In this document: positions 1-64,000 of the stretch, one piece after another
Layout: each line of letters opens with the position of its first letter
How positions within the stretch are numbered: the stretch's first letter is position 1
Assembly: GCF_004143485.2 (NCBI RefSeq)
Contig: NZ_RXOB02000032.1
Span: 1 to 64,000, forward strand
Length of the DNA: 64,000 nt
Reading direction: 5' to 3'
Source: Halorussus amylolyticus
GTDB lineage: Archaea; Halobacteriota; Halobacteria; Halobacteriales; Haladaptataceae
Made by a program: the position numbers and the translations under genes
Notes under the pieces: generated by a model
What the model saw: the letters and a program-made list of their open reading frames with translations, nothing else
Told to the model about the DNA's origin: nothing
The model's database searches: none

Positions 1-260
1 GAAACGTCGGAAACATGGGGCCAAGATTACGACGGAAACAAGGGGTGGGATGGAGATGACGGGACGGAAACAAAGGGTACGACGGAAACGATGGAGACGA
101 CGATGACGGTGGAGACGACGGAAACGATGGAGACGACGATGACGGTGGAGACGACGGAAACGACGGAAGTCTAGGGTGGGTAGGAGGAAACGTCGGAAAC
201 ATGGGGGCCAAAAGATACGACGGAAACGAGGGGTGAGGGAGAGACGACAAAAACCGAGGT
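1..260. repeat. Degenerate GGAAAC/GGAGACGAC tandem repeat
   Basis: The stretch is built from GGAAACGA, GGAGACGAC and GATGACGGTGGAGACGAC blocks. A 36-bp unit is repeated exactly at 84-119 and 120-155. A longer block beginning GGAAACGTCGGAAACATGGG occurs near 7 and again near 187. In one frame from about 60 to 236 it reads as an Asp/Gly/Asn-rich chain ending in a stop, with other frames interrupted. It may be the eroded 3' end of a low-complexity surface-protein gene that lies upstream, or a non-coding minisatellite. No start codon or domain is visible. Confidence 0.7.
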
Positions 261-396
261 GGGGTGGAGAGACATCGGCAACAAAACGTGTGCTACGAGA
301 GGTTATTAACCAACGCCCCGACTCGACTCTCCGTATTGTTGGTTAAACTCCCGACGAGGGGCGTCCGTTCTCCAGCGACCCGGTTTATGTCCGGTC

Positions 397-1170
397 TCAG
401 ACTACTTGAAGTGAACCGGTCGTTGGAGGCTTCTCGCTCGTGGTGTGGTTCGCGAACCACCCCACGAGAACGCCATCCAGGCGTTGGTGTGCTTCGTCGT
501 AGGAGAGCGGTGCTGCCGAATCACCACGTTGGCCTCGATACGACCCGAACTGCGTGTGGTTCATGCCCTGAATCTCGTGGACGGTCGCGTTTGGCGGTAG
601 ACGACTTCGCCCCTCCTCGTAGGCATCGCGGTCGAGGACCGTATCCGCGCTTCCGGAGACGCTGAGGACGGCCAGCGACTCGTCGCTCGCGTCCACGTTA
701 CAGTAGGACGCGAACAGAACGAGACCCCGAACATCGTGCGAGTCCGCGTACTGGCAGGCGGCAACACCGCCGAGTGAATGGCCACCGACGAACCACGTTC
801 GGATGCCGGGATGACGGGAGCGGGTGTTCTCGGCGGCGTCAGTATCGAGGAGTGCAATATTGAGTGGCATTTTCGGAATAAACACCGTGACGTTAGTCCG
901 TGTTACCAGCGGTGCGAGCGTGCTGTCATACGCGTCCGGGGCGACCCGCGCCCCCGGATAGAACACGAATCCCGTGGTCGAGTTTTCGCCTGCTGGCGAA
1001 AGCATTCGCACGCCGTCGTCGGACGTGACCGATATTCGTGGGTCGTCTTCGACCGATTGAATCGACGCCGGGGTTCCGTGATGGGGTACAGAGAAGTAGA
1101 CAGCGACGCTACCGACGGCGATGATGAGAATCACGACCGCGATGACCACGCCTCGTTTCCACCAGCGCAT
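397..1170 (-). CDS. Membrane-anchored alpha/beta hydrolase
   Basis: This 257-residue protein has an N-terminal membrane anchor (about residues 8-27, preceded by basic residues). The rest is an alpha/beta-hydrolase domain facing the outside. The nucleophile elbow GHSLGG is at 130-135 (Ser132). An Asp near 176 (SGSADTVLD) and a His near 205 (GMNHTQFG) fit the rest of a catalytic triad in the expected order. The family includes dienelactone-hydrolase-like and lipase-like enzymes; the substrate cannot be told. It is a single gene next to an AT-rich gap and is not clearly in an operon with the ABC transporter downstream. Confidence 0.8.
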   Translation of the reverse strand: MRWWKRGVVIAVVILIIAVGSVAVYFSVPHHGTPASIQSVEDDPRISVTSDDGVRMLSPAGENSTTGFVFYPGARVAPDAYDSTLAPLVTRTNVTVFIPKMPLNIALLDTDAAENTRSRHPGIRTWFVGGHSLGGVAACQYADSHDVRGLVLFASYCNVDASDESLAVLSVSGSADTVLDRDAYEEGRSRLPPNATVHEIQGMNHTQFGSYRGQRGDSAAPLSYDEAHQRLDGVLVGWFANHTTSEKPPTTGSLQVV

Positions 1171-1462
1171 ACTCTGAAGTGATAGACCACATCTGAAAGC
1201 GTTGTCTGTTCGCTAGTCCCTTTCACACCGAATCGTTTGTCCGACCTCGGCGCACAATAGGTTTCAAAATCAGACCTGCTTATCGAATCCTAACGACCTT
1301 CACCTCCAGAGATCGGAAAGAACGTCTCGTTTTTCTCCTGAACCTCCGAAATACGCTCTAAATCCATCCAATACGCGACGGTAGCAGAGATGGAGGTCAT
1401 CGTCGATTTCGGCCGCGTCCCGCGTGCGGAACTGTCGCGAAAGCGGTTGAAAGAGACCGAAA
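1171..1462. other. Intergenic gap, 292 bp
   Basis: A 62-codon minus-strand frame (1300-1488) overlaps the 3' end of the permease gene. It has no recognisable motif, so I do not call it a gene. No RNA gene or clear terminator is visible. Confidence 0.4.
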
Positions 1463-2512
1463 TTACTCTTCGGTCTCGTATGGCTCACCGACAGAAGCGG
1501 GTACCCGCGTCTTCCCCCAACCGGTGAGAACGACGATGACCACGATGTACGGGAGCAGTCCCAGCAACTTCGCAGAGAGGTCGATATTCAGGGTTTGAAG
1601 CTGTCCCTGCAACATGTCCACCCCTCCGAAGAGAAGCGCCGCTGCTGCCGCACCGAGTGGATTGTAGTTCCCGAACAGATAGGCGACGATGCCGAGCCAT
1701 CCGCGACCGTCAACCATGGTTTGGCCGGTACCGATGAACGACGAACTGTGTGCGAGCAACACGGCACCGCCGAGACCCGCCATCGCACCGGAGAATATTA
1801 CCGTCGCGTAGCGGACGCGGTTGACGTCGATACCGGCCGTATCGAGCGCCTCCGGATTCTCGCCCGCGGCCTGAATCCAGTAGCCGTAGTTCGTCCGGTA
1901 GAGGAACACCCACGACCCGACCGCGACGAGAGCGGTGAGCCACACGAGCGGCGACTGGTCGAAAACGATTCGCCCGAGGTACGGTATCTCGCTGAGGCCC
2001 GGTACGGTCAGTCGCCCGACGCCGGGCATCCGGGGGCTGTTTCTCGACCCCCAGATGATGGACGCGGTAAACGGTGCGAGTCCGAGACCGATGAACCAAA
2101 CGCCGAGACCCGCGACGATTTGGTCGGCCTTGTACCGAATCAACAGAACGGCGAACAACACCGCCAGCACCGTCGTGAGAGCCGTCGCGAACACGATTCC
2201 GGCCCACGCGTGGACGGCCCCGCCACCGCCCGCGAAGTACGTCCCGACCGCCGCGAAGAACGCTCCGAATATCATGAAGCCTTCGAGACCAATGTTGAAT
2301 ACACCGCTCTTCTCGGCATACAGGCCCCCGATGGCCGCGAGTGAGATGGGGGCCGCCATCTCCATCGACCGGGCCACGTATCCGGCCGTGAAGATGCGGT
2401 CGAGCGGGATGTCGAACGCGACGGTCGCCACCACGCCGACGGCCAGCGCCGTGACCGCAGCGAGACTGACCAGTCTGACCCGCCTGTGACTGGCGTACTC
2501 GACGACACTCAT
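1463..2512 (-). CDS. BMP-type ABC transporter permease 2
   Basis: A 349-residue, strongly hydrophobic protein with about eight to ten predicted membrane segments. It belongs to the branched-chain/ribose-type permease superfamily (BPD_transp_2), in the subgroup that pairs with BMP-family binding proteins (YufQ/NupQ type). The conserved segment around residues 60-80 (YAEKSGVFNIGLEGFM) is typical. Its start overlaps the end of the upstream permease gene by 4 nt (ATGA), so the two are translationally coupled. It should form a heterodimeric channel with the other permease. It is the last gene of the minus-strand binding protein-ATPase-permease-permease operon. Confidence 0.92.
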   Translation of the reverse strand: MSVVEYASHRRVRLVSLAAVTALAVGVVATVAFDIPLDRIFTAGYVARSMEMAAPISLAAIGGLYAEKSGVFNIGLEGFMIFGAFFAAVGTYFAGGGGAVHAWAGIVFATALTTVLAVLFAVLLIRYKADQIVAGLGVWFIGLGLAPFTASIIWGSRNSPRMPGVGRLTVPGLSEIPYLGRIVFDQSPLVWLTALVAVGSWVFLYRTNYGYWIQAAGENPEALDTAGIDVNRVRYATVIFSGAMAGLGGAVLLAHSSSFIGTGQTMVDGRGWLGIVAYLFGNYNPLGAAAAALLFGGVDMLQGQLQTLNIDLSAKLLGLLPYIVVIVVLTGWGKTRVPASVGEPYETEE

Positions 2513-3642
2513 TCGTCTTCACCTCCGGTGGTGGCCCGATTCGCGGCCATACGGAACAGTTCCGGGACGGCTACGAATAGGATGACGATACCGACGATGC
2601 CGTCGATGAGTTGTACCGGTACGTCGCTGTAGATCTGAATGTACGACGTCGAGGAGTTGAGTCCGCCGAACAACAGGCCCGCCGGAACGACGGCGAGTGG
2701 ATTGTTCGCCGCCAGCAGACTCACCGCGATTGCGTCGTATCCGTACGTGTGGATGCTGGCCGGTTCGAGGAACCGTCCTTGATACATAATAACGAACAGC
2801 GCGCTCGCGAGTCCGGCGACTGCACCGGAGAACGACATCGTCGCGACGACGTTTCGCTTCGCGTCCACGCCGGAGTACACCGCGGCCGACGCTTGATAGC
2901 CGCTCGTCATCATGTCGTAGCCGAAGCGGGTTCGCGTCATGACGACGGCGACGACTGCGACGAGCGCGAGCGTGAGGACGAGTCCGACGACCGAGAAACC
3001 CGACTCGCCGAAGACAATCGGCGGCAGTCCGACGTTGGCCGGGAGCGGTTCGGTCTGGACGTTTGTCGAACCCGCCTCCCGAAACGGGTTCGTAATCAGC
3101 CAACTGACGACGCCGATTGCGATGAAATTCAGCATTATCGTCGTGATTATCTCGTTCGCGTCGGCGTACGCCTTCAACACGCCGGGGAACGCGCCGTACA
3201 ATCCGCCGCTGACCGCGGCGGCGACGGTCCCGATGAGCATCAGTCCGACCCCGCCGAGACTCCCGCTCGGCAGGTACGGGGCCGCCCAGAGGATGGACAT
3301 GGCGCAGGCCAGTCCGCCGACGACGAACTGGCCCTGGACGCCGATGTTGAACACGCCCGCTCTGAACGCGACCGCGACCGCGACGCCGGTCACGATGAAG
3401 AATGTCGATATTCGCAGCGTCCGCGCCAGCACTCGCTCGCTCCCGACCGCTCCCACGATTAGGTTGTTCAGGAAGATTATCGGATTGTAGCCCGCGGCGG
3501 CGACCATGAGCAGCCCGAGGAGAATCGCCGTGAGTATCGACGCGAGCGCGATTCCGAACCGCTCCAATACCGTGGCGTCGAGCAGTCGATCGCTCACGCG
3601 GTCCAGAAGCGACCGAGCGCCGGATTCGTCGGTCGCACTCAT
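2509..3642 (-). CDS. BMP-type ABC transporter permease 1
   Basis: A 377-residue membrane protein, YufP/NupP-like, with many hydrophobic segments and the typical AFRAGVFNIGVQGQF motif near residues 92-106. Its ATG overlaps the stop of the ATPase gene (ATGA), and its stop overlaps the next permease start. This is tight operon packing. In bacterial relatives the complex imports purine or pyrimidine nucleosides. Here the substrate is inferred from family and neighbours, not proven. Confidence 0.92.
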   Translation of the reverse strand: MSATDESGARSLLDRVSDRLLDATVLERFGIALASILTAILLGLLMVAAAGYNPIIFLNNLIVGAVGSERVLARTLRISTFFIVTGVAVAVAFRAGVFNIGVQGQFVVGGLACAMSILWAAPYLPSGSLGGVGLMLIGTVAAAVSGGLYGAFPGVLKAYADANEIITTIMLNFIAIGVVSWLITNPFREAGSTNVQTEPLPANVGLPPIVFGESGFSVVGLVLTLALVAVVAVVMTRTRFGYDMMTSGYQASAAVYSGVDAKRNVVATMSFSGAVAGLASALFVIMYQGRFLEPASIHTYGYDAIAVSLLAANNPLAVVPAGLLFGGLNSSTSYIQIYSDVPVQLIDGIVGIVILFVAVPELFRMAANRATTGGEDE

Positions 3643-5279
3643 GTCTCGACTCCGCTACTTGACTCGTCTCCTGACATCCTGCCTTCAGACACCCCACCCT
3701 CGGACATCTCGCCCTCAGTCATCCCGTCCCCGGACACCTCATCCTCGCCGGAGAGGCGCTGTCCGGCCATCAGGAGGCCGAGTTCTTCCTCGGTCACGTC
3801 GCTCGGGTCCACCGTGTCGATGAACTCGCCTTCGTACATGACCGCGATTCGGTCCGAGAGCTTCTGGATTTCCTCCAACTTCGAGGAGACGACGACGAGC
3901 GCGAGTCCCTCGTCGCGGAGTTCGGTCAGTCGGTCGTGAATGAACTCTATCGACCCGATATCCACGCCGCGAGTCGGGTGGGAGGCCACCAACACGTCCG
4001 GGTCGTGGCCGATTTCCCGGCCGACGATGAACTTCTGTTGGTTCCCTCCCGACAGGGACTCGGCTTCGGTGTCGGGGTTCGGCGGTTGCACGTCGAACTC
4101 CTCGATAATCTCCTCGGTGTGTTCGCGAACCGCCTCCCAATCGAGGAAGCCGCCGTTCGCGAACGGTTCTATCGTCTGGTTTCCGAGCAGTCCGTTTCCG
4201 ACTAGGTCGTACTCCATCACCAATCCCTCGACGTGACGGTCTTCGGGAACGTAGGCGATACCCGCCTCGATTCGGTCGCGCCTCGACATCGCTGAGATGT
4301 CGTCACCGTCGAACCGGACGACACCCGAGCCGAGGGTTCGGAGACCCGTGAGCGCCTCAACGAGTTCGGTCTGGCCGTTCCCCTGAACCCCCGCGATGCC
4401 GAGAATTTCGCCCTCCCTGACCGAGAGACTGACCTCCGAAACCTTTTCCAAGCCGCGGTCTCCGATGACTCGGAGGCCCTCGGCTTCGAGGACCGGTTCG
4501 CCAATCGTCGTCTCGCGGGCGTCGCTATCGAACAGGACGTTGCGACCGACCATCATTCGCGCGAGCTCCTCCTCGGACGTCTCGGAAGCCGATACCGTTC
4601 CGACCGCGTTCCCGTCGCGGAGAACGGTGATGTCGTCGGCGACCGCCAACGCTTCGTCGAGTTTGTGCGAGATGAAGATGAGCGAGCGGCCGTCAGCCCT
4701 GAGGTCTTCCATAAGCTCGATTAAGCCCTCGACCTCCTGTGGCGTGAGGACCGCAGTCGGTTCGTCGAGAATCAGAATTTCGGCCCCGCGGTAGAGACTT
4801 TTGACGATTTCGACGCGCTGGCGCGTTCCGAGGTCGAGTTCACTGACCGGGGTATCGAGATGTTCGCCAACGTCGAACCCGTAGCGGGTGCTGATGGCTT
4901 CGATGTCTTCTCTCGCACGCGCTTCGTCGACGAGACCGTTCTCCACCGGTTCGTGCCCGAGGATGATGTTTTGCAGGACGGTCATCGGCATCACGAGCTG
5001 GAAGTGCTGGTGAATCATGCCGACGCCCGCGTTCATCGCGTCACGGGGTGTGTCGAACGACCGCTCTTCGCCATTAACGTGTATCGTTCCCTCGCTTTGG
5101 TCGTAAAGACCGTAGAGGATGCTCATCAGCGTGGTTTTTCCGGACCCGTTTTCGCCGATAAGCGCGTGAATCGAACCCGCGTCCAGCGTGAAGTCGACGC
5201 TATCGTTCGCGACGACGTCGCCGAACTGCTTCGTGATTCCCTCTAGCCTCACGGCCGGTGGTGTGTTGTTTGCAGTCAT
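3639..5279 (-). CDS. ABC transporter ATPase with two ABC domains (YufO/RbsA type)
   Basis: This 546-residue protein has two nucleotide-binding domains. The N-terminal domain has an intact Walker A (GENGSGKTT, 42-50) and a Walker B (LILDEPTAVLTP). The second domain has a weak Walker A (GVQGNGQTE) but a good signature motif (LSGGNQQKF), as in sugar and nucleoside importers of the RbsA/BmpA group. The last 30 residues are a low-complexity tail of repeated short Met-Thr/Ser-Glu-Gly blocks encoded by near-repeats at about 3650-3740. This tail is absent from typical family members and is probably not catalytic. It lies between the binding-protein gene and the permease genes. Confidence 0.93.
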   Translation of the reverse strand: MTANNTPPAVRLEGITKQFGDVVANDSVDFTLDAGSIHALIGENGSGKTTLMSILYGLYDQSEGTIHVNGEERSFDTPRDAMNAGVGMIHQHFQLVMPMTVLQNIILGHEPVENGLVDEARAREDIEAISTRYGFDVGEHLDTPVSELDLGTRQRVEIVKSLYRGAEILILDEPTAVLTPQEVEGLIELMEDLRADGRSLIFISHKLDEALAVADDITVLRDGNAVGTVSASETSEEELARMMVGRNVLFDSDARETTIGEPVLEAEGLRVIGDRGLEKVSEVSLSVREGEILGIAGVQGNGQTELVEALTGLRTLGSGVVRFDGDDISAMSRRDRIEAGIAYVPEDRHVEGLVMEYDLVGNGLLGNQTIEPFANGGFLDWEAVREHTEEIIEEFDVQPPNPDTEAESLSGGNQQKFIVGREIGHDPDVLVASHPTRGVDIGSIEFIHDRLTELRDEGLALVVVSSKLEEIQKLSDRIAVMYEGEFIDTVDPSDVTEEELGLLMAGQRLSGEDEVSGDGMTEGEMSEGGVSEGRMSGDESSSGVET

Positions 5280-5352
5280 GGTGCGCTCTTTTTAATCATA
5301 ATACGCTCCTTTGAATACGAGCATAAATATCGACCGAAAAGCTGCGTTTTCG

Positions 5353-6465
5353 CTAGCAGCCGGTCGGACCGCACTCGAAGTCGATTTCGCCGTTGCTGAT
5401 GGCGTCCTTGGCGTCTTGGATGTTCTGGTCGAGCGAGTCGGGCATGTCGCCGTCGAACGCCTGGCCGGTCACCCAGTCGATTCCCCCTTGCTCCGTCGAG
5501 AGGTTCTGTTCTCCCTGCACGCTGTCCCACTCGTCGTTGACGACGGCCCCCGCAACCTCGTACGTCGCCTCGTTGAGAGCTTTGATAGCGGAACCGAGGA
5601 TAACGTCCTGATAACTGTCGAACGCGACCGACTGGTCGCTGTCGACACCGATTGCGAATCGGTCGTTGTCGTCCGCGGCTTGGAACGCCCCTTCGCCCGC
5701 GGCCGCTGCCGCGTGCCAGACGATGTCGGCCCCACTGTCGATCTGCGAAACCGCTTGGTCGTTCACGCCCGACGGGTCGCTGAAACTGCCGCCGTAGCCG
5801 GTGAGCACTTCGATGCTGTCGTCCACCCACTCGACGCCCTGTATGTACGACACCTCGAACGCCTCGATGAGGGGAATCTCCTCACCGCCGACGAAACCGA
5901 CGATGTTCTCGTCGGGGTTCGTCGAACTTCCCTCGTGTTCGATTTCTTCTTGCGTCAGCGTCCCGGCACCCACACCGGCGAGGAACGACATCTCGTGGTT
6001 CATCTCGATCCATCCTGAGACGTTGGGTTCATCGACGACGTTGTTGATGAGCATCCAGTTAACGTCGGAGTACTCGGGCGCGTTCTCTTCGAGCGGGTCC
6101 GTGTGCTGGTCGGCGACCAGCACTATCAGGTCGGGTCCCGCTTCGGCGGCGTCGGCTTGCCGTTCGGCGTAATTCCCTTGATTCGTCTCCTCAACCTGAT
6201 TGATTTCGATGTCCCACTCGTCGGCCGCATCTTCGAGCCCTTCGAGTGCGTTGTCGTTGAACGCCTGGTCGTCGAAGCCCGCCGGGCTCGAAATAATCGT
6301 CATCTCGTATCCGTCGTCGTCGCCACCACCGCCGCTCATACAACCGGCGAGCGACAATCCGCCAGCTGCCGCCGCTCCCGACCGAAGGAACGTCCGGCGA
6401 CCGATCGATGATGTGTCGCTCCTCGCATCCCCGCAATCGCCGTTCGTGTCTGTCCTATGGGACAT
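5353..6465 (-). CDS. BMP family ABC transporter substrate-binding lipoprotein
   Basis: Extracellular binding protein of the PnrA/BmpA family (nucleoside-like ligands). The N-terminus has a TAT-type signal (GRRTFLRSG) and a lipobox LAGC with Cys42. The mature start is Gly/Asp-rich, followed by a BMP domain that begins YEMTIISSPAGFDDQAFND. I chose the ATG at 6465, giving 370 residues, over one 45 nt upstream: a TATA-like box at 6491-6498 lies about 27-33 nt before it, as in leaderless haloarchaeal transcripts. It is the first gene of the importer operon. Confidence 0.92.
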   Translation of the reverse strand: MSHRTDTNGDCGDARSDTSSIGRRTFLRSGAAAAGGLSLAGCMSGGGGDDDGYEMTIISSPAGFDDQAFNDNALEGLEDAADEWDIEINQVEETNQGNYAERQADAAEAGPDLIVLVADQHTDPLEENAPEYSDVNWMLINNVVDEPNVSGWIEMNHEMSFLAGVGAGTLTQEEIEHEGSSTNPDENIVGFVGGEEIPLIEAFEVSYIQGVEWVDDSIEVLTGYGGSFSDPSGVNDQAVSQIDSGADIVWHAAAAAGEGAFQAADDNDRFAIGVDSDQSVAFDSYQDVILGSAIKALNEATYEVAGAVVNDEWDSVQGEQNLSTEQGGIDWVTGQAFDGDMPDSLDQNIQDAKDAISNGEIDFECGPTGC

Positions 6466-6490
6466 TATACCATCATTAACTGTAATTCGA

Positions 6491-6568
6491 GTATATAGTT
6501 CTATGCCCATTCAACAGTATTACCGCTTGTTTGATATCTGTTCTCCGATACCGTCGGCGAGTAATACT
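6491..6568 (-). promoter_or_regulatory. Promoter and inverted repeat of the BMP transporter operon
   Basis: Read on the minus strand, a CTATATAC box at 6491-6498 sits about 30 nt before the chosen start codon. Just upstream are the inverted half-sites AGTATTAC (6516-6523) and GTAATACT (6561-6568), exact reverse complements 37 nt apart. They could bind a dimeric regulator. The TATA call is reasonable; the operator is inference. Confidence 0.45.
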
Positions 6569-6640
6569 TGCTCCCATTCACCATACTCGTGAAAACACTC
6601 TCCCGACGGGTGTCGAACTACCTCGGCGGAGCTGTTCGAA

Positions 6641-7891
6641 TTAGTTGTTTGTCAGTCCAGTCGGAGCCGGGTCGAACTCACCTCGAGCAGGTGCGGGGAT
6701 ATACCCCGATAAATCCACGTCTCCGAACTCGACGCGTTCGCCGCGCTCGGCGGCGAGGTACGAGGCCATACAGAGTTCGACCACCTCCAGTCCGTCGTGG
6801 AGGTCCTCGCGCGCGTTCTCACCCGCGCGGAACGACGAAACGACGTGACGGTTCTGGTCCAAATATCCGTACGTCGTCACCTCGTCGGGGATGACGGCCA
6901 TCTCTCCCTGGCCCGCCTGTTGTTTCTCGACGACGTAGCCCGCGTCGTCTTCGACATCGGACGACAAGAAGACGCCGACGCCGGATTCGAGCGTGTTGAT
7001 GGTCCCCGAGTACTCCGGGCCGAGAAGTTCGATGGTTATCCGAAGGCCGGACCCGACGAAACACCACGAGTTCGTGGATTCTGCGATGACAACGTCGCCG
7101 TCGTCGGTTTCGTAGAACACCGTCGCGCGGGCGTAATCCTCGGTCGGTTCCGACTGGAAATCGACGCCGAAATCCGCTGCGAGCCGGTCGGCGTACTCCT
7201 CGCGCGTCCACTTCAGCGTCGAGAGGTCGCAGGTGACCGCGAGCGGCGTCAGGTCCTCGCCCGTCGTCGATTCGAGCAAGTGTTTGTTGACTTTGTGAGA
7301 GTGACACATCATGTCACTCAGGACGCCCCCGCCCTGCTTTTCTCCCTGCCAGAACCACGCCGAGTGCGGCCCCGCATGCTCCTCGGCCGAGCGTGCGAGA
7401 TACGGGCGACCCGTCGCCTCGGCACTGTCCCACAGCAGCGATTTGACCTTCTCGACGCCCGGCATGTACACCTGATTTTCGAGATACGCGTGGGCGACGT
7501 CAATCGACTCGATCAACTCGACGACTCGCTCGGCCTCCGCGAGATTGCGCGCGAGGGGTTTCTCGATGGCGATTCCGTCGAGGTCTGCACCGTTCTCGAC
7601 CGCACTGACGATTTCTTCGACCGTTTCGAGGCGTGTGAAGTTCGGGCTGGTAATCCAGAGCGCGTCCACGGCCGGGTCTCTGGTGAGACTTTCGACCGAC
7701 TCGTGAATCGTCGCGTCACCGCACTCGTACCCTTTGAGCTTCTCGGCAACGGCCTCGGCCTTGCTCCGGGTGGGATTCATCACACCGGCCGCGTGAGCGT
7801 GGCGAATCCCGCGCAGCGTCTCGGAGTGAAACGTGTCGGTGATGAATCCGGCACCGACGAACCCGATTCCTAACGAATCGTTTGCTGGCAT
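6641..7891 (-). CDS. Gfo/Idh/MocA family oxidoreductase
   Basis: A 416-residue NAD(P)-dependent dehydrogenase of the Gfo/Idh/MocA family. The N-terminal Rossmann fold has the dinucleotide motif GFVGAGFITDTFHSE, and the family EKP motif appears as IEKPLARNL. The C-terminal half is the sugar/inositol-type substrate domain, with an HSHKVNKHLLES segment at the position of the catalytic region. It lies beside the BMP importer on the same strand, with about 130 bp between them. It probably oxidises a polyol, sugar or sugar derivative taken up by that system. The exact substrate is unknown. Confidence 0.88.
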   Translation of the reverse strand: MPANDSLGIGFVGAGFITDTFHSETLRGIRHAHAAGVMNPTRSKAEAVAEKLKGYECGDATIHESVESLTRDPAVDALWITSPNFTRLETVEEIVSAVENGADLDGIAIEKPLARNLAEAERVVELIESIDVAHAYLENQVYMPGVEKVKSLLWDSAEATGRPYLARSAEEHAGPHSAWFWQGEKQGGGVLSDMMCHSHKVNKHLLESTTGEDLTPLAVTCDLSTLKWTREEYADRLAADFGVDFQSEPTEDYARATVFYETDDGDVVIAESTNSWCFVGSGLRITIELLGPEYSGTINTLESGVGVFLSSDVEDDAGYVVEKQQAGQGEMAVIPDEVTTYGYLDQNRHVVSSFRAGENAREDLHDGLEVVELCMASYLAAERGERVEFGDVDLSGYIPAPARGEFDPAPTGLTNN

Positions 7892-8101
7892 GTGCTCGGT
7901 ATTCAGCTACCGTCTATAATATAAATACCGCTGACACACCCCCCGTTTTGCCGCCTGATAGATATCTCGCAAACTCGCTCTTTGGAGGATTCCGGGGGAT
8001 TCGATTCCCATCGGTTCGAAAATTATGGGGCGTCTCGACGTAATCTGTCCCGTCCTACTGGGCCGTCTGTCACCCGCTTCGACTCGTACCTGTCGAGGCA
8101 G
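7892..8101. other. Intergenic gap, 210 bp
   Basis: AT-rich promoter-like sequence (TATAATATAAATAC at about 7915-7928) lies directly before the upstream ATG of the 7891 gene on the minus strand. The remainder shows no gene. Confidence 0.4.
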
Positions 8102-9064
8102 TCACGGGACTACCTCCTCCGGACTCACCGGCTTCCCGGACTGGGCCGACTGTTCTGCCGCGAGCGCGAGGCGAAGCGATTCGGTGGCGTCTTCGACGGT
8201 CACGTCCGCCTCGATACCTGATTCGAGACAGGAAACGAAATGCTCGAGTTCGCGTCGATAGCCGTTCTTTCCGACCGGATTCTTCACGGCGCTTTCCCCG
8301 TCGGTCCACTCACCATAGGGCGATTGGTCCTCGCTCGCGAACTCCACCAGACCGTCGTCGCCAGCGAGTTCGAGCTCGTTGGTAAACGGCCTCGATTCCG
8401 GCATGCTCCACGACGATTCGACCATGCCCACGGCCCCATTCTCGAATCGGAGGGTGGCCGAAGCGTGTTCGCTACCCTCCTCACAGTGATGACGAGCGAA
8501 TACTCGCTCTACGTCGCCCCAGCACCACCGAAGGTAATCGAGGTCGTGAATCGCTAAATCGACGAAGATGCCGCCGCTCTTTTCGCGCTGGGCGAACCAG
8601 TTGTTAGACCCCCAGTCCGGAAATTGCGAGAGTCGCCGGGCCCGAGCGACGCCCGGCGATCCGATTTCGAGATTCTTCGCTTTCCGATAGTTCGGCATGT
8701 ATCTGACGACGTGGCCGACCATGCACGTCAATTCAGCTTCGCGGACAGTTTCGGAGATTTCGCGGGCTTCCGCTAGAGTTCCGGCTATCGGTTTCTCTAA
8801 GAAGATGTCCACGTCCGCTTCGGCCGCGGTCCGAACGATATCAGCGTGCGTGTGCGTCGGCGTACAAATATCGAGATAGTCGATGTCTGATTGTTCGCAC
8901 ATCTCCTCTACATCCGTGTAGGCCTCCGCGGCCAAGCCGAGTTCGTCGATGAACGGTTCGGGTCCACTCGGTGTGGAGACGGCGACGACATCGACATCCA
9001 TATCCGCGTACTCCTCGGCGTGCGTCCGAGACATGAAGCCCGCTCCCGCGATACCAACTCGCAT
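8102..9064 (-). CDS. Gfo/Idh/MocA family oxidoreductase
   Basis: A 320-residue dehydrogenase with the N-terminal motif GIAGAGFMSRTHAEEY and the EKP motif LEKPIAGTL. The catalytic-region sequence is VDLAIHDLDYLRWCWG. It is clearly a close paralog of the gene at 11260-12255: the segments FPDWG..NWF....KSGG and the IHD-D-LRW block align without gaps. The two paralogs point away from each other around the parA module. Substrate unknown; inositol or sugar-derivative oxidation is typical of the family. Confidence 0.88.
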   Translation of the reverse strand: MRVGIAGAGFMSRTHAEEYADMDVDVVAVSTPSGPEPFIDELGLAAEAYTDVEEMCEQSDIDYLDICTPTHTHADIVRTAAEADVDIFLEKPIAGTLAEAREISETVREAELTCMVGHVVRYMPNYRKAKNLEIGSPGVARARRLSQFPDWGSNNWFAQREKSGGIFVDLAIHDLDYLRWCWGDVERVFARHHCEEGSEHASATLRFENGAVGMVESSWSMPESRPFTNELELAGDDGLVEFASEDQSPYGEWTDGESAVKNPVGKNGYRRELEHFVSCLESGIEADVTVEDATESLRLALAAEQSAQSGKPVSPEEVVP

Positions 9065-9365
9065 ACTGAAAACCAGAACATTCCAACGTATATACGCTTT
9101 GTGAGATTTAGGGCCGTTCCCCGTCTACAAGGAACTAATATATTATTGATATAGTTGTGTGACCTCCTGAATTGTTGTTCGACTCTGGTGATATTTCTAC
9201 GGACACTGCTGTCGTTTAGTCACTGAAATTTCCCGAGACGGAGAGAGATTGCTGGGAAGTATCCGACTACGTAACTAGATGTCTCCCCTGAACTGTCGTG
9301 TTAGCTCGATTGTCGATGCAGCTTGAGTAGGAGGACTTTCCAGTCTCTCTTCTTATACGAGCTAC

Positions 9366-9443
9366 CTTTTTAGTATACTTATGATGGCTGTCTTTCTAGT
9401 GTGCTTATGCGGCCTAACTTTCTAGTATAACTATGTGGCCTAA
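9366..9443. repeat. Three 26-bp iteron-like direct repeats
   Basis: Three contiguous units occupy 9366-9391, 9392-9417 and 9418-9443. The shared core is CTTTYTAGTRTRMYTATG followed by NNGGCYNW. Spacing is exactly 26 bp, about 2.5 helical turns. A related CTAGACCATCTAG palindrome and a GGTGTGGCTAT segment follow at 9444-9470 and may be a fourth, diverged unit. They lie about 115 bp before the parA start. They are candidates for a centromere-like site or for autoregulation of parA. Confidence 0.75.
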
Positions 9444-9526
9444 CTAGACCATCTAGTTGGTGTGGCTATCTATGCACTCTAACTATGCTCTATAGTTTCT
9501 CTACATAATTGGTTTGTCTGACGAGG

Positions 9527-9535
9527 TTTTATATG
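9527..9535 (+). promoter_or_regulatory. TATA box of parA
   Basis: TTTTATATG lies 23-31 nt before the ATG at 9558, consistent with a leaderless transcript. Confidence 0.5.
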
Positions 9536-9557
9536 TACCCTCTCTGATTAGCCTCGT

Positions 9558-10388
9558 ATGTTAACGTACACGACGTACAGCGAGGCGGGCGGGGTTGGGA
9601 AGACCACGCTCTCGGCGAACCTCGCGCGCGCTCACAGCGACCACGGTCACCGCGTTCTAGTCATCGACCTCGACCCACAGGACGGCTGTTTTTCGTATCT
9701 CCTCGGAGTCGACGACCATCGAAGCGACGAGAGTATCGATACACTCGTGCATCACCTGATTGACCGTGGGGACGACTTCGGCGATCTGATTCACACGAGG
9801 GAGGGAATCGATATCGTCCCGAGTCACAACATGCTCGAACGACTCGGCGACCTCCTGGAGAAAGCCGCTTCTATCGCCGAACAAACCGGTGAATCCTTCT
9901 CGAAGTACGGACGGCTACGACACGTCCTCGCCGCGAACGACGTTCCCGAGAAGTACGACGTCCTCATCGTCGACCCACCTGCGACGAGCGGTCCGCATCT
10001 ATACAATGCTATCGACGCAACGCGTAGCCTCGTTATCCCGGTCGAGCCGAGCGGCAAAGGTGGCGAGTCAATCACCGGTCTCGAATCCGTCGTTTCCGGT
10101 ATCGAATCGAACCTCGACATCGACGTGGGAGTGCTTGCCACTGTGGTAAATCGTTTCGAAGGGACGAACGACCAGCAAGCCGTACTCGACGAAGTGTCCG
10201 CCATGCCGTATTCGAACCCCGTGACGCTCCGAAAGCGGTCGAGTCTCTTCGAAGGCTGTTGGGCCCAGCAGTGCAGCGCGTTCGAATACGTCGAGAAGCA
10301 CCGCGACCGAGAGCGCGAGCACGAGCGGGAGACCCTTGACAAACTCGACGACCTCGCGACGTACCTTGAGGAGCGTGGTGACCTATGA
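9558..10388 (+). CDS. parA: ParA family partition ATPase
   Basis: A 276-residue deviant Walker-type ATPase of the ParA/MinD superfamily. The P-loop is EAGGVGKTT at 9-17, followed by LVIDLDPQDG (Walker A' region) and LIVDPPATSG (Walker B). It should drive segregation of this replicon with a DNA-bound partner. The start is supported by a TATA box about 25 nt upstream and by the immediate YTTYSEAGGVGKTT start typical of haloarchaeal plasmid ParAs. The next gene overlaps its stop by 4 nt. No canonical ParB gene is present. Confidence 0.93.
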   Translation: MLTYTTYSEAGGVGKTTLSANLARAHSDHGHRVLVIDLDPQDGCFSYLLGVDDHRSDESIDTLVHHLIDRGDDFGDLIHTREGIDIVPSHNMLERLGDLLEKAASIAEQTGESFSKYGRLRHVLAANDVPEKYDVLIVDPPATSGPHLYNAIDATRSLVIPVEPSGKGGESITGLESVVSGIESNLDIDVGVLATVVNRFEGTNDQQAVLDEVSAMPYSNPVTLRKRSSLFEGCWAQQCSAFEYVEKHRDREREHERETLDKLDDLATYLEERGDL

Positions 10389-10843
10389 AGGAAGGTACTG
10401 GAGGCGACCCGTTTGCGGACGACGATTCGGTTACTGAGGAGTCTTCCGACGACGCCGACACAGATGCGACGGCGCAGGGGGGACGAGATAGAACTGAATC
10501 ACTGAGCGACGGGGAACAGAGTGCGCCGGGAGAACCGGCGGTAGCGGACGACGGGGTTGGGACGGAGAACCGGGTTGAAACCGAGAGCGGGGTTGATGAC
10601 GAGAGTGTGGAATTGCCGTGGGCGGTCCGGCGGAGTAGCGTGAAAAGTGACCGAGAAATGGTACAGTTCTACCTTCGCGGTTTCGTTCAGGACCGCGAAA
10701 CCGAGTTTCAACACGAGGTCGAAACGGAAACCGGCTACGGTACGTATCTGACGGACGTGCGCGAGGCCGCGTATCTCGTTGCGATGAACCACCCGGACGA
10801 GGTGGCTAGTCTTTTAGATGAATGGGGATGTGAATATCTCTGA
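10385..10843 (+). CDS. ParA-coupled hypothetical protein
   Basis: A 152-residue protein whose first 70 or so residues are Asp/Glu/Ser-rich and probably disordered. The conserved-looking C-terminal part (about 78-152, from LPWAVRRSSVKSDREM) is predicted mostly helical. It overlaps the parA stop (ATGA), so it is translated with ParA. By position it is a candidate partner or centromere-binding protein, but I see no ParB motif and no recognised HTH. Confidence 0.75.
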   Translation: MKEGTGGDPFADDDSVTEESSDDADTDATAQGGRDRTESLSDGEQSAPGEPAVADDGVGTENRVETESGVDDESVELPWAVRRSSVKSDREMVQFYLRGFVQDRETEFQHEVETETGYGTYLTDVREAAYLVAMNHPDEVASLLDEWGCEYL

Positions 10844-10949
10844 ATGTAGTCCGCTCTCGCTGCAGTCGCTCACGGTATTTATCTAACCGTAACTCCGAAT
10901 CCTCACACGGACGTACTCGGCCTCTTCGTCGGTGAGATACATCGGGCTC

Positions 10950-11160
10950 GGGGTCGATTGTGACGATGACTTCGGGGGCGACCGACTCCACGAGGTCGGC
11001 CCGACCGGCGAGGATGCCGGTGATCTGGGGACCTCGAATCGCTTTCCCGCCGCTGAACGCGAGGAGGTTCGCCCCGGCGTCGGTAAACGCCTGCAGGTTC
11101 ACAACCGAGGGCAACTCGGCGGCGGCGTCCATGATGACTGAGCCGCCGTTGACCGACGAG
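10950..11160 (-). pseudogene. SelA-like PLP-dependent enzyme, internal fragment
   Basis: On the minus strand this reads GGSVIMDAAAELP, then NLLAFSGGKAIRGPQITG and LAGRADLVES. These are the conserved core of SelA-like PLP enzymes, with the active-site Lys in SGGK. The full family has about 350-400 residues; only about 70 remain. Similarity stops abruptly after RADLVES. Both ends are missing, so it is a gene remnant. It lies between parA and a Gfo/Idh gene, where intact relatives of this family are sometimes found with sugar catabolism genes. Confidence 0.7.
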
Positions 11161-11226
11161 CGCGTAGAGCGTCTATTTCCGTTCTAACACCCCGGATTCG
11201 GCGTTTTCATGCCGCGAGTTTCACAA

Positions 11227-11233
11227 TTTTTAA
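11227..11233 (+). promoter_or_regulatory. TATA-like box of the Gfo/Idh gene pair
   Basis: TTTTTAA lies 27-33 nt before the ATG at 11260. It supports that start rather than the one 51 nt upstream. Confidence 0.45.
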
Positions 11234-11259
11234 CCTATGCTGATTCGTGGCATACGCTT

Positions 11260-12255
11260 ATGCAACAGGTAGCACTCTTCGGGAGCGGTTTCATCGCCGG
11301 GAGCCACGCGGCGAGTTACGCGGCGATAGACGACGCCGAACTCGTCGCCATCGCGTCGCTCGACGATGACAAAGATGAGTTCGCGGCCGAACACGCCCCC
11401 GACGCCGAGACGTTCGATGACGCCGAGTCGTTGCTCGACGCCGTGGACCCCGACGTGGTGGACGTCGCGACCCCGACTCACACCCATCGTGAACTGGTCG
11501 AACTGGCCGCGGACCGTGGCTACGACGTGCTGTGCGAGAAGCCCATCGCGTCCACGCTGGCGGACGCGCAGGCGATTCAGGCGGTCGCCGAGGAGAACGA
11601 CGTAACGTTCATGGTGGGCCACGCGGTCCGGTTCTCCGCGCCCTACCGCCGAATCAAGGACCTCGTCGACGACGGCGAGGTCGGTACCCCCGGTGTCGTC
11701 CGCGCCTCCCGTGTGGGGCCGTTCCCGGATTGGGGGTGGCAAAACTGGTTCGGTGACATGGACAAGAGCGGTGGCGTGTTGCTCGACCTCGTCATCCACG
11801 ACTTTGACTTCCTGCGATGGACAGTCGGCGACGTGGAGCGAGTCCACGCCACGACCGAGACGTGGACCGACGACGGCGACCTTATGGACCACGCGGTCGC
11901 AATCCTCCGGTTCGAGGACGGGACGGTCGCGCACGTCGAGGGGTCGTGGGCCCAACCCGAGTCGCGGACGTTCCAGTTCTCCATCGAGGTCGCGGGCGAC
12001 GAGGGACTCCTCGAATTCGACGGCGGAGCGATGCGCCCGTTCGAACTGTACGCGGGCGACGACGCCGAAGTCGCAAATCCGATGGATGAGACGCCGATGC
12101 AGGCGGAACTCGAACACTTCCTCGCGTGTTGTGAGGGCGACGACGAACCGCTCGTCTCGGTCGGAGACGCGATAGACGCCGCGCGGGTCTCGCTCGCGGC
12201 GCTCGAATCCGCCGAGCGCGGCAAACCGGTCGCGGTCTCGGAGGTGAAGGCATGA
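11260..12255 (+). CDS. Gfo/Idh/MocA family oxidoreductase
   Basis: A 331-residue NAD(P)-dependent dehydrogenase with the Rossmann motif VALFGSGFIAGSHAASY, the EKP motif CEKPIASTL and the catalytic block LDLVIHDFDFLRW. It is the inverted paralog of the gene at 8102-9064. I use the ATG at 11260, with a TATA box about 30 nt before it; an in-frame upstream ATG would add 17 unlike residues. Its stop overlaps the next dehydrogenase start (ATGA), so the pair is co-translated. Sugar or polyol derivatives are the likely substrates. Confidence 0.88.
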   Translation: MQQVALFGSGFIAGSHAASYAAIDDAELVAIASLDDDKDEFAAEHAPDAETFDDAESLLDAVDPDVVDVATPTHTHRELVELAADRGYDVLCEKPIASTLADAQAIQAVAEENDVTFMVGHAVRFSAPYRRIKDLVDDGEVGTPGVVRASRVGPFPDWGWQNWFGDMDKSGGVLLDLVIHDFDFLRWTVGDVERVHATTETWTDDGDLMDHAVAILRFEDGTVAHVEGSWAQPESRTFQFSIEVAGDEGLLEFDGGAMRPFELYAGDDAEVANPMDETPMQAELEHFLACCEGDDEPLVSVGDAIDAARVSLAALESAERGKPVAVSEVKA

Positions 12256-13244
12256 CCGACCCCGTTCGCGTTGGAATCCTCTCGACCGCGCACGTCCACA
12301 CCGAAGCGTACGCCGAACTCCTGTCGGCGTTCGACGACGTGGAGTTCGTCGGTATCGCTGACGACGATGCAGACGCTGCGACCGAGTTGGCCGCCGCGTA
12401 CGGAACCGAATGCCGACCGACCGACGAACTCCTCAACGACGCCCACGGCGTCGTTGTCTGCTCGCCGAACGCCACCCACGAGCGGTGGGTCGCCGAGGCG
12501 GCAGACGCTGGCGTGGACGTACTCTGTGAGAAGCCGCTCGCACCGACCTACGACCAAGCGCGCTCGATAGCTGACACGTGCGAGGACGCCGGTATCAACG
12601 CGGGCCTCGTGATGCCGCTCCGGTTCAGTCCGCTCGCCCGCGAGGCCAAGACGCGGTTCGACGAGGGCGCTGTCGGCGACCTGCGATTCGTCACCGGCAC
12701 CAATCGCGGGAAGATGCCCGGCGGCTGGTTTGTTGACCCCGACCTCGCCGGAGGCGGCGCGATAATGGACCACACCGTCCACATCCTCAATCTCGTCCGG
12801 TGGATAACCGACGAGGAGGTCGAGACGGTCTACGCGGAGTCGGGAACCCGATTCCACGACATTCCGGTCGACGACGTGAACGTACTCTCGATGACCCTCT
12901 CAGACGGCACGCCGTTCACGCTTGACGGGTCGTGGAGCCGTCCCGACGAGTGGGACACGTGGGGCGACGCCACGCTCGAACTGCTCGGAACCGAGGGCGT
13001 CGTCTCGATGGACTCGACCGAACAGGCGATAAAACACACCCGCGACACCGGCGACGACCCCGGAATCCGGTCGGTCGCGTTCGGCGGCGATTTCAACCGA
13101 GGGTCGCTACGGAACTTCGTCGATGCGATTCGAGACGACGAACACCCGCTCTCGACGATGGAGGACGGGGCTCGCGAAGCCGCGGTCGTGGAGGCGGCCT
13201 ACGAGTCGGCCGAGTCGGGCGCTGTGGTCGACGTGGAGTACTGA
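12252..13244 (+). CDS. Gfo/Idh/MocA family oxidoreductase
   Basis: A 330-residue member of the same family, more distant from the other three. Its dinucleotide motif is unusual (VGILSTAHVHTEAY), with Ser-Thr-Ala-His in place of GxGxxA, as in a subgroup of these enzymes. The CEKPLAPTY motif and the MDHTVHILNLVRW block are intact. It overlaps the preceding paralog by 4 nt. The two may carry out successive steps or form a mixed complex. Confidence 0.87.
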   Translation: MTDPVRVGILSTAHVHTEAYAELLSAFDDVEFVGIADDDADAATELAAAYGTECRPTDELLNDAHGVVVCSPNATHERWVAEAADAGVDVLCEKPLAPTYDQARSIADTCEDAGINAGLVMPLRFSPLAREAKTRFDEGAVGDLRFVTGTNRGKMPGGWFVDPDLAGGGAIMDHTVHILNLVRWITDEEVETVYAESGTRFHDIPVDDVNVLSMTLSDGTPFTLDGSWSRPDEWDTWGDATLELLGTEGVVSMDSTEQAIKHTRDTGDDPGIRSVAFGGDFNRGSLRNFVDAIRDDEHPLSTMEDGAREAAVVEAAYESAESGAVVDVEY

Positions 13245-13702
13245 CGGAGCCGTGTTCGCGCCCATTCGCCGACTCTCACTCGCTCCGAAAGGAAGTGCTT
13301 GTAGAAACCGTCGGTACCGGAGCAGTCGTGCTCGTCTACCCGTTCAGTGCGGTCGCGTTCCCGTTTTGGTAGACGCGACCGCGGTTTTCGGCACCCCTCG
13401 AGCGCCGACTCGCCCGATAGCGAACTCGATGGCCTTCACTGAGGTTTTGGGACACAACGCTCGGGGATTCCATATATCGTTATACAATTTATTGAACTGC
13501 GAGCCATCATAATTCAGGGGTATCAAGCGTTTCAGACTCTCTCCGTGATGATATAGCCTGAAACAGCGTCACTCGTGATTAGGCGAGGAATCACAAGTAA
13601 ATATTAGTACCTCCAAGCCCTCGGACAAGCACGAAACCGCCAATCCAGCGAGAACCCGCTTCTCGGCGGCCAAACCCCCGGATTCGGCGCTCGGAGAACA
13701 CG
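13245..13702. other. Intergenic region before the integrase
   Basis: 458 bp without a convincing gene. The second half (about 13465-13615) is AT-rich, with CATATATCGTTATACAATTT at 13470-13489 and several short palindromic segments. It is a plausible place for the integrase promoter or an attachment site. No tRNA gene or tRNA 3' fragment is recognisable. Confidence 0.4.
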
Positions 13703-14851
13703 ATGCCCAGTAAGAACACCCAACCCCTCGACGGTGCGCTCGACGACTACCTCACCGACAAGTCGAAAGGAAACGACTCGGGGAACTACAGACGGAACGC
13801 CGAGCGAGTCGTCGGCGAGTGGCTTTCCTGGACCCACGACGAACGCTCGACGTACACCTTCGCTACACTCGACGTGGACGACCTCGAAGCCTACGCACGC
13901 CACCTCAAACGCCGCACGAACGGTCCCGACGGAATCGCCGCCTCGACCGCCCGGAAGTACTTCGACTACGTGCGCGCGTACCTCACGTTCTGCCAGAAGC
14001 GCGAATACCTCACGGACAACCCGGCGGCGAAGAGTCGCGCGACCGGCGCGCTCCCCGACGACGACCAGCGCGACGAACATCACCAACAACTCTGGACACC
14101 CAAACAGCGCAAAGCAATCATCGAATTTGTGAACAAACGAGCGCACGACGCCGTAGACGAACGGGGGTCGGACGCGCTCGCGGAGGTCCGCGACCGCGCG
14201 TTCGTCGCCACGATTGCGTACTCCGGGGTTCGCGGCGGTGAGGTCCTCCGCGATCGCAACGACGACCGCCGTAACGGCGTTCGCTGGAAGGACGCAGATC
14301 TCGATACTGGGACGATGAACATTCTCGAAAAAGGCTCACAGGCGTACCGCGACACGGGCGTCCCCGCGCAAGCTTTGCGGGCGCTCGACCGCTGGCACGC
14401 GGTGTTCGACCCGCCGAGTGAGGAGTGGCCGGTGTTCCCAACGTTCCACGCACCCTCGCTCGCGGCGGTCGTCGTGGACGGCCTCTCCGCCGAGGGCTAC
14501 GAGGAGAGCGACATCGAGGCGATACGCGACGGGAAGACGGCGCTGGAGGTGTGCTACGAGTACGACATCGCCCCGCCCGCGTTGACGACCGCCGGGGCGC
14601 GGAGTCTCATGAAGCGCCTCTCGGCGGCCGCGGACGTGCCGGACCTCGATACAGAAAACGGCGAGTACCTGGAACTACACGGTGGGCGACGGGGTGCTGG
14701 CGATACACTCGTACGCGAGAAAGGGTGGGAACAGGCACAGAAGCACCTGCTTCATGCGGACCCGAAGACAACGATGGACGCCTACTCGCACATCTCGGCA
14801 GAGGAGACGGCAGATGAAGCGAGTGATGCGTTCGACGCTGTAGACCGGTGA
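13703..14851 (+). CDS. Tyrosine recombinase / phage-type integrase
   Basis: A 382-residue XerC/D-like integrase. Residues 10-110 form a SAM-like core-binding domain; the catalytic domain follows. Catalytic residues can be placed: Arg177 in YSGVRGGE, Lys210 in LEKGSQ, His326-x-x-Arg329 in LHGGRRG, His351 and nucleophile Tyr361 in TMDAYSHIS. All are present, so it may be active. It suggests integration or dimer resolution of a mobile replicon. No flanking att repeats could be identified by eye. Confidence 0.9.
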   Translation: MPSKNTQPLDGALDDYLTDKSKGNDSGNYRRNAERVVGEWLSWTHDERSTYTFATLDVDDLEAYARHLKRRTNGPDGIAASTARKYFDYVRAYLTFCQKREYLTDNPAAKSRATGALPDDDQRDEHHQQLWTPKQRKAIIEFVNKRAHDAVDERGSDALAEVRDRAFVATIAYSGVRGGEVLRDRNDDRRNGVRWKDADLDTGTMNILEKGSQAYRDTGVPAQALRALDRWHAVFDPPSEEWPVFPTFHAPSLAAVVVDGLSAEGYEESDIEAIRDGKTALEVCYEYDIAPPALTTAGARSLMKRLSAAADVPDLDTENGEYLELHGGRRGAGDTLVREKGWEQAQKHLLHADPKTTMDAYSHISAEETADEASDAFDAVDR

Positions 14852-15044
14852 ATTGAGAGCCGGTACGTGCGAATCGGGAGACAACACTTGTCCATGAAGT
14901 ACCTATCTCTGTAATACTGGACGAGTCCGTCGACGGGTGTCCGATACCGTATCCGCAGTGACGGCCCCGAGACAAGAAATCCACACACTCAGAGCTTACT
15001 CGGTGGGAGAGTTTAACACCGCATCGCCCATCACCGAGAACGCC

Positions 15045-16295
15045 ATGGACGTGAATGCAGACCGCCTGCAGGACGACATCGAAACTAACGCGGGGTTCGG
15101 AGCCATCGACGCGGAGGAAGGTCGAGGACGGACGGTTCTCACCGGTTCGGAGGCCGACCGGGAGGCGCGCGAATACTTTGTGACGCGATTGGAGGACGCG
15201 GGCATGGAAGTGTCAGTCGACGCTGTCGGGAACGTCGCGGGTCGGTGGGTGCCGTCCAGTGCCGACCCGGACGCCGACCCGGTCGCGGCCGGAAGCCACC
15301 TCGACTCGGTCCCTCGCGGTGGAATCTTCGACGGTCCGCTGGGCGCGTACGCCGCGCTGGAGGCGGTGAGAGTGATTCGGGAGAGCGACGTCGAGCCGAC
15401 ACGCCCGCTGGTCGTCGTCTCTTGGACCGAAGAGGAGGGTGCGCGGTTCGACACAGGACTGCTCGGGTCGTCGGTCGCCGCCGGCCACCGACCGCTTGAC
15501 GAAGCCTACGCGCTCAAGGACGATGACGGCGTCAGCCTCGGCGAGGCACTCCGCGAAGTCGGCTTTCGGGGCGACGACGACATCGACCCTTCGAGCTGGG
15601 AGGCGTGGTTTGAGTTGCACATCGAACAAGGGACGAAACTCGAGTCGGCCGGCGCCCCCATCGGAGTCGTTGACGCCATCTCCGGCATCACTAACTGCCG
15701 GGTGACGGTGACGGGCGAGGCGAACCACGCGGGTGCGACACCGATGTACGAGCGCCGAGACGCGCTGGTGGCGGCGAGCCACTTCGTCGTCGACACCGAG
15801 CGGGCCGCTAAGGAGGTCGTTACCACGACGAGCGAGAGCGCCGTCGGCACCGTGGGGAAGGTCGCGGTTACCCCGAACGCATCAAACGTCGTGCCCGGTG
15901 AGGTTGCCATGACGATGGACATTCGAGACGTCGACCGCGACGCGATGGACGCCATCGTCGAGCGGGCGCGAGCCAGCGCCGCCCGCCTCCGGCGCGAGCG
16001 GCCGGTCGAGACCGACTTCGAGCAGTACCGGCTCACCGAACCGAGCGAGATGGCAGACCGCTGTGTCGATGCCGCGGCGGACGCCGCCGAGCGGGCCGAC
16101 TTCGACGCGATGCGGATGCACTCGGCGGCGCTGCACGACACCGCGAACCTGGCGGGAGTCACGGACACGGCGCTCCTGTTCGCGCCCTCGAAGGACGGCA
16201 TCTCGCACAATCCGTTGGAGTGGACCGACTGGGAGGACTGCGCCAACGCGACGCGAATCTTGGCCGGGGCGATGGCGGACATTGCGAGACGGTGA
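15045..16295 (+). CDS. M20-family Zn-dependent amidohydrolase (allantoate / N-carbamoyl-amino-acid type)
   Basis: A 416-residue dinuclear metallohydrolase. It has the metal-binding block GSHLDSVPRGGIFDGPLG, the catalytic EE pair in SWTEEEGARFD, and GEANHAGATPM in the dimerisation/lid domain. It ends with MHSAALHDTANLAG, which supplies another metal His. This set is typical of allantoate amidohydrolase, ureidoglycolate hydrolase and N-carbamoyl-L-amino-acid hydrolase. I start at the ATG at 15045; an upstream GTG at 14937 would add 36 unrelated residues. The broken PuuE-like deacetylase gene next to it supports a ureide-degradation role, by inference. Confidence 0.88.
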   Translation: MDVNADRLQDDIETNAGFGAIDAEEGRGRTVLTGSEADREAREYFVTRLEDAGMEVSVDAVGNVAGRWVPSSADPDADPVAAGSHLDSVPRGGIFDGPLGAYAALEAVRVIRESDVEPTRPLVVVSWTEEEGARFDTGLLGSSVAAGHRPLDEAYALKDDDGVSLGEALREVGFRGDDDIDPSSWEAWFELHIEQGTKLESAGAPIGVVDAISGITNCRVTVTGEANHAGATPMYERRDALVAASHFVVDTERAAKEVVTTTSESAVGTVGKVAVTPNASNVVPGEVAMTMDIRDVDRDAMDAIVERARASAARLRRERPVETDFEQYRLTEPSEMADRCVDAAADAAERADFDAMRMHSAALHDTANLAGVTDTALLFAPSKDGISHNPLEWTDWEDCANATRILAGAMADIARR

Positions 16296-16389
16296 GCGAC
16301 GCCGGAACCTCGTCTCGTGTGTGAGCGACGAAACCGAATTCGTCGAGAACGGGCTATCGTGCGAACTCGCGCGCGACGTCGTCGGCCGG

Positions 16390-16736
16390 TCACGTCGCGT
16401 ATCGAGCCGATGGCGCGCTCGATGTCGGTCTTCTCCGCCGCCTTGCTCTCGAACTCGCGCGGGTTCGTGTGACTCCAGCCGTGGTGCTGGACGTCGTGGC
16501 CGCGGTCCCATATCGCCGCCGTGACCTCCGTGAAGCTATCGACGGTGTGGCCGGGCCTAAAAAACGTCGCGGGAACGCCGAGCTCGTCGTGGAGATTGAG
16601 GAGTCGAGGAACCCGCGACTTCGGCACCGTACACGCCGCGAGAGAGCTTTGTCGGGCTGTCCACGGCCCCGTACCCGTGTACCCACACGGAAACCGCGCC
16701 GAAGTCGTATCCGATGCCGGCGGTCGTGTCGGCCAT
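16390..16736 (-). pseudogene. Polysaccharide deacetylase / PuuE-like, truncated and frameshifted
   Basis: From ATG at 16736 the minus strand reads MADTTAGIGYDFGAVSVWVH then SRGVYGAEV. It then continues, after a one-base shift near 16620, as VPRLLNLHDELGVPATFF, GHTVDSF and HDVQHHGWSHTNP. These are hallmarks of the NodB/PuuE deacetylase fold, including the metal-binding H-x-x-x-H region. The match stops near 16390, at about a third of the usual 280-300 residues. It is therefore broken twice. It converges on the M20 amidohydrolase gene. Confidence 0.8.
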
Positions 16737-16854
16737 ACTAATAGCGGACTGTTACCGCGCGACCCAAAATGAAGTCTCGGGAGGGGGGTGGCGATTCAGA
16801 TATGTGTGTGATTTCATACAATCTGGCTCTCACCGAGAATCACGCACGTTACAG

Positions 16855-17110
16855 TCACCATTCGGCGTAGACGAGGTACTCGACACCCTCGTATTTGAGG
16901 AGCCAAATGCATACGAATTCTCAACCTCGACCCCTTCGTAGCCTCGGAAACGGTCGATCACCGACCCGGAGGCGTCGTTATCCTCGAAGTACGCCCCGTC
17001 AATCGCTCCCTCGACGACTTCGCGTTCGGCGTCGGAAAGGTCCGTGAATTCGAACAGGCGCTGCTCCCGGACCTGTCCGGCGAACGCCTCGATCTATTCG
17101 AAAGGGACTC
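16855..17110 (-). pseudogene. Small haloarchaeal protein gene with frameshift
   Basis: On the minus strand a coherent acidic reading frame (DLSDAEREVVEGAIDGAYFE, then SGSVIDRFRGYEGVEV) runs to about 16910. After a one-base shift it finishes as WLLKYEGVEYLVYAEW and a stop at 16855-16857. Third-position GC bias is clear in both parts. No start was found, so the N-terminus is lost or lies beyond another shift. The function is unknown. Confidence 0.6.
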
Positions 17111-17231
17111 TCCGGGTTTGTACTGGTCCGCGAGAGCGGCGAAATACGTCCGATACGAGCAGGAAGGCCCAGCGAATCGTGAAGGAAGGCAGATACGTTT
17201 TTCTTGGTGTGGACCGACCGTTAGCCCACGT

Positions 17232-17405
17232 ATGTCCGAGGATGAAACCTGCGAGCGCCACGCCTGGGCCTCCGTCGGCGTCGTGACCCGGGCCGGATCA
17301 GTCTGCAGGATTTGGGAGTGCGAGAACTGTCCGGTCTGGACCGCAGAGCAGTTCGACCCCGACCACGAACGACTCTGGGCCGATACCTGGCTGGCCGAGC
17401 GCTGA
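17232..17405 (+). CDS. Small Cys-rich protein
   Basis: A 57-residue protein with five Cys residues, including CERHAWASV near the start and CRIWECENCPVW (CxxxxCxxC). This pattern could bind one zinc ion. It ends one base before the ATG of the antiporter gene, so the two are probably co-transcribed. No family recognised. Confidence 0.6.
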   Translation: MSEDETCERHAWASVGVVTRAGSVCRIWECENCPVWTAEQFDPDHERLWADTWLAER

Positions 17406-17406
17406 C

Positions 17407-18396
17407 ATGCCGGTTTCGGGCGAGTTTTTGACCCTGGTCTCTATTGGGGCGGTGGCACTGTACACCCTCGTGACTGCGGCGAGTCGTGCTATCGACCGGT
17501 TGCTGGCGCTCGCCGAGTACTACGATGTCGACGAGGTACTCGTTGGGATGACCATTCTCGCCCTGGGAACGAGCTTGCCGGAACTCAGCTCCCACCTCAT
17601 CGCGTCACTGGGAATCCTCTCTGGCGTCTTGGACTATCAGGCCACTTCCGCCGTCGTCATCGGCGGCAACACCGGCTCTTCGACCGTCCAACAACTTCTC
17701 CTCGTCGGCGTCCTCCTCATCGGGTACGGCAGCCTCGACCTCACCGAGACGTTCGTCCGCGAGAGCTACCTGCCTATGCTGGGCGTGTTTGTCGTGACGA
17801 TGGTCCTCGCTTGGGATGGAAATATCAGTCGGCTGGACGGGCTGCTGCTGTTGGCCCTCTACCTCGTGTACGTCGGGGTCAGTGTCACCCGTCGGGAACG
17901 GACTCAGGCGCTTCGAGAGCCGCCAAGTACCGACCCTCGCCGGGATGCCATCGTCGCGGTGGGTCTGCTCACTCTGGTCCTGCTCTCTGCGTCGCTCATG
18001 CTTTCGAGCATCGAGGTGGTCGTTGACATGCTTTCTCTCGGTGGGTCCATGGTCGGCATCGTTACAATCGGCGTGGCTGCCGCACTACCGGAGTTAACGG
18101 CCGTGATGGACGCTATCCGCCGGCGATCGCCCAACGTCGCTCTCGGAACTCTCATCGGGAGCAACATCGTCAACCCCCTCGTCGGCATCGGTCTCGGGGG
18201 TGCCATCTCCACCTACTACATCCCACCGGCCGTCGTCCTCTGGGACCTCCCGTTCAAGCTCGTGACTGGTGCTGGGTTACTCGGGTGGACGTTGTACGTA
18301 AAAAACGGAGAACTCACACGGACCGAGGGTGGCTACCTACTGGGATTGTATTTCGTATTCGTGGTCGGACGCCTCCTGCTGTTTCCGGGGCAGTAA
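17407..18396 (+). CDS. Sodium/calcium antiporter (CaCA superfamily)
   Basis: A 329-residue integral membrane protein with about ten helices in two inverted halves. Each half holds an alpha-repeat. The first is GMTILALGTSLPEL (47-60); the second is around ALPELTAVMDA and GTLIGSNIVNPLVG. The acidic residues in both PEL motifs are the cation ligands. It should exchange Ca2+ (or K+) for Na+ across the cell membrane. The length and motif order match the YrbG type. Confidence 0.9.
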   Translation: MPVSGEFLTLVSIGAVALYTLVTAASRAIDRLLALAEYYDVDEVLVGMTILALGTSLPELSSHLIASLGILSGVLDYQATSAVVIGGNTGSSTVQQLLLVGVLLIGYGSLDLTETFVRESYLPMLGVFVVTMVLAWDGNISRLDGLLLLALYLVYVGVSVTRRERTQALREPPSTDPRRDAIVAVGLLTLVLLSASLMLSSIEVVVDMLSLGGSMVGIVTIGVAAALPELTAVMDAIRRRSPNVALGTLIGSNIVNPLVGIGLGGAISTYYIPPAVVLWDLPFKLVTGAGLLGWTLYVKNGELTRTEGGYLLGLYFVFVVGRLLLFPGQ

Positions 18397-18736
18397 ACCG
18401 CCAAACTACTGTGGGTTCCCCGGTTCATCCTCGCGCTTCGAGCCCTCGTTTCTGACCGTGGCAATGACACTTCGGTCCTATTAGACGGTGGTACTCACAC
18501 TGACACCGTAGCTGGAATCCGTTTACCGGCAGACTCTCGTATCGAAAAGGAGCCTGTTCCGTGTACGCGTATCATGTGTTCCAGCCGAGGAAGACGGTTC
18601 TCGTGAGACGGCATTGTTGAAACCCTCAATAGTTGATGATAACTGTGTCCCGTATACAGAAGACGAATGCAGCACGACGAACCCCTCGTACTCGCCTTCC
18701 CTGTGAATTTATTCTCTCTACCGCGATATTTCACTT
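18397..18736. other. Intergenic gap, 340 bp
   Basis: No coding frame with haloarchaeal bias is visible. CTCTACCGCGATATTTCACTT just before the ATG at 18737 is the only promoter-like part. Confidence 0.4.
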
Positions 18737-19129
18737 ATGACCGCTCGTACGATCGCTCTCGGAGCGGGTACCGCCATCACTACTTTCCTGTTGGCCGGTG
18801 CCGCGACAATCGAACTGCTTGGACCTGGAGAGGCTCCTGCAATCGGTATCATCGGTGTCTTCGTCGGTGTTGTCGTCGGACTGCTGGCAGGCGGGATTGC
18901 CAGCGTGTACGCTGACCGCCTCTCCGGAATCGCTACTTCGGTCCTCGTCGCCTACGCGACGTTTGGCGTCGCGTTCGTCACAATCGCGGGGATGAGCTAC
19001 GTCAACGTGCCGTATGCCGATGGCGTGTTCACGTTTCCCGTTCATATCGGCGTGAGCATCGTGGTCGCAGTCATCGTCGCCCTGTTGGCCATCCGTGGGA
19101 AAATCGGCGAAGGGTCTTCAATCGCCTAA
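18737..19129 (+). CDS. Four-helix membrane protein, unknown function
   Basis: A 130-residue hydrophobic protein with four predicted membrane helices (about 7-27, 37-58, 65-88 and 100-120), short loops and a short basic/polar tail. No catalytic motif. Many haloarchaea encode such small membrane proteins. It stands alone. Confidence 0.72.
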   Translation: MTARTIALGAGTAITTFLLAGAATIELLGPGEAPAIGIIGVFVGVVVGLLAGGIASVYADRLSGIATSVLVAYATFGVAFVTIAGMSYVNVPYADGVFTFPVHIGVSIVVAVIVALLAIRGKIGEGSSIA

Positions 19130-19633
19130 CTACGATCTCGTTCCGATATCGATATTCCAAAGTCGTGCTCTTCGATGTAGGAATCTCTCGATAGGGTTTT
19201 TCGCGTTCTATCGCGGTTTCGGCCGCAGACACGGATGCTTCGGTAGCTTGCTCCTCGATGGTTTCGACCGCCAACTGTGCCGAATCTTCGAACGCGGCGA
19301 GATTTGCGACCGGAAGAACGACGCAACCCTCGCCCAGACGCTGACCCACGAGTGCGCCCACGCAGTACCCCATTTCGACGTCAACGACGATACCGAACGG
19401 TGCAAAAGGCGAGACCGAGGCCGAAGCCGCCGAGACGGCCGCCGGTGCTGCAGCCGTGCTGGAACTCCGCGCCGAACTATCGCACCAGCGCCAATTAATA
19501 ATCTTGTGAGATGTATACAATACTATACGCGTCTAATAGGCGGCCCGGAGTATCGTAGTATCCCTCCTTCCCGCGCGAAAATACGCTCACCGTCGGGAGA
19601 AGTGAGAGACTACGCAGAGAGAAAGAGGCGGGG
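19130..19633. other. Intergenic region with a possible gene remnant
   Basis: About 500 bp between convergent genes. On the minus strand, about 19220-19460 keeps a good codon bias (PFAPFGIVVDVEMGYCVGAL, then AFEDSAQLAVETIEEQATEA). It has no credible start and runs into the 3' end of the membrane-protein gene. It may be the remnant of a gene; I do not recognise the family. The end near 19500 is AT-rich. Confidence 0.35.
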
Positions 19634-20038
19634 TTAGCCTTCGACAGTGGGAGCCGAGGCCTGGGGCAGTTCGTATTTGTCTTCGAACTCTTGGATGAGT
19701 TGGCCCATCTTCGCGTACCAGTCGTTGAGCATCCGCTGCATCTCGTCTGCGATCTGCGACGGATCCGTCGGCGAGTAGACGTGGTAGTAGCCGCCCTGGT
19801 CGTAGTTGATCTGATTCTTTTCGATGAAGCCCGTCTGGAGGAGTCGCTGGACGGCCCGATAGGCGGTCGAACGCTCGCGATTAACTGCATCGGCGAGTTC
19901 GTCAACGGTTAGCGGTTCCTCACTCTCGACGAGTGCCTGGAAGCACTCCTTGTCGAGTTCTTTGAGACCGTGGAAGCACTCCAGTAGCCCTTCGCACTTC
20001 ATGTCTCGACGCAGTTGTTCGGACATCGAATCCGGCAT
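19634..20038 (-). CDS. Winged-helix transcriptional regulator, TrmB/MarR-like
   Basis: A 134-residue DNA-binding protein. Residues 26-85 form a winged helix: LVESEEPLTVDELADAVN is the first part of the helix-turn-helix, and RERSTAYRAVQRLLQTGFIE is the recognition helix and turn. The wing contains YYHVYSP. The C-terminal helix (95-125) could dimerise. It sits at the edge of the sulfur region on the same strand as the TauE operon. A TGTGCGAT sequence lies about 50 nt before its start and recurs before the TauE and TusA operons, so it probably represses itself and these operons. A start four codons in is possible. Confidence 0.85.
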   Translation of the reverse strand: MPDSMSEQLRRDMKCEGLLECFHGLKELDKECFQALVESEEPLTVDELADAVNRERSTAYRAVQRLLQTGFIEKNQINYDQGGYYHVYSPTDPSQIADEMQRMLNDWYAKMGQLIQEFEDKYELPQASAPTVEG

Positions 20039-20087
20039 TATTATCGATGATACGTAGGCACTGAGCCATTAAAAGACTTTTGCATGG

Positions 20088-20098
20088 ATCGCACAATT
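20088..20098 (-). promoter_or_regulatory. Candidate operator upstream of the regulator gene
   Basis: Minus-strand AATTGTGCGAT, part of the imperfect palindrome TCGCACAATTTTGCGA (20089-20104). The site at 21535-21545 shares WATTGTGCGAT. Position suggests autoregulation. Confidence 0.45.
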
Positions 20099-20224
20099 TT
20101 GCGATGAGCCAAACTGAGTCGGGACGGTGACAACTCGCGAGCGGCTAGCCGTCCACTCGTGGATTCCAAGTAGAAGAGGCCCACATTCAATCACGAGCGA
20201 GTAGCGGATTGGCGCGAAAACGGA

Positions 20225-21292
20225 TTAGTCCGCAGTGGAAGTTTGCTGGCGATGCGTCACACGTAGCGAGGAAATCGCCGTATAGAGGATCGCAAGAGCG
20301 ACGACGACCGCCGCGCCGATGACGAGTACCAGTCCGAGCAACTCGAGGGTCGAGTTGCCGATGTAGGAGCCGATCTCTCCGACGCCGACCGCGGTGGCGC
20401 CGACCAGTAGCATGCCACCGAAGTAGATCTTGATGCCGTCGGCGTCAACGACAGCTGTCGCTGCAGAGCCGATACGAGCACCGAGTGCGCTCCCGAGTAG
20501 CAGCGGAGCGACGATACCGAGGTCAACGCCGCCGCCCTGTCCATAGAGGTAACTCCCAAGACCGCCGGAGAAGACGATCTCGAAGAGGTCCGTCCCGACA
20601 GCGACGGGTACCGGGACGCCGATGGCGTAGATCATCGCGGGCATTCGGATGAAACCCCCACCGACGCCGAGGAAGCCCGACAGGAGGCCGGTTGCGAAGG
20701 CGACGGCCGTGATGACCCACGCGGAAACGCGGACATCTCCACGGAGTGTCACCATCGGCGGAATCCGAACCTTCTGCTGGATCGTCTTCGCGACTTCGGG
20801 AATCTCGTACTCGCTGAGATCCTTGTCAGCTGCCTCGTGGTCGATGCCACCGCCGCCGTCGCCTTTCAGGGCGTCACGGGTGACCATCGCCCCGACGCCG
20901 CCGAGCAGGACGACGTAGGCGATACTGATGATACCACCGGCAAATCCCAACGACTCGAGATAGTAGACGCTGGCGCGTCCGACCTCGATACCGATGGTCG
21001 TCCCGGTGATCATGATCACGCCGAGCTTGTAGTCGACCTGGCCGAGGTCGTGGTGTTTCAGGGTCGCGATGATAGCCGTCCCGAAGACAAACGCCATCCC
21101 GCTACCGACCGCAATAGGCGCCGGGTAATCTAGCATCAGCAGGGCGGGGGTAACGAGGAACGACCCACCCATGCCGAAAAACCCGAACAAGACTCCGACG
21201 ACGAGGCCGAATCCGACGAACATCGCCAGCATCTCGGGGCTCGTTCCCAAGATACCGAGTCCGTCGAGTAGGCTATTGAGCATTCTCTTCAC
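20225..21292 (-). CDS. TauE/SafE family sulfite/sulfonate exporter
   Basis: A 355-residue membrane permease of the TauE/SafE (DUF81) family with two symmetric halves. The first has GLVVGVLFGFFGMGGSFLVT (family GxxGGGGG-like loop); the second has ATGLLSGFLGVGGGFIRMP. A hydrophilic loop of about 45 residues separates them. It should export sulfite, thiosulfate or related anions. Its start overlaps the end of the DUF7512-like gene by 20 nt, indicating coupled expression. Confidence 0.9.
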   Translation of the reverse strand: MKRMLNSLLDGLGILGTSPEMLAMFVGFGLVVGVLFGFFGMGGSFLVTPALLMLDYPAPIAVGSGMAFVFGTAIIATLKHHDLGQVDYKLGVIMITGTTIGIEVGRASVYYLESLGFAGGIISIAYVVLLGGVGAMVTRDALKGDGGGGIDHEAADKDLSEYEIPEVAKTIQQKVRIPPMVTLRGDVRVSAWVITAVAFATGLLSGFLGVGGGFIRMPAMIYAIGVPVPVAVGTDLFEIVFSGGLGSYLYGQGGGVDLGIVAPLLLGSALGARIGSAATAVVDADGIKIYFGGMLLVGATAVGVGEIGSYIGNSTLELLGLVLVIGAAVVVALAILYTAISSLRVTHRQQTSTAD

Positions 21293-21437
21293 CTCCGACT
21301 AAGAGTTTCATGAGGTAGGGCCCGAAAAGCCGTTCAAGGCCACCGTAGCCCACGTATAGCACGACCGCTTCCAGTAGGATCGTGCCGATGAGCAAGGCTG
21401 TTTCCGGGTCCCACGTGGGAATCTCTAGTCCTGCCAT
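21273..21437 (-). CDS. DUF7512-like single-span membrane protein
   Basis: A 54-residue protein with one membrane helix (about 12-32) and the segment LEAVVLYVGYGGLERLFGP. Small proteins of this kind often precede TauE/SafE genes in haloarchaea. I start at the ATG at 21437 because a good ribosome-binding site (GGAGGGAGA) lies right before it. It probably assists the exporter. Confidence 0.75.
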   Translation of the reverse strand: MAGLEIPTWDPETALLIGTILLEAVVLYVGYGGLERLFGPYLMKLLVGGEENAQ

Positions 21438-21534
21438 TGATTCTCCCTCCAGCATTCGAAATCGGTAATTCGCTGTTGCCACATTTCTGTTCAATATCTC
21501 CTACCCGGTGAGTGCCTTTAACGGTTTTGGATAC

Positions 21535-21545
21535 ATCGCACAATA
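21535..21545 (-). promoter_or_regulatory. Candidate operator upstream of the DUF7512-TauE operon
   Basis: Minus-strand TATTGTGCGAT, directly after an AT-rich GATATAG segment that may be the TATA box. It matches the sites at 20088 and 26153. Confidence 0.45.
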
Positions 21546-21700
21546 CTATATCTGAGTAACCTCCGTTTGACTATCGATAACTTATGGAGAACGTATAGCG
21601 CCCCGCCAACTTCAGAAACCGATCGGTGCAACCCCAGACTGTCGACCGCGCGCGCAATGATAGACTATTAAACAAAATCGTATTGTCATCGGTCGACGAA

Positions 21701-22555
21701 ATGGCCTATATGAGGGCCCTGTGTGCGACCGACCTATCGGCCGCCAGTGCGGCTGCAATAGAGAACGAAACCTGTCTCGAGTGTTTAGGCCGTATCGGCA
21801 TCGATACAATCCATCTCGTGACTGTCGTTCCGGCGAACGTCCACTCCGGAATGCCTGGCGTGAACTTCGATGAGCGACGCCGACAGGGACTGGACCGTTA
21901 TCGAAGTGTGATGGAAGCCGCAGGGTTCGATGTCGAGACTCACGTCGTCCGTGGGACACCCTATCGCCGTATCAACGGCATTGCCGAAGCCGTCCAGGCC
22001 GACATATCTGTCGTCGGCTCACGAGGCCAGAGCCCGCTGGAGAACCGTGTCCTCGGCTCGACCGCACGAAACCTCGCACGGACGACCGTCGTTCCGTTAC
22101 TGGTCAACCGCATCGAGCGGGCGACCGATGAACCCGACGTCCTCCGCGAACACCTCTTTCAGCGTATCCTCTTCGCGACGGATTTTTCCGAGAACGCCGA
22201 CCGAGCGTTCGATGCCTTCTCGTACCTCCGCCACGCGACCGAGGAGGCGACACTCGTTCACGTCCGGTCGCCGAAAGACGAGGCCGCCGACGCCGAGGGC
22301 GACCCAAGCGAGTGGTTGGCCGAGCGTGCTCGCACGCTCGAAAACTGGGACATCGAGACGCGAATCGAGGTCCGGCAGGGGGACCCCGCCGACGAAATCC
22401 TCGCCGTCGAAGAGGAGGTAACCCCGTCGACGGTCCTCGTCGGTTCGAGGGGGCGAAGCCGTATCCGGCGGCTCCTGTTGGGCAGCGTCTCGGAGGAAAT
22501 CGTCGCGCGGGCGACGGGAAACGTCTTCCTCGTCCCGCCGCCCCGTGCAGTCTGA
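21701..22555 (+). CDS. Universal stress protein with two UspA domains
   Basis: A 284-residue tandem UspA protein. The first domain runs from MRALCATDLS to about residue 140, with nucleotide-loop motif VVGSRGQSPLENRVLGSTARN. The second starts at ILFATDFSENADRAF and ends with VLVGSRGRSRIRRLLLGSVSE. The G-x-x-G-x(9)-G-S pattern implies ATP binding in both. I start at the ATG at 21701 rather than the GTG 75 nt upstream; the ATG at 21710 is also possible. It converges on the permease gene and lies within the sulfur region. Confidence 0.87.
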   Translation: MAYMRALCATDLSAASAAAIENETCLECLGRIGIDTIHLVTVVPANVHSGMPGVNFDERRRQGLDRYRSVMEAAGFDVETHVVRGTPYRRINGIAEAVQADISVVGSRGQSPLENRVLGSTARNLARTTVVPLLVNRIERATDEPDVLREHLFQRILFATDFSENADRAFDAFSYLRHATEEATLVHVRSPKDEAADAEGDPSEWLAERARTLENWDIETRIEVRQGDPADEILAVEEEVTPSTVLVGSRGRSRIRRLLLGSVSEEIVARATGNVFLVPPPRAV

Positions 22556-22617
22556 ACCAGACTATCTCCATTCCGAGGGGTGGCGGCCAACTGGTACTGT
22601 GTCTGGCTCGTCGCTGC

Positions 22618-23793
22618 CTACAACAGGAGAGCGGCGGTAACGTACGCGAGTCCGAACGAAAGGGCGAACGATCCGGCCCACGCCCCCAGCGTCAAGAGAA
22701 TCTTTCGCGCGTCCACCGCTTCCCGGCCGCCGACTGCGGCTCCACTTCCGATGATCGCGCTGACGACGATCTCGTTGAACGAAACGGGCACGCCCAGCAC
22801 GACGGCCAGTTGCGCAATCAGAAACGACGGCACGAGTGCCGAAATAGAGCGCCGCGGCCCGAGCGATGAGTAGTCCTGCGCGAGCGACTTGATCATCCGG
22901 GGCGCACCCGTCCACGACCCGGCGAGCATCCCGAGACCGCCACCAACGAGTACCGCGAACATCGAGACCATCCCCACCTCGTCGAGTAGCGGAAGCAACG
23001 GCCCGACGGCGAGTCCGACCTGACTCCCGCCCGCGGAGAACGCGACGAGCGAGCCGAGCACAAGCAGTACGCGCCGCAGCCCCCCGCGTTGGTCACGGCC
23101 AATATCCCAATAGACGACGGCGGCGACAGCTAACGCTGCAACACCAGTAACCACGACCGCCGACGCACGTCCATCGACTGCCAACGCGTGCTGTCCGAGT
23201 TCTCGGACGGTCCCCGTGGAGTTTCCCTCACCGAGGAAGCTAAACTCGACGTTCGCGAGGACGGCAGCGACGAGACCGGTGAGCGCGGGAATGCTGTACC
23301 GTTCGGGCACGTTAGGCCGCGGGAGGACGCTCGCGATGATGAACGCGATACCACCGCCGACGAACGGCGTCAACACCCAGACAGCGGTGATCTGCTGGTA
23401 CTTCGACCAGACCGGCGTTCCCCCGAGCGCGAGTCCGACGCCGATGACGGCGCCCGTCACGGTGAACGCGGTCGCAATGGGGTACCCTGTCGTGATGCCG
23501 ACCACCATCAGCCCGGCGCCCAGGATTAACACCAGAATGACGCCGGCGACAGGCAGGCTCATGCCACCGATGAGACCGCTCCCGATAGCTTCTGATACGT
23601 TCCCGCCTTGCGTGACGGCACCGATGAACCCGAAGATGCCGACCAAGAGGGCGGCCCGCATCGTTCCAATGGCGTTCGCCCCAACAGCGGGGGCGAAGGG
23701 GGTCGCACCGCTCGACCCGGCACCGATAACCCACGCCATGAATAGGCTGGCGAACGCTGCACCGACGAAGAGGGCGATGAGAGTGGGGTCCAT
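22618..23793 (-). CDS. PiT-family permease (phosphate or CysP-like sulfate)
   Basis: A 391-residue membrane protein of the inorganic phosphate transporter (PiT) family with about ten to eleven helices. The first signature half is VGANAIGTMRAALLVGIFGF; the second repeat is near the C-terminus. The family includes sulfate permeases (CysP) as well as phosphate transporters. It is the last gene of a minus-strand operon with two YeeE/YedE proteins and a rhodanese-MBL enzyme, so sulfate or thiosulfate is the more likely substrate. This is inference. Confidence 0.85.
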   Translation of the reverse strand: MDPTLIALFVGAAFASLFMAWVIGAGSSGATPFAPAVGANAIGTMRAALLVGIFGFIGAVTQGGNVSEAIGSGLIGGMSLPVAGVILVLILGAGLMVVGITTGYPIATAFTVTGAVIGVGLALGGTPVWSKYQQITAVWVLTPFVGGGIAFIIASVLPRPNVPERYSIPALTGLVAAVLANVEFSFLGEGNSTGTVRELGQHALAVDGRASAVVVTGVAALAVAAVVYWDIGRDQRGGLRRVLLVLGSLVAFSAGGSQVGLAVGPLLPLLDEVGMVSMFAVLVGGGLGMLAGSWTGAPRMIKSLAQDYSSLGPRRSISALVPSFLIAQLAVVLGVPVSFNEIVVSAIIGSGAAVGGREAVDARKILLTLGAWAGSFALSFGLAYVTAALLL

Positions 23794-23808
23794 CTGAAAG
23801 GGAGGGAG

Positions 23809-24267
23809 TTAGTCAGCGCCCGCTGCGGTAGTGTCGCGGGCCTGGCTGCGACTGCGCCAGTAGCCCTGGAGGTACGCGCCGAGGAACATCCCGGCGAGCG
23901 CCCACAGGATGGTGACGTTGCCGATACCGAGGCTGGCGTAGGCGGCTCCGGGACAGATTCCGGAGAGCCCCCAGCCGACGCCGAAGATGGCTCCGCCGAA
24001 CAGGACGTTGCGGTCGAACGACTTGAGTCGTCGTCCGTACGCGTCGCCGGTCAGCGGCGCGCTGTCGCGCAACCGCGGCATGACCGCGAAGGCGATACCG
24101 CTGACGATAGCCGCGCCGAACATGACGAACAGCAGTCCGAAGTCCTCGAACTGGAGAAAGTCCAGCACGACCTCCGGACGAGCCATGTGGCTGAACGCGA
24201 GTCCGAACCCGAATATCAAGCCGCCGACGAAGATCAGCGGCATGAACGCGGGATGCCGGTCGCTCAT
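23809..24267 (-). CDS. YeeE/YedE family transporter subunit (DUF6691-type half)
   Basis: A 152-residue membrane protein with about four helices. It carries GLIFGFGLAFSHMARPEVVL and the family motif GVGWGLSGICPGAAYASLG with its conserved Cys. It corresponds to one half of bacterial YeeE/TsuA thiosulfate transporters. The start ATG at 24267 overlaps the stop of the other half-gene (ATGA), which fixes it. The two halves probably form one transporter. Confidence 0.87.
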   Translation of the reverse strand: MSDRHPAFMPLIFVGGLIFGFGLAFSHMARPEVVLDFLQFEDFGLLFVMFGAAIVSGIAFAVMPRLRDSAPLTGDAYGRRLKSFDRNVLFGGAIFGVGWGLSGICPGAAYASLGIGNVTILWALAGMFLGAYLQGYWRSRSQARDTTAAGAD

Positions 24268-24755
24268 GGACTCACCCCGAGTGCGGCGACCAATTGCGCG
24301 GTCACGATGGCGACCGCAAGGAACGTAATCACGCCGACGATGGACGTCTTCGAGGCCGACCCGACGCCGCAGACGCCGTGGCCCGACGTACAGCCCTTCC
24401 CGACGCGCGTCCCGATGCCCACTAAGACGCCGCCTACTAGGAGTCGCCACGGCTGAACGTCGGTCGTCCACGCGCCGCCCTGCCAGAAGGCGGCGTAGAC
24501 GGCCGCGCCGAGCACGATTCCCAGCGTGAACACGACGCGCCAGTCGCGCGAGGACACGTACTGCTGGAACCGCGACTGGTCGGAGACGTACGACAGCGTC
24601 GATTCGAGGAACGTGCTCGCGCCGGCGGCGATGCCGGTTCCGAGGTAGATGACGACCGCGCCGAGTCCGACGAGCAGGCCGCCGACGGCGTAGCGACTAA
24701 TCCCGTTCGGGAACAACTCGGCGGCGACCTGCAGCGGGAGTACGTCAATCACCAT
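24264..24755 (-). CDS. YeeE/YedE family transporter subunit
   Basis: A 163-residue membrane protein, the other half of a split YeeE/YedE transporter. The signature GTRVGKGCTSGHGVCGVGS holds two conserved Cys residues; in TsuA such cysteines pass thiosulfate through the membrane. It overlaps its partner by 4 nt and lies 8 nt after the rhodanese-MBL gene, so imported sulfur could be handed to that enzyme. Confidence 0.9.
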   Translation of the reverse strand: MVIDVLPLQVAAELFPNGISRYAVGGLLVGLGAVVIYLGTGIAAGASTFLESTLSYVSDQSRFQQYVSSRDWRVVFTLGIVLGAAVYAAFWQGGAWTTDVQPWRLLVGGVLVGIGTRVGKGCTSGHGVCGVGSASKTSIVGVITFLAVAIVTAQLVAALGVSP

Positions 24756-24763
24756 TGGCGTCG

Positions 24764-25957
24764 TTAGTCACCCGCGAGCGACTCCTGACTCGCGGCGCAG
24801 TTGTTCGGCCCGAGTTCGAGCGTGAACGCCTCGTCGTCGTCGACGGCGTTCTGACCGAGGTTCGTCGCGATGATGTCCTCGTAGTTGGCGGGCCGCGGCG
24901 GCATGTCCGAGAGGATCAGGTCGACGAAGTCGTCTTCGTCCATCGTCAACGCGTCCATCTGCTCGACGAGGTCGCCGACCGGTGCCGTGTAGGTGCCGTC
25001 GTCTGCGGGGACGGCGGCGTCGCTGAAGTGCGCCCCGCCGACGAGGGTGTCGTCGGGAAGCGTCAGCACGCGTTCCTGGAGCGACTCGTAAAGCATGCGC
25101 GCCGCGTCAGGCGCACCATCGTCACCTTCTTCGAGGTCGGGGCGAGCGACGCTCTCGATGAAGAGGCCGTCGCCGGTCGCGAGCAGGCTGTCGTCGATGA
25201 GATACGAGGTCATGCCTGTGGTGTGTCCGGGCGTGAACACCGTCTCGATGGTGGCGTCGCCGACCGCGAAGGTGTCGCCGTCGGCGGCTTGGGTGACTTC
25301 GTCGGCGTAGGTGACGCCGCGGTCGACGGCGGCCTCGGGGATGACGCCCTCGACGCCGCGCTCGTCGAGCGCGCGGACACCCGAGATGTGATCGGCGTGG
25401 ACGTGCGTGTCGATTGCGTACTTCAGGTCGACGCCCAGGTCGTCGGCGTCTTCGAGATACCGGTCGGTGAACGCTCGGAGCGGGTCGACGATGGCGGCTT
25501 CGCCGTCGTCGTAGACGAGGTACCCCAGGCATCCGCTGGACGGGCGCTGGTACTGGAGGAGCGTGCCCGCACCGTCGTAGTCGGTGACCTCGACCGCTTC
25601 GTAGATGCTCGCCCAGCCGTTCATGCCGTCTTCGAGGTGGTTGACGTCGTAGCCGCGTTCGGCGAGTTCGCCCGCGACGTATTCGCTGGCACCACCCTTC
25701 GCGCACAGGACGGTGACCTCGCGGTTGTCGGGAATCTGTGCGAGGACGTCCTGGTCGATGTCGTCGTCGAGGAATTCGAAGTACGGGGCGTTGATCGACG
25801 TGACGTTCTCGCCGTCGATGTGCCACTCTTCGTACTCGGATTGCATGCGTGCGTCGAGTAGCGTGATGTTCTCGCCGGCGTCGATTCGTCCTTTCAGTTC
25901 GTCCGGAGCGATCGTCTCGATCGGCACGTCCGGAGTCGGGAAGTCGTCTGCGTTCAT
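24764..25957 (-). CDS. Rhodanese-MBL fusion, persulfide dioxygenase-like
   Basis: A 397-residue cytoplasmic protein. Residues 12-125 are a rhodanese domain with active-site Cys85 (CAKGGAS). Residues 135-380 are a metallo-beta-lactamase domain with THVHADH (184-190), TPGHTTG and TGDGLFIESVARPDL. This matches the iron-binding set of ETHE1-type persulfide dioxygenases. A Cys143 in SSGCLGYLV begins the MBL part, and the C-terminus has LELGPNNCAA. It probably moves and oxidises persulfide sulfur (GSSH-like or protein-bound) to sulfite. First gene of the operon ending at 22618; a TATTGC site lies upstream. Confidence 0.9.
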   Translation of the reverse strand: MNADDFPTPDVPIETIAPDELKGRIDAGENITLLDARMQSEYEEWHIDGENVTSINAPYFEFLDDDIDQDVLAQIPDNREVTVLCAKGGASEYVAGELAERGYDVNHLEDGMNGWASIYEAVEVTDYDGAGTLLQYQRPSSGCLGYLVYDDGEAAIVDPLRAFTDRYLEDADDLGVDLKYAIDTHVHADHISGVRALDERGVEGVIPEAAVDRGVTYADEVTQAADGDTFAVGDATIETVFTPGHTTGMTSYLIDDSLLATGDGLFIESVARPDLEEGDDGAPDAARMLYESLQERVLTLPDDTLVGGAHFSDAAVPADDGTYTAPVGDLVEQMDALTMDEDDFVDLILSDMPPRPANYEDIIATNLGQNAVDDDEAFTLELGPNNCAASQESLAGD

Positions 25958-26010
25958 TGTGTGCGTCTGGACCTACTGGCTGGCCCACCATAAAGATTTG
26001 CATAGTATAT

Positions 26011-26026
26011 TCAGAACAATGCAATA
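26011..26026 (-). promoter_or_regulatory. Candidate regulatory site upstream of rhodanese-MBL operon
   Basis: TCAGAACAATGCAATA on the plus strand. A CAGAA-N(4-5)-CAATA pattern recurs at 29018-29031 and 31681-31694. It lies about 55-70 nt before the start at 25957. Confidence 0.35.
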
Positions 26027-26133
26027 CTGTTATGGGCTGATGTTGCGTCACCTGCATATAGGGCGTTTTCACTGGTGTTTCGGACGGGAGCGAGGACGCA
26101 GTAATTGGTGGTTGGTGCAAGAACCGATATCCT

Positions 26134-26164
26134 TATAACGGACTAAACGGTATTGTGCAATAGC
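26134..26164 (+). promoter_or_regulatory. Promoter and operator of the tusA-dsrE2 operon
   Basis: A TATA box CTTATAAC at 26134-26141 is followed by the near-palindrome TATTGTGCAATA at 26153-26164, between the box and the expected transcription start. A protein bound there would block initiation. The motif matches sites at 20088 and 21535. Confidence 0.5.
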
Positions 26165-26194
26165 TCCAATACAGATCAACGGAGCAGATAACCA

Positions 26195-26440
26195 ATGAGT
26201 GCAGAATTCGACATTACGGAGACGCTAGACGTGAAAGGTGCATCGTGCCCAATGCCCGTCGTCAAGACGAAGAATGCCACCGACGACCTCGAATCCGGTG
26301 AGGTTCTCGAGGTGCTTTCGACGGACTCGGGCAGTATGAGTGATATCGACGGCTGGGCGTCCGGGACCGAGGGCGTCGAACTCCTCGACCAGGTCGAGGA
26401 CGGCGACGTGTACAAACACTACGTCCGCAAGACGGAGTAA
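26195..26440 (+). CDS. TusA-family sulfurtransferase
   Basis: An 81-residue TusA/SirA-like sulfur carrier. The family CPxP motif is intact (ASCPMPVVKT, Cys18), so a persulfide can form on Cys18. Sulfur-relay TusA proteins pass persulfide to partners such as DsrE. The gene is 8 nt before dsrE2, the common archaeal and bacterial arrangement in sulfur oxidation. Confidence 0.9.
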   Translation: MSAEFDITETLDVKGASCPMPVVKTKNATDDLESGEVLEVLSTDSGSMSDIDGWASGTEGVELLDQVEDGDVYKHYVRKTE

Positions 26441-26448
26441 CGATAACG

Positions 26449-27021
26449 ATGAGCACGGACACGCCCGATGTGACGGCTGACGACGCTCCCTCGCGCGCGG
26501 AACTCGCCGCACGAATCGAGGAACTCGAGGAGTCCCTCGCCGAGGCGACCGGCGAGGACGACACGAAGAAGATGAGCATCATCGCGACGAAGGGGACGCT
26601 TGACATGGCGTACCCGCCGCTGATCCTCGCCAGCACCGCCGCCGCGTTCGGCTACGAAGTAAATGTCTTCCACACGTTCTGGGGGTTGGACATCCTCCAC
26701 GAGGAGCGTTCGAAGAACCTCAAGCTGAGTTCCGTTGGGAATCCCAACATGCCGGTGCCAAACGCTGTCGCCGCGCTCCCTGGGATGGACCGCGTGACGA
26801 CGAAGATGATGGAGAAGAAGATCGCCGACAACGACACGGCGACCATCGAGGAACTCATCGAGATGAGCCTCGATATGGGCGTGGAGTTTCAGGCCTGCCA
26901 GATGACGATCGAGTTGATGGACTACGACGAGAACGACTTCTACGACGGCGTCACTACGGGCGTCGGCGCGGCTACCGCCCTGCAGGATATGGCCGACGCT
27001 GACATCCAACTCCTCGTCTAA
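26449..27021 (+). CDS. DsrE2-like (DsrE/DsrF/DrsH family) sulfur-carrier protein
   Basis: A 190-residue protein with a charged, probably coiled-coil N-terminus (15-40). A DsrE/F-like alpha-beta domain follows (IIATKGTLDMAYPPLILAS). A conserved Cys150 in EFQACQMT is the likely sulfur acceptor. In this family a nearby hydrophobic loop may contact the membrane. It forms an operon with tusA and probably exchanges persulfide with TusA. Confidence 0.9.
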   Translation: MSTDTPDVTADDAPSRAELAARIEELEESLAEATGEDDTKKMSIIATKGTLDMAYPPLILASTAAAFGYEVNVFHTFWGLDILHEERSKNLKLSSVGNPNMPVPNAVAALPGMDRVTTKMMEKKIADNDTATIEELIEMSLDMGVEFQACQMTIELMDYDENDFYDGVTTGVGAATALQDMADADIQLLV

Positions 27022-27079
27022 CGGACGACTCGAACGTTTCTGGAGCCGTTTCGAAGGTTGCGCCGAGAACCGAGATTTT

Positions 27080-27493
27080 TCAACAGCTCTTGCAGTTCCG
27101 ACGCTGGTAATACAACAGTCCGGCGAAGAGGACGACGCTCACCGCGCCGAGCAGGGGTCGGAGCGGGTCGAAGTACGTCATGAGAGCGGACGAACTGAAG
27201 AGTGCGAGCAATACGGCGTTACAGATCGGACAGCCGAACGCCAGAAACCCGCCGACGACGCTCCCGGCCGCGAACCGATCCCCCACTGGCTTCTCTGCGA
27301 GGGAACGCTGGTAGACGAACGCCCCGGCGAACGCCGACGTCGCGACGAGAAACAGGTAGTCGGCCGGCGTACGGGGAACCATCCGGACGTAGACCGGGTT
27401 CGACAGGAGCCCGGTCACTGTTCCGAACAGCAGGAAGACGCCGACGGCGACGCCCACACTTCGGAGGCGTCGCGTGCGAGTCGGGGACATCAT
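27080..27493 (-). CDS. Small membrane protein with GCPxC motif
   Basis: A 137-residue protein with about four membrane helices. In the third predicted helix is FGCPICNAVLLALF, and the C-terminus ends YYQRRNCKSC. It is related to the neighbouring 27578-28126 protein: both have G(V/F)LA-x-GCxxC-x-A-x-x-LxAL. Two pairs of Cys suggest redox or metal chemistry at the membrane. Third gene of an operon after a DsbA-like protein. Family function unknown. A start one codon in (27490) is possible. Confidence 0.72.
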   Translation of the reverse strand: MMSPTRTRRLRSVGVAVGVFLLFGTVTGLLSNPVYVRMVPRTPADYLFLVATSAFAGAFVYQRSLAEKPVGDRFAAGSVVGGFLAFGCPICNAVLLALFSSSALMTYFDPLRPLLGAVSVVLFAGLLYYQRRNCKSC

Positions 27494-27577
27494 CCGCTTA
27501 CCGTAGTCCGACGGCCCTTAGTAGTGTTGAATCTTGTGGACTCTCTGCATGCACTTTCGAGTGACGACACACGGCCG

Positions 27578-28126
27578 TCATGGCCGGTTGTCGATTCCGC
27601 ACGTTCGCGGATCCCCGGCTCGCCCGAGGAAGAACGCCAGGAGGAGGATGCCGCCCAGCCGCAGGAGGTTCCCGTCGAACGGGAGCGCAGCCATCGCGCC
27701 GACGAAGCCGAGCGCCCCGAGGACGCCCGCACCGCAACTGGCACAGCCCGCGGCGAGCACCCCCGGCACGACGCCCGCGAGCGTCGACGCACTCGTGCGT
27801 CGCGCTCGCCGGACCAGCGCGGCGGCGTTGGTCACCGCGATTCCGGTCAGGAGCGCGTACGCCGTCACGAGGCCGACGCCGAGCCAGCCCGTGCTCAGGT
27901 ACGTCTCCCGCGTGAGGGCGGTGACGGCGTAGCCGATGTCGGTCGGTGACCTCGCGAGTACCTGCATCGAGAACTGCGGGAACGCGCTCAGCACGGTGAA
28001 GACGTAGGTCGCTCCAGTCACGAGACCGGCGACGGCCAGACGCCGGTTCGACGTGAGCGGGTAGGCGAGGGCGTCCCGGAGGTCTCGCGTCCAGTCGCGG
28101 GCCACGGTCGTTCGATTCCCGGTCAC
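27578..28126 (-). CDS. Membrane protein with GCxSC motif, paralog of downstream gene
   Basis: A 182-residue membrane protein with about five helices. Near residue 135 is LAAGCASCGAGVLGALGF, and a third Cys (RTCGI) is at the end. The GTG start at 28126 is set by a 4-nt overlap (GTGA) with the DsbA-like gene; longer frames upstream are antisense-like and Arg-rich. Operon order is DsbA-like, this protein, the GCPxC protein. Possibly a partner of the DsbA-like protein in thiol or metal handling. This is inference. Confidence 0.74.
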   Translation of the reverse strand: MTGNRTTVARDWTRDLRDALAYPLTSNRRLAVAGLVTGATYVFTVLSAFPQFSMQVLARSPTDIGYAVTALTRETYLSTGWLGVGLVTAYALLTGIAVTNAAALVRRARRTSASTLAGVVPGVLAAGCASCGAGVLGALGFVGAMAALPFDGNLLRLGGILLLAFFLGRAGDPRTCGIDNRP

Positions 28127-28860
28127 GACTGTAGCACCTGGTCGAGCGTGTCTGAGAAGGTGTCGTAGGGGTGTGCGCCGACGAGCCGGCCGGCCGTGTC
28201 GGTCTCTCGGTTGTACAGCACGAACCCCGGCGTCCCCCGGATGCCGGCCGAGGTCGCGGCGGTGGCGTCCACCTCGACGGCCTCGCGGACCCTGTCGCCC
28301 CGAGCGTCTCGACACTCGTTGACGTCGGCTGCAGTGACGCCCTCCACCGATTCGGTGACCGCTCTGAACGTCGCCTCGTCTGCCCAGACGTGGCCCTGCT
28401 CGGCTTGCGCGTCGAAGACCTCGCCGTGCCAGTTCCAGTACGCCGCCGGGTCGGCATCCGCGACCTGACGCCAGACGCATCGGTCCCAAACGGCTGCCGG
28501 CGTGGAGTACTCTCCGATGTTAGGGTACAGCAGCGTCACGAGTCTGGCCTCGCCGGTGTCCAGGTAGTTTCGTCCGACCTCCGGGAGCGCTCCCGTCTCG
28601 AACTCCTTGCAGAACGGGCAGAGGTAATCCGTCCAGTAGTAGACGTCCACGGGGGCGTCGCGCTCGCCGGCGATGGGACGACCGGCGAGTTCGACGCCGA
28701 AGCCGGTCGTCTCGTCGCTCCGGTGAAAGGTGGACGGCACGTACTCGCGTTCGCTCGACCCCGACCGCGACGCGACGTACGCGACGCTGCCGCCGAACGC
28801 GAGGGTCGCGCCGCCCGCGAGAAGCGCCCGCCGGCGCGTAATCGTGTCCTCTTCGTCCAT
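28123..28860 (-). CDS. DsbA-family thioredoxin-fold protein, exported
   Basis: A 245-residue exported protein. Signal: TRRRALLAGGATLAFGG (8-24), TAT-like. The thioredoxin fold starts near residue 70; the active site is CPFC (Cys81, Cys84) in YLCPFCKEF. An inserted helical domain has Cys residues at about 127 and 178. The cis-Pro loop is GTPGFVLYN. It resembles haloarchaeal DsbA/DSBA-like thioredoxins. First gene of an operon with two GCxxC membrane proteins. Confidence 0.88.
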   Translation of the reverse strand: MDEEDTITRRRALLAGGATLAFGGSVAYVASRSGSSEREYVPSTFHRSDETTGFGVELAGRPIAGERDAPVDVYYWTDYLCPFCKEFETGALPEVGRNYLDTGEARLVTLLYPNIGEYSTPAAVWDRCVWRQVADADPAAYWNWHGEVFDAQAEQGHVWADEATFRAVTESVEGVTAADVNECRDARGDRVREAVEVDATAATSAGIRGTPGFVLYNRETDTAGRLVGAHPYDTFSDTLDQVLQS

Positions 28861-29017
28861 GAATGTCCAATTGTATACGATACCGACCGAAGGGTTTTTC
28901 GGTCGCGCAGCTCACGAAATTCGGCCGTGCGGTCCGTCACCGTCGACGAGGTAGTCGTCGGAACGTGGTCGGCGCACCGGTCACAACGATTTTACCAAAG
29001 GGCACCAGAGTCTTGCT

Positions 29018-29031
29018 CAGAATAAGCAATA
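29018..29031 (+). promoter_or_regulatory. Candidate regulatory site before the frameshifted rhodanese-MBL gene
   Basis: CAGAATAAGCAATA, 20-34 nt before the ATG at 29052. It overlaps the position expected for a TATA box (AATATAG). It matches the pattern seen at 26011 and 31681. Confidence 0.35.
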
Positions 29032-29051
29032 TAGTCTAGGGCCAGCCGACG

Positions 29052-30133
29052 ATGATCCCCGACGAAGTCGTAGCACGGCGCGACGGCGACCTGTTCGTCC
29101 TCGACGTTCGCAACGAGGACGACTTCGAGGAGTGGCGCGTAGTGGGCAGCTACAACGTCCCGATCTACGACCAGTTGCTCGACGATGACTTCACCGGTTT
29201 GAAGGACTCGCTGGACGAGATTCCCGAGGACGAGGAGACCGTCGTGGTGTGCGTCGCCGGCGTCACGTCGGTCGACGCTACCGAGTTCCTCCGCGAGCGA
29301 GGCTACGACGCCAAGTCGATGGAAGACGGTATGGACGGCTGGGGCCGCGTCCACGTCGCGTACGAGGTCGAGGACGCCGATGGCGTGGTCCAGATCGTCC
29401 GGCCCGGAACGGGGTGCGTCTCGTACCTCGTCCACGACGGCGGCAAGGGGGACCGTCGTCGACCCAAGCCTGTATCTCGACGAGTACCGCCCACTCGCCG
29501 CCGAGCGCGACGTCGAACTCGTCGGGGCGGTCGACACGCACGCCAATCCCGACCACGTCAGCGGCGGTCGCTCCTTCGCGGACGACCTCGACGCGCCGTA
29601 CTACCCCAATCCGGCTGACGGCAGCGAACTCGACAAGTACGACCCGCTCGAAGACGGCGACAGCGTCGCGGTCGGCGCCCGCGACCTGGAAGTGCGCCAC
29701 ACGCCGGGTCAAACTCCCGGAAGCGTCTCGCTGGAGTGGGGCGACGCCCTGCTCTCGGGCGACACGCTGTTCATCGACAGCGTCGGGCGGCCCGACCTCG
29801 AAGGGAACGACGAGATGGACGTGCGCGAGGCGGCCGAGGAATTGTTCGACAGCCTCGCCGAACTCGGTGACTTCCCCGAGAGACGGTCGTCCACCCCGGC
29901 CACTTCTCCGCCGAGGACCTGCGGCCGCTCTCGACGTCGCTCGGGCGGGTCGAGGAGACCAACGAGCTGTTCGGGATGGCAGACTGCGAGGCGTTCGTCG
30001 ACACCATCGTCGAGAGCCTCTCGGACGAACCGGCCAACTACAACCAGATCAAGGCCATCAACTGGGGAAAGGAACCGCTGACGGGCGACGTCACGGACCT
30101 CGAACTCGGCCTAACAACTGCGCCGCGAACTAA
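29052..30133 (+). pseudogene. Rhodanese-MBL fusion with three frameshifts
   Basis: A third-type copy of the persulfide dioxygenase-like family. The first frame gives a rhodanese domain with Cys67 (VVCVAGVTS) and RPGTGCVSYLV. Three single-base indels break it: an extra G in the run at 29447-29451, a lost base near 29878-29882 in CCGAGAGACG, and a lost C near 30108-30111. Correcting these gives THANPDH (the metal motif has Asn in place of the second His), GDTLFIDSVGRPDLEGN, VHPGHFSAED and a final LELGPNNCAAN. Either a recent pseudogene or assembly errors in homopolymers. The intact length would be about 360 residues. Confidence 0.82.
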
Positions 30134-30287
30134 CTGCTGATCTCTAAAGCAATATTTTGCTGTTCTAAGGATATACGAAATTACTTCTGTAAATCATGGA
30201 AGCGACGCAGGAAGCGGACTCATCGGCGTCCAGAGACGTGTGAGCAGTCGGTCGACCGTGGCCTCGATCCACTCGAACCGCGGGAGA

Positions 30288-31643
30288 TTATTTCCCGTCG
30301 TCCAGCCGTCCGCCGAGTACCTTCGCTGCGGTTAAAATGGGGTCCCAGACGGGGCTGAACGGCGGCGCGTACGCGAGGTCGAGATTCTGGAGGTCCTCGA
30401 CGGTGAGTCCGGCGTGGAGCGCGGTGGCGACGGTGTCGATGCGCTTGGCTCCCTCTCGACCCACGACGCTCGCACCCAGCACTCGCCCCGTGTCACGGTC
30501 CGCCACGAGGTGGACGGTCAGTTCCTCGGAGCCAGGGTAGTAGTTGGCCCGCGATTCGTCCGTGATTGTGACCGAGACCGGGTCGAAACCGGCCTCGCGG
30601 GCGGCCGACTCGTCGAGGACCCCGGTTCGGGCCGCGCCGAGGTCGAACGCCTTGACGATGGCGGTTCCGGCGGTTCCGCCGACCTCGGTCGGCTCGCCCG
30701 CGACGGTCTGGCCGATGGCGCGACCTGAACGGTTGGCCGTGAGCGCGAGTGGAACGTGGTCCGGTTCACCGGTGACGACGTTGGTAGCTTCCGCGCAGTC
30801 GCCGGCCGCGTAGACGTCGGGCGCGGTCGTCCGGCCGTGCTCGTCGGTGGCGACAGCCCCGGTCGGTCCGAGTTCGATGCCCGTGTCGGCCGCCAGTTCA
30901 GCGTTCGGCTCGACGCCGACCCCGACGATGGCGAGGTCTGCGGACACGCCCTCGTCGTCGAGGTCGACGGCCTCGATCCGGCCGCTCCCCGCGAATCCTT
31001 CGACCGCGGTCTCCAACCGGACGTCTACGTCCTGCTCGCGGAGGTGCTCCTCGACCGCTTCTCCGACCACGCTACCGAACGGCTGGAGGACGTGGGGTAA
31101 CATCTCGAAGAGGGTGACGGACAGCCCGCGTCCCGACAACGCCTCCGCCATCTCGACGCCGACGTAGCCACCACCCACGACGGCGGCGGTCTCGGGGTCG
31201 TGCCGGTCGAGGAATTGGTCGATAGCGTCCGCCTCGTCCATGTCGTGGATGGTGAACACGCCGTCGAGGTCCATCCCGTCGAACGGCGGCCGGATGGCGC
31301 TCGCCCCGGTCGCGATCAGGAGGTGATCGTAGGGCTGTTCGAAGCGCTCGTCGTCGGCCGAGACCGTGACGGTCTTCGCGTCGGTATCGACCGCGACGAC
31401 TTCGTGGCGCGTCCGGAGGTCGACGTCGCGCCCTTGGACGAACTCCTCGGGCGTCACGGACACGAGGTCGTCGAGTTCCGCGACGTCGCCCTTGACGTAG
31501 TAAGGCATCCCACAGGCTGCGTAGGACACCCACTCGCCCTTCTCGAAGACGACGACGTCCAGTTCCGGACTTTCGCGTTTTGCCTTGCTTGCAGCGCTCA
31601 TACCGGCCGCGTCTCCGCCGACGATGACGAACGTCTCTCCCAT
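30288..31643 (-). CDS. CoA-disulfide reductase / FAD-dependent pyridine-nucleotide oxidoreductase
   Basis: A 451-residue flavoprotein. N-terminal FAD site (VIVGGDAAGMSAASKAKR), catalytic Cys44 in SYAACGMPYY, NAD(P)H site (VVGGGYVGVEMAEAL), FAD-ribityl motif (VYAAGDCAE), and a C-terminal dimerisation domain ending near YAPPFSPVWDP. This matches CoA-disulfide reductases and CoA-dependent NADH:sulfur or persulfide reductases. In this region it could reduce CoA persulfide or CoA disulfide and so release sulfide. It has no rhodanese tail, unlike some bacterial forms. Confidence 0.9.
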   Translation of the reverse strand: MGETFVIVGGDAAGMSAASKAKRESPELDVVVFEKGEWVSYAACGMPYYVKGDVAELDDLVSVTPEEFVQGRDVDLRTRHEVVAVDTDAKTVTVSADDERFEQPYDHLLIATGASAIRPPFDGMDLDGVFTIHDMDEADAIDQFLDRHDPETAAVVGGGYVGVEMAEALSGRGLSVTLFEMLPHVLQPFGSVVGEAVEEHLREQDVDVRLETAVEGFAGSGRIEAVDLDDEGVSADLAIVGVGVEPNAELAADTGIELGPTGAVATDEHGRTTAPDVYAAGDCAEATNVVTGEPDHVPLALTANRSGRAIGQTVAGEPTEVGGTAGTAIVKAFDLGAARTGVLDESAAREAGFDPVSVTITDESRANYYPGSEELTVHLVADRDTGRVLGASVVGREGAKRIDTVATALHAGLTVEDLQNLDLAYAPPFSPVWDPILTAAKVLGGRLDDGK

Positions 31644-31680
31644 ACGTACTCAAAGCCCTCGGACGTCAAAAAATATTTCG

Positions 31681-31694
31681 CAGAACTCACAATA
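31681..31694. promoter_or_regulatory. Candidate regulatory site before the CoA-disulfide reductase gene
   Basis: CAGAACTCACAATA on the plus strand, about 38-51 nt before the start of the minus-strand reductase gene. The minus-strand reading TATTGTGAG resembles the TATTGTGC sites. It lies between divergent genes. Confidence 0.35.
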
Positions 31695-31731
31695 CCAAAC
31701 ACTTGAACTGCTCTGGCGCGTACCCCCTCAC

Positions 31732-32280
31732 ATGAGCACCGACTGGCGAGCGGAAGTCGAGCAACGACGCGAGCAGAAGGACCGATACTTCGGGGAGAAC
31801 CCCAGATCGCCGATTCCGGACGGCGAGCAGGCGTCCTTCGACGGCCTGAACTACTATCCGCTGGACGAGCAGTACCGATTCGAGCTTCCGCTCCACGAAC
31901 ACGACGACAAGGAGCGACTCACCGTCGCCACGAGTACGGACGGCGAGCAGGAGTACGTCCGATGGGGAGAGTTCCGTTTCGCCGTCGGCGTCGAGGAGGT
32001 AACCCTCCAAGCGTACAAGTCCGATTCCGAAGATGACCGCCTCTGGGTGCCGTTCCGCGATGCGACGAGCGGCGACGAGACCTACGGCGCTGGTCGATAT
32101 CTCGACCTCGAACGCGAGACGCACCGTACCGCGGACGGCGACTGGCTCCTCGACTTCAACGAGGCGTACAATCCGACGTGCGCGTACTCCGACCGCTACG
32201 AGTGCCCGCTTCCCCCGATGGAGAACTGGCTGGATGTCGCTATCGAAGCCGGCGAGAAGAGCTATCAGACGAACGAGTAG
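31732..32280 (+). CDS. DUF1684 domain protein
   Basis: A 182-residue acidic cytoplasmic protein of the DUF1684 family. The conserved parts are present: ENPRSPIP near the start, FNGLxYYPxDExYRF-like (FDGLNYYPLDEQYRF), LWVPFRDATSGDETYGAGRY, and the C-terminal FNEAYNPTCAYSDRYECPLPP with two Cys. The biochemical role is unknown. The ATG at 31732 fits the family N-terminus. It diverges from the CoA-disulfide reductase and is convergent with a membrane-protein gene. Confidence 0.87.
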   Translation: MSTDWRAEVEQRREQKDRYFGENPRSPIPDGEQASFDGLNYYPLDEQYRFELPLHEHDDKERLTVATSTDGEQEYVRWGEFRFAVGVEEVTLQAYKSDSEDDRLWVPFRDATSGDETYGAGRYLDLERETHRTADGDWLLDFNEAYNPTCAYSDRYECPLPPMENWLDVAIEAGEKSYQTNE

Positions 32281-32679
32281 GGGCTGCCGGACATACAGGT
32301 AGAGTAGTATCCCGACGTTGATGAGGACGCCCAGTACTCCCTTCTCGACTAGTCGGTCGAATTCGCCATCCCACAGCGCTACTATTGTGACCGTCGAGAG
32401 GACGGCCGCACCGACCAGCACCGTCGGCCACCAATCCTGACGTAAAACGTACCCGAGGCCGCCAGCGACGAACCCTAGCGTGACCACCACGTACGACGCA
32501 CTGGACAGCAGCAGGACGGTCTCTCTGGGGAGAGCCGACGAGAGGAGCCACGAGTGGCCGGTCCAGCCCATCTGCTCTTCGACTTCGACCCAGCCCTGAC
32601 TCAGCACGACGTACCACAGGTGGACGAACCCGTGGAGAACGAAGAAGAGTCCCACGAGAAGTCTAGTGGCGGTGGCCAT
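32281..32679 (-). CDS. Membrane protein lacking its own stop codon
   Basis: About 133 residues with four membrane helices: LLVGLFFVLHGFVHLWYVVL, ETVLLLSSASYVVVTLGFVA, a WWPTVLVGAAVLSTVTIVAL segment and VLGVLINVGILLYLYV. The coding signal stops near 32285, exactly where the convergent DUF1684 gene ends. The open frame then continues antisense through that gene to 31687 with no credible protein. The C-terminus was probably lost or altered when the two genes were joined. Function unknown; a DoxX-like or HXXEE-like role cannot be shown. Confidence 0.6.
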
Positions 32680-32708
32680 ACGCCCTCTATGTGAGAAGTT
32701 CGGAAATT

Positions 32709-32720
32709 TGTAGGGGGTGT
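32709..32720. repeat. TGTAGGGGGTGT motif, copy 1
   Basis: The 12-mer occurs exactly at 32709-32720, 43070-43081 and 53991-54002. Here it lies 30 nt before the start of the minus-strand membrane-protein gene. Confidence 0.6.
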
Positions 32721-32917
32721 CCGCGAAACGGCGCGCCGTCTCAGTTCTCCTCGGACCGGTCGCGTTTCGGGACCGGACGCGAGCCACGTCTCGCACGGAG
32801 TCTCCGTCCGATGACTGCGACATCACGGCCGGATCGATATCGTGGTTGGGGTCCGGGAACATTCTAGCCGAGTACTGTACCGTACCATTATGGACGTAGC
32901 GGCCGACTTCGCGTACG

Positions 32918-33448
32918 ATGATCGAACTCTTGTTCGGTGACGAACTGAACGAGCCTGGCGGGTATATCGCGGAGGTCATCTACGGGGCGAACGACGGCAT
33001 CGTCACGACGTTCGCGGTCGTCGCTGGCGTCGCGGGTGCCGCACTCGACCCGGCAATCGTGCTCATCCTCGGCGTGGCGAACCTGCTCGCGGACGGGTTC
33101 TCGATGGGCATGAGCAACTACCTCAGCCAGCGGTCCGAACGGGATTACCAGGTAGCCCAGGGCAACGCTACCGAGCGAGGGAAACCGCCGAGATACACGG
33201 CGGCAGTGACGTTTCTCGCGTTCGTCGTCGCGGGCTGGGCACCACTGTTCCCGTACGCGCTCGGACTCGCTTCGACGTTCCGGCTCTCCGTCGTAGTGAC
33301 GGGCGTCGCGTTCTTCGTCGTCGGTGCCGGCCGGACCCTCGTAACGAACCGGCGATGGTACGCCGCGGGCGGCGAGATGCTGGCGGTCGGCATGCTCGCC
33401 GCGGGAGTTGCGTTCGCCACGGGGAACGCCCTCGGCGGACTCGCGTAG
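32918..33448 (+). CDS. VIT1/CCC1-family Fe2+/Mn2+ transporter
   Basis: A 176-residue membrane protein. The N-terminal signature YIAEVIYGANDGIVTTFAVV and the LLADGFSMGMSNYLSQRSE segment (second helix with polar cavity residues) are diagnostic. Five helices are expected; the length is at the short end of the family. It should move Fe2+ or Mn2+ in exchange for protons or Na+. A short gene remnant follows immediately. Confidence 0.88.
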   Translation: MIELLFGDELNEPGGYIAEVIYGANDGIVTTFAVVAGVAGAALDPAIVLILGVANLLADGFSMGMSNYLSQRSERDYQVAQGNATERGKPPRYTAAVTFLAFVVAGWAPLFPYALGLASTFRLSVVVTGVAFFVVGAGRTLVTNRRWYAAGGEMLAVGMLAAGVAFATGNALGGLA

Positions 33449-33550
33449 ATGGCCGACCGTCGCGCCGTAACCGCCGCCGGGAAGGCCGTCGCCGGTTTCA
33501 CCGACCCGAGTATCTTCCTGTTGCTCGCCGGGTTCGTCCCCGACGATTGA
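33449..33550 (+). pseudogene. Remnant of a membrane permease
   Basis: A 33-residue frame begins directly after the VIT stop with GKAVAGFTDPSIFLLLAGFV, which resembles an early helix of SLC13/ArsB-type permeases. It ends at once in a stop. There is no more of the gene downstream, so it looks like a truncated fragment. Confidence 0.4.
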
Positions 33551-33684
33551 TGTCCTGGCGTCGATTACTCCAGTATCTTGGGGACGGGGTATCGATAACC
33601 GTCGTCCGATGCTCGGTTGACATCCGGTGAGACCGCTCCATGCCACTGGCTCTACTGAGTACGTCTGCGAACCCGGAGCGCTCC

Positions 33685-35184
33685 TTAGACGTACTCGAAG
33701 ACGCGAGCCATCCCTCGTTCCAAGTGATAGTTGTTGTGACAGTGGAAGAGCCAGTCGCCGGGGTTGTCCGCTATGAAGTCGAACGAAACCCGACCTCGGT
33801 GGGGCGGGACGAGGACGGTGTCCTTGACCGCGTCGCCGACCTGGAAGAAGTGGCCGTGAAGGTGCATCGGGTGGATCGCCGGACTAAGGTTCACCATCCG
33901 AACCCGGATATGCTCGCCCTCGCTGATCTCTAGAGGGTCGGCGTTCGGGTACACTTGGCCGTCGATGGTCCACGCGCCGGGTTCCCGCATCATCCCTCCC
34001 GAGAGGGTGAGGTCGAACGTCCGGTCGGGTGTGCCGTCAACGTCGAGCGGTTCGAGCGCCCTGAGGTCGCCGTACTGGAGCGTTCGACCGTCGAACTGCG
34101 GTCGTCCGGCAGAACCGGTCCCGCCTGCGTCATCGTACCGCAGTATCGTTTCCGCAGGCCGCTCGTTTCCGACGACCGGCACCGCAACGATGGTCCAGTC
34201 CCCGGGGGAGTCGGCTTCGACGATCGCGTCGTAGCGTTCGCCCATGCTGATGTGGAAGGAGTCGACCTCTACCGGTTCGACCGGCCGCCCGTCGGCGTGC
34301 GTAACCGTCATGGAGTGCCCGCCGACGCCGACGCGGTACGTCGTGGCGCCGCTCGGATTGATAAACCGCAGTCGGACGCGCTCGCCTTCTTCGACTTCGA
34401 ACACGGGCGGGTTCGAGGGGAGGCGCCCGTTGACGACCATCCCTTCGTACGGGGGACGGCGGCCCTGCATCGGACCGCCACCTCCCATTCCGCCGTTCCG
34501 GCCTCCCCCGCCGGGGCCGGGTCCGCCACCATCGCCACCACCGTCCCGGCCTCCCCCGCCGGGACCGGGTCCGCCACCATCGCCACCACCACCTCTCCCG
34601 GGTGGCGCTTCGATAGAGTCGAGTACCGGGTCGCCAGCGAGGTAGTCGTCGACGACTAACGTGTACTCCCGGTCGTATTCGACGTGGGGCGACTCCTCCT
34701 CGACGATCAGTGGCCCATTGAGTGCTCTGTCGAGTTGGAGTCCGACGTGGCTGTGATAGACGTACGTGCCCGCTGGCGACGCTTCGTACTCGTACGTGAA
34801 CGTCTCGCCGGGCGGGACCGGGTCCTGCGTGACGTTCGGAACGCCGTCCATCGGATTCGGGACGGGAACGCCGTGCCAGTGAACGGTCGTTTCCTCCGGC
34901 AACCGATTCTCGACGGTGACCCGAAGCGTGTCACCCTCGCTCACGCGGAGTTCCGGTCCGGGATACCGGTCGTCGTACAGCCACGTGCTGCCGGCCTCGC
35001 CCGGTGCTACCTCGGCCTGTCCTTCTTTGGCCACCAGCGTCATGTCCTGTCCGTCCTTTCGTGACTCGGCGACGGACCCCGGGTTACCCGCACGCACTCC
35101 CCTACTTCCTGCGATTCCCACCAGTGCCGCGCCTCCGACGCGCAATACACTCCGTCGTGATACGTTCCTGTCGTTGCTGTTCAT
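33685..35184 (-). CDS. Multicopper oxidase, exported
   Basis: A 499-residue secreted laccase-like oxidase. The signal has a twin Arg (SRRSVLRVGGAALVG, 9-23). Copper ligands: HWHG (102-105), HSH (144-146), HPMHLHGHFF and HCHNNYHLERGM with the type 1 Cys-His and axial Met. Three cupredoxin domains are expected. Between domains 1 and 2 is a Gly-Pro-rich stretch of about 50 residues made of two 16-residue repeats (48-bp DNA repeats at 34502 and 34550). It may oxidise Cu+ or phenolic or sulfur compounds. The ATG at 35184 gives the signal peptide. Confidence 0.92.
   Translation of the reverse strand: MNSNDRNVSRRSVLRVGGAALVGIAGSRGVRAGNPGSVAESRKDGQDMTLVAKEGQAEVAPGEAGSTWLYDDRYPGPELRVSEGDTLRVTVENRLPEETTVHWHGVPVPNPMDGVPNVTQDPVPPGETFTYEYEASPAGTYVYHSHVGLQLDRALNGPLIVEEESPHVEYDREYTLVVDDYLAGDPVLDSIEAPPGRGGGGDGGGPGPGGGGRDGGGDGGGPGPGGGGRNGGMGGGGPMQGRRPPYEGMVVNGRLPSNPPVFEVEEGERVRLRFINPSGATTYRVGVGGHSMTVTHADGRPVEPVEVDSFHISMGERYDAIVEADSPGDWTIVAVPVVGNERPAETILRYDDAGGTGSAGRPQFDGRTLQYGDLRALEPLDVDGTPDRTFDLTLSGGMMREPGAWTIDGQVYPNADPLEISEGEHIRVRMVNLSPAIHPMHLHGHFFQVGDAVKDTVLVPPHRGRVSFDFIADNPGDWLFHCHNNYHLERGMARVFEYV
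34502..34594. repeat. 48-bp direct repeat within the multicopper oxidase gene
   Basis: Two near-identical 48-bp units begin at 34502 and 34550 (CCTCCCCCGCCGGG-CCGGG...). They encode Gly/Pro/Asp-rich residues in a linker. In-frame slippage can change the linker length. Confidence 0.7.
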
Positions 35185-35439
35185 CAGGTGTGTTACCACG
35201 CCTGTACCAAAAAACGAGGGGTGAATGCTCAGCACCAGAGAGTATCGCCGCCCGACTCGGGTCGTTGGGCTTGGAAATCGCACGCGGACGGCAGGCGATA
35301 GCGAACACGCGGAACTAATTATATTGAGGGGTGTACTACCACGGCCGTTAAACCGGGATACGCGCCGTCGTCGTCCGTTCGGAAGTCCAATAGCTGAATC
35401 GGCGGAGAGATTATCGGGGACGCGAGCGAGACTTGCGGT

Positions 35440-36405
35440 ATGGTGTCGCAAACAGCGGTCGAACGACTCCCGACGTTCGTCGCGCTCGAAGTTCTCTCCG
35501 TTCTGCAAGGCGAGCGGAGGGGAGCGAGCGTCCCGCTCGACGGAACGTACTTCGGCGGAATTTCGCGCGCGGTCCAGGCGCTGTCGGACGAAGAGTGCGG
35601 TATCGACCCGGAATCGCGCACTAGTCAGGTCCAGCAGTCTCGACTGCTGCTGAGTACTGCCTCGGTCCAACTCGACTCGTTCGAACGCGACGAACTTCGA
35701 ACGGCTTCGGACCACCTGTACGAGACTGCCGAGCGACTGCCGGAGGTCGAGTTCCTTCGCTCGGAGTACCCCGGTGAGTGCGTCGTCGTCCCCGAGTGGC
35801 TACGGACGGGACGTGTGGCCGACTGGGGAGTGCGCGCCTACTTCTTCAGCGAGGGCGATGCGCCGACGTCCGACGAAATCCTCGAAAAGAACATCGACGC
35901 CGTCGTGAACGGAACCAGGCCCGAGTTCGAGCGGTATCAGGGAGAACTTCACGGGTACCCCCAGTGCTGTATCGAGGCGTTTCACGACCGCACGCAGGAC
36001 CGACCGGGACCGGAGTGGCGCTCGGTCGAACCGCTGGCCGCACGGTTTCGCGGAGACGTGTTCCGGCAGGAGCAGAATCCCTCGATAGACGACGTGCTTC
36101 CGGAGTTCTTCGAATCGGAAGACGCCTACTCGTTTTTCGCCCGCGAGTTCTTCCCGGAACCGGACTGCGCGACCGCACGCGCCGCAGGCAAGCGCGTGTA
36201 CGAAGTACTTCGTGAAGAACTCGGTGCGGCGCTGGTGCAGGACTACTTCGCACTCAACTACGCCTTCTGTTACGCCGTGGCGAAGACGCTCCGGGAGCAG
36301 GCCCCGAATCAAAGCCGGCGGCCGTCTGCGGGGGAACTCGGGATGGAGCACTTCTCCTCGTACGCCCCGCTCTCGCACGTGCTGACGTTTCCGAAATACG
36401 CGTGA
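35440..36405 (+). CDS. DUF483 family protein
   Basis: A 321-residue cytoplasmic protein. The segment ELHGYPQCCIEAFHDR is typical of the archaeal DUF483 family, with two adjacent Cys. The N-terminal 110 residues look like an added helical domain. Function is not established; Cys-Cys and His suggest metal binding. It diverges from the multicopper oxidase with a 255-bp gap. Confidence 0.72.
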   Translation: MVSQTAVERLPTFVALEVLSVLQGERRGASVPLDGTYFGGISRAVQALSDEECGIDPESRTSQVQQSRLLLSTASVQLDSFERDELRTASDHLYETAERLPEVEFLRSEYPGECVVVPEWLRTGRVADWGVRAYFFSEGDAPTSDEILEKNIDAVVNGTRPEFERYQGELHGYPQCCIEAFHDRTQDRPGPEWRSVEPLAARFRGDVFRQEQNPSIDDVLPEFFESEDAYSFFAREFFPEPDCATARAAGKRVYEVLREELGAALVQDYFALNYAFCYAVAKTLREQAPNQSRRPSAGELGMEHFSSYAPLSHVLTFPKYA

Positions 36406-36423
36406 CGACGCCTCCGAATTGCA

Positions 36424-37086
36424 CTACGACGACCCGTCGTCGCGGAGATACGCCATCGCTTCCTCGTCGGTCACCTGCTCGAAGTTCTCGTAGAACTGTC
36501 CCACCCCACGGAACGCTGACGTGACCTTTGGACAGATCACCTCGTCGGCCTCCGCTTCGAGGTCGGTCACCGTACTCGGTGGTCCGACGGGAACGGCGAC
36601 GACGACGTGCTCGGCCCCCTTCTCGCGAGCCAACCGGACCGCGGCGATTGCGGTCGAACCGGTCGCCACTCCGTCGTCGACGACCAGAACCGTCTTTCCC
36701 GCGAGGTCCGGTTCGTCTCGGTCGCCTCGGTACGTCTCGGCTTTCTCGCGTGCGTTTTCCGCCTCTCGTTCGCGCTCTCGTTCGAGATAGTCGTCGGACG
36801 CGCCGACCTGTTCGATGGCCCCGTCGTCGAGCCACGCACTCCCGTCGCTGGCCACTGCGCCGATTGCGTACTCCGGATTGCCCGGCGCGCCGATCTTCGA
36901 CGCGACGATGATGTCGAGCGGTAGGCTCAAGGCGTCCGCGACTTCCCGACCTAAGGGGAGCCCACCCCGCGGTATTGCGAGCACGATGTCGGCGTTCACG
37001 TCGCGTTCGTCGACCGCCCCCGCCAAACGTCTGCCGGCGTCGGTGCGGTCGCGGAATCGGTCGGCCCCCCTTTCTCCCCCGGACAT
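36424..37086 (-). CDS. Phosphoribosyltransferase-family protein
   Basis: A 220-residue type I PRTase fold. The PRPP-binding loop is VLVVDDGVATGST (133-145). The N-terminal part (ADIVLAIPRGGLPLGREVADAL) is the usual hood region. Such stand-alone PRTases are often next to dienelactone-hydrolase-like genes, as here, and may act in nucleotide salvage or stress. The ATG at 37086 was chosen: residues before it are unlike the family. It diverges from the hydrolase gene at 37187. Confidence 0.85.
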   Translation of the reverse strand: MSGGERGADRFRDRTDAGRRLAGAVDERDVNADIVLAIPRGGLPLGREVADALSLPLDIIVASKIGAPGNPEYAIGAVASDGSAWLDDGAIEQVGASDDYLEREREREAENAREKAETYRGDRDEPDLAGKTVLVVDDGVATGSTAIAAVRLAREKGAEHVVVAVPVGPPSTVTDLEAEADEVICPKVTSAFRGVGQFYENFEQVTDEEAMAYLRDDGSS

Positions 37087-37186
37087 ACGCTCCGCTACGA
37101 CCGTTCGGTAGAAAATAACACCGCCTCCTCTTGGCATTCCGAGAAGTGCCGGTGGTATTATGCTAACACATATCGCATCTCGGGCG

Positions 37187-37828
37187 ATGTCGTCACAGGA
37201 GGTGAACATCGTCTACGTTCCGGTCGACGGGGTGGAACTGGAGGGCGACCTTCGCGTCCCGGCGGACGCGTCTGGGTTGGTAGTGTTCGCACACGGCAGT
37301 GGGAGCAGTCGGCACAGCACGCGAAACAACTACGTCGCGGAAGTACTCCGGTCACGCGGTCTCGGAACCTTCCTCTTCGACCTGCTCACCGAAGAGGAGG
37401 ACCAGTTCCGCGAGAACCGATTCGATATCCCTCTCCTGACCGAGCGATTGCTAGCGGTCACGAACTGGCTCCACGAACAGGACTCGACGAGCGACCTCAC
37501 ACTCGGCTACTTCGGGTCCAGTACAGGGGCGGCCGCCGCGCTCCGGGCCGCTGGGAAACGCGGTTCAGACGTCGGAGCCATCGTCTCTCGTGGCGGCCGA
37601 GTCGACATGGCATCTGAACTCCTCGGAAACGTTCGGGCCCCAACGGTATTCATCGTCGGTGGTGAGGACACCGACGTCCTCGAACTCAATCGTGAGGCAT
37701 TCGAGACACTCGACTGTGAGAAGGAGTTGTCGGTGGTGGAAGGCGCAGGCCACTTGTTCGAAGGGCCGGGCGAACTCGAAAAGGTGGCCGACCTCGCCGC
37801 CGACTGGTTCGCCGACCATCTGTCGTAG
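37187..37828 (+). CDS. Dienelactone hydrolase-like alpha/beta hydrolase
   Basis: A 213-residue alpha/beta hydrolase. Nucleophile motif GYFGSSTGAAAAL (Ser), acid in VGGEDTDVLELN and His in EGAGHLFEGPGEL complete the triad. The oxyanion loop is VVFAHGSGSSRHSTRN. Members of this subgroup often accompany a PRTase, as here. Substrate unknown. The ATG at 37187 gives the better N-terminus; an in-frame ATG 27 nt upstream also exists. Confidence 0.85.
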   Translation: MSSQEVNIVYVPVDGVELEGDLRVPADASGLVVFAHGSGSSRHSTRNNYVAEVLRSRGLGTFLFDLLTEEEDQFRENRFDIPLLTERLLAVTNWLHEQDSTSDLTLGYFGSSTGAAAALRAAGKRGSDVGAIVSRGGRVDMASELLGNVRAPTVFIVGGEDTDVLELNREAFETLDCEKELSVVEGAGHLFEGPGELEKVADLAADWFADHLS

Positions 37829-37875
37829 GCGTACACTTATGGGCTTCTTTGTGGTACCAGAATCGGGGGGAAACA

Positions 37876-38298
37876 GTGACAGTACTAGACGTAGCTCGAA
37901 CTGGGGTAATGACCGCTCCGAGCGACCAGACCGCCGGGAATCTGGCGACCGTGATGAGAGAAGAGGGCGTGGGAAGCGTGATAATCGAAGCCGACGACGA
38001 ACCCGTGGGTATCGTCACCGACCGCGACCTCGTATTGCAAGTGCTCGAACCGCGCGAGGACCCGACTGGAGTGACCGCCGAGGACGTCATGACCGAGACG
38101 TTGGTCACGGTCCAGGGCGACGACGGCGTCTTCGAAGCGACCGCGACGATGTTCGAGAACAACGTGCGACGACTCCCGGTCGTGGACGAGGACGGGAGCC
38201 TCGCGGGCATCGTGACGATGGACGACCTGCTCGTCTTGCTCTCGACCGAGATGGAGCACCTCACGGGGGTCGTCGAGGCCGAATCACCGCCGTACTGA
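37876..38298 (+). CDS. CBS-domain pair protein
   Basis: 140 residues with two CBS motifs: from about 8 to 62 (VMTAPSDQTAGNLATVMREE and DEPVGIVTDRDL) and 74 to 130 (VMTETLVTVQGDDGVFEA and DGSLAGIVTMDDL). It is a probable sensor of adenosine nucleotides. The GTG at 37876 has a G-rich ribosome-binding site just before it. Earlier TTG is less likely. Confidence 0.88.
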   Translation: MTVLDVARTGVMTAPSDQTAGNLATVMREEGVGSVIIEADDEPVGIVTDRDLVLQVLEPREDPTGVTAEDVMTETLVTVQGDDGVFEATATMFENNVRRLPVVDEDGSLAGIVTMDDLLVLLSTEMEHLTGVVEAESPPY

Positions 38299-38317
38299 GA
38301 CCGAACTCGTCCCACCT

Positions 38318-38467
38318 ATGACCACCACAGTAGAACTCGACGACGAACTCACAGAGCGAATCGAACAGCATCTGGAGGAGGACGAATCGTACGAGGAATT
38401 CATCGCGGAACTGGTATCGGTGTACGAGACCGAAGGCGAGTTCCTCACCGAAGGATACTCCGAATAG
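38318..38467 (+). CDS. Small antitoxin-like acidic protein (DUF7557 type)
   Basis: A 49-residue protein that begins MTTTVELDDELTERIEQHLE and ends in a helical acidic segment. This is the layout of haloarchaeal DUF7557 antitoxin-like proteins (ribbon-helix-helix N-terminus). No toxin gene is adjacent. It lies 19 nt after the CBS gene and 29 nt before the esterase gene, so all three are probably one transcript. Confidence 0.7.
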   Translation: MTTTVELDDELTERIEQHLEEDESYEEFIAELVSVYETEGEFLTEGYSE

Positions 38468-38496
38468 CCAGAGAGCCACGAACGCAGAGACGTCCG

Positions 38497-39834
38497 ATGA
38501 GCGAACTTCGAGACCGAACGTCGTGGGAAGAACCGAACGACGTCGAGGTGGCCGCCGCCGGAATCCGGTCGACCGCGACCGAACTGACGAGTCCGGCGGA
38601 CTTAGACGACCTCGTTGCCGACCTCGGCGACGACCGGTACGTCCTTCTGGGGGAAGCGTCTCACGGGACCTCCGAGTTCTATCGGTGGCGTGCCCGACTG
38701 ACCGCTCGACTCGTCGAGGAACGGGGGTTCGATTTCGTCGCCGTCGAGGGCGACTGGACCGACTGCTACGCAGTCAATCGCTACGTACGGGGGCTTCCAG
38801 ACTCGGGCGAGACCATCCGCGGGGTGCTGGAGGCGTTCGACCGCTGGCCGGCGTGGATGTGGGCTAACTGGGAGATGGTGGAGTTTCTCGAATGGCTCGA
38901 CCTTCACAACGAACAGCGACCCCGAGACGAACGCGTCGGTTTCTACGGCATGGACGTGTACAGCCTGTTCGAGTCGATGGACGCTGTCGTCGATTATCTC
39001 GAAGACGTAGACTTCGAAGCCGCCGAGGAAGCCGAGAACGCCTATCGCTGTTTCGAACCGTACGGTGAGGACGCCCAAGAGTACGCGCGAGCGCTTCGGA
39101 TGGTACCCGAGACGTGTGAGGACGAAGTCGTGGACATCCTGTCTCGACTGCGAGCGAGCACGCCGAAGTACGACACCGACGACGAAGAAGACTACTTCAA
39201 CGCCGAGCAGAACGCGCTGGTCGCCAGAAACGCCGAGCGCTACTATCGGGAGATGGTCAGTGGCGACACCGACTCGTGGAACGTCCGAGACAGGCACATG
39301 TTCGAGACATTAGAGCGTCTCACTGACCATCACGGGCCGAACGCCAAGGGTATCGTCTGGGCGCACAACACCCACGTCGGGGACGCGCGAGCGACGGACA
39401 TGGAAGAACGCGGCCGACTCAACGTCGGCCAACTCGTCCGCGAGCACCACTCCGGAGACGTGTCGTTGGTCGGGTTCGGGTCCCATCGGGGAAGCGTCAT
39501 TGCGGCCGATTCGTGGAACGCCCCGATGGCGGAACTCCCCGTCCCGCCGGCCCAGGCGGGAAGCTACGAACACGCGTTCCACCGCGCGGGCGACCGAGAC
39601 TGGCTCCTCCAGATGGACGACCTCGACGCTGAAACGGCACTCGCCGAACCGCGAGGGCACCGCGCTATCGGCGTGGTCTACCATCCGCAGCGTGAGTCCG
39701 GAAACTACGTGCCGACGGTGCTTCCCCAGCGATACGACGCGTTTCTCCACATCGACGAAACGCAGGCTCTGCATCCCCTCGACGTCCACGTGGACCGCCA
39801 AGCCGTCCCCGAACTCTACCCGTGGGGGCTGTGA
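38497..39834 (+). CDS. Erythromycin esterase family protein
   Basis: A 445-residue member of the erythromycin esterase/succinoglycan biosynthesis family. The motifs LLGEASHGTSEFYRWRARLT and VAVEGDWTDCYAVNRY, then WAHNTHVGDARAT, carry the catalytic His and Glu residues of the group. In haloarchaea it is probably a general hydrolase; antibiotic resistance is not implied. Last gene of a cluster with CBS and antitoxin-like genes. Confidence 0.88.
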   Translation: MSELRDRTSWEEPNDVEVAAAGIRSTATELTSPADLDDLVADLGDDRYVLLGEASHGTSEFYRWRARLTARLVEERGFDFVAVEGDWTDCYAVNRYVRGLPDSGETIRGVLEAFDRWPAWMWANWEMVEFLEWLDLHNEQRPRDERVGFYGMDVYSLFESMDAVVDYLEDVDFEAAEEAENAYRCFEPYGEDAQEYARALRMVPETCEDEVVDILSRLRASTPKYDTDDEEDYFNAEQNALVARNAERYYREMVSGDTDSWNVRDRHMFETLERLTDHHGPNAKGIVWAHNTHVGDARATDMEERGRLNVGQLVREHHSGDVSLVGFGSHRGSVIAADSWNAPMAELPVPPAQAGSYEHAFHRAGDRDWLLQMDDLDAETALAEPRGHRAIGVVYHPQRESGNYVPTVLPQRYDAFLHIDETQALHPLDVHVDRQAVPELYPWGL

Positions 39835-39843
39835 CCCGGTCGG

Positions 39844-39990
39844 TCACTCACCGTCCGCGGCGTCGTCGCGCGCCATCGACGCCGTGAGGACTGGAACGTC
39901 AGCCAGTCGGACGACGCGCTCGGTAACGCTTCCGAGGAGATACCAGTCGAAACCGGCCCGACCGTGCGTCCCATGACGGCGAGGCCTCCG
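39844..39990 (-). pseudogene. Universal stress protein, C-terminal fragment
   Basis: The minus strand reads GGLAVMGRT, then after a one-base shift RAGFDWYLLGSVTERVVRLA and DVPVLTAS, ending at a stop at 39844-39846. This is the nucleotide-binding end of a UspA domain. The rest of the gene is missing. Confidence 0.7.
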
Positions 39991-40106
39991 CGTTCGACTG
40001 GGATGCAGGCGCTACGCCGAGCTTTAATATAAGGCATCGTGCCGAACCTGTTGCGCTCTTCGTGACCGCCGACAAGGCGAAGACCGAAGCGAGCGAACGC
40101 TGAATC

Positions 40107-40414
40107 GTGTCGAAAGTCGAACCGTTCGAGGAGCACACCGACCGATACGAGGAGTGGTTCGAACAGAACGAGTAGGCCGACGAGTCGGAGCTGGCGGCGC
40201 TCCGCCGTCTCCTCCCATCGTCGGGGTACGGGGTCGAAATCGGTGTCGGGAGCGGCCGGTTCGCCGCGCCGCTGGGTGTCGAGGTCGGCGTCGACCCCTC
40301 GGAAGCGATGCTGGCGTACGCCACCGAGCGAGGCATCGACGCGGGTGGTGTACCGGCGACGACGTTCTCAACACGAAGTCACTCGAGGAGGTTCGGTCGT
40401 TTTTCGAAGGCTGA
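40107..40414 (+). pseudogene. SAM-dependent methyltransferase, broken
   Basis: From GTG at 40107 the frame reads EPFEEHTDRYEEWFEQNE then an in-frame TAG at 40173. It resumes as LAALRRLLPSSGYGVEIGVG SAM-binding motif I and VGVDPSEAMLAYATERGI. It then loses the frame, and a DDVLNTKSLEEVRSFFEG end follows at about 40360-40414. Type 11 methyltransferases are about 200 residues; the middle is lost. Confidence 0.78.
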
Positions 40415-40652
40415 AGCAGTCGAGAGGGGTCACGACGTCACTCGATTCGGTACTCCTTTGGTTCGACCAACGTGTCGAGTCGACAGCACTCACGGCGACA
40501 TCGTCCGTGACGCAGACGTCGACGCTACTCGGCAGGAATGCACCGAGAGCGTCGAACTCGCCGAACCGGAGGAAGGGCACGACGGGTACGAGCACGCATC
40601 CCCTGTACTGGTATCCCGATACCACGACTCCGAAAAACGAGCGGACTGGCGC
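40415..40652. other. Intergenic gap, no gene seen
   Basis: 238 bp with no frame that has both a start and recognisable motif. Confidence 0.4.
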
Positions 40653-41942
40653 TTAATCATCCGGCGCGACTTGCTTCGGTGTTTCTGTGGCAGGTGCCGG
40701 TGGTTCGTGAGTCCCGAAGTCTGGATGGGTCTCTTCCATCCAGACGTACACGACAGCCCCGGAGAGGAACATCAGAATCGCAGTCACGTAGAAGGCGGCC
40801 TCGGCGTTCACGAACTCCATCGAGAGGCCAATCACGATTGCGCCGACGCCGTAGCCAGCGTCGCGCCACATCCGGTAGACGCCCATTCCTGCCGACCGCC
40901 ACGTCGGGTGGGCCGCGTCACTGGGGACGGTCATCAGGTTCGGGTAGAGCAGTGCCATCCCGAGTCCTGAAACTCCGGCCAGGGTTACCCACTGAAGGTA
41001 GCTGTTGACGAACACCATCCCGAGGACGCCAGCCCCCGCGAGGAACATCCCCGCGACGACCGGCGGACGTCGTCCGATGCGGTCGGCGAGGCCGCCGGTC
41101 CCGATCTGGAGGAAGTACATCGCGCTGTGGACGCCGACGACGAGGCCCACGGCTTCGATAGCGAGTCCCTGACTCGTGAGATAGAGCGGGACGGCGATCC
41201 AGAACAACGTATCCACGAAGTTCTCGATGTGGCCAGCTTGCGCCGCCGCGAACAACGTCTTGTCGCCGTAGGTCGCTCGCTTCAGGACTTCGTTGAACGG
41301 GAGGTTCGCGTCGTGGTGGTCGTCATCGCCCTCCAGTCGTGCGAGTTGGACCGTCTCTTTGATGAGAAAGACCGAGATGAGGAACGCCAGCACTACCACA
41401 GCCGCGAGGAAGTAGAACGGCTCCGGCCGGAGATTCGTCTGGCCGGCGATGACGCCCGTGATCCACGCTCCCGCGGCGACGCCGGTGTACCCGAACGCCT
41501 CGTCGATGCCAACAGCGAGCCCGCGTTGGTCTGGGCTCGCGAGATCAATCTTAGCGTTGATCGCCATGCTCCAAGTCAGCGCCTGATTGACACCTAGCAG
41601 GACGTTCCCGACGGTGATCCACGCCCAACTCGGCGCGAAGATGAGAATCACCGGGATCGGCAGCGCGGTGATCCAGCCGAGAACGAGCACCGGCTTGCGT
41701 CCGTACTCCTCGCCCCATTTGCCGGCGTAGAGGTTGAGCAGCGCCTTGACGAAGCCGAAGGAGACGACGAACGAGCCGATGACGAAGAACGACTCGACGC
41801 CGAGTACCTCCTCGCCGAGAACGGGAACGACGGTCCGCTCCGAGCCGATCGTCAACCCCGTCGCGAACACGAGCAGGACGTGCAGCGAGAACTGCCCAAG
41901 GTGTTCACGGATTCCCTGTTTCAGGTCAGTTTTCCCAGTCAT
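40653..41942 (-). CDS. MFS transporter
   Basis: A 429-residue permease with 12 predicted helices. The loop 2-3 motif is AGKWGEEYGRKPVLVLGW; the corresponding motif in the second half is GGLADRIGRRPPVVAGM. A hydrophilic loop with a His-rich DDDHHDAN stretch lies between the halves. It starts 3 nt after the stop of the rhodanese-MBL gene at 41946, so the two are co-expressed. A role in export or uptake of a sulfur compound is possible. Confidence 0.88.
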   Translation of the reverse strand: MTGKTDLKQGIREHLGQFSLHVLLVFATGLTIGSERTVVPVLGEEVLGVESFFVIGSFVVSFGFVKALLNLYAGKWGEEYGRKPVLVLGWITALPIPVILIFAPSWAWITVGNVLLGVNQALTWSMAINAKIDLASPDQRGLAVGIDEAFGYTGVAAGAWITGVIAGQTNLRPEPFYFLAAVVVLAFLISVFLIKETVQLARLEGDDDHHDANLPFNEVLKRATYGDKTLFAAAQAGHIENFVDTLFWIAVPLYLTSQGLAIEAVGLVVGVHSAMYFLQIGTGGLADRIGRRPPVVAGMFLAGAGVLGMVFVNSYLQWVTLAGVSGLGMALLYPNLMTVPSDAAHPTWRSAGMGVYRMWRDAGYGVGAIVIGLSMEFVNAEAAFYVTAILMFLSGAVVYVWMEETHPDFGTHEPPAPATETPKQVAPDD

Positions 41943-41945
41943 TGA

Positions 41946-43058
41946 TTACTCGGCCGCACAGCGGTTGGGGCCGAGCTCGACCTCGGACAGTTCTTCGTCG
42001 GGGACGTCTTCCTGCCCGACGTTCGTTCGCTTGACGCGCTCGAAGTTCGGCGGATGGTCCGGGACGTCCGAGGCGAGCGTCTCGATGAACTCCTCGCGGT
42101 CACGGCTGAGGTCTTCGTTTTGCTCTTTGATTTCACCGAGTGCCGCGGTCACCGGTGGCTCGGGTGATCCTGGGTCGTGTGCTGGGAGGACGACGGCGCC
42201 GTCTGCCCGTTCTCGCAAGCGCTGGAGGCTCTCGTAGAGTTCCGCGGCGTTAGCCTCAACGTCGGAATCTTCGATACCGGCTTCGACGCCGAGTTCGACG
42301 CGGCCGACGCTCTCGTGAAAGAGCGTGTCTCCTGTGACGAGCGCCTCGCCGCCGACATCGAACGAGACGCTGCCCTCGCTGTGTCCCGGCGTGTGAATCA
42401 CTTCGACATCGACGGTCCCAATTTCGATAGTCTCTCCGTCATTGATCGGAGTCGCATCGATGGCGAGCGCGTCCTTCGGGTGAAGGTAGTACGGAACGTT
42501 ATGCCTCTCGGCGAGGTCTGCACCACCGGAGACGTGGTCGGCGTGCGCGTGCGTGTCGAAGACGGCGACGAGGTCGGCGTCGTACTCGTCGAGAATTTCC
42601 TCGTACTCACCGAGGTAGTGAGAGGGGTCGAATACGGCGGCTTCACCGTCCGAAATCAGGACGTGCGAGAGACAGCCCTTCCCCGGACGGGCGACCTGAA
42701 CGAGCGTACCGTCGAGGTCGGTCCGGACGGGCGCGCTTCGGTGGACGCGACTCCATCCGTTCATTCCGTCGGTGAGTGTCGTGGCGTCGTAGCCCAACTC
42801 TCCAAGGACGTCCGTCGCCGTCTGCGAGACGACTCCCGCGGCGCAGACGGTGACGATTTCGTTCTCGGTCGGCAGGTCTTCGAGGGCATCCTTTGCCGTC
42901 TCCGGATCGTCCTGCAGTTCGTCGTAGACGTCGACGTTGACGCTGTCCGGGATATGCCAGTCGTCGTAGTCCTCTTGATGCCGAATGTCGAGGACGAGAA
43001 CGTCGTTCCCGTCTGCGTGCAATCGTGCACTGAGTTCGTCTGGGTTCACTTCTGTCAT
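41946..43058 (-). CDS. Rhodanese-MBL fusion, persulfide dioxygenase-like
   Basis: A 370-residue member of the same family as 24764 and 50263. Rhodanese domain 1-105 with Cys72 (VTVCAAGVVS). MBL domain from RPGKGCLSHVLIS, with the metal motif THAHADH, the second His in HTPGHSEG, and TGDTLFHESVGRVEL. C-terminal tail EVELGPNRCAAE. It is the only copy followed by an MFS transporter. Expression could be controlled by the divergent HTH_10 regulator at 43148. Confidence 0.9.
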   Translation of the reverse strand: MTEVNPDELSARLHADGNDVLVLDIRHQEDYDDWHIPDSVNVDVYDELQDDPETAKDALEDLPTENEIVTVCAAGVVSQTATDVLGELGYDATTLTDGMNGWSRVHRSAPVRTDLDGTLVQVARPGKGCLSHVLISDGEAAVFDPSHYLGEYEEILDEYDADLVAVFDTHAHADHVSGGADLAERHNVPYYLHPKDALAIDATPINDGETIEIGTVDVEVIHTPGHSEGSVSFDVGGEALVTGDTLFHESVGRVELGVEAGIEDSDVEANAAELYESLQRLRERADGAVVLPAHDPGSPEPPVTAALGEIKEQNEDLSRDREEFIETLASDVPDHPPNFERVKRTNVGQEDVPDEELSEVELGPNRCAAE

Positions 43059-43069
43059 CGGTGTTCAGT

Positions 43070-43081
43070 TGTAGGGGGTGT
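43070..43081. repeat. TGTAGGGGGTGT motif, copy 2
   Basis: Exact 12-mer in the gap between the rhodanese-MBL gene and the HTH_10 gene, 12 nt before the MBL start on the minus strand. Confidence 0.6.
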
Positions 43082-43083
43082 TT

Positions 43084-43126
43084 CTGAATATATGTGGTGC
43101 CGGTCATGACCGGTACTACTATTCAG
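43084..43126. promoter_or_regulatory. Palindromic operator candidate between divergent genes
   Basis: CCGGTCATGACCGG at 43100-43113 is a perfect 14-bp palindrome. It is flanked by the inverted pair CTGAATA (43084-43090) and TATTCAG (43120-43126), almost symmetric about it. It lies in the 89-bp gap between the MBL start (43058) and the HTH_10 start (43148). It may bind the regulator. Confidence 0.5.
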
Positions 43127-43147
43127 CTCGATGCCGAATCGTAGTGT

Positions 43148-43882
43148 ATGAGCCTGTACGAAGCCTCGTTCCGGGTGAAACACGAGTGTCCCTATCGGGA
43201 AGTATCCGAACGGTATCCGGACCTCACGATACGCGAGTGGTACTTGAGCGACTGTCAGGTGCTCGAAATCACTTCCACGGGAACCCCGACGGACGACTTG
43301 CTCGACGAGATCGATAGTCTGGGAACGATTCTTCACCGGTCGGTTGACGATTCCGGGTTACACGTCGTTACGCAGTCCTGTCTCTGCTCGCTCGAAGGGT
43401 CGATAATCGACCGGTTCGAAGAGTACAACTGTCTCTACCAACCGCCGACGATTCACCGACAGGGCTGGGAGCACTACACGGTAATCGCGTTCGACGAGTC
43501 TGACGTTCGAGCGCTTATCCGGGACCTGGAATCCGAACGGGATATCGACGTACTTTCGAAGACCGCTATCGCGGAACAACAGATTCCGCACAGTATGTTA
43601 GCTCCCGTTGATCGACTCTTCGAAGACCTTACCGACCGACAACTGGCGGCACTTCGGTTGGCTCTCGAAAGCGGCTACTACGAACAGCCCCGAAAGACGT
43701 CGCTACGCGAGTTGGCCGAGCGAACGTCCATAGCTCGGTCGACGTACGAGGAACACCTTCGGAAAGCGGAGAACAAACTCCTCACGAACGCGGGCGAGTT
43801 CTTACGGTTGGTGACGGCAACTTCCTCGGGAGACCCACTGCACGTCGATCAGCCAGAGCTGTCCGAACAGAGCGCTGACTGA
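43148..43882 (+). CDS. HTH_10 (bacterio-opsin activator-like) transcriptional regulator
   Basis: A 244-residue regulator. The N-terminal part (1-155) is a sensor-like domain with Cys residues (CPYREVS, SDCQVL, SCLCSLEG). The C-terminal HTH_10 domain covers about 160-225: LTDRQLAALRLALESGYYEQ, then KTSLRELAERTSIARSTYEE. The clustered Cys residues could sense oxidants or sulfur species. The gene diverges from the rhodanese-MBL gene and may control it. Confidence 0.87.
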   Translation: MSLYEASFRVKHECPYREVSERYPDLTIREWYLSDCQVLEITSTGTPTDDLLDEIDSLGTILHRSVDDSGLHVVTQSCLCSLEGSIIDRFEEYNCLYQPPTIHRQGWEHYTVIAFDESDVRALIRDLESERDIDVLSKTAIAEQQIPHSMLAPVDRLFEDLTDRQLAALRLALESGYYEQPRKTSLRELAERTSIARSTYEEHLRKAENKLLTNAGEFLRLVTATSSGDPLHVDQPELSEQSAD

Positions 43883-43910
43883 ACGCGCTCCGTCGGAATC
43901 CGTCGAAGGG

Positions 43911-44234
43911 TCAGCCGATGGTTAGTACTTCGTCAGCTTCTTCGACGATGCGAAGGCAGTCACTCATCGTCGAGTGGGGCCTGAGGTCGTCGGGTTCGAT
44001 ATCACGAGAGTCGAGACAGGTTCCGCAGGCGAAGAGGTCGCCGCCGTTTTGCGTGTACTTGCGCATTACTCCATGAGGGTTGAACTTTTCGTGCTTGAGG
44101 TCGGGCGCTTCGACACCGTCACCGAGGAGGAAAACTTCGACGGCGTGTTCCGCGTCCAGCGCAGTGTTCGCCAGTCGAAATCCGTTCCAGACGCGCTCGG
44201 GGTCGTTCGTCTCGAGGATGATTCCGAGATGCAT
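43911..44234 (-). CDS. DsrE/YchN-like sulfur-relay protein
   Basis: A 107-residue DsrE-fold protein. It carries the LFACGTCLDSR motif with two Cys, plus a Rossmann-like start (LGIILETNDPERVWNGFRLA). The Cys pair suggests persulfide transfer. It converges on the HTH_10 gene and is close to the IS element. Confidence 0.82.
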   Translation of the reverse strand: MHLGIILETNDPERVWNGFRLANTALDAEHAVEVFLLGDGVEAPDLKHEKFNPHGVMRKYTQNGGDLFACGTCLDSRDIEPDDLRPHSTMSDCLRIVEEADEVLTIG

Positions 44235-44281
44235 GCCCAGGTATCGTCGTGGGGGTACTTGAAAAATGGTACTGATTCACA

Positions 44282-44972
44282 GGCCGTGTTCAACTAAGAG
44301 TGAGGCGGTCGTGCTTCGGTTGTTCTATGACCCAAAACGGCCGCCTCAGATGTCCTAGTCCGTAGATTGACCTGGAGTTTGTGGAGCGAGAGCGGACACC
44401 CCGGCCTGCAATTGAGGTGGGTATTCGCCTCCACTTGGCGGGACTTTCACTTTCGAATACCAAACGAGAAATTGAGAAGTTGGGTGTCGAACGGAGTCGC
44501 ACTGCGATTCATAATTGGGTGCAGAAGACCGATTTACAGCCGACCAGCGATACGATTCCGAATCAGATCGCGGTTGACGAGACGGTGATTCGGGTCACTG
44601 GTGAGCGGTGCTGGCTGTACGCCGCGGTCAACCCGGCGACGAACGAATTCCTTCATTCTCAGCTGTTTCAGGCGCTCACGACTCAGCTCACTCTGCTGTT
44701 CTTCAGAGACCTCCGCGAGAAACAGCAGGTCGAGCAAGCCACGTTTCTGGTTGATGAAGCCCATCACCTCCAGACCGCGCTGACCCGGCTCGGACTCCGA
44801 TTTCAGTATATTCGCCATGGAAATCGGAATAGCGTCGAACGTGTTTTCCGCGAGGTAAAACGGCGAACCTCCTCGTTTTCGAATGCGTTCCGCAACGTCG
44901 AGCTAGAAACCGCTGAATCGTGGCTCCAAGCCTGCGCCGTCTGGCACAATTCATGCCAAACTTAACACGACC
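44282..44972 (+). mobile_element. IS6-family insertion sequence
   Basis: The ends are imperfect inverted repeats: left GGCCGTGTTCAACTAAG (44282) and right GGGTCGTGTTAAGTTTG read inward from 44972, with GG-CGTGTT shared. The length is about 691 bp, short for IS6 but typical of haloarchaeal ones. I see no target-site duplication at the flanks. It lies between the DsrE gene and a small membrane-protein gene. Confidence 0.75.
44381..44965 (+). CDS. IS6-family transposase, probably N-terminally damaged
   Basis: A 194-residue DDE transposase. HTH part: LHLAGLSLSNTKREIEKLGV. Catalytic residues: VDETVIRV (Asp), FLVDEAHHL (Asp) and VERVFREVKRR (Glu). Related transposases begin about 20 residues earlier; here an in-frame TAG stands at about 44358, so translation would start at the GTG at 44381. 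Activity is uncertain. Confidence 0.82.
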   Translation: MERERTPRPAIEVGIRLHLAGLSLSNTKREIEKLGVERSRTAIHNWVQKTDLQPTSDTIPNQIAVDETVIRVTGERCWLYAAVNPATNEFLHSQLFQALTTQLTLLFFRDLREKQQVEQATFLVDEAHHLQTALTRLGLRFQYIRHGNRNSVERVFREVKRRTSSFSNAFRNVELETAESWLQACAVWHNSCQT

Positions 44973-44997
44973 CGGTACGTACAGCAAGGTATCAGAG

Positions 44998-45351
44998 ATG
45001 GCCGACACGACACTCACGTCAAACACGGAACCGGGGAGCGTTCGCTATCTGGAAGCCCTCGCTGTCGCCGCGGCGTTCCTTCACGGCGGTCAGGACCTGA
45101 TGCGTGGTGAGCCAGCGGAGCTTGGAATCCCCGTCTGGTTGTTCGCCGGAGGCTTTTTCCTCTACGCTGTCGCCATTCCCTTCTTCTCGGACCGCCCCCG
45201 CGCTCGCGTGCTTCTCACTGGGGGCGTCCCGCTCGGCATCGGAGTCTTTCACCTCTTCGCGTCACACCACGGCGGATTCTACATGCCAATCACGTACTCG
45301 ACACTCCTGTTCGGCGGCGGTGTTTTGGTTTGGTACGTGTCCGGTAATTGA
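44998..45351 (+). CDS. Small membrane protein, unknown
   Basis: A 117-residue protein with four predicted helices (for example IPVWLFAGGFFLYAVAIPFF and VLLTGGVPLGIGVFHLF). It has a HASHHGGFYM-type stretch (FASHHGGFYMP) with two His and a Met. The ATG at 44998 lies just beyond the IS right end, so the IS may have displaced the promoter. No known family. Confidence 0.65.
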   Translation: MADTTLTSNTEPGSVRYLEALAVAAAFLHGGQDLMRGEPAELGIPVWLFAGGFFLYAVAIPFFSDRPRARVLLTGGVPLGIGVFHLFASHHGGFYMPITYSTLLFGGGVLVWYVSGN

Positions 45352-45499
45352 TATCGTCCGCCGACTCCCTCAGCGTTCCGGGGTCGCTGTGAACGAAAAA
45401 ACGATGCCGCCCTCGGAAAGCAATGCGAGAACGACCCGGTGGAAGATGCGCTCTTGGGTGTGACTGACCGAAGAGAGCGGACTCGGGCCCGTCTCGGAG

Positions 45500-46058
45500 G
45501 CCTAACTCTCGACGTCGTCACCGAACCAGCTCCATACCACGACCACCGTGCTCCTCATCCTCGGAACGCTACTCTTGCTCCCGTTGCTCACGCTGGGAGG
45601 GATTCGGTGGCCCGATGGGATACGTCGGAATTCCGTGTTCGACTCTGTCCGTGTATTCCTGATTCTCGGGGTCGGCCTAACTCCCATCGCGAATGCAGAC
45701 TTCGTAGTCGATTACTGGGAAGTCAAAGGCTTCGTACCTTACTGTTTCTTAACTGGTCTTGGGAGGAGTTTCGCTACTGATTCGTTGTAAGCCGGGGAAC
45801 AGTATCAAGTGTCTGTAGCTCGGTGTCCGACCGATGAACCGACGCCAGTATCTCCGACGGGTGGGGGTAGTTTCTGTTCCCTCATTTACTGGCTGTACCA
45901 GTGTCTCTGAAGATGAACGGCAAGAACCAGGGACGGTCGCCTGTGCTTCGTCCCCTCGCATCAATCGTGGATATCAAGTATCACGGCCGGGCAGCCACAA
46001 GTATTGCTTCGGAAAATCAAAACGGGTACAGCGATGTCTCGCAAACTCTCACGCATGA
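45500..46058 (+). pseudogene. Cluster of eroded gene fragments
   Basis: From 45505 to about 45600 the plus strand reads SSPNQLHTTT, then LLILGTLLLLPLLTLGG, nearly the same as the start of the SHOCT protein at 53224. There is no start codon (a stop lies just upstream), and the following sequence is unrelated. At 45834 a second fragment, MNRRQYLRRVGVVSVPSF then TGC, is the signal and lipobox of a lost lipoprotein. Both are remnants. Confidence 0.5.
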
Positions 46059-46089
46059 GCAAGTACACCAGCGGATCGAGGTGGGGGAG

Positions 46090-46683
46090 ATGAATCGACG
46101 GCGAGCCGATACGGTAGTCGGCGGCTTGGTCGCTGCCGTCCTCATCGTCGGCGGTGTGCTCAGCTGGCAAGCGTACCAGCAACAGCAAGCCTTCGAGGAG
46201 ATGGAATCGATGATGGGCACGTCCATGGGAGCAGTCCACGGAACGAATCCACTCTGGTACGTCCTCGGAACTCTCCTCGTCTCGGCTGTCATCGGTGGGG
46301 GGTATCTCGTGGTTCGGGATGAGGTCACCAGCACAGGCATAAACGACCGCTCACAGAATGAGACGGCGGATTCGACCGACCGTGAGAGCGTCGAATCACC
46401 AGAGGGAGCTATCCAATCGAACGGAGCCATCAATCCCGAGTCTCAGCCACAGGCTCGCGTGTTAGACCTCCTGCCAGATGATGAACGCCGTATCCTCGAA
46501 CCAGTCATCTCCTCGCCCGGCATTACACAGATCGAATTACGAGATCGCTCGGACTTCTCGAAGAGCAAAGTAAGCCAGACGGTCAGCGCCCTCGAGAAGC
46601 GCGGCCTACTGTACCGCGAGCGCCAAGGGCGGACGTATCGCATCTATCCGAGCGACGACTTACAACAGAAACAGGCGAACTAG
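46090..46683 (+). CDS. Membrane-anchored winged-helix regulator
   Basis: A 197-residue protein. Two membrane helices (about 8-27 and 52-74) flank a short Met-rich outer loop (MESMMGTSMGAV). The cytoplasmic winged helix is at about 123-190: ITQIELRDRSDFSKSKVSQT, then LEKRGLLYRERQGRTYRIYP. This is the layout of haloarchaeal membrane-bound MarR-like regulators. The Met-rich loop could sense copper or another metal. The ATG at 46090 has an upstream GGTGGGGGAG. Confidence 0.8.
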   Translation: MNRRRADTVVGGLVAAVLIVGGVLSWQAYQQQQAFEEMESMMGTSMGAVHGTNPLWYVLGTLLVSAVIGGGYLVVRDEVTSTGINDRSQNETADSTDRESVESPEGAIQSNGAINPESQPQARVLDLLPDDERRILEPVISSPGITQIELRDRSDFSKSKVSQTVSALEKRGLLYRERQGRTYRIYPSDDLQQKQAN

Positions 46684-47025
46684 CAATCGCTACTGCAGAT
46701 CCAGAACTGTTCGGAACCGTGGTCGTGGGTGCTTGCACTGGAGACGAGCGACATTCGTGTATCACCATCCTCACCAGGAGGCCAATCCTCGACTCCCAGA
46801 AAAGTAGGGCTATGACTCCCACAACGCTCTCCCGTCGCCGTATAATTGGACCGAGTTCTATCGCGCCCGTTGGCCTCTCAGGCTGTCCGAGCTCAGGCCA
46901 TCAGAACCCCGCGTTCCCGCGCGGTGTGCCCGCACTCCTCGACGCCTTCTGGCGGCCAGACATGGGATGACCCCGCAAGGGCAAGCAGGCCGATGAACTA
47001 GAAGGGCCTCGTACGGTGACGTCCA
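46684..47025. other. Intergenic region with a lipoprotein-signal remnant
   Basis: From ATG at 46813 the frame begins TLSRRRIIGPSSIAPVGLSG followed by C: a TAT signal and lipobox. After about 50 codons it ends at 46970 without a mature domain. It looks like the decayed start of a lipoprotein gene. Confidence 0.4.
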
Positions 47026-47226
47026 ATGTCACTTGCAGAAACAGTGTCCAAGATCGACCATCTGAGCGAGGAAGAGCGCGAGTGCATCGAGATTTGCAAT
47101 GAAGCCACTGAGGTCTGTGAGGAGTGTGCCGAAGAATGTGAGCGTCACGATGCCCAGCACTGCCAGGTCTATGCCGAGGTCCTCACGGAATGCACCGAGA
47201 GCTGTCGGAACATGATGAGTGCCTGA
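47026..47226 (+). CDS. Cys-rich four-helix-type metal-binding protein (DUF326-like)
   Basis: A 66-residue acidic protein with eight Cys (20, 24, 31, 34, 38, 46, 56, 60) in the CIEIC-NEATEVCEECAEECERH pattern. It is typical of DUF326 / Csp-like copper-storage proteins, in which helices line up Cys to hold Cu+. It is shorter than most bacterial forms (about 110), so it may assemble as a multimer. It is in line with the copper genes downstream. Confidence 0.8.
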   Translation: MSLAETVSKIDHLSEEERECIEICNEATEVCEECAEECERHDAQHCQVYAEVLTECTESCRNMMSA

Positions 47227-47335
47227 CCGACGCCCGAATAGCGCACGAATTAGCACCGTTGCGACGCTGTTTTTTGGCTACAACCGCTGTATCGAGGGGA
47301 CCCGGAATCCTCGCACAGAGGACAGCCGAACGCGG

Positions 47336-48121
47336 TTAGAGTTCCGGAACCGACGTGAACAGCAGGACGAACGCGTTCACGGTCAGTAGCGCGAGCACGA
47401 CCCACTGGAAGATGCGCTCGGGGATGTGGTCGAAGATGTACACGCCGACCCAGGCACCGACGAACACCATCGGAATAGCGACGGCAGCCTCGATCATCAG
47501 CGGCGTCGTCACGTCCCCCGTGTAGGTGAGACTCCCGAGGCGGTACAGCATGAGCGTCCCGAAGAAGGCGGTGAACGTGGCCTTCATCTCCTCGTCGGTC
47601 CAGAACCCACTTGCCGACATGAAGGCCCCGTAGACGATCATCGGCGGGCCGGGGACGGCGACGGCGCCGCCGAGAATCCCCGCAAGCAGCCCGGCCGTCG
47701 CGCCAATTATCTTCCCCGGTCGGTAGTCCTTCTCCTCGATCCAGTCCGTGACGACATCGAGTTGCTGGGTCGCGCCGACGACGATGACCGCTAACACGAG
47801 AACCGCCCCGATGGCGACGCGCATCTGTGCCGCGTCGAACCCACTGAACACGACGATGCCGAGCGGCATCCCGACGACGAGCCCGCCAACAGGAACGATC
47901 CACTTCTCCCAGTCGAACGCGTCCCGGACGCTCCACCAGACGCGGGCGTTGGCCACCACCGCCGTCGCCGTGAAGATGATCGACGCGCTCGAGGGCGACC
48001 GAAACAGCGGCATTATGCCCATCGACACCTGCGCGAAGCCGAACCCAGCAATACCGTGAACAGCGGCTGCGACGAGGATGACGACCGCAGACAACCCTGT
48101 CGTCACCCAGTCGCTCGTCAT
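47336..48121 (-). CDS. TauE/SafE family sulfite exporter
   Basis: A 261-residue membrane protein of the TauE/SafE family, shorter than the 20225 copy. Motif parts: VHGIAGFGFAQVSMGIMPLF, and GLLAGILGGAVAVPGPPMIV in the second half. The start at 48121 removes a 21-residue polar extension. It lies beside the SoxB-like gene and so may export sulfite or sulfonate. Confidence 0.85.
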   Translation of the reverse strand: MTSDWVTTGLSAVVILVAAAVHGIAGFGFAQVSMGIMPLFRSPSSASIIFTATAVVANARVWWSVRDAFDWEKWIVPVGGLVVGMPLGIVVFSGFDAAQMRVAIGAVLVLAVIVVGATQQLDVVTDWIEEKDYRPGKIIGATAGLLAGILGGAVAVPGPPMIVYGAFMSASGFWTDEEMKATFTAFFGTLMLYRLGSLTYTGDVTTPLMIEAAVAIPMVFVGAWVGVYIFDHIPERIFQWVVLALLTVNAFVLLFTSVPEL

Positions 48122-48404
48122 CGATACCGCCTCCACGAGCGGGTCAGTGGGCGCATCTCGATAGCGACTACCATGTCTTCCCACCTAAGCGTACTTGCAG
48201 CCGAGAGCCGACAGAGAGCGTCCTCGGCCAGATACCACGGTCTCGCTCGGGCTAAGCGCGTGTCTGTGTGCCACTGAGAGCGTGTGTCTCGGCCGTGGCG
48301 CCCGGTTTTCTTCGAGACGGGGCACGTAAACGGTCTTTTGCGGTATTTCCGACACTAGCCACAATCCATGAACAGGAGGAGCGCGTATCTACACTCCCGC
48401 CACG

Positions 48405-50186
48405 ATGAACGATACCAAGGCACTCGGCGAGTGGACGTCCCTCGGTGGCGACCCTGTCAGTGACGGTACGGGTCCCCCCGACGCGGTCTTCGCCCACGTC
48501 AGTGACCTCCACGGACAGCTGACGCCGCGCTCCCAGGTCTACTACGACAATCCGACGTCGAAGCCGGACTTCGACTTCGAAGACGACGACCGCGTCGTCG
48601 AGTGCGGCGGCGGGATACCCCTGCTCGCGGCCAAACTCGACGAACTCCGTGAGGACCACGACGTCTGTACGCTCATGAGCGGCGACACGTTCCACGGCTC
48701 CGCCGTGACCACCTACACCGACGGGCGAGCGATGCTCGACCCCATCAACGAATACCTCGCGCCCGATGTCTACGTCCCCGGTAACTGGGACTACTCGAAC
48801 GAAGCCGCCGAGGACGGCAACTTCGTGGAACTAATGGACGCGCTCGACGCGCCCGTCCTCGCGAACAACCTCTATGACTGGGAGACCGACGAGCGGTTGT
48901 ACGACGCCTACCGGGTCCTCAAGGTCGGTGGCCTCTCCGTGGGCGTCGTCGGCATGACGAACGTCTACGTCGACCGGATGGCGCCCGCGTTCTCCGAAGG
49001 AAAGTACCGCTTCGGCAAGCACCCCGCACTCCTCGAGGAGTCCGCACGCGCCGCTCGCGAGGACGGCGTGGACGTCGTGGTCGCGGTCACCGAGATCGGC
49101 CTCCCGTGGATGGTCCAGGCGGCCAAGGACTCTGCGAGCGTGGACGTGGTGTTCAGCGCGCACACCCACGAGTACACCTACGACCCGATCGTCGTCGAGG
49201 AGACCGAGACGGTCGTCGTCGAATCCGGCATGGGCGAGGCGCTCGGCCGCGTGGACCTGCGCGTTCGGGACGACGAGCTGCAGTTCCGACACCACCTCTA
49301 CTGTCTGACCGAGGACGGCGAACACACGCCCGAGCCGGACGCCGACGCGGCGGAGACAGTCGAATCGGTGCGTGCGCCCTTTTTCGAGGACGACCCGGGG
49401 TTCGAGCGAGGGGCGGGCACGCTCAACCGTCCGCTGGATACGGTCGTCGGCCAGACGGAGCACCCGCTCTACCGGCAGTCCTTCCTCGAGAGCGCGTGGA
49501 ATACGCTGTTCAACGACGCGCTCCGCGCTCACTTCGACACCGACCTCGCCGTCTCGCACGGGTTCCGGTACGGGACTGCCATCCCGCCGGGTGACATCAC
49601 GCTCGGCGAGCTGTACACGTTCTTCCCGATGACGACGCCCGTCGCTCGCGGTGTCGCCTTCGGCCAGCAACTTACGAACCACATGGAGGCGTTCCTTCAG
49701 GACAACTTCTCGCCGTACCCCTACGACCAGGAGGACGGTCGCGTCCGGAACTTCTCCTCGAACGTCGAGGTGACCCTCGACCCGACGGCCCAGCGCGGCC
49801 GCCGCCTCGTCGAGATGCAGGTCGACGGCGAGCCGGTCGACCCGGAAGACACGTACTCGGTGGCGACGTTCCGCCGGCCCGGCGACCCCGAGCGCGACCT
49901 CGGCAACTGCGGGTTCCCGTTCCAGGACGTCGAGGTCGACGACGGGACGATACCGGTCGACGTCATCGTCGAGTACCTCTCGGACCACTCGCCCGTCGAC
50001 TACGAGGTGATGGGGCTGGTCGAGACCGCAGACGACGGCGGTCGAGCCCAGAACACGCCCGCAGACGGGACGTACCCGTTCGTCCAGCCCGGCGTCGACT
50101 ACGCTGACGGCGAGGCGTACTGTGAGACAGCCATGGTTCCGCGCGAGAACGTTTTCCCCGAAGAGGGGCGTAATCGAACGCGCTAG
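48405..50186 (+). CDS. SoxB-like / 5'-nucleotidase-family metallophosphatase
   Basis: A 593-residue two-domain protein. N-terminal metallophosphatase: FAHVSDLHGQL, LMSGDTFHGSA, VPGNWDYS (in place of the usual GNHE) and VFSAHTHEY. The W-D pair in place of His-Glu resembles SoxB (GHWEF), and the PAFSEGKYRFG segment resembles SoxB as well. The C-terminal domain (from about 330) is a 5'-nucleotidase C-terminal fold. No signal peptide is seen, so it probably acts in the cytoplasm. It might release sulfate from a sulfur carrier, or dephosphorylate nucleotides. Sequence alone does not settle it. Confidence 0.72.
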   Translation: MNDTKALGEWTSLGGDPVSDGTGPPDAVFAHVSDLHGQLTPRSQVYYDNPTSKPDFDFEDDDRVVECGGGIPLLAAKLDELREDHDVCTLMSGDTFHGSAVTTYTDGRAMLDPINEYLAPDVYVPGNWDYSNEAAEDGNFVELMDALDAPVLANNLYDWETDERLYDAYRVLKVGGLSVGVVGMTNVYVDRMAPAFSEGKYRFGKHPALLEESARAAREDGVDVVVAVTEIGLPWMVQAAKDSASVDVVFSAHTHEYTYDPIVVEETETVVVESGMGEALGRVDLRVRDDELQFRHHLYCLTEDGEHTPEPDADAAETVESVRAPFFEDDPGFERGAGTLNRPLDTVVGQTEHPLYRQSFLESAWNTLFNDALRAHFDTDLAVSHGFRYGTAIPPGDITLGELYTFFPMTTPVARGVAFGQQLTNHMEAFLQDNFSPYPYDQEDGRVRNFSSNVEVTLDPTAQRGRRLVEMQVDGEPVDPEDTYSVATFRRPGDPERDLGNCGFPFQDVEVDDGTIPVDVIVEYLSDHSPVDYEVMGLVETADDGGRAQNTPADGTYPFVQPGVDYADGEAYCETAMVPRENVFPEEGRNRTR

Positions 50187-50262
50187 ACGGCGACGCACGC
50201 GAACAGCTGCGTAGAGCGACGATCTCGAAGGACACCACACGACACGACACAGGTGAGACACG

Positions 50263-51411
50263 ATGGTCAAGAACATCACTGCGGAACAACTCGCGAACAA
50301 GATCGACTCGGACGAACAGTTCACGCTCGTCGACGTGCGCCCCGAAGACAGTTACGAGGCCTGGCACGTGCGCGACGCAGGGAACGTTCCGTATGACCCT
50401 GACGAGGGCTTGAACGAGGATCAACTGAACGGGGTGAACGCGCTGGTCGACGGCCAGCCGGTCGTCGCTATCTGTGGCAAAGGCCTAACGTCGACGCCGT
50501 TCGCGTTCGACCTCGAGGAGCACGGCTACGACGACGTCTCGGTCGTCACCGGTGGGATGGAGGAGTGGAGCAAACTCTACGAGGTCGTCCCCATCGAGAC
50601 GTCCAGCGACGACCTCGTCGTTCGGCAGGTTCAGCGCCGAGCGAAGGGCTGTCTCGGCTACGTCGTCGGCTCGAAAGAGGCAGAGGAGGCCGTCGTGGTC
50701 GATGCGACCAGACAGACCAATCAGTTCAAAGTCGCCGCCCAGGACGCCGGGCTCTCCATTTCGCGTGTGCTCGATACGCACGTCCATGCCGACCACATCT
50801 CAGGCAGTCCGGCACTCGCCGACGAGGTCGGCGTGCCCTACCACCTCGGCGATGGAGCCAGCGAGCGCGGTGTCGAGTACGAATACGAACCGCTAGCAGA
50901 TGGAGACGTCATCGAAGTCGGCAACATCGAGGTCGAGGCGTTCCACACGCCCGGGCACACCTCGGAGATGATGAACTACCTCGTCGACGGCGAACTCCTG
51001 TTGACGGGCGATACGCTGTTCGTCGACTCCGTCGGACGGACGGAACTCCAGTTCGGCGAGGACGACGCCTCCCGTGGAGCAGAACTACTGTACGACTCGC
51101 TCCACGAGACGATCCTCGAGCTCCCAGGTGACACAACGATCCTGCCGGGTCATCTCACCGTTACGAGCGACGGCCGCTATGAGAACGGCCCTCCGGGCGA
51201 ACCCCTCGAGGTCCGGCTCGGGGACCTCCGCGACGAACTCGACTTCCTCGGGCTGGACCGCGACGCGTTCGTCGCTCGCCTGACCGAGGACGCCCCGGAG
51301 AAACCCCCGAACTACGAGGCAGTCATCGCCATCAACACCGGCAAAGAGACCGTCGGCGACGAGAACGAGGCGACCGAACTCGAACTGGGGCCGAACAACT
51401 GTGCCGCGTGA
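50263..51411 (+). CDS. Rhodanese-MBL fusion, persulfide dioxygenase-like
   Basis: A 382-residue protein. Rhodanese domain with Cys71 (AICGKGLTS). MBL domain from RAKGCLGYVVGS, with THVHADH, HTPGHTSEM, TGDTLFVDSVGRTEL and ILPGHLT. The end is LELGPNNCAA. The gene follows the SoxB-like gene after a 76-bp gap on the same strand, suggesting cooperation. Its 3' end overlaps the start of the broken multicopper oxidase gene by 11 nt. Confidence 0.9.
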   Translation: MVKNITAEQLANKIDSDEQFTLVDVRPEDSYEAWHVRDAGNVPYDPDEGLNEDQLNGVNALVDGQPVVAICGKGLTSTPFAFDLEEHGYDDVSVVTGGMEEWSKLYEVVPIETSSDDLVVRQVQRRAKGCLGYVVGSKEAEEAVVVDATRQTNQFKVAAQDAGLSISRVLDTHVHADHISGSPALADEVGVPYHLGDGASERGVEYEYEPLADGDVIEVGNIEVEAFHTPGHTSEMMNYLVDGELLLTGDTLFVDSVGRTELQFGEDDASRGAELLYDSLHETILELPGDTTILPGHLTVTSDGRYENGPPGEPLEVRLGDLRDELDFLGLDRDAFVARLTEDAPEKPPNYEAVIAINTGKETVGDENEATELELGPNNCAA

Positions 51412-51743
51412 ACAGCACTCGCTCTCCCGCCGCAGGCTCCTCCATCTGACGGGAGCGTCCACTCTCGGCGCGCTCGCGGGCTGTGCCGGTCAGCTACCGC
51501 CGGCCCGATGAACACGTCCGCATACGGATGACCAATCAGAGCCCGGTCGTTCACCCGATGCACCTTCATGGCCACTTCTTCCAAGTCGGCGACGCAATCA
51601 ATAACACAGTCATCGTCCCCGGACATCGAGGGCAGGTGACGATCGACTTCCACGCCGACAACCCCGGCCAGTGGTTGTTCCACTGTCACAACCTCTATCA
51701 TCTCGATGCGGGGATGGCGCGTGTCGTGAGATACGTCGAGTGA
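51401..51743 (+). pseudogene. Multicopper oxidase with internal deletion
   Basis: From GTG at 51401 a TAT/lipoprotein signal reads SRRRLLHLTGASTLGALAGC and is followed by a stop at about 51511. In another frame, from about 51490, the C-terminal cupredoxin end begins: RIRMTNQSPVVHPMHLHGHF, then LFHCHNLYHLDAGMARVV. About 350 residues between them are missing. The C-terminal part closely resembles that of the 33685 oxidase. Confidence 0.85.
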
Positions 51744-51972
51744 CCCGGTTGAAGACCCGGTTTCAGCTCGTACACACTACCGTTCGTGTGGTCGTGGTCC
51801 TGTCTGGGAGATGGGTTGAGTGCCAACCCGGCGAATTCGAGCTGGATGAACGAGTCTAGTCCTGAAAAACGTTTAGAGCGCCCTATACACGTTCTTAAAC
51901 GTTCTCCTGTGCGAATTCACACCCACGTCGATAACTCCCAAGCAGTCCTACGAGTAACCGAGGAGAAAGACA
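51744..51972. other. Intergenic gap before a secreted protein gene
   Basis: 229 bp; nothing gene-like. The part just before the ATG at 51973 (ACCGAGGAGAAAGACA) holds a GAGGAG ribosome-binding site. Confidence 0.4.
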
Positions 51973-52293
51973 ATGACCAACTTCGCACTCGGCCGCTGGC
52001 TGCTCGTGGCGCTCGCGATCGTCGGACTCGCGTTCGCCGCCCCCGTGGTCAGCGCACACGGTAACGAAACGACCGCAGACGACGCGCCCACGGACAATGC
52101 CACCGCAGATGAATGGGCCACTTGGATGGAAGCGCAGATGACCGAACACATGGGTCCGGGTGCTGTCGAGTGGATGGAGTCGCACATGGGTGTGACCGTC
52201 GACGAGATGGCCCAGGACATGGCTGACGAGGAATACCACGACGGGGCTAACGACGAGTACCCCGGTGGGATGAACGGGCAGGGCCACTGCTGA
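51973..52293 (+). CDS. Secreted Met/His-rich small protein
   Basis: A 106-residue protein with a cleavable signal peptide (LLVALAIVGLAFAAPVVSA, about 10-28). The mature part is acidic and Met/His-rich: MEAQMTEHMGPGAVEWMESH, then GVTVDEMAQDMA; it ends GHC. Such composition suits Cu+ or Ag+ binding outside the cell. No known domain. It heads a plus-strand run of small metal-type genes. Confidence 0.72.
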   Translation: MTNFALGRWLLVALAIVGLAFAAPVVSAHGNETTADDAPTDNATADEWATWMEAQMTEHMGPGAVEWMESHMGVTVDEMAQDMADEEYHDGANDEYPGGMNGQGHC

Positions 52294-52350
52294 CGGCTCT
52301 GACCGTTTCGATCGCTCCAACTGAACACCACGATTCACCAACTCAAGATA

Positions 52351-52707
52351 ATGACGCAACTCACCACTCACATCGGACGCACTGCTCGTCGACTCGCGAT
52401 ACTCGCGGTCCCGCTGCTGGTTGCGACGACTGGAACGGCCGCTGCCCACGGTGGCGGGAGCTACGGCAGCGGTATGATGGGCGGGAACGGTTGGGGACTC
52501 TTCGGCGGAGCGATGGGTCTCTGGGGACTCCTCTGGATGGGGGTCCTCATCGCCGTCCCGCTCTACCTCGTCTATGCGCTCCTCAACCGAGGGTCGGGCG
52601 GGAACGATGCGCAGTCGCTGTCGGTTCTCCGCGAGCGCTACGCCCGCGGTGAGCTCTCGGACGACGAATTCGACCGACGGCGAAAACAGCTCGAACGTTC
52701 TGGATGA
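52351..52707 (+). CDS. SHOCT-domain membrane protein, secreted-type N-terminus
   Basis: A 118-residue protein. Signal-like helix at 14-34, then GGGSYGSGMMGGNGWGLFGG, a second helix (55-76), and a C-terminal SHOCT motif (LRERYARGELSDDEFDRRRK). The Met/Gly-rich loop may bind metal. A sister of 53224-53577. Confidence 0.8.
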   Translation: MTQLTTHIGRTARRLAILAVPLLVATTGTAAAHGGGSYGSGMMGGNGWGLFGGAMGLWGLLWMGVLIAVPLYLVYALLNRGSGGNDAQSLSVLRERYARGELSDDEFDRRRKQLERSG

Positions 52708-52800
52708 CCGGAAAAGTTGCCGTTCCAACCGGTACGTCACATCCCCTCGCCCGCCGTTGAGACACCCAACCGTTAACCCCGTGGACGAGGTATGTATTTC

Positions 52801-53217
52801 ATGGACTATACAATACAGACATCCGTAACCGGCGAATTCGATGACGTCCTCGACGCAACGAACGCTGCACTCAAGGACGAGGGGTTCGGTGTCCTCTGTG
52901 ACATCGACATCCAGGCGACACTCAAAGAGAAACTCGGCGAAGAATTCCGTCAGTATCGGATCCTCGGCGCGTGTAACCCCCCGCTGGCGTACGAAGGATT
53001 GACTGAGGAAATCGAACTCGGCGCACTCCTCCCGTGTAACGTCATCGTCTACGAAACCGATGATGGCGACGTCGTGGTGAGTGCGGTTGACCCGGAACAG
53101 TTGGTCGGGATCGCAGACAACGACGCGCTTGACTCCATCGCAACCGAGGTTACCGAGCGATTCGATCGTGTACTGGCAGCCGTTACAGCGGAATTCGAAT
53201 CCGCACCGGGGGCCTGA
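52801..53217 (+). CDS. DUF302 family protein
   Basis: A 138-residue DUF302 protein. It has the conserved GFGVLCDIDIQATLKEKLGE, with Cys, and ILGACNPPLAYEGL, again with Cys, then LLPCNVIVYE. The three Cys may bind copper or haem. DUF302 proteins often accompany metal-resistance genes, as here. An ATG three codons earlier (52792) is the alternative start. Confidence 0.85.
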   Translation: MDYTIQTSVTGEFDDVLDATNAALKDEGFGVLCDIDIQATLKEKLGEEFRQYRILGACNPPLAYEGLTEEIELGALLPCNVIVYETDDGDVVVSAVDPEQLVGIADNDALDSIATEVTERFDRVLAAVTAEFESAPGA

Positions 53218-53223
53218 GTTGCA

Positions 53224-53577
53224 ATGTCTTCATCGGATCAACTAGACGCTACGACGATACTGCTTCTGATCCTCGGAGCGATCATCTTACTCCCGTTACT
53301 CACAATGGGAATGGGATTCGGCGGGATGATGGGGTACGGCGGGATGATGGGTCAGTATGGCGGTACTGGTGGATGGTGGCCGTTCGTCGGGATGCTCGTC
53401 CCACTCATCTTCCTCCTCATCGTCCTCGGCGGTGGTTACCTCGTCTTCCGGCGCATGAGCGAAACGCAGACGTCTCGAAATCCCGCGATGGAGGAACTCC
53501 GTATGGCGTACGCCCGTGGTGATCTCACTGACGAAGAGTTCGAAGCCCGCCGCGACAGACTCGAACGGTCGGAGTAA
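53224..53577 (+). CDS. SHOCT-domain membrane protein
   Basis: A 117-residue protein: helix at 11-28 (TTILLLILGAIILLPLLTMG), a GGMMGYGGMMGQYGGTGG loop, helix at about 58-80, and a SHOCT end (LRMAYARGDLTDEEFEARRD). It follows the DUF302 gene after 6 nt. A fragment of a very similar gene lies at 45505. Confidence 0.82.
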   Translation: MSSSDQLDATTILLLILGAIILLPLLTMGMGFGGMMGYGGMMGQYGGTGGWWPFVGMLVPLIFLLIVLGGGYLVFRRMSETQTSRNPAMEELRMAYARGDLTDEEFEARRDRLERSE

Positions 53578-53751
53578 ACCAACGAGTCCACACCGAGGTG
53601 CGTGTTCCCCAAGCCTGTGTGATCGAATTCGCTCGTTATGCTACTCCGGTCACCACTCTGTGAGCGCACCTTCGAATCGAAGAGATGGAGTTCTCTCAGC
53701 TTGCGATTCTGAATAGTAACCCGGCTAAATTCCAGTATCACAATATAGTAC

Positions 53752-53937
53752 GTGACCGAACTCACCCTCTTCACCCAAGATCCGTTCGGGGCGTGTCCAA
53801 CCCAACGGGAGAAAAACGAGGGCATCGAGGACGAATATCCCGTCGCCGAGTTCCGGGAGGCCCTTGCTGACGCCTGGCACCGCCGCCTTCAGGTCGCCCT
53901 CGACGACGACTCGCTGTTCACCGTGAAAACAATCTAG
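53752..53937 (+). CDS. Short acidic protein, possibly a truncated gene
   Basis: From GTG at 53752 a 61-residue frame with clear haloarchaeal codon bias: LTLFTQDPFGACPTQREKNE, later FREALADAWHRRLQVALDDD. An ATATAGTA box lies about 10 nt before. No family recognised; it may be the start of a lost longer gene. Confidence 0.4.
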   Translation: MTELTLFTQDPFGACPTQREKNEGIEDEYPVAEFREALADAWHRRLQVALDDDSLFTVKTI

Positions 53938-53990
53938 AAACGACTCCAATGTCGTTACCGTGGGGCGAGACGAACGTTCACGACTTTAGC

Positions 53991-54002
53991 TGTAGGGGGT
54001 GT
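53991..54002. repeat. TGTAGGGGGTGT motif, copy 3
   Basis: Exact 12-mer immediately after the 3' end of the HTH_10 remnant. Confidence 0.6.
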
Positions 54003-54282
54003 TACGCTTGCAGATGTTCCTCAACGAACCAGTGGGTGATGTGACCCTCGGCCCGATGGAGCACGTCGCGTTCGCGATGTCCAGCGCCTCGGCCATATCA
54101 CCTAACGTCGATTCCCGTGGTGCGCGGCAGTGGGTCGGTCGTAACGGGTCGGACGAGTCCGGTCCCAGTTCCGTCGCCGGGGATACTCGTGACGACCTGG
54201 AACACTACCCCGAATGGCCGGTCGAGATGTCCCCCATCCAGGTGAGGTCCGGTATGTCGATTGTGAGTTTCGCGTGTGGCAT
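54002..54282 (-). pseudogene. HTH_10 regulator, broken copy
   Basis: From ATG at 54282 on the minus strand: MPHAKLTIDIPDLTWMGDIS then a stop. In another frame FQVVTSIPGDGTGTGLVRPV follows. The end reads DMAEALDIANATCS and, shifted again, LHRAEGHITHWFVEEHLQA with a stop at 54002. These are the N-terminal sensor and C-terminal HTH_10 parts of a bacterio-opsin-activator-like regulator. At least three frameshifts and a large internal loss are present. Confidence 0.82.
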
Positions 54283-54309
54283 CGTCGGTAGGTCTCCCTA
54301 ACAGGCCAC

Positions 54310-54501
54310 TTATGATCGCACTGGCGTCGAGACAAAAAAGCGGCGGCGGAACATCTGCTCGTGGCCCACCTGTTCGGCTTCATTTGCATCTGCGGCTTCC
54401 TCTTCGAGTATCGACTGCTCGACTTGGGATTGAGTCTCGTATTGACGGTCCTCGTGGTCGTTGGTCGGGGGTGTGTCTGAAGAGTGGTCGTGTTCGCCCA
54501 T
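54310..54501 (-). pseudogene. CopB-type copper ATPase, N-terminal fragment
   Basis: On the minus strand a His/Glu-rich start (MGEHDHSSDTPPTNDHEDRQ) leads into VGHEQMFRRRFFVS, the segment just before the first membrane helix in CopB-type P-type ATPases. It ends after about 63 residues; the rest is lost. The mate HTH_10 remnant next to it may have been its regulator. Confidence 0.7.
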
Positions 54502-54618
54502 CATTTATTCACCTGTATGTTGTTACGGCCCAGAGGTCGAGGTAACCGACACGAGATTCAGGTGGTCTGGTCCGGAATTAACACAAGACATTTCTGCTCC
54601 CAATCTGCTTTGCAGCGT

Positions 54619-56016
54619 ATGTCGCCCTCCTCCACCCGGCGCCAGGTGCTCCGAATGACGACGGGATTCGCCATCAGCACTGCTATCACTGGCTGTAACC
54701 AACCCGCTACGTCCGATACAACGACCAGCAAAACCACCACCTCGAAAACCACGACAGAGCCTCGTGCACTCGTCGACCTCACCCGAGAATCGTATCTGGC
54801 GAAAGCATGGACGCTTTCACAGGACAGATTCCGCTTCCCGAAAGGCGACTCCGTTCCCCTCTCGAATCTCGACGAGTCAGTTCGTGACGCCGTTCGAACG
54901 GCTATCGACTCCCCGCCCTACACGACCCAAGACGCATCACAGGGCCTCCTGGACGGTATCGACGATGTGGACTTAGTCACGTACGGAGACACGGTCTGGG
55001 ACGTCGAACACACCTTCCCGACGGTGACCGTCCGTCTCGACACCGATATCTCCGAGGATGAACCCATCGAAGAGCGCACCGTCACGCGAGATGAAGACGT
55101 CGTTCGGTCGAACGATGCTATCGGCGACGTGGTGTCAACCATCGCACCACTTGGTGTCGAAACCGCACCACGTCCCTACGAGACCACCCGCCTTGACCCA
55201 GAAGTCCAGGACTTCCTCGAACGATTCGATTATATCGAAACGCCGAACGGACCTGGCGAGATTGTCGTCTCCCGGACGAACCGCTCCCCACCGCACACCG
55301 TCCGTGCCCAGGAAGCCACGGATGAGGAACTCTACGGTCGCAGCATCCGAGAGACCGCCGATTACGGCCCGCCGACGAGAGAGTTCATCGACCGCCTCCT
55401 CGCGAGCGACCGGAAGACGCCGGGCGACTACCGAGACCGTATCCGCGTTCGCTATCCCGACGACGTCCCCCGGCAGTTCGCTAGAGACATCGACTACGGG
55501 AGCAACTACGTTCGCGTCGGGGACGAGGTCTTCGGGTTCGCCACCCGCCACGTTCACTGGGACGACCTTCCGGTCACGTTCGACGCGACCGTCCTTGGCG
55601 AAAATGATGGAACGACCGGCCCTATCGACGTAGAACTCTCCGTCCAGAATTCGGGCGACGACATCCTCCGACTTCAGATGGAGGGCTGTACTCCATTTGG
55701 CGTACTCTGGGCGTACGGCCCTGGCGGCGAACGCGTCCTTTGGAACGACGCGTACGAGCGGACCGAGAACGCTGTCATCGAGAACGGTAGCGTCGTTCCG
55801 GAATCGCGTGCCGAGATGGACCTCCAACCGGGACAGACTCAGTCTGCGACCTACCGCCTCGGACACGACAACCTCGGTACCGACGACTCCCTCCAAGCAG
55901 GTACCTACGAGGTACTCGGTACGATTTGGGCGAAGTGGCCGACGTACGAGGGCGCAAAAGAGTACGACTGGCGGAGCCAACTCTTCCCGTACACGCTTAC
56001 CATCCAAGTCGTCTGA
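54619..56016 (+). CDS. Large exported lipoprotein, unknown function
   Basis: A 465-residue protein. Signal and lipobox: MTTGFAISTAITGC (about 12-25), then a Thr/Ser-rich stalk (TTTSKTTTSKTTTE). The body is mixed, with several beta-rich stretches (for example FDATVLGENDGTTGPIDVEL and LQMEGCTPFGVLWAYGPGGE). The C-terminal 150 residues look like an immunoglobulin-like or BsuPI-like beta domain. I recognise no family. The ATG at 54619 fits the signal. Confidence 0.75.
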   Translation: MSPSSTRRQVLRMTTGFAISTAITGCNQPATSDTTTSKTTTSKTTTEPRALVDLTRESYLAKAWTLSQDRFRFPKGDSVPLSNLDESVRDAVRTAIDSPPYTTQDASQGLLDGIDDVDLVTYGDTVWDVEHTFPTVTVRLDTDISEDEPIEERTVTRDEDVVRSNDAIGDVVSTIAPLGVETAPRPYETTRLDPEVQDFLERFDYIETPNGPGEIVVSRTNRSPPHTVRAQEATDEELYGRSIRETADYGPPTREFIDRLLASDRKTPGDYRDRIRVRYPDDVPRQFARDIDYGSNYVRVGDEVFGFATRHVHWDDLPVTFDATVLGENDGTTGPIDVELSVQNSGDDILRLQMEGCTPFGVLWAYGPGGERVLWNDAYERTENAVIENGSVVPESRAEMDLQPGQTQSATYRLGHDNLGTDDSLQAGTYEVLGTIWAKWPTYEGAKEYDWRSQLFPYTLTIQVV

Positions 56017-56201
56017 CTACGGTGTAGTAGGATGGCTGTTAGTCGAGTACTCTCTCCTCGTACGTTAACGGCGAATCGATAATTGTCGATGGAGAATACA
56101 CGTACACTGGCTAGGGTCCTCTCTGGACTCCCACCACGCAACGTCGAACGCCGATAGCGAGCGGAGGATGTTTTTAGTATGTCCGTACCGCCCGTCACAG
56201 T

Positions 56202-56492
56202 ATGGCTTCTGTCCGCCGTCTCGTCATCGACGTATTGAAACCGCACGATCCAACCCTCTTGGAGTTCACTGAGCGTGTAACCGAAACCGACAGCGTGAAC
56301 GGCGTTTCCTCGTCGCTCATCGAACTTGATCAGGAAGTTCAGAACGTCAAAATCACATTCGAGGGCGAGGACATGGATTTCGAGGTAATCCAAGAGACGG
56401 TCGAGGAGCTCGGTGGCACCGTTCATTCGGTCGATCAGGTCGCTTGTGGTGAGTACATCGTTGAGGACCGACGAACGTTGCAAGACAGCTAA
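56202..56492 (+). CDS. DUF211 family protein
   Basis: A 96-residue archaeal DUF211 protein: VRRLVIDVLKPHDPTLLEFT, then LIELDQEVQNVKITFEGEDM and LGGTVHSVDQVACGE. The fold is ferredoxin-like and forms oligomers; the biochemical role is unclear, though metal binding has been suggested. It is followed 7 nt later by a VIT-like transporter gene. Confidence 0.9.
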   Translation: MASVRRLVIDVLKPHDPTLLEFTERVTETDSVNGVSSSLIELDQEVQNVKITFEGEDMDFEVIQETVEELGGTVHSVDQVACGEYIVEDRRTLQDS

Positions 56493-56499
56493 ACCATCC

Positions 56500-57081
56500 G
56501 TGACCTCCATTCGTCGATTGCTAAGCCGGCTTCTTCGGAAGGAGGACGTTCGCTCCATCTCCCGGAGATACTTCATCTCGAACGGATTCGACGGTACGCT
56601 GACGAGTATCGGCGTCATCGTCGGGGCCGTGCTCTCTGGGATTCCCGACGGTTCTACAGTCATCCAGATCGGCCTCGGTGCCGCCGTCGGACTCGGGACG
56701 TCGGCCGTCTGGAGCGTCTGGGAAATCGAACGTGCAGAGACTCAAACCGAAATACGACGTATCGAGCGGGCGATGTTGACTGACCTCCAAGATACGCGGG
56801 TGCAACGCGAGCAACAGGGTGCACGATTTATTCACGCGACGATGAGCGGACTCGGCCCGCTCATCGGCGTTATCGTCCCGCTCGTACCGTTTTTGTTCGA
56901 GGGGTCGGTTCTCTCGATGGCGGAGGCCGGTGTCGTCGGAGTCGCTCTCGGTATCGGTATCTTGGCCGTTTTCGGCGCATATATGGCCTCGATTTCGGGC
57001 CAACGATGGTACGTGTCGGCCGTTCGGATGGGACTCGCGGGCCTCGTCGTCGCGGCAATCAATCTCGTTCTTCCGGGATAG
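56500..57081 (+). CDS. VIT-like membrane transporter
   Basis: A 193-residue VIT1/CCC1-like protein: RYFISNGFDGTLTSIGVIVG is the diagnostic N-terminal signature. Further helices include VIVPLVPFLF and GVVGVALGIGILAVFGAYMA. The GTG at 56500 has family-like residues immediately after it. It pairs with DUF211, a combination that may handle Fe or Mn. It differs from the 32918 copy in having a charged cytoplasmic segment (RIERAMLTDLQDTRVQREQQ). Confidence 0.82.
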   Translation: MTSIRRLLSRLLRKEDVRSISRRYFISNGFDGTLTSIGVIVGAVLSGIPDGSTVIQIGLGAAVGLGTSAVWSVWEIERAETQTEIRRIERAMLTDLQDTRVQREQQGARFIHATMSGLGPLIGVIVPLVPFLFEGSVLSMAEAGVVGVALGIGILAVFGAYMASISGQRWYVSAVRMGLAGLVVAAINLVLPG

Positions 57082-57716
57082 CTGGAACGAGTAGAGACTG
57101 AACGACGTGGCCTCGTCGAAACCCTCGCTGACAAACACGGCTGGTGAGTCGCGTGAGACAGGACGAACGCCCTCCCGAAGTCACGCCTTTCCCGATTCGT
57201 TTACCGTGCCGGCTCGCCGTGCAGTAGCACGGTTCTCGACTCGCTATTCGCGGAAGCGATCCACAGTTCGGCAACGCGTCGTCCTGCTGTCTCAAAGCCA
57301 GCGACGCGACCGGACGGGATCAGCGTACGACCATCACTGGTACTGGCGCGCGCCGCACGACGGTCTCCGCGACGCTCCCCAGAAGGATTCGTGCCGCTCC
57401 GTCCCGTCCATGTGTTCCCATGACAATCGCATCCGCATCGTGCTCTTCGGCATACTCGACAGTCCGATGGGAGGCCTTGCCACGACACGTCCGTGGCTAC
57501 CCGACCGTCGCTTATCGTGCGGTCGTCGGGTGGTGGCGATGCTAATTTTCGTCTTCTCGGGTGGTACGTGGGTGGGAGGTATCACGGCCAGAGTGGAGCG
57601 AGCACCCTCCTCAGTATCGTTAATCGACGGGTAGGCGCTCTGAATTCAGCACAGTCGCGAACACTTATGATTGATTGGGGAGTTCAACATGGCCAACGAC
57701 GTCTCAAATTAGAACT
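57082..57716. other. Intergenic region with a stress-protein remnant
   Basis: 635 bp between the VIT-like gene and the P-type ATPase. Apart from the UspA remnant at 57320-57480, I see no coherent coding frame. Confidence 0.45.
57320..57480 (-). pseudogene. Universal stress protein, C-terminal fragment
   Basis: The minus strand reads SHRTVEYAEEHDADAIVMGT, then HGRDGAARILLGSVAETVVR and RAPVPVMVVR with a stop at 57320-57322. This is the ATP-binding end of a UspA protein; the upstream half is gone. Confidence 0.75.
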
Positions 57717-60320
57717 TCAATCGACGTGCGTTTCGGGAGTGTCACTAGATTCGGTCGGACGGGTTCCCGGTGAACCCTCGGTTGAACGCCGCTTGATCAG
57801 CCAACCGACGAGGACCAAGAGTGGTCCGCCCGCGAGAAGCACGACGCCCAACAGTCCCCAGTCGGTGATGTCGAGTGGGACGGTGCCGAAGTACTGACCC
57901 AGCGGGGTGTACAGGACAGCGAGTTGGAGGAGGAGTGACGTGCCGACCGCGGCGGTGAGCCAGGGGTTCGTTAGCTTGGGCGTGTCTTTCACCCAACGGA
58001 CGACGTACAGTTTAACGAACTCGAACAGGACGAACCCCGTGAACACCATCGTCATCGCGTGCGGCGTGACCGCCGGGGCACCGTCGAGTGTGTAAAACAT
58101 CAACCCGAGCATGAGTCCGGTCGCTGTTAGTCCAGTACCCCCGATGAGCCAGAGCATCGAATCGTCGATGATTCCGGCAACCTGATCCCGTGGCTGTCGG
58201 TCCATCACGTCGCCTGCGGGGTCTGTTCCGAGTGCCAGCGCCGGCAGTCCATCAGTGAGGAGATTGATCCAAAGTAATTGGACCGCCGGCAAGATGAGAT
58301 AGCCAAACAGTGAGGCGATCAACACGACGAGGACTTCGGCGACGTTGGCACTGAGCAGGTACGCGACGAACTTCCAGATGTTATCGAAAATCGCTCGCCC
58401 ACGCTTGATAGCATTCCGAATCGTCGCGTAATTGTCGTCCAAGAGGACGATGTCGCTGGCCTGCTTGGCGACGTCCGTCCCACGGATTCCCATCGCAATA
58501 CCGACGTCGGCGTTCTTCAACGCGGGAGCATCGTTCACGCCGTCGCCGGTCATTGCCACCGTGTGAGCGTTCGCTTGTAACGCCTTCAGAATCCGAACCT
58601 TGTGTGTCGGTTCGGCCCGCGCGAATACGTCAACTTTCTCGACACGCTCTCGTAGAGCGTCGTCGTCGATTCCATCCAAATCCGTCCCGCTGAGTACGTC
58701 CGACTCGACACCGACCTGTGCCGCGACGGCCCGGGCGGTCGTCGAATTATCGCCAGTGATCACCTTGACGTCGATACCGGCTCGCTTCGTGTCGGCGATT
58801 GCGTCACGGACCTCCTCGCGAGGCGGGTCGAGTAGTCCCTGGAGGCCGACGAAGATGAGGTTCTCCTCTGGATCACCGTCATCGGTCCGGTTCTTGTACG
58901 CGAAGGCGAGCACTCGGAGTGCATCTTCGGCGAATGCATCGACCTGTTGTCGTATTCGCTCCCGGGTTCGACCGTCCAATTCGGTCGGACCCTCGGCAGA
59001 GAGAATCCGCGCTGATTGCTGTAGCACCTGCTCCGGTGCCCCCTTGACGTAGACGACATCGTCATGCATGGTCGCCATGCGCTTGCGTTCGGAGGAGAAT
59101 GGAACCTCGTCGCGTCGGGGACGGTTCTCACGAAGCGCTTCGACGTCGAACTCTCGGTCGGCGGCAGCCCTGACGAGGGCACGCTCGGTGGGGTCGCCTT
59201 CGTCGGCCGTCGCGTCGTTGCAGACGGCACCGATTTCGAACAGTCGGTCGAGCCGGTCGTCGGGTTCACGCTTATCGCCACCAACGACCTCGTCGAAGAC
59301 CCACGCCGCGCGGACGCGCATCTCGCCCTCGGTGAGCGTGCCGGTTTTGTCCGTACAGACGACGTCAACAGCACCGAGCGCTTCGACGGCTGGCAAGGTT
59401 CGAACGAGAGCATTTTCGTCGGCCATCCGTCGAACCCCGAGCGCCAGCGTCAGTGTCACGACCGCAGGTAATCCTTCTGGGACGGCCGCTACGGCGAGGG
59501 AAACGCTCGTCAATCCGGCCTGAACGAGTGCTCGCCCTCCGGAGACGAGTAGGATACCGATAAGCACTGAGAGTGCCACGACTCCGACGCCGAGTCGGCG
59601 TCCGAGGCGGTCGAGGTCGTGCTGGAGTGGCGTCCGCGGATCCTCGGCCTCGATCAGTTCTGTGGCGATTGTGCCGACCTCGGTGGCCATACCCGTGGTA
59701 ACGATGACCGCGACGGCCCTGCCGCGGGTAACGTTCGTTCCCTTGTAGACCATGTTTTCGCGTTCAGCGAGGGGCGTCTCCGCCTCGACCTGTCTCGTAG
59801 TTTTTTCGATGGGAACGCTCTCACCGGTCAGCGCGGCCTCGTCAACCTCTAAGTTCTGCTCTTCGACGAGTCGGCCGTCGGCGGGAACGACGTCACCTTG
59901 ATCTAGAAGGATTATATCGCCGGGCACGAGGTCCGCGGCAGCGACCTCTCGTTCTGTCCTGTCTCGGCGGACAGTAACCATCGGCGTCGCCATCTCGCGG
60001 AGGGATTCGAGGCTTCGCTCGGCGCGATACTCCTGCACGAATCCGAACAGTCCGTTCACCAGAACGATGATTCCGATGAGAACCGCATCTATCACATGTC
60101 CGATTGCGAACGAGAGCACTGCAGCGACGAGCAACACCCAAATCAGGGCACTCGAAAACTGTGCGAGGAAGATTCGAAACGGTCCACGTCCGAAATCACC
60201 GGTGATTTCGTTCGGACCGACCTCTTTGCGGCGTTTTGCGACTGTCTCGGGTGTCAGCCCGGCAGTAGCCGTGTTGAGGTCGTCACACGTCTCTTCGATG
60301 GAAGCGGCGTGCCAGTCCAT
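57717..60320 (-). CDS. Type II P-type cation ATPase (Ca2+/Na+ type)
   Basis: An 867-residue P-type ATPase. Motifs: N-terminal [15 protein letters not shown]-type domain, actuator TGES (about 165-168), membrane PEGLP (about 281-285), phosphorylation site DKTGTLT (Asp about 324), hinge [10 protein letters not shown] and a C-terminal set of six helices. These define the type II (Ca2+, Na+, K+) group. No heavy-metal-binding domain is present. I use the ATG at 60320, where family similarity begins; two earlier in-frame ATGs exist. Confidence 0.9.
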
Positions 60321-60377
60321 GTGATCAGCCTGCATGACCGGTCCGAAAGTGAATTTCGCCAAAGCGAACTACTGGTT

Positions 60378-60842
60378 TCAATCCGAGCGTTCTTTGATGC
60401 CGGGAAACCGGCCTCGGGCCGTTATCTCTGAGATGTCCATTTCGTACCACACGGTCTCGTATTCCGAAATCGGACTATTGAATACCTCAAGTGCCGACTC
60501 TTCGCCGACGTCGGAGAACAGCGCAGCGACCCGTGCGAGGTCGTCGTCTGGGACTGGGCGAACAGGCCCTTTGGCGACGACGCTCTTCCATTCGTTTTTC
60601 GTGCGCCACTCGTAGGCCGTGAGGCTTGCCACATCTGTCTCGGCAACGAACTGCCGTTTCAGACTCCCCTCGCTCATCAAGAACCGGAAAATGCATCGTC
60701 CACCTTCGTCGTCGTACGCGAACGCGATGGGAATCGTGTACGCCTCACCGTCTTTCGACAGACCCAGTACCCCGAGGCCACGTCCTTTTAAGAATTCTTC
60801 CGTCTCGTACTCGTCCATCTCCACCCCAATCTCTCGTGACAT
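60378..60842 (-). CDS. Pyridoxamine 5'-phosphate oxidase-like (PPOX-fold) protein
   Basis: A 154-residue split-barrel flavin-binding protein. It begins EMDEYETEEFLKGRGLGVLG and has AYTIPIAFAYDDEG, then WKSVVAKGPVRPVPDDD. Such proteins bind FMN, F420 or haem. It is the first of four related genes at the end of this window. The ATG at 60842 is used; 60854 also possible. Confidence 0.82.
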   Translation of the reverse strand: MSREIGVEMDEYETEEFLKGRGLGVLGLSKDGEAYTIPIAFAYDDEGGRCIFRFLMSEGSLKRQFVAETDVASLTAYEWRTKNEWKSVVAKGPVRPVPDDDLARVAALFSDVGEESALEVFNSPISEYETVWYEMDISEITARGRFPGIKERSD

Positions 60843-60937
60843 GCGACCTAGCAACGCCCTCGTTTACAAAGAAAGTTCCGTGGCGTGTTCTCGATTCTAC
60901 GTCGCAGAGAGACACCCGGAGCAGAAAGCCAAATGCG

Positions 60938-61384
60938 TTAACTCGGCTCCATCGACTGACGTCCAGTGATCTGGTCGGGTTTGAGTTCGTAAATTGTCAT
61001 CGAAACTTCTTCGATGTCCTCGTCGAAGAGGCGGAACGCAGGGAACTCCTCGTTGATAACCGTGTCCGTGAATTCCTGTTGTTCAGTCTCCGGTAGTTGG
61101 CGAATCGTCCCACGGATTATAATGCTCCACGTTGTGCCCTCCTCAACTTCGTAGACGACGAACGTCGCGGTCTTTGTTGCCTCCGCGAACGCAACCTTCT
61201 CGCTCTCCGGTTTTGTACTCACTCGGAGAAACATACGCGACCCGTCATAGTAGTAGTTGAGCGGTACGGCGTAACTGTCGTCGTTATCGGCAAGTGCGAG
61301 GACGCCGTGGTCCTGTTTTCGGAGGTGTTGTTCGACTTCCTCCTGACTCATTCCTCCCGTGTATCTGTATTCCACGTGCTCCAT
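60938..61384 (-). CDS. PPOX-fold protein
   Basis: A 148-residue split-barrel protein: MSQEEVEQHLRKQDHGVLAL, then YAVPLNYYYDGSRMFLRVST and EGTTWSIIIRGTIRQLPETE. It matches the same FMN/F420-binding fold, more distant from the other copies. The ATG at 61384 fits the start. Confidence 0.82.
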   Translation of the reverse strand: MEHVEYRYTGGMSQEEVEQHLRKQDHGVLALADNDDSYAVPLNYYYDGSRMFLRVSTKPESEKVAFAEATKTATFVVYEVEEGTTWSIIIRGTIRQLPETEQQEFTDTVINEEFPAFRLFDEDIEEVSMTIYELKPDQITGRQSMEPS

Positions 61385-61837
61385 ACGATGACTACGGTGA
61401 GCAACCAGATAACGTTCATCACACATCTGGGCGACGAATTGGTTGTCACATCACTCAGACTCGACCATCGAAGGGTTTTGCGCCAGTGGCATTTACCACC
61501 GTAGAAGGTGTACCAACGACCATGGGGGGTATCCGATGGGTGCAACTGAGCGAGAGCGAGATGAACGAGTTCCTCGGCACCGGCGGGACCGGAACGCTGT
61601 CGTTTTCGACAGAGACAGAGAATCCACCGTTTTCGGTGCCGGTGTCGTACGGGTACGACGCAGACGGGGAGGCTTTTTACCTGAATTGAGGCGCTAAGGC
61701 CCCTTCCTCAACGAACGAGCGAAGCGAGTGAGTAGGGAGGGGATACAGCGCCGCACAGTTCTCAAACACGTTCGTCGCCCGGCCCACAGGCCTACGCAAT
61801 CGCAACTGTTTAGTACGTTGTTTGCATAACTTATTGT

Positions 61838-61960
61838 GTGGCAACGCGCAAGACCATCTCTATCCGCGACGACCAAGAAGAGTGGATTCAGGAGAACCAC
61901 CTGAGCCTGTCCTCGTTCGTCCAAGAGAAACTCGACGAACTCATCGAAGAACGCTCGTAG
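61838..61960 (+). CDS. Short ribbon-helix-helix-like protein of the TnpB element
   Basis: A 40-residue protein from GTG at 61838: RKTISIRDDQEEWIQENHLS, then SFVQEKLDELIEERS. The beta strand followed by two helices is the ribbon-helix-helix layout. It ends directly before the tnpB ATG. Such small genes are often found upstream of haloarchaeal tnpB and may repress it. Confidence 0.72.
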   Translation: MATRKTISIRDDQEEWIQENHLSLSSFVQEKLDELIEERS

Positions 61961-63175
61961 ATGAACTACAACTACAGGTATCGACTTCGACCGTCCGACA
62001 CGCTCGAAGCACAGTTAGCGTGGACTGTCGATACCTGTAGACAGGTCTACAACCACTTCCTTCACCGACTCAACCGAACCGACGACACCTCGGCGTACTC
62101 CGAGCAGAAACGCCTGCCGAGTCTCAAGAAGTGGTGGAACGACCTGAAACACGTTCACTCGAAGGTTCTTCAGAAAGCCGTTCAACGGTTGTACGACAAC
62201 CTCTCGACGCTCCGTGGGCGCAAAGACAACGGCTACCGCGTCGGGACGCTCACGTGGAAAGCACCGGACGAGTACCGCAGTTTCACCTACAGTCAATCCG
62301 GCTTCAAGCTCAAGAACACGAGCGGTCGGACGAAACTGTGGCTCTCGAAACTCGGCGAAATCCCGCTCACCCTCCACCGCGACCTGCCCGACGACGCCGA
62401 CATCAAAACCGTCACGGTCAAGCAGGAACCGACTGGGAAGTGGTATGCCATCCTCGGCGTCGAAACCCCCGACGACCTGCCGGAGAAACCGGAAAAATCC
62501 GAGAAGTGCGTCGGTATCGACGTAGGGATTCTCACGTATGCCCACGACACAGACGGCACCGCCGTCGAATCGCTCGACCTTTCAGACGAACGCGAGCGGT
62601 TGGAACGCGCACAACGAAACCTCTCGCGGAAGGAACACGGGTCTGCGAATTGGGAGAAACAGCGCCGCGTCGTGGCCGAACGTCACGCCGAGTTGAAGAA
62701 CAAGCGCCGCGACTTCCTCCACAAGCTCTCGAACTACTACGCCCGCGAATACGACCTCGTAGCGGTCGAAGACCTTGACGCGAAAGGCTTGGTCGAACTC
62801 CCGGGCAACTCGCGCAACCGCGCAGGCGCGGCGTGGGGGACGTTCCTACGGATGCTCGAATACAAGTGCAAACGCGAAGGAACGCACTTCGTCGCGGTGA
62901 ATCCGCGCGGAACGACCAAAGAGTGTGCGTCCTGCGGCGTTTCGACGGAAAAGCCGCTGTGGGTACGCGAACACTCCTGTCCGGCGTGCGGGTTTGAGGC
63001 GGGTAGAGATGCGAACGCAGCATGGAACATTCTTTCTCGCGGTATCACAAAGCGGTTAGGAGCGGGATACTCCGAATCAACGCCTGTGGAGACTGCGCTC
63101 CCTGTGGATACACTCGTATCTGCAAAGCGCGTCGTTGAAACAGGAAGCCCCACCCTCAAGGAGCGAACCGCGTAA
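61961..63175 (+). CDS. tnpB: TnpB RNA-guided nuclease
   Basis: A 404-residue TnpB/Cas12f-like nuclease. N-terminal WED/REC-type part (1-180) with RPSDTLEAQLAWTVDTCRQV. RuvC catalytic residues: Asp187 (GIDVG), Glu270 (VEDLD), Asp350 (GRDANAAW). Zinc finger Cys322, 325, 340, 343 (CASC...CPAC). All are intact, so it could cut DNA guided by an RNA made from the right end. The C-terminal 45 residues are an extended tail that overlaps the predicted RNA scaffold. Confidence 0.93.
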   Translation: MNYNYRYRLRPSDTLEAQLAWTVDTCRQVYNHFLHRLNRTDDTSAYSEQKRLPSLKKWWNDLKHVHSKVLQKAVQRLYDNLSTLRGRKDNGYRVGTLTWKAPDEYRSFTYSQSGFKLKNTSGRTKLWLSKLGEIPLTLHRDLPDDADIKTVTVKQEPTGKWYAILGVETPDDLPEKPEKSEKCVGIDVGILTYAHDTDGTAVESLDLSDERERLERAQRNLSRKEHGSANWEKQRRVVAERHAELKNKRRDFLHKLSNYYAREYDLVAVEDLDAKGLVELPGNSRNRAGAAWGTFLRMLEYKCKREGTHFVAVNPRGTTKECASCGVSTEKPLWVREHSCPACGFEAGRDANAAWNILSRGITKRLGAGYSESTPVETALPVDTLVSAKRVVETGSPTLKERTA

Positions 63176-63225
63176 GCGGTGAGCGAGTAGGGTGGGGTAG
63201 TTCACTTCCGACTCTCTCTACCGCC
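63148..63225 (+). ncRNA. Predicted omega-RNA scaffold and guide of the TnpB element
   Basis: The right end folds as CCCCACCCT (63148-63156) with AGGGTGGGG (63189-63197), enclosing ACCGC-GTAA-GCGGT (63167-63180). In TnpB elements the RNA ends with bases beyond the element as guide; here these are TTCCGACTCTCTCTACC from 63206. The scaffold probably extends further upstream into tnpB. Inferred from family knowledge. Confidence 0.55.
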
Positions 63226-63612
63226 AGAAAGCGGGAAAAAAGCGGTAATCGACAACCCGGTCGCCTTCGTCACCCACGAGGAGACGAACGACGGGTGGCG
63301 GAGCGTCGTTGCAACCGGTCAACTTACGGAAGTGTCTGATATGCCGTACGATGCAACTGTCGTCCAAGCGATGTGGGCGGTCGACATCCCGGAGGTGGAT
63401 ATCTTTGACCGGTCACCGGAAGACATGCAGTTTCGCCAGTTCCGCCTCGACCCACAAAAGCTCACAGGGCGCAAAGAAGTGAAACACGATTCTTGAGTGG
63501 AGAGCGAGGACAACACCCGGGGGAAAGATACGGACCGGGGTGTTCGACCCATCTCAAAACTATCAGAGGATGAGAAAACACCTTATTGCCTTGGCAGAAG
63601 TTGTCTTTCAGT

Positions 63613-64000
63613 ATGGAAGATGTCCGCTCAATTCAGATGAGTGACGAGGAACGGGGCGAATTTCTGGGCCGGGGTGGAACGGGCGTCATCTCGTTCGATA
63701 CGAGCGGCGACGAACCGCCGTACTCGCTGCCGATCTCGTACGGATACGATGCGGAGACGGCGACGTTCTATTTCCGACTCGCCTTCGGCCCCGAAACGGG
63801 CAAGGGAGACATCGTCGATGAAAATCGTCCGGTTTCGTTCGTCACGTACGACGACACCGAAAGTGGTTGGCGGAGCGTCGTAGCGACCGGTCATCTCGAA
63901 GAGATTACGAAGTCGACGCTCGATACCGATGTCGCCGAAGCGATGCAGCGAGTGGAAATCCCACTCGTGGACGTCTACGATAGACACCCGATCGAATTGA
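63613..64000 (+). CDS. PPOX-fold protein, cut by window end
   Basis: At least 129 residues: MSDEERGEFLGRGGTGVISF, YSLPISYGYDAETATFYFRL, FGPETGKGDIVDENRP and WRSVVATGHLEEI. It is the nearest paralog of the split gene just upstream and shows what that gene looked like. The 3' end lies outside the window. Confidence 0.87.
   Translation, partial: MEDVRSIQMSDEERGEFLGRGGTGVISFDTSGDEPPYSLPISYGYDAETATFYFRLAFGPETGKGDIVDENRPVSFVTYDDTESGWRSVVATGHLEEITKSTLDTDVAEAMQRVEIPLVDVYDRHPIEL

Follow-up and report, generated by a model that had tools for sequence, protein, structure and literature searches.

The window, which is the whole 64,000-nucleotide stretch of Halorussus amylolyticus DNA analysed here, carries four genes for proteins with an N-terminal rhodanese domain and a C-terminal MBL domain, at 24764, 29052, 41946 and 50263 (copies A, B, C and D). 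Three are intact by open reading frames and Pfam domains. The intact copies are most likely thiosulfate- or persulfide-oxidising fusions with different partners. By sequence they belong with the Rho-PDO fusions, and neither this kind of enzyme nor the rhodanese-first order is new. New here are a three-cysteine signature and a set of old subfamilies, each with its own neighbour genes. Rho-PDO proteins of Bacillus and of cable bacteria are on record as uncharacterised, yet the family has at least one copy in all 33 Halobacteriales genomes sampled, no member of that order being among the genomes listed without a match, and extends to three or more bacterial phyla. The signature is a simple sequence test that separates Rho-PDO from MBL-first fusions, and it names two targets for mutation. 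The subfamily neighbours (importer with TusA and DsrE2; MFS transporter with a regulator; SoxB-like protein) sharpen the vague label 'sulfur metabolism' into donor and exit routes that can be tested for the oxidation of thiosulfate and persulfide in haloarchaea.

Gene copies, fold and active sites

The four copies, one of them frameshifted, were described in the original prediction with the rhodanese domain ahead of the MBL domain; open reading frames and Pfam bear this out. In the intact copies Pfam Rhodanese (residues 6–117) is followed by Lactamase_B (128–310). Copies A, C and D are mutually 36–41% identical. The haloarchaeal genome is 3.78 Mb in size and holds two further intact copies outside the window, one close to copy A (C2:405472) and one of a fifth subfamily (C6:155600). 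Neither these two copies nor the loss of active-site histidines in copy B was part of the original prediction.

Table 1. Rho-PDO genes, conserved neighbours and cysteine codons in the window
Feature	Position	Strand	Basis and remarks
DUF6691, second YeeE/YedE half	23809..24471	-	Pfam DUF6691 3e-19
YeeE/YedE-type thiosulfate/sulfur transporter half	24264..24755	-	Pfam Sulf_transp; weak NCBIfam TsuA match; directly downstream of copy A
Copy A, Rho-PDO, 397 aa	24764..25957	-	Pfam Rhodanese 18-117, Lactamase_B 145-310; subfamily A
TusA sulfur carrier	26195..26440	+	Pfam TusA 3e-20; divergent from copy A
DsrE2-like sulfur carrier	26449..27021	+	Pfam DrsE_2 2e-52; NCBIfam DsrE2 164.6 bits, below 210 cut-off
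Copy B, Rho-PDO, pseudogene	29052..30133	+	Three frameshifts; fragments nearest subfamily B (66% identity)
MFS transporter	40653..41942	-	Pfam MFS_1 7e-45; 3 nt downstream of copy C
Copy C, Rho-PDO, 370 aa	41946..43058	-	Pfam; subfamily C
HVO_A0563_N / HTH_10 regulator	43148..43882	+	Pfam; divergent from copy C
SoxB-like metallophosphoesterase / 5'-nucleotidase-family protein	48405..50186	+	TIGR04486 203 bits, below 550 cut-off of this SoxB model; upstream of copy D
Copy D, Rho-PDO, 382 aa	50263..51411	+	Pfam; AlphaFold2 model, mean pLDDT 92.8
Rhodanese Cys71 codon, copy D	50473..50475	+	Protein numbering; invariant, 165/165
Cys130 (GCLGY) codon, copy D	50650..50652	+	Protein numbering; invariant, 165/165
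Tail Cys380 codon, copy D	51400..51402	+	Protein numbering; 164/165

The reading frame of copy B is scattered over three frames. Its metal motif is DTHANPDH where DTHxHADH is expected, so that the second His of the HxHxDH pattern of Rho-PDO is gone. PGH is changed to PGQ, at the cost of a predicted Fe ligand. Both histidines are invariant in 165 other haloarchaeal sequences, and because they too are lost, copy B is a decayed pseudogene. Sequencing error alone is ruled out as the cause of the breakage by the same two losses. Intact relatives of copy B in subfamily B occur at 8 loci in other genomes.

The AlphaFold2 model of copy D has a pTM of 0.91. Its best structural matches are MBL-rhodanese fusions (3tp9, Z 30.7, 2.2 Å over 246; 3r2u, Z 30.3) and persulfide dioxygenases (PDO), namely ETHE1 4chl (Z 29.8, 1.6 Å over 229), 5ve3 (Z 29.1) and 4ysb (Z 29.0). 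All 165 sequences have HxHADH, H173, H232, D250, R259 and H297. Position 261 is Asp, as in ETHE1-type enzymes, or Glu, the residue found in two thirds of members. These residues match the predicted Fe ligands and the R/D pair that is essential in AcPDO, in which replacement of the matching Arg or Asp leaves 0.4–1.5% activity (PMC6060420).

Assignment to Rho-PDO follows from an N-terminal rhodanese domain with active-site Cys, a C-terminal PDO-like MBL domain with HxHxDH and a common clade with bacterial rhodanese-first proteins. The MBL domain is probably of ETHE1 type, with predicted His/His/Asp iron ligands and an R-x-D/E second shell (second-shell roles: PMC6060420). The proteins are not of CstB type, in which the MBL domain comes first and rhodanese domains after; the order is reversed. 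They are not Blh proteins (NF040641, 44–56 bits against a 625-bit cut-off) and have a rhodanese domain in place of DUF442.

The three cysteines and their distribution

Each of the five intact genomic copies contains exactly three cysteines, located in the rhodanese domain, the GC(L/V)xY motif and the C-terminal tail. Positions are 85, 143 (GCLGY) and 387 in copy A; 72, 129 (GCLSH) and 367 in copy C; 71 (rhodanese active-site loop), 130 (GCLGY, first MBL strand) and 380 (tail ELGPNNCAA) in copy D. The tail is LELGPNNCAA in copies A and D, VELGPNRCAA in copy C and frame-split NNCAAN in copy B, whose second motif is GCVSY. Among 165 distinct haloarchaeal homologues, in copy D numbering, C71 and C130 are present in 165/165 and C380 in 164/165. 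The sole exception (L201) matches up to residue 349 and continues as unrelated sequence, which looks like a frameshift. All three cysteines are kept in 28 of 28 clusters formed at 60% identity; 105 of the 165 homologues have exactly three. E374, G376, P377, N378 and C380 are nearly fixed, and residues 361–372 are free to vary. Retention of the tail Cys is therefore far beyond chance. The shared tail and the GC(L/V)xY Cys were both noted in the original prediction and prove more constant than was stated there; absence of the tail Cys from most close homologues had been named as what would count against it, and the counts show the opposite.

In the model of copy D the tail has a pLDDT of 73 (residues 371–380) and 53 (381–382). 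When copy D is predicted minus its rhodanese half, the tail block reaches 78, against 73 with it. Its predicted place, docked against the MBL part, is thus independent of the rhodanese domain. Cys247 of ETHE1 was considered as a counterpart of the tail Cys but is not supported as one. By range end points only, ETHE1-type matches end at residues 363–366, about 15 residues earlier, and C247 pairs with the region around residue 360 of copy D, some 20 residues ahead of the tail Cys, so the two are probably different residues.

Bacterial rhodanese-first homologues were sampled from plasmids only (n = 14). Sources are Bacillota (Cytobacillus, Geobacillus, Mesobacillus, Paenibacillus, Cohnella, Niallia, Priestia, Sporosarcina, Lysinibacillus), Haliscomenobacter (Bacteroidota), Rhodococcus jostii (Actinomycetota) and a record labelled Stenotrophomonas. 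All 14 possess Cys at the C130 position and in the tail. None of the 28 comparison proteins possesses either: in the MBL-first proteins (n = 24; 20 archaeal, of the same phylum) the residue matching C130 is His or Gln and a GPNxC tail is missing, the stand-alone MBL proteins (n = 3) have Ser or Thr there, and Blh (n = 1) has Ser, the tail being absent from both of the latter groups. Matches in Rhodococcus opacus and Paenarthrobacter that seemingly reach the tail are MBL-first proteins without the tail Cys.

A tree of this domain order had been suggested with the original prediction. In a FastTree analysis of MBL domains, a single clade (support 0.986) unites all rhodanese-first proteins, haloarchaeal and bacterial, and MBL-first and MBL-only proteins fall outside it. 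The two extra cysteines go without exception with an N-terminal rhodanese domain in this sample, a link that reflects one origin. With a single origin, co-occurrence of C130 and C380 counts as one evolutionary event, not many, and the link shows long-term constraint and not repeated co-evolution.

Subfamilies and neighbouring genes

The haloarchaeal set comprises at least five subfamilies. Copies A, C and D each have a well-supported clade of their own, spread over many genera; copy B and the C6:155600 copy fall in two others. Neighbours were counted clade by clade among genes within 4.6 kb. Subfamily A loci have, downstream on the same strand, an adjacent YeeE-type transporter gene (29/30) and DUF6691 (29/30), and in divergent orientation TusA (26/30) and DsrE2 (26/30). 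The true start of the DUF6691 gene of the window probably lies downstream of the first listed start. At subfamily C loci the MFS transporter is directly downstream in 9/9 and the HTH_10 regulator is divergent in 9/9. Of 42 subfamily D1 loci, 18 have the SoxB-like gene directly upstream and 9 have a multicopper oxidase gene downstream. A search for SoxY in the genome of the SoxB-like gene gave no match, as also in control genomes. For the subfamily of the C6:155600 copy, YeeE, DUF6691, TusA, DsrE2, MFS, HTH_10, SoxB-like and multicopper oxidase genes are all lacking within 4.6 kb.

Related arrangements occur in bacteria. Bacillota members adjoin TusA, DsrE2, TauE and a metal-sensitive-type regulator. 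In Rhodococcus jostii DsrE2 and TusA are divergent from Rho-PDO, and in Haliscomenobacter an MFS gene lies 10 nt downstream of it. On plasmids of Cupriavidus, Janthinobacterium and Azotobacter an MFS gene comes after a stand-alone MBL gene, and a rhodanese or DsrE gene lies separately nearby.

Subfamilies A, B and C are clustered within 8–18 kb also in Halobacterium noricense (L131) and in L162, so close multiple copies are recurrent. Four copies so near each other had been regarded as unusual and as a sign of different substrates. The proposal of different roles gains support from separate ancient subfamilies with different conserved partners; the claim of rarity is not supported, as such clusters recur in haloarchaea and one of the four genes has decayed.

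Proposed function and relation to known systems

In Blh the N-terminal sulfurtransferase transfers thiosulfate sulfur to GSH, the dioxygenase converts persulfide to sulfite, and the two activities are coupled (PMC5823870). By analogy, the rhodanese Cys (C71) of the haloarchaeal proteins would be loaded with sulfane sulfur from thiosulfate or from a TusA/DsrE-type carrier and would hand it on as persulfide, which the MBL domain would oxidise to sulfite at its ETHE1-type iron site. A low-molecular-weight thiol acceptor is assumed in haloarchaea. Haloarchaea are generally held to use gamma-glutamylcysteine instead of glutathione. Copy A would be supplied by the YeeE-type importer together with TusA and DsrE2. 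The partner of copy C would be an exporter-like MFS protein, and copy D may often act with the SoxB-like hydrolase. The tail, of about 20 residues and ending in GPNxC, would sit on the MBL domain, where its Cys and the GC(L/V)xY Cys may cooperate, either in a redox pair or by providing the last thiol ahead of the iron site. We infer in this way the activity, the substrates, the metal and the role of the two extra cysteines. It is considered likely as a whole that the intact copies are Rho-PDO proteins fed by different partners, with an MBL-docked tail and cooperating C130 and C380. No assay of any member of the rhodanese-first family was found in the open-access literature.

The two extra cysteines can be read in several ways. 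They may form a structural or redox-regulatory pair, a disulfide by which the tail is held on the MBL domain and activity is switched, and never carry sulfane sulfur. Both are jointly missing from MBL-first, MBL-only and Blh proteins; the predicted place of the tail on the MBL part needs no rhodanese domain; and in AcPDO a surface pair near the C-terminus (C87/C224) is partly in disulfide form, both residues being essential (PMC6060420). However, the pair occurs only together with an N-terminal rhodanese domain, which suggests a link to sulfur transfer. More tentative is the idea of the original prediction that the tail Cys is a mobile third thiol that takes up persulfide at the rhodanese Cys and ferries it to the iron site. 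It is consistent with a tail Cys that is near-invariant and restricted to rhodanese-first fusions, and with a short conserved C-terminal GPNxC of moderate pLDDT, compatible with some mobility. It agrees less well with a tail confidence independent of the rhodanese domain and with Blh, which couples both activities without such a tail (PMC5823870), so that a low-molecular-weight thiol can do the transfer. Because the tail appears on the MBL part and Blh manages without it, the redox or structural pair is slightly likelier than the relay. A wider form of the relay, in which sulfur passes from C71 through C130/C380 to iron, so that sulfane sulfur bound to the protein's own thiols is oxidised with no free low-molecular-weight thiol and the paralogues serve different protein donors (YeeE-TusA-DsrE2, SoxB-like, MFS-linked), is rather unlikely.

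Two readings set aside PDO function or the separate roles of the copies. Identity of the MBL domain as a glyoxalase II-like or other hydrolase is improbable: GloB TIGR03413 gives the best NCBIfam score (58–79 bits) and residues of a binuclear site are retained, but these scores are far under the 200.8-bit cut-off, PDO structural matches are clearly better (Z about 29–31, against about 21 for glyoxalase II), the PDO R-x-D/E signature is invariant and the neighbours are sulfur-oxidation genes. The four copies lie within 27 kb, as recent tandem duplicates of redundant function might, yet this origin is highly improbable; recent duplication is refuted by the low mutual identity and by the tree, in which the copies fall in separate supported clades found in many genera, each with its own neighbours.

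The name Rho-PDO was given to fusions of cable bacteria, Desulfobulbales and Bacillota, described as uncharacterised (PMC13047784); among open-access papers, no study of a haloarchaeal persulfide dioxygenase or Rho-PDO and no description of the three-cysteine signature was found. With these fusions and the sulfurtransferase-first Blh (PMC5823870) already described, the rhodanese-first order is not unusual, as the original prediction had implied it to be. Bacillota Rho-PDO resembles the haloarchaeal proteins in having a rhodanese domain before a PDO-type MBL domain, C130, a GPNxCA tail and TusA/DsrE2 neighbours; it also adjoins TauE. The haloarchaeal partners differ from the bacterial ones (YeeE/DUF6691, MFS with HTH_10, SoxB-like). 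The cable-bacterium Rho-PDO has HXQADY (PMC13047784), in contrast to HxHxDH in the haloarchaeal proteins. YrkH of Bacillus licheniformis, whose operon also includes DsrE, rhodanese, TusA and TauE genes, has been described as a likely second PDO of unknown function (PMC9918477). From the operon match on Bacillus plasmids, YrkH of B. licheniformis and B. subtilis appears to belong to the rhodanese-first family.

Blh (DUF442-ETHE1, NF040641) is the closest tested relative in arrangement, with the sulfurtransferase first and the dioxygenase second. One Pantoea blh adjoins TauE, YeeE, DUF6691 and DsrE, which resembles the copy A locus. Blh differs in its DUF442 N-terminal domain, which is not a rhodanese domain, and is devoid of C130 and the tail. 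For CstB and MBL-rhodanese proteins (3r2u, 3tp9) the same two activities are expected, and it is their MBL domain that matches most closely in structure (Z about 30). They differ by the reversed order, by His or Gln at the C130 position and by the absence of a GPNxC tail (24/24 MBL-first proteins). BpPRF and ETHE1/type I PDO share with the haloarchaeal proteins the MBL fold, the predicted Fe ligands and the R-x-D/E signature. ETHE1 has no rhodanese domain; that of BpPRF is C-terminal, and that of the haloarchaeal proteins is N-terminal.

Genes flanking copy D

The SoxB-like gene lies directly 5' of copy D (an intact rhodanese-MBL gene), an arrangement conserved in 18 of 42 loci of subfamily D1. 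The search of the genome for SoxY gave zero matches, as it likewise did in the control genomes. Downstream of copy D only the last 86 aa of a multicopper oxidase are left; an intact multicopper oxidase gene occupies this position in Halobacterium sp. DL1. The second multicopper oxidase of the window is separate and intact.

Features around the Rho-PDO copies in the window
Feature	Position	Strand	Remarks
CoA-disulfide reductase-like flavoprotein	30288-31643		Between copies B and C; 460 bits, under the 578.8 cut-off
Multicopper oxidase, intact	33685-35076
Erythromycin-esterase family protein	38497-39834		In the region of the sulfur gene island; Pfam 4e-129
Transposase-like short ORF	44381-44965		Within the sulfur gene island
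SoxB-like protein	48405-50186	+	TIGR04486, 203 bits, under the cut-off of 550
Multicopper oxidase remnant	51483-51743		Downstream of copy D

Possible accessory and downstream steps

The flavoprotein is possibly a persulfide or disulfide reductase. Four proteins with a sulfite-oxidase-type molybdopterin domain, encoded on two contigs of the genome (C4:260130, C4:216625, C3:42055 and C3:307448), are possible catalysts of the next step, from sulfite to sulfate.

Longer and split relatives of the fusion

Members of subfamily D3 (Halorubrum, e.g. loci L108-L126) exceed copy D by approximately 40 residues, which appear to be located N-terminal to the MBL domain's HxHADH motif. Three loci on bacterial plasmids (L127, L212, L214) carry a stand-alone MBL gene and an MFS gene homologous to copy C's neighbour; a rhodanese or DsrE is encoded close by in a gene of its own. 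These modules are the rhodanese-MBL fusion in split form.

Follow-up and report, generated by a model that had tools for sequence, protein, structure and literature searches.

A putatively exported DsbA-like protein and two paralogous GCxxC membrane proteins in a haloarchaeal sulfur island: a possible transmembrane cysteine relay

Halorussus amylolyticus carries a gene for a DsbA-like protein next to genes for two small membrane proteins, here called MemA and MemB, and the question raised by this locus is which membrane partner serves the DsbA-like protein and what might pass between them. In the 3.78 Mb haloarchaeal genome that contains the stretch of 64,000 nucleotides analysed (the window), no match was found to DsbB (PF02600), a profile that exceeded its cut-off in 6 of 14 control genomes, or to VKOR (PF07884), which does match in 82 of 391 genomes of the class. 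The DsbD_TM profile gave no match in this genome and also missed haloarchaeal CcdA-like proteins; the CcdA profile came back empty in a search run without a positive control, and MerT was not matched. The only other Thioredoxin_4 match, presumably a FrnE-type protein, has no evident signal, and the DsbA-like protein was the only putatively exported one found.

The operon and its sulfur island

The genes and motifs of the operon, in window positions, are as follows.

28123 to 28860, minus strand: DsbA-like thioredoxin-fold protein, 245 residues, putatively exported (Thioredoxin_4 8.4e-15, DSBA 1.3e-8, best PDB match BdbD)
28609 to 28620, minus strand: CPFC active-site codons of the DsbA-like protein, read from the translation (CPFC in 76 of 81 DsbA genes scored beside close-family MemA)
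27578 to 28126, minus strand: MemA, membrane protein of 182 residues, GTG start, four membrane segments judged by eye (family alignment; no Pfam or NCBIfam family)
27734 to 27745, minus strand: putative intramembrane CASC (GCASCG) of MemA (Cys columns kept in 33 of 34 sequences)
27080 to 27493, minus strand: MemB, membrane protein of 137 residues, four membrane segments judged by eye (alignments; no family over threshold)
27221 to 27232, minus strand: putative intramembrane CPIC (GCPICN) of MemB (C88, P89, C91 and N92 invariant in archaeal and bacterial rows)
27083 to 27094, minus strand: C-terminal CKSC of MemB (Cys at both columns in 55 of 57 sequences; CxxC tail in 98 of 123 loci)

A sequence-only reading had proposed one operon of overlapping genes coding for an exported CPFC thioredoxin protein and two membrane proteins. 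The description of the first protein as a CPFC thioredoxin protein was borne out, since it exceeds the Pfam gathering scores of both Thioredoxin_4 (55.8 against 23.2 bits) and DSBA (35.3 against 25.6 bits), and BdbD is the closest solved structure in a PDB search by sequence (1.6e-15). Export was judged by eye from the translation, in which the N-terminus is arginine-rich (RRR) and resembles a Tat signal. No HMA metal-binding domain was found in a Pfam scan of the protein. The overlap holds for the DsbA-like stop and the MemA start, which share 4 nt, but not for MemA and MemB, which are separated by 84 bp.

Genes with a likely role in sulfur metabolism surround the operon and span 33 kb of the window (20225 to 53217).

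26195 to 26440, plus strand: TusA sulfurtransferase (TusA 2.9e-20)
26449 to 27021, plus strand: DsrE2 sulfur carrier (DrsE_2 2.2e-52)
24764 to 25957, minus strand: rhodanese-MBL fusion, perhaps with a persulfide-dioxygenase-like role (Lactamase_B and Rhodanese over cut-off)
23809 to 24755, minus strand: two YeeE/SoxT-like half transporters (Sulf_transp, DUF6691)
30288 to 31643, minus strand: CoA-disulfide reductase-like flavoprotein (TIGR03385 5.7e-138, below the equivalog cut-off)

Between 20 and 53 kb there are also a TauE, a CysP/PHO4-like permease, a DsrE and a DUF302 gene, as well as three intact rhodanese-MBL genes and a broken one (29052 to 30137, plus strand), which is split over three reading frames and is either a pseudogene or an assembly error. 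An Arthrobacter plasmid has a matching set of MFS, rhodanese-MBL, TauE, DsrE and DUF302 next to its MemB. Among the subset of window genes scanned there was neither a metal ATPase nor a MerA. The window resembles two loci of Halorussus litoreus (L003 and L049) in both DNA sequence and synteny. At the same sulfur-island site (L049:5800-6090, L060) H. litoreus has a decayed DsbA-MemA-MemB remnant, in which two internal deletions have joined the beginning of DsbA to the third membrane segment of MemA, and that segment to the end of MemB, and it keeps a full-length copy elsewhere in its genome (L003).

Such neighbours (TusA, DsrE2, rhodanese-MBL, the YeeE pair and TauE) raise the idea that the cargo is sulfur, the DsbA-like protein accepting sulfane sulfur outside the cell (from polysulfide, thiosulfate or a persulfidated protein) and the cysteines of MemA and MemB passing it to TusA, DsrE2 or rhodanese in the manner of MerP and MerT. 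In Hyphomicrobium denitrificans sulfur import by a DsbA together with the YeeE-like SoxT1A was described, in a model where DsbA frees sulfane sulfur for import, and there too a DsbA-like gene lies beside a YeeE-type transporter and sulfurtransferases (PMC11582611). That model is the closest printed idea to a sulfane-sulfur relay, and the portion of the account available to us makes no mention of MemA or MemB (PMC11582611). Against such a relay, the adjoining YeeE pair already represents a sulfur import route. We judge it rather unlikely, and further evidence bearing on it is given below.

Two related membrane protein families

Both membrane proteins have cysteines at their C-termini, as had been read from the sequence: MemA combines its GCASC with a single Cys close to the C-terminus, and MemB its GCPIC with the terminal CKSC. 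These residues are conserved across the families. GCxxC and the C-terminal Cys are kept in 33 of 34 MemA sequences, CPxCN in 122 of 123 MemB loci, and the four residues C88 to N92 listed above in every row of a mixed archaeal and bacterial alignment (n=20). The motif G-x-LA-x-GCxxC-x-A-x-x-L is common to the two proteins; the final "x-AL" that had been added to it fits MemA, but MemB is one residue shorter there. The charge pattern suggests that both ends of MemA face inwards, and the same, more weakly, for MemB, which would place GCxxC within the third membrane segment and the C-terminal Cys of MemA in the cytoplasm.

When wide profiles of the families (137 MemB and 104 MemA rows) were compared, they aligned over 132 columns with an E value of 1.4e-8 and a probability of 95.5%, while narrow profiles gave 5e-5. 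Unrelated membrane controls (TauE, DUF7521, CcdA and three haloarchaeal clusters) did not exceed 4.2%, and the pairing of two CcdA-like families reached 97%. The proposal that MemA and MemB are ancient duplicates is therefore supported by sequence comparison. Kinship of either with CcdA was not supported, as hhalign probabilities against haloarchaeal CcdA-like families were at most 1.1%.

No described family was found over cut-off for MemA or MemB in Pfam and NCBIfam, the HMM search that had been set beforehand as a test, and Pfam gave no match to DsbB, VKOR or CcdA/DsbD_TM (PF02683, PF13386), in agreement with the earlier claim that such motifs are lacking. A PDB sequence search returned no credible match, and the open-access literature, as far as it could be searched, yielded no characterised MemA or MemB. 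AlphaFold2 models reached a mean pLDDT of 67.4 for MemB and 70.5 for MemA and were weakest around the GCxxC helix, and for that reason they were kept out of our claims; Foldseek of these low-confidence models against the PDB returned nothing at E <= 0.001.

Among outside families, a weak signal came from MerT, which has a vicinal CC in its first membrane helix, as was also seen in all three MerT sequences fetched. A comparison of MemB with a profile of these three rows gave a probability of 58% (E 9.6e-5); here the C-terminal pair of membrane segments of MemB, together with its Cys tail, aligns with the first two segments and Cys loop of MerT. MerT was also the NCBIfam model that matched the largest number of MemB rows (3 of 20, best 9.5e-5), and Pfam MerT matched 2 of 20 (best E 0.005). 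All of these scores are far below the curated cut-offs; for the Pseudonocardia MemB they were 22.5 bits against 150 (NCBIfam) and 15.5 against 32.9 (Pfam). The MemB of the window had no MerT match in either collection, and the profile comparison of MemA with MerT gave no signal. Unlike MerT, MemB has CPxC in place of the vicinal CC, additional N-terminal membrane segments and no MerP. The likeness is thus a weak lead; it lends something to a sulfane-sulfur relay, and its absence from MemA counts against one.

Distribution and gene linkage

In genome contigs MemB was found at 48 loci, all labelled haloarchaea, and in 10 of 28 genomes of the family. Across the haloarchaeal class, MemB-type proteins occur in 116 of the 391 genomes and 48 of the 86 genera sampled. 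MemA was matched in 130 of the 391 genomes at E 0.001, and 104 of these fall below 1e-20, a threshold of our own that defines the close family. Among the weaker matches, seven were inspected and form a distant subfamily. In raw genome counts that ignore kinship, MemA is present in 85 of 94 genomes with tailed MemB (the form with a C-terminal CxxC) against 19 of 297 others.

For linkage, 123 MemB loci were taken from the class-wide matches, leaving out the window itself and partial or fragment matches, together with 6 kb of flanking sequence to either side, or less near contig ends, and were scanned with profiles of the neighbouring gene clusters. The CxxC tail is present in 98 and absent in 25, locus L208 being scored as tailless despite two tail cysteines at another spacing. 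MemA lies within 2 kb of tailed MemB at 78 of the 98 loci and upstream on its strand at 64, and both MemA and DsbA lie within 6 kb at 75. Any of DsbA, TlpA or Sco was found within 6 kb at 87 loci, with no such match at 11, and Sco, TlpA and CcdA occur together at 20 within the same distance. A thioredoxin gene was found within 6 kb of 48 of the 98 tailed MemB against 0 of the 25 tailless. The tailless loci were likewise never near MemA, DsbA, TlpA, Sco or CcdA and had a sulfur marker in 4 cases; they represent a separate subfamily and hence are not an independent control. The tailless MemB (L209 to L228 and others), most of them with CPHCN, have no thioredoxin-fold neighbours, and many have an additional Cys (CAYGG) directly ahead of the third membrane segment.

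Near 57 of the 98 tailed MemB (e.g. L003:6455-6721) a further gene codes for a small protein of two membrane segments that has an invariant CC and one Cys at the C-terminus, a cysteine pattern like that of MerF. The protein had no family match over cut-off, and the profile comparison was too weak (25 to 26%) to accept it as kin of MemB or MerT.

Seen from MemA, a DsbA gene lies within 1.5 kb of 77 of 93 long MemA matches and within 4 kb of 87, the latter count including several loci with another gene in between, and the expected linkage with DsbA in other genomes is thus conserved. Beside close-family MemA (n=81) DsbA is upstream on the same strand in 46 cases and divergent in 35, with no other arrangement. 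Of 41 co-directional cases, 12 have a thioredoxin gene upstream of DsbA at a distance below 1 kb; one locus enters this count twice. At distant-MemA loci (L229 to L235) a DsbA match adjoins MemA in 6 of 7, with CPRC, CHNC, CTNC or CTRC as its motif. These distant proteins have GCAACG, a GCPV tail and a lipoprotein-like DsbA as partner, and the subfamily seems to be a DsbA partner of wider occurrence among haloarchaea. MemA-DsbA pairs without MemB were seen at L236 to L243, and solitary copies of MemB also exist. The suggestion of an uncharacterised module consequently stands for MemA with DsbA, while MemB is more loosely attached, being found also beside Sco-TlpA-CcdA, in bacteria beside CcdA, or on its own.

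Since MemA is tied to a DsbA with a CPFC site in a genome where neither DsbB nor VKOR was matched, it might act like these small four-segment partners of a DsbA, which have Cys pairs of their own, oxidising the DsbA-like protein and sending electrons inwards or to quinone so that exported proteins gain disulfides. MemA differs from DsbB and VKOR in having GCxxC in what would be the third membrane segment and a Cys tail that the charge pattern puts in the cytoplasm, and matches neither family. MemA and VKOR occur together in 27 genomes, against 21.8 expected (p 0.16), and VKOR shows no anticorrelation to MemA; MemA is therefore no simple VKOR replacement. Close-family MemA in just 104 of 391 genomes is also few for a housekeeping oxidase, and the exchange with CcdA and the sulfur and metal islands described below suit reduction better. 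An oxidative pair is accordingly judged improbable.

The partnership with DsbA recurs in many other archaea and partly in bacteria. In the plasmid collection MemA was confined to haloarchaeal plasmids (28 records), and MemB was found on plasmids of Rhodococcus, Arthrobacter, Streptomyces, Mycolicibacterium, Rubrobacter, Thermomicrobium, Azospirillum, Tabrizicola and others, their hosts including Actinobacteria and Alphaproteobacteria. Bacterial contexts were read from 21 annotated stretches that were hand-picked and not random (a 22nd had no annotation). Of the 21, 12 include a thioredoxin-fold gene and 9 show none; CcdA or DsbD, sulfur genes (rhodanese, MBL, DsrE, TauE, YeeE) and P-type ATPases are each present in 8. 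On three actinobacterial plasmids (Pseudonocardia, A. crystallopoietes and Arthrobacter D5-1) DsbA, CcdA and MemB form a tight operon of touching or overlapping genes, in which the slot of MemA is filled by CcdA. On an Azospirillum plasmid the order is a DsbD-domain gene, DsbA overlapping MemB, DUF2892, a sulfurtransferase, MBL, TauE and two YeeE, mirroring the sulfur set of the window. Arthrobacter plasmid pA58H2 was described as having a "CYT" module beside a "SUL" module; the former, which adjoins the sulfur module, contains a MemB homologue (our locus L091), and two CcdA proteins were counted in it in the part of the report available to us (PMC6305408). By position, one of those two would be MemB, though MemB could not be related to CcdA.

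The P-type ATPases, the Sco-TlpA-CcdA sets beside MemB at 20 of 98 archaeal loci, a Gemmobacter DsbA that has a ScsC_N domain and lies about 3 kb away from MemB, and the MerT-like signal might together speak for a soft-metal module. The three proteins would then import, export or insert Cu(I) or Hg(II), in the way of Sco/TlpA/CcdA or MerP/MerT. We regard this as quite improbable, for neither a metal ATPase nor MerA turned up among the scanned window genes, the DsbA-like protein lacks an HMA domain and carries CPFC, and the MerT scores are far below cut-off.

A relay of electrons or of sulfur

MemA and MemB probably carry electrons, or sulfur, through the membrane to the putatively exported DsbA-like protein. 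We give a probability of about 0.5 to the reading that the three proteins form a transmembrane cysteine relay, most likely a reductive one, with MemA as the dedicated partner and MemB as a second subunit. Cytosolic thioredoxin would reduce the C-terminal cysteines, and electrons would move from these to the intramembrane CxxC and on to CPFC in the DsbA-like protein, whose place of action would be outside the cell membrane. MemA would be its dedicated redox partner, and MemB, with GCPxC and a C-terminal CxxC, might also serve CcdA-type partners. The reduced DsbA-like protein could then keep extracytoplasmic thiols reduced, remove persulfides and polysulfides, or serve metal-stressed proteins.

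We infer the direction of the relay from gene context, as an outward flow of electrons is favoured by thioredoxin upstream of DsbA, CcdA in the slot of MemA and the Sco-TlpA-CcdA context. Of the thiol or metal relay first suggested, it is the reducing power that is favoured by the co-location with CcdA and cytosolic thioredoxin; cargo and direction stay a matter of inference. Like CcdA, DsbD and ScsB (in CcdA-TlpA and ScsB-ScsC), MemA and MemB have membrane cysteines beside an exported thioredoxin-fold gene, but no sequence relation to CcdA was found and they are shorter, with one GCxxC plus C-terminal Cys. They are best read as CcdA-like in role and not in sequence, and as carriers of reducing power to the outside, encoded in islands for sulfane-sulfur or metal stress. 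Several points weigh against a reductive relay: CPFC is also known from oxidising DsbA-type proteins, tailed MemB has no partner at 11 of 98 loci, MemA-DsbA pairs exist without MemB, 9 of the 21 bacterial stretches have no thioredoxin-fold gene, and VKOR is not anticorrelated with MemA.

As for sulfane sulfur as cargo, a sulfur marker (rhodanese-MBL, TusA, DsrE2 or CoA-disulfide-reductase-like) lies within 6 kb of tailed MemB at 46 of 98 loci, a set similar to that of the window lies beside the Azospirillum MemB, and rhodanese, MBL, DsrE or TauE accompany MemB in Arthrobacter, Rhodococcus, Streptomyces and Microbacterium. None of the four markers was found within that distance at the other 52 loci, however, and the Sco-TlpA-CcdA and CcdA operons indicate electrons. 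It is rather unlikely, if conceivable, that MemA and MemB represent a further architecture for transmembrane thiol chemistry, with a MerT-like GCxxC hairpin as its basis and no relation to DsbD/CcdA or DsbB/VKOR, which in sulfur islands moves sulfane sulfur or persulfide, an outer DsbA-like protein feeding inner TusA or DsrE.

If the reductive relay is correct, it would supply exported DsbA-like proteins with the membrane partner so far missing in those haloarchaea that have no DsbB, VKOR or CcdA match, and would add one more protein family to the few known routes by which reducing power (or sulfur) crosses membranes. MemB-type genes on bacterial plasmids adjoin genes for persulfide and metal stress, and the exchange of MemA for CcdA yields a clear, testable prediction.

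What the first reader, a model, noticed from the sequence alone, without database searches (positions are those of the whole stretch)
61522..63496. A TnpB element splits a PPOX gene exactly in frame; the guide matches the empty site
Seen: the element begins after ...GGCTTTTTAC (61680) and ends at ...GTTCAC (63205); deleting it restores a perfect in-frame PPOX protein that aligns to the intact paralog 120 bp downstream. Known: TnpB uses a transposon-adjacent motif that matches the left target (TTAC-like for IS608) and a guide copied from the right flank. Inference: the re-sealed site TTTTTAC|TTCCGACTCTCTCTACC would be an ideal TnpB target, so loss of the element would be countered by cutting the empty site. 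The paralog at 63613 also has TTCCGACTC, but after TTCTAT, so it should escape.
Basis: partly seen in the sequence, partly recalled or inferred. Interest (0 to 1): 0.8.

Follow-up and report, generated by a model that had tools for sequence, protein, structure and literature searches.

The report
RNA-guided transposon interrupting a PPOX gene
A small haloarchaeal jumping element carrying an RNA-guided DNA cutter (TnpB) sits inside a flavin-enzyme-like gene, and its built-in guide would recognise the uninterrupted gene; this is a clean example of a known self-preserving mechanism, with an unexpected conserved tiny partner gene where the transposase normally sits.

Summary
A 1,525-bp IS200/IS605-type element (window 61681-63205) splits a PF12900 (PPOX-like) gene between TTTTTAC and TTCCGACTC. 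Removing it restores an open 149-codon gene. Two Halorussus relatives carry the same syntenic gene without the element.

The TTAC reading is strongly supported. Across 99 left ends, the last base of the TTAN flank pairs Watson-Crick with one base of the element's internal guide in 93. TnpB clades track the same base. TnpB keeps all RuvC residues, and the right end forms a covarying omega-RNA fold. The only TTAC-plus-guide near-matches in this genome are the element's own right end (TCAC) and a 3-mismatch site, so both tested paralogs escape.

Cutting of the empty site is inferred, not shown. It is the published donor-joint/homing model (ISDra2), so the finding is a new member of a known kind. 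One caveat: this genome has no TnpA, so TnpB more plausibly acts on incoming or sister empty copies.

The less expected result is in the slot where autonomous relatives carry TnpA. 79 of 80 close TnpB relatives carry there a tiny conserved protein, RHH/CcdA-like or DUF2080, coupled to tnpB.

The parts
61522..61680 (+). 5' part of the interrupted PPOX-like gene (PF12900), ATG to the TTTTTAC target; the frame now reads YLN-stop just inside the element
61677..61680 (+). TTAC: left target/cleavage site and predicted TAM
   Evidence: TTAN before most aligned left ends; TTAC is the flank of the members of this TnpB clade in the tree
61681..63205 (+). whole IS200/IS605-type (TnpB-only, IS1341-like) element, 1525 bp, no target duplication
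   Evidence: both termini shared with independent copies
61681..61755 (+). left end with subterminal imperfect palindrome
61696..61699 (+). AAGG, putative left guide (GL); its last base pairs with the last base of the TTAN flank across the family
   Evidence: 93 of 99 Watson-Crick; assignment to GL by analogy with IS608 is inference
61838..61960 (+). 40-aa RHH/CcdA-like small protein, GTG start, stop codon directly abutting the tnpB ATG
   Evidence: always next to tnpB, strong purifying selection
61961..63175 (+). TnpB RNA-guided endonuclease, 404 aa; RuvC D187/E270/D350 and zinc-finger cysteines intact by alignment to ISDra2 TnpB
   Evidence: (NF040570, 4.4e-86)
63078..63205 (+). predicted omega-RNA scaffold overlapping the tnpB 3' end; covarying stem and right-end hairpin
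63202..63205 (+). TCAC, right cleavage site; the base change from TTAC should protect the occupied locus from self-cutting
   Evidence: protection is inference
63206..63225 (+). predicted guide (first 16-20 nt of right flank), identical to the empty-site target by construction
   Evidence: guide length from the ISDra2 literature
63206..63496 (+). 3' part of the interrupted PPOX-like gene
63613..64000 (+). intact PPOX paralog (runs past the window end); TTCTAT|TTCCGACTCGCC at the equivalent site

Best explanation
This is a TnpB-only IS200/IS605-family element that inserted 3' of TTAC in a PPOX-like gene of a Halorussus species. Shown: exact termini, the TTAC target, intact TnpB, conserved omega-RNA fold, and uninterrupted orthologs in congeners. 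Inferred from ISDra2: TnpB processes its own transcript into an omega-RNA whose 3' end reads into the right flank (TTCCGACTCTCTCTACC...). The complex cuts any TTAC-flanked copy of that sequence, that is, the empty PPOX allele, and repair from an occupied copy reinstates the element. The occupied locus is spared because its guide sequence follows TCAC, and paralogs are spared by lack of TTAC plus guide mismatches. Because the genome has no TnpA, and haloarchaea carry many genome copies (general knowledge), the relevant action is probably fixation or homing across sister and incoming alleles rather than reversal of excision. Movement would need a Y1 TnpA acting in trans.
For: TnpB family hit NF040570 4.4e-86. 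Alignment to 8BF8/8H1J with the catalytic D/E/D and cysteines kept. Precise termini from independent copies. Flank-guide pairing in 93 of 99 left ends; in a 38-element subset, 34 of 38 against a maximum of 28 in 100,000 shuffles. TnpB clades follow the flank base: 3 changes on the tree versus a shuffled mean of 11.6. The -2 A contact residue (Q80 of ISDra2, PMC10097598) is conserved in all aligned TnpBs, while the loop facing -1 differs by clade. Omega-RNA: 5 pairs with double compensatory changes. Purifying selection on tnpB, dN/dS about 0.11-0.21. Published mechanism (PMC8612924); plasmid gene drive by TnpB (PMC11870625). Omega-RNAs are expressed and processed in haloarchaea (PMC12558985; PMC8303175).
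Against: No expression, cleavage or population data exist for this locus. No TnpA is found in the genome. The orthologous empty sites seen differ from the predicted target at the TAM and guide. Other copies of this lineage in the genome are only relics, so the element may be immobile and on its way out.
Confidence: 0.8

Rival explanations
1. Immobile relic: the element transposed recently using a TnpA supplied in trans that has since been lost, and TnpB is now idle passenger DNA that simply knocked out a redundant PPOX gene.
For: No TnpA in the genome; the only other copies of this lineage are truncated ends; three further PPOX homologs lie within about 3 kb, so loss is tolerated; the interrupted gene still has an undamaged frame, consistent with a recent event.
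Against: tnpB, the small ORF and the omega-RNA are all intact and under strong purifying selection across the family. Family-level selection does not prove activity at this copy.
Confidence: 0.3
2. TnpB has been co-opted by the host, for example as an RNA-guided repressor or defence nuclease targeting PPOX-like sequences, rather than serving the element.
For: TnpB-only elements without TnpA are the usual starting point for domestication (own knowledge); the small DNA-binding-like partner is reminiscent of regulators.
Against: The RuvC triad is intact, unlike nuclease-dead repressors; the site is not shared with any congener in which the ortholog was found; no second site with fewer than 3 mismatches exists in the genome.
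Confidence: 0.05

Closest known systems
ISDra2 (Deinococcus radiodurans), IS200/IS605 family with TnpB-reRNA donor-joint cleavage
   Same: TnpB homology over nearly the whole protein, guide from the right flank, TAM equal to the transposition target, donor-joint/homing logic (PMC8612924)
   Different: TTAC instead of TTGAT; no TnpA in the element or genome; a 40-aa small ORF occupies the TnpA slot
IS608 (Helicobacter pylori)
   Same: TTAC target; internal left guide with the last base complementary to the last target base (IS608 guide from own knowledge)
   Different: IS608 encodes TnpA; the guide here is AAG-N rather than AAAG, and target base 4 varies in nature together with N
ISHma12-type haloarchaeal IS605 elements (TnpA+TnpB)
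   Same: Related ends and TnpB (about 78% nt over the aligned parts)
   Different: Flanked by TTAG with guide C and carries TnpA in the slot upstream of tnpB
Halobacterium IS1341-type elements with sotRNA/omega-RNA
   Same: TnpB-only haloarchaeal elements with a processed sense RNA at the 3' end (PMC8303175, PMC12558985)
   Different: No match here to those Rfam families at E<=1; only weak sub-threshold RAGATH-18 and DUF3800-X matches

Membership tests
IS200/IS605 family (ends and insertion style) | Insertion 3' of a short fixed tetra-/pentanucleotide, no target duplication | tested here: met
   TTAN 5' of most aligned left ends; orthologous empty sites run through without duplication
IS200/IS605 family (ends and insertion style) | Subterminal hairpins with internal guide pairing to the cleavage site | tested here: met
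   93 of 99 left ends obey the pairing; right-end hairpin covaries. Strand cleavage not tested
IS200/IS605 family (ends and insertion style) | Y1 (HUH) TnpA transposase | tested here: not met
   None in the element or the genome; present in TTAG-type relatives. TnpB-only (IS1341-type) members are an accepted subgroup, so the claim is limited to that subgroup
TnpB RNA-guided endonuclease | OrfB_IS605 and TNB domains, RuvC D/E/D, zinc finger | tested here: met
TnpB RNA-guided endonuclease | omega-RNA from the right end carrying flank-derived guide | tested here: inconclusive
   Conserved covarying fold up to the guide start; transcript not tested
TnpB RNA-guided endonuclease | TAM-dependent dsDNA cleavage | not testable with these tools
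   TAM inferred as TTAC from flanks and clade association
RHH antitoxin/CopG-type protein (small ORF 61838-61960) | beta-alpha-alpha fold, significant family match | tested here: inconclusive
   CcdA matches to some members, best E 8.7e-4, the one scored singly below the curated cut-off; sequence pattern fits, but the AF2 monomer model (pLDDT 78, pTM 0.37) shows helix only; no PDB profile hit

The most novel reading that the evidence does not exclude
Haloarchaeal 'TnpB-only' elements are really two-gene elements. The TnpA slot is replaced by a tiny DNA-binding-like protein, RHH/CcdA-like or DUF2080, translationally coupled to tnpB, that controls TnpB or licenses mobility. In addition, the whole targeting system (left guide base, target base, TnpB TAM loop) switches as a unit between TTAC, TTAG, TTAA and possibly TTAT.
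Probability: 0.35. Interest if true: 0.6.

Novelty: new member of a known kind. Interest (0 to 1): 0.36.

Why it matters
It is a textbook-clean natural instance, in a haloarchaeon, of a transposon whose RNA-guided nuclease is programmed against its own empty site, with occupied and uninterrupted orthologs in hand for a direct test. The family comparison gives a natural code linking transposase guide base, target base and TnpB clade. That is useful for predicting TAMs of uncharacterised TnpBs and for asking how target specificity of two independent machineries co-evolves. The conserved small ORF in place of TnpA is an untested lead on how TnpB-only elements are regulated or spread.

Tried and rejected
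Rfam scan: only sub-threshold RAGATH-18 (E 0.11) and DUF3800-X (E 0.69) matches, so the omega-RNA is not assigned to either. Viral contigs (exact left-end pattern) and phage records: no copies. Small ORF: no PDB profile hit, no PADLOC hit, AF2 monomer uninformative. Literature searches for an RHH or CcdA/AbrB-type partner of TnpB found nothing relevant in the held library. The idea that solo right ends form a conserved orphan omega-RNA family was dropped: truncation points and flanks differ, and the one shared locus is between two genomes with identical flanking sequence there.

Full report
WHAT IS THERE. The window lies in a Halorussus genome. The congener G021 holds a 390,210-bp contig that matches Halorussus ruber NZ_SBIT01000006.1 in length and position. 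At 61522-63496 a PPOX-like gene (PF12900) is interrupted by a 1,525-bp element, 61681-63205. The upstream reading frame enters the element and stops two codons in (TAC | CTG AAT TGA), so the gene is broken while occupied. Joining the flanks gives 149 codons, 88% and 85% identical to syntenic uninterrupted genes in two congeners, each with a homolog of the downstream paralog beside it.

BOUNDARIES. The left and right flanks both end in AC, so a single insertion could not fix the cut to the base; independent copies do. In the same genome a left-end relic (C8:75612) starts with the same CTGAATTGAGGCGC after ...CAATTAC, and a right-end relic (C1:762052) ends ...GTAGTTCAC followed by unrelated DNA. 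Dozens of left and right ends in the family agree.

TARGET CODE. In the family, the base after the target trinucleotide TTA varies and pairs Watson-Crick with the last base of an internal AAGN motif: TTAC with G (46), TTAA with T (27), TTAG with C (19), TTAT with A (1), 93 of 99 in all. The set was collected by requiring TTA, so TTA itself is not tested by this count, but base four is. In a subset of 38, the 34 pairings exceed every one of 100,000 shuffles (maximum 28). T is also enriched at -5 (33 of 49 TTAC sites). This is the IS608-type guide rule and strongly supports TTAC as the target. TnpB sequences fall into clades that follow the same base with one exception, L028, whose left guide and TnpB are both TTAG-type although its flank is TTAC. 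The residue aligned with ISDra2 Q80, which reads the -2 A, is constant, while the loop aligned with the -1 contacts differs by clade, with Arg in TTAG-type proteins (the loop alignment is uncertain by a residue or two). This links TnpB specificity to the target base by association, not by assay.

NUCLEASE AND GUIDE RNA. TnpB matches NF040570 at 4.4e-86 and aligns to ISDra2 TnpB (8BF8, 8H1J) with D187, E270, D350 and the zinc-finger cysteines in place. Across 24 right ends, the last about 128 nt form a conserved fold with compensatory changes in an internal stem and the right-end hairpin, and the single-sequence fold is more stable than all 200 shuffles (z -3.5). In haloarchaea such RNAs are known to be processed from tnpB transcripts (PMC8303175, PMC12558985).

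SELF AND PARALOGS. A search of the whole genome for TTAC plus 15 guide bases with up to three mismatches finds only the element's own right end, where TTAC is replaced by TCAC, and one three-mismatch site. The 63613 paralog (TTCTAT, 13 of 20 guide bases) and the C2 paralog (TTCTAC, 14 of 20) lack the motif. Most other homologs read TTCTAC; one (L059) reads TTTTAC but matches only 14 of 20 guide bases. A synonymous TTC to TTT change probably created the target in this lineage (inference).

MECHANISM. TnpB has been shown to drive insertion sequences through plasmid populations (PMC11870625). For this locus the cutting itself is inferred. One correction: no Y1 TnpA exists in this genome, although TTAG-type relatives in the family carry one. 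Loss by excision is therefore not the likely everyday substrate; empty alleles on sister or incoming DNA are. In polyploid haloarchaea this could speed fixation of a new insertion (inference from general knowledge).

SMALL PARTNER GENE. Between the left end and tnpB lies a 40-aa ORF (61838-61960) abutting the tnpB start. Across 80 close TnpB relatives in haloarchaea, 43 carry this protein and 36 the 47-aa DUF2080 protein (NF033496 matches the copy in this genome); the remaining one begins only 106 nt upstream of the TnpB match; in none was TnpA the best match there. In 30 of 30 loci found with the small protein, a tnpB match follows in position. Against the eight closest copies, synonymous differences reach 0.19-0.39 while amino-acid differences are near zero. 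Weak matches to CcdA (best 8.7e-4) and the sequence pattern suggest an RHH protein, but the structure model does not confirm it. Its function is unknown; autoregulation of tnpB or assistance in mobility are the obvious hypotheses. In the two records looked at it is unlisted or called hypothetical.

VERDICT. Observation confirmed; interpretation well supported in anatomy, untested in action, and already described as a mechanism. New member of a known kind, modest interest, with one lead worth following.

Noticed in passing
window 61838-61960; L143-L172; L173-L252: A 40-aa RHH/CcdA-like ORF is tightly coupled to tnpB throughout haloarchaea and alternates with DUF2080 (or, in TTAG-type elements, TnpA) in the same slot.
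   Followed up: partly
99 left ends in L001-L255, e.g. L156 (TTAT with A): Base four of the TTAN target pairs with one internal left-end base in 93 of 99 elements, and TnpB clades follow it: a natural re-targeting series.
   Followed up: yes
G000 C8:75612-75957 (L005), about 12 kb beyond the element: Left-end relic with a DUF2080 ORF and only the start of tnpB, preceded by TTAC.
   Followed up: partly
G000 C1:762052-762176 (L006); L103, L104, L105/L106: Solitary right ends that keep most or all of the omega-RNA region without tnpB; could still supply guides in trans.
   Followed up: partly
window 63083-63146 and 63137-63204: Sub-threshold Rfam resemblance to RAGATH-18 (an IS607 TnpB guide RNA) and DUF3800-X; perhaps distant omega-RNA relationships.
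   Followed up: no
window 60378-60854(-), 60938-61426(-), 61522-63496(+), 63613-64000(+): Cluster of four PPOX-like genes, which may explain why losing one is tolerated.
   Followed up: no
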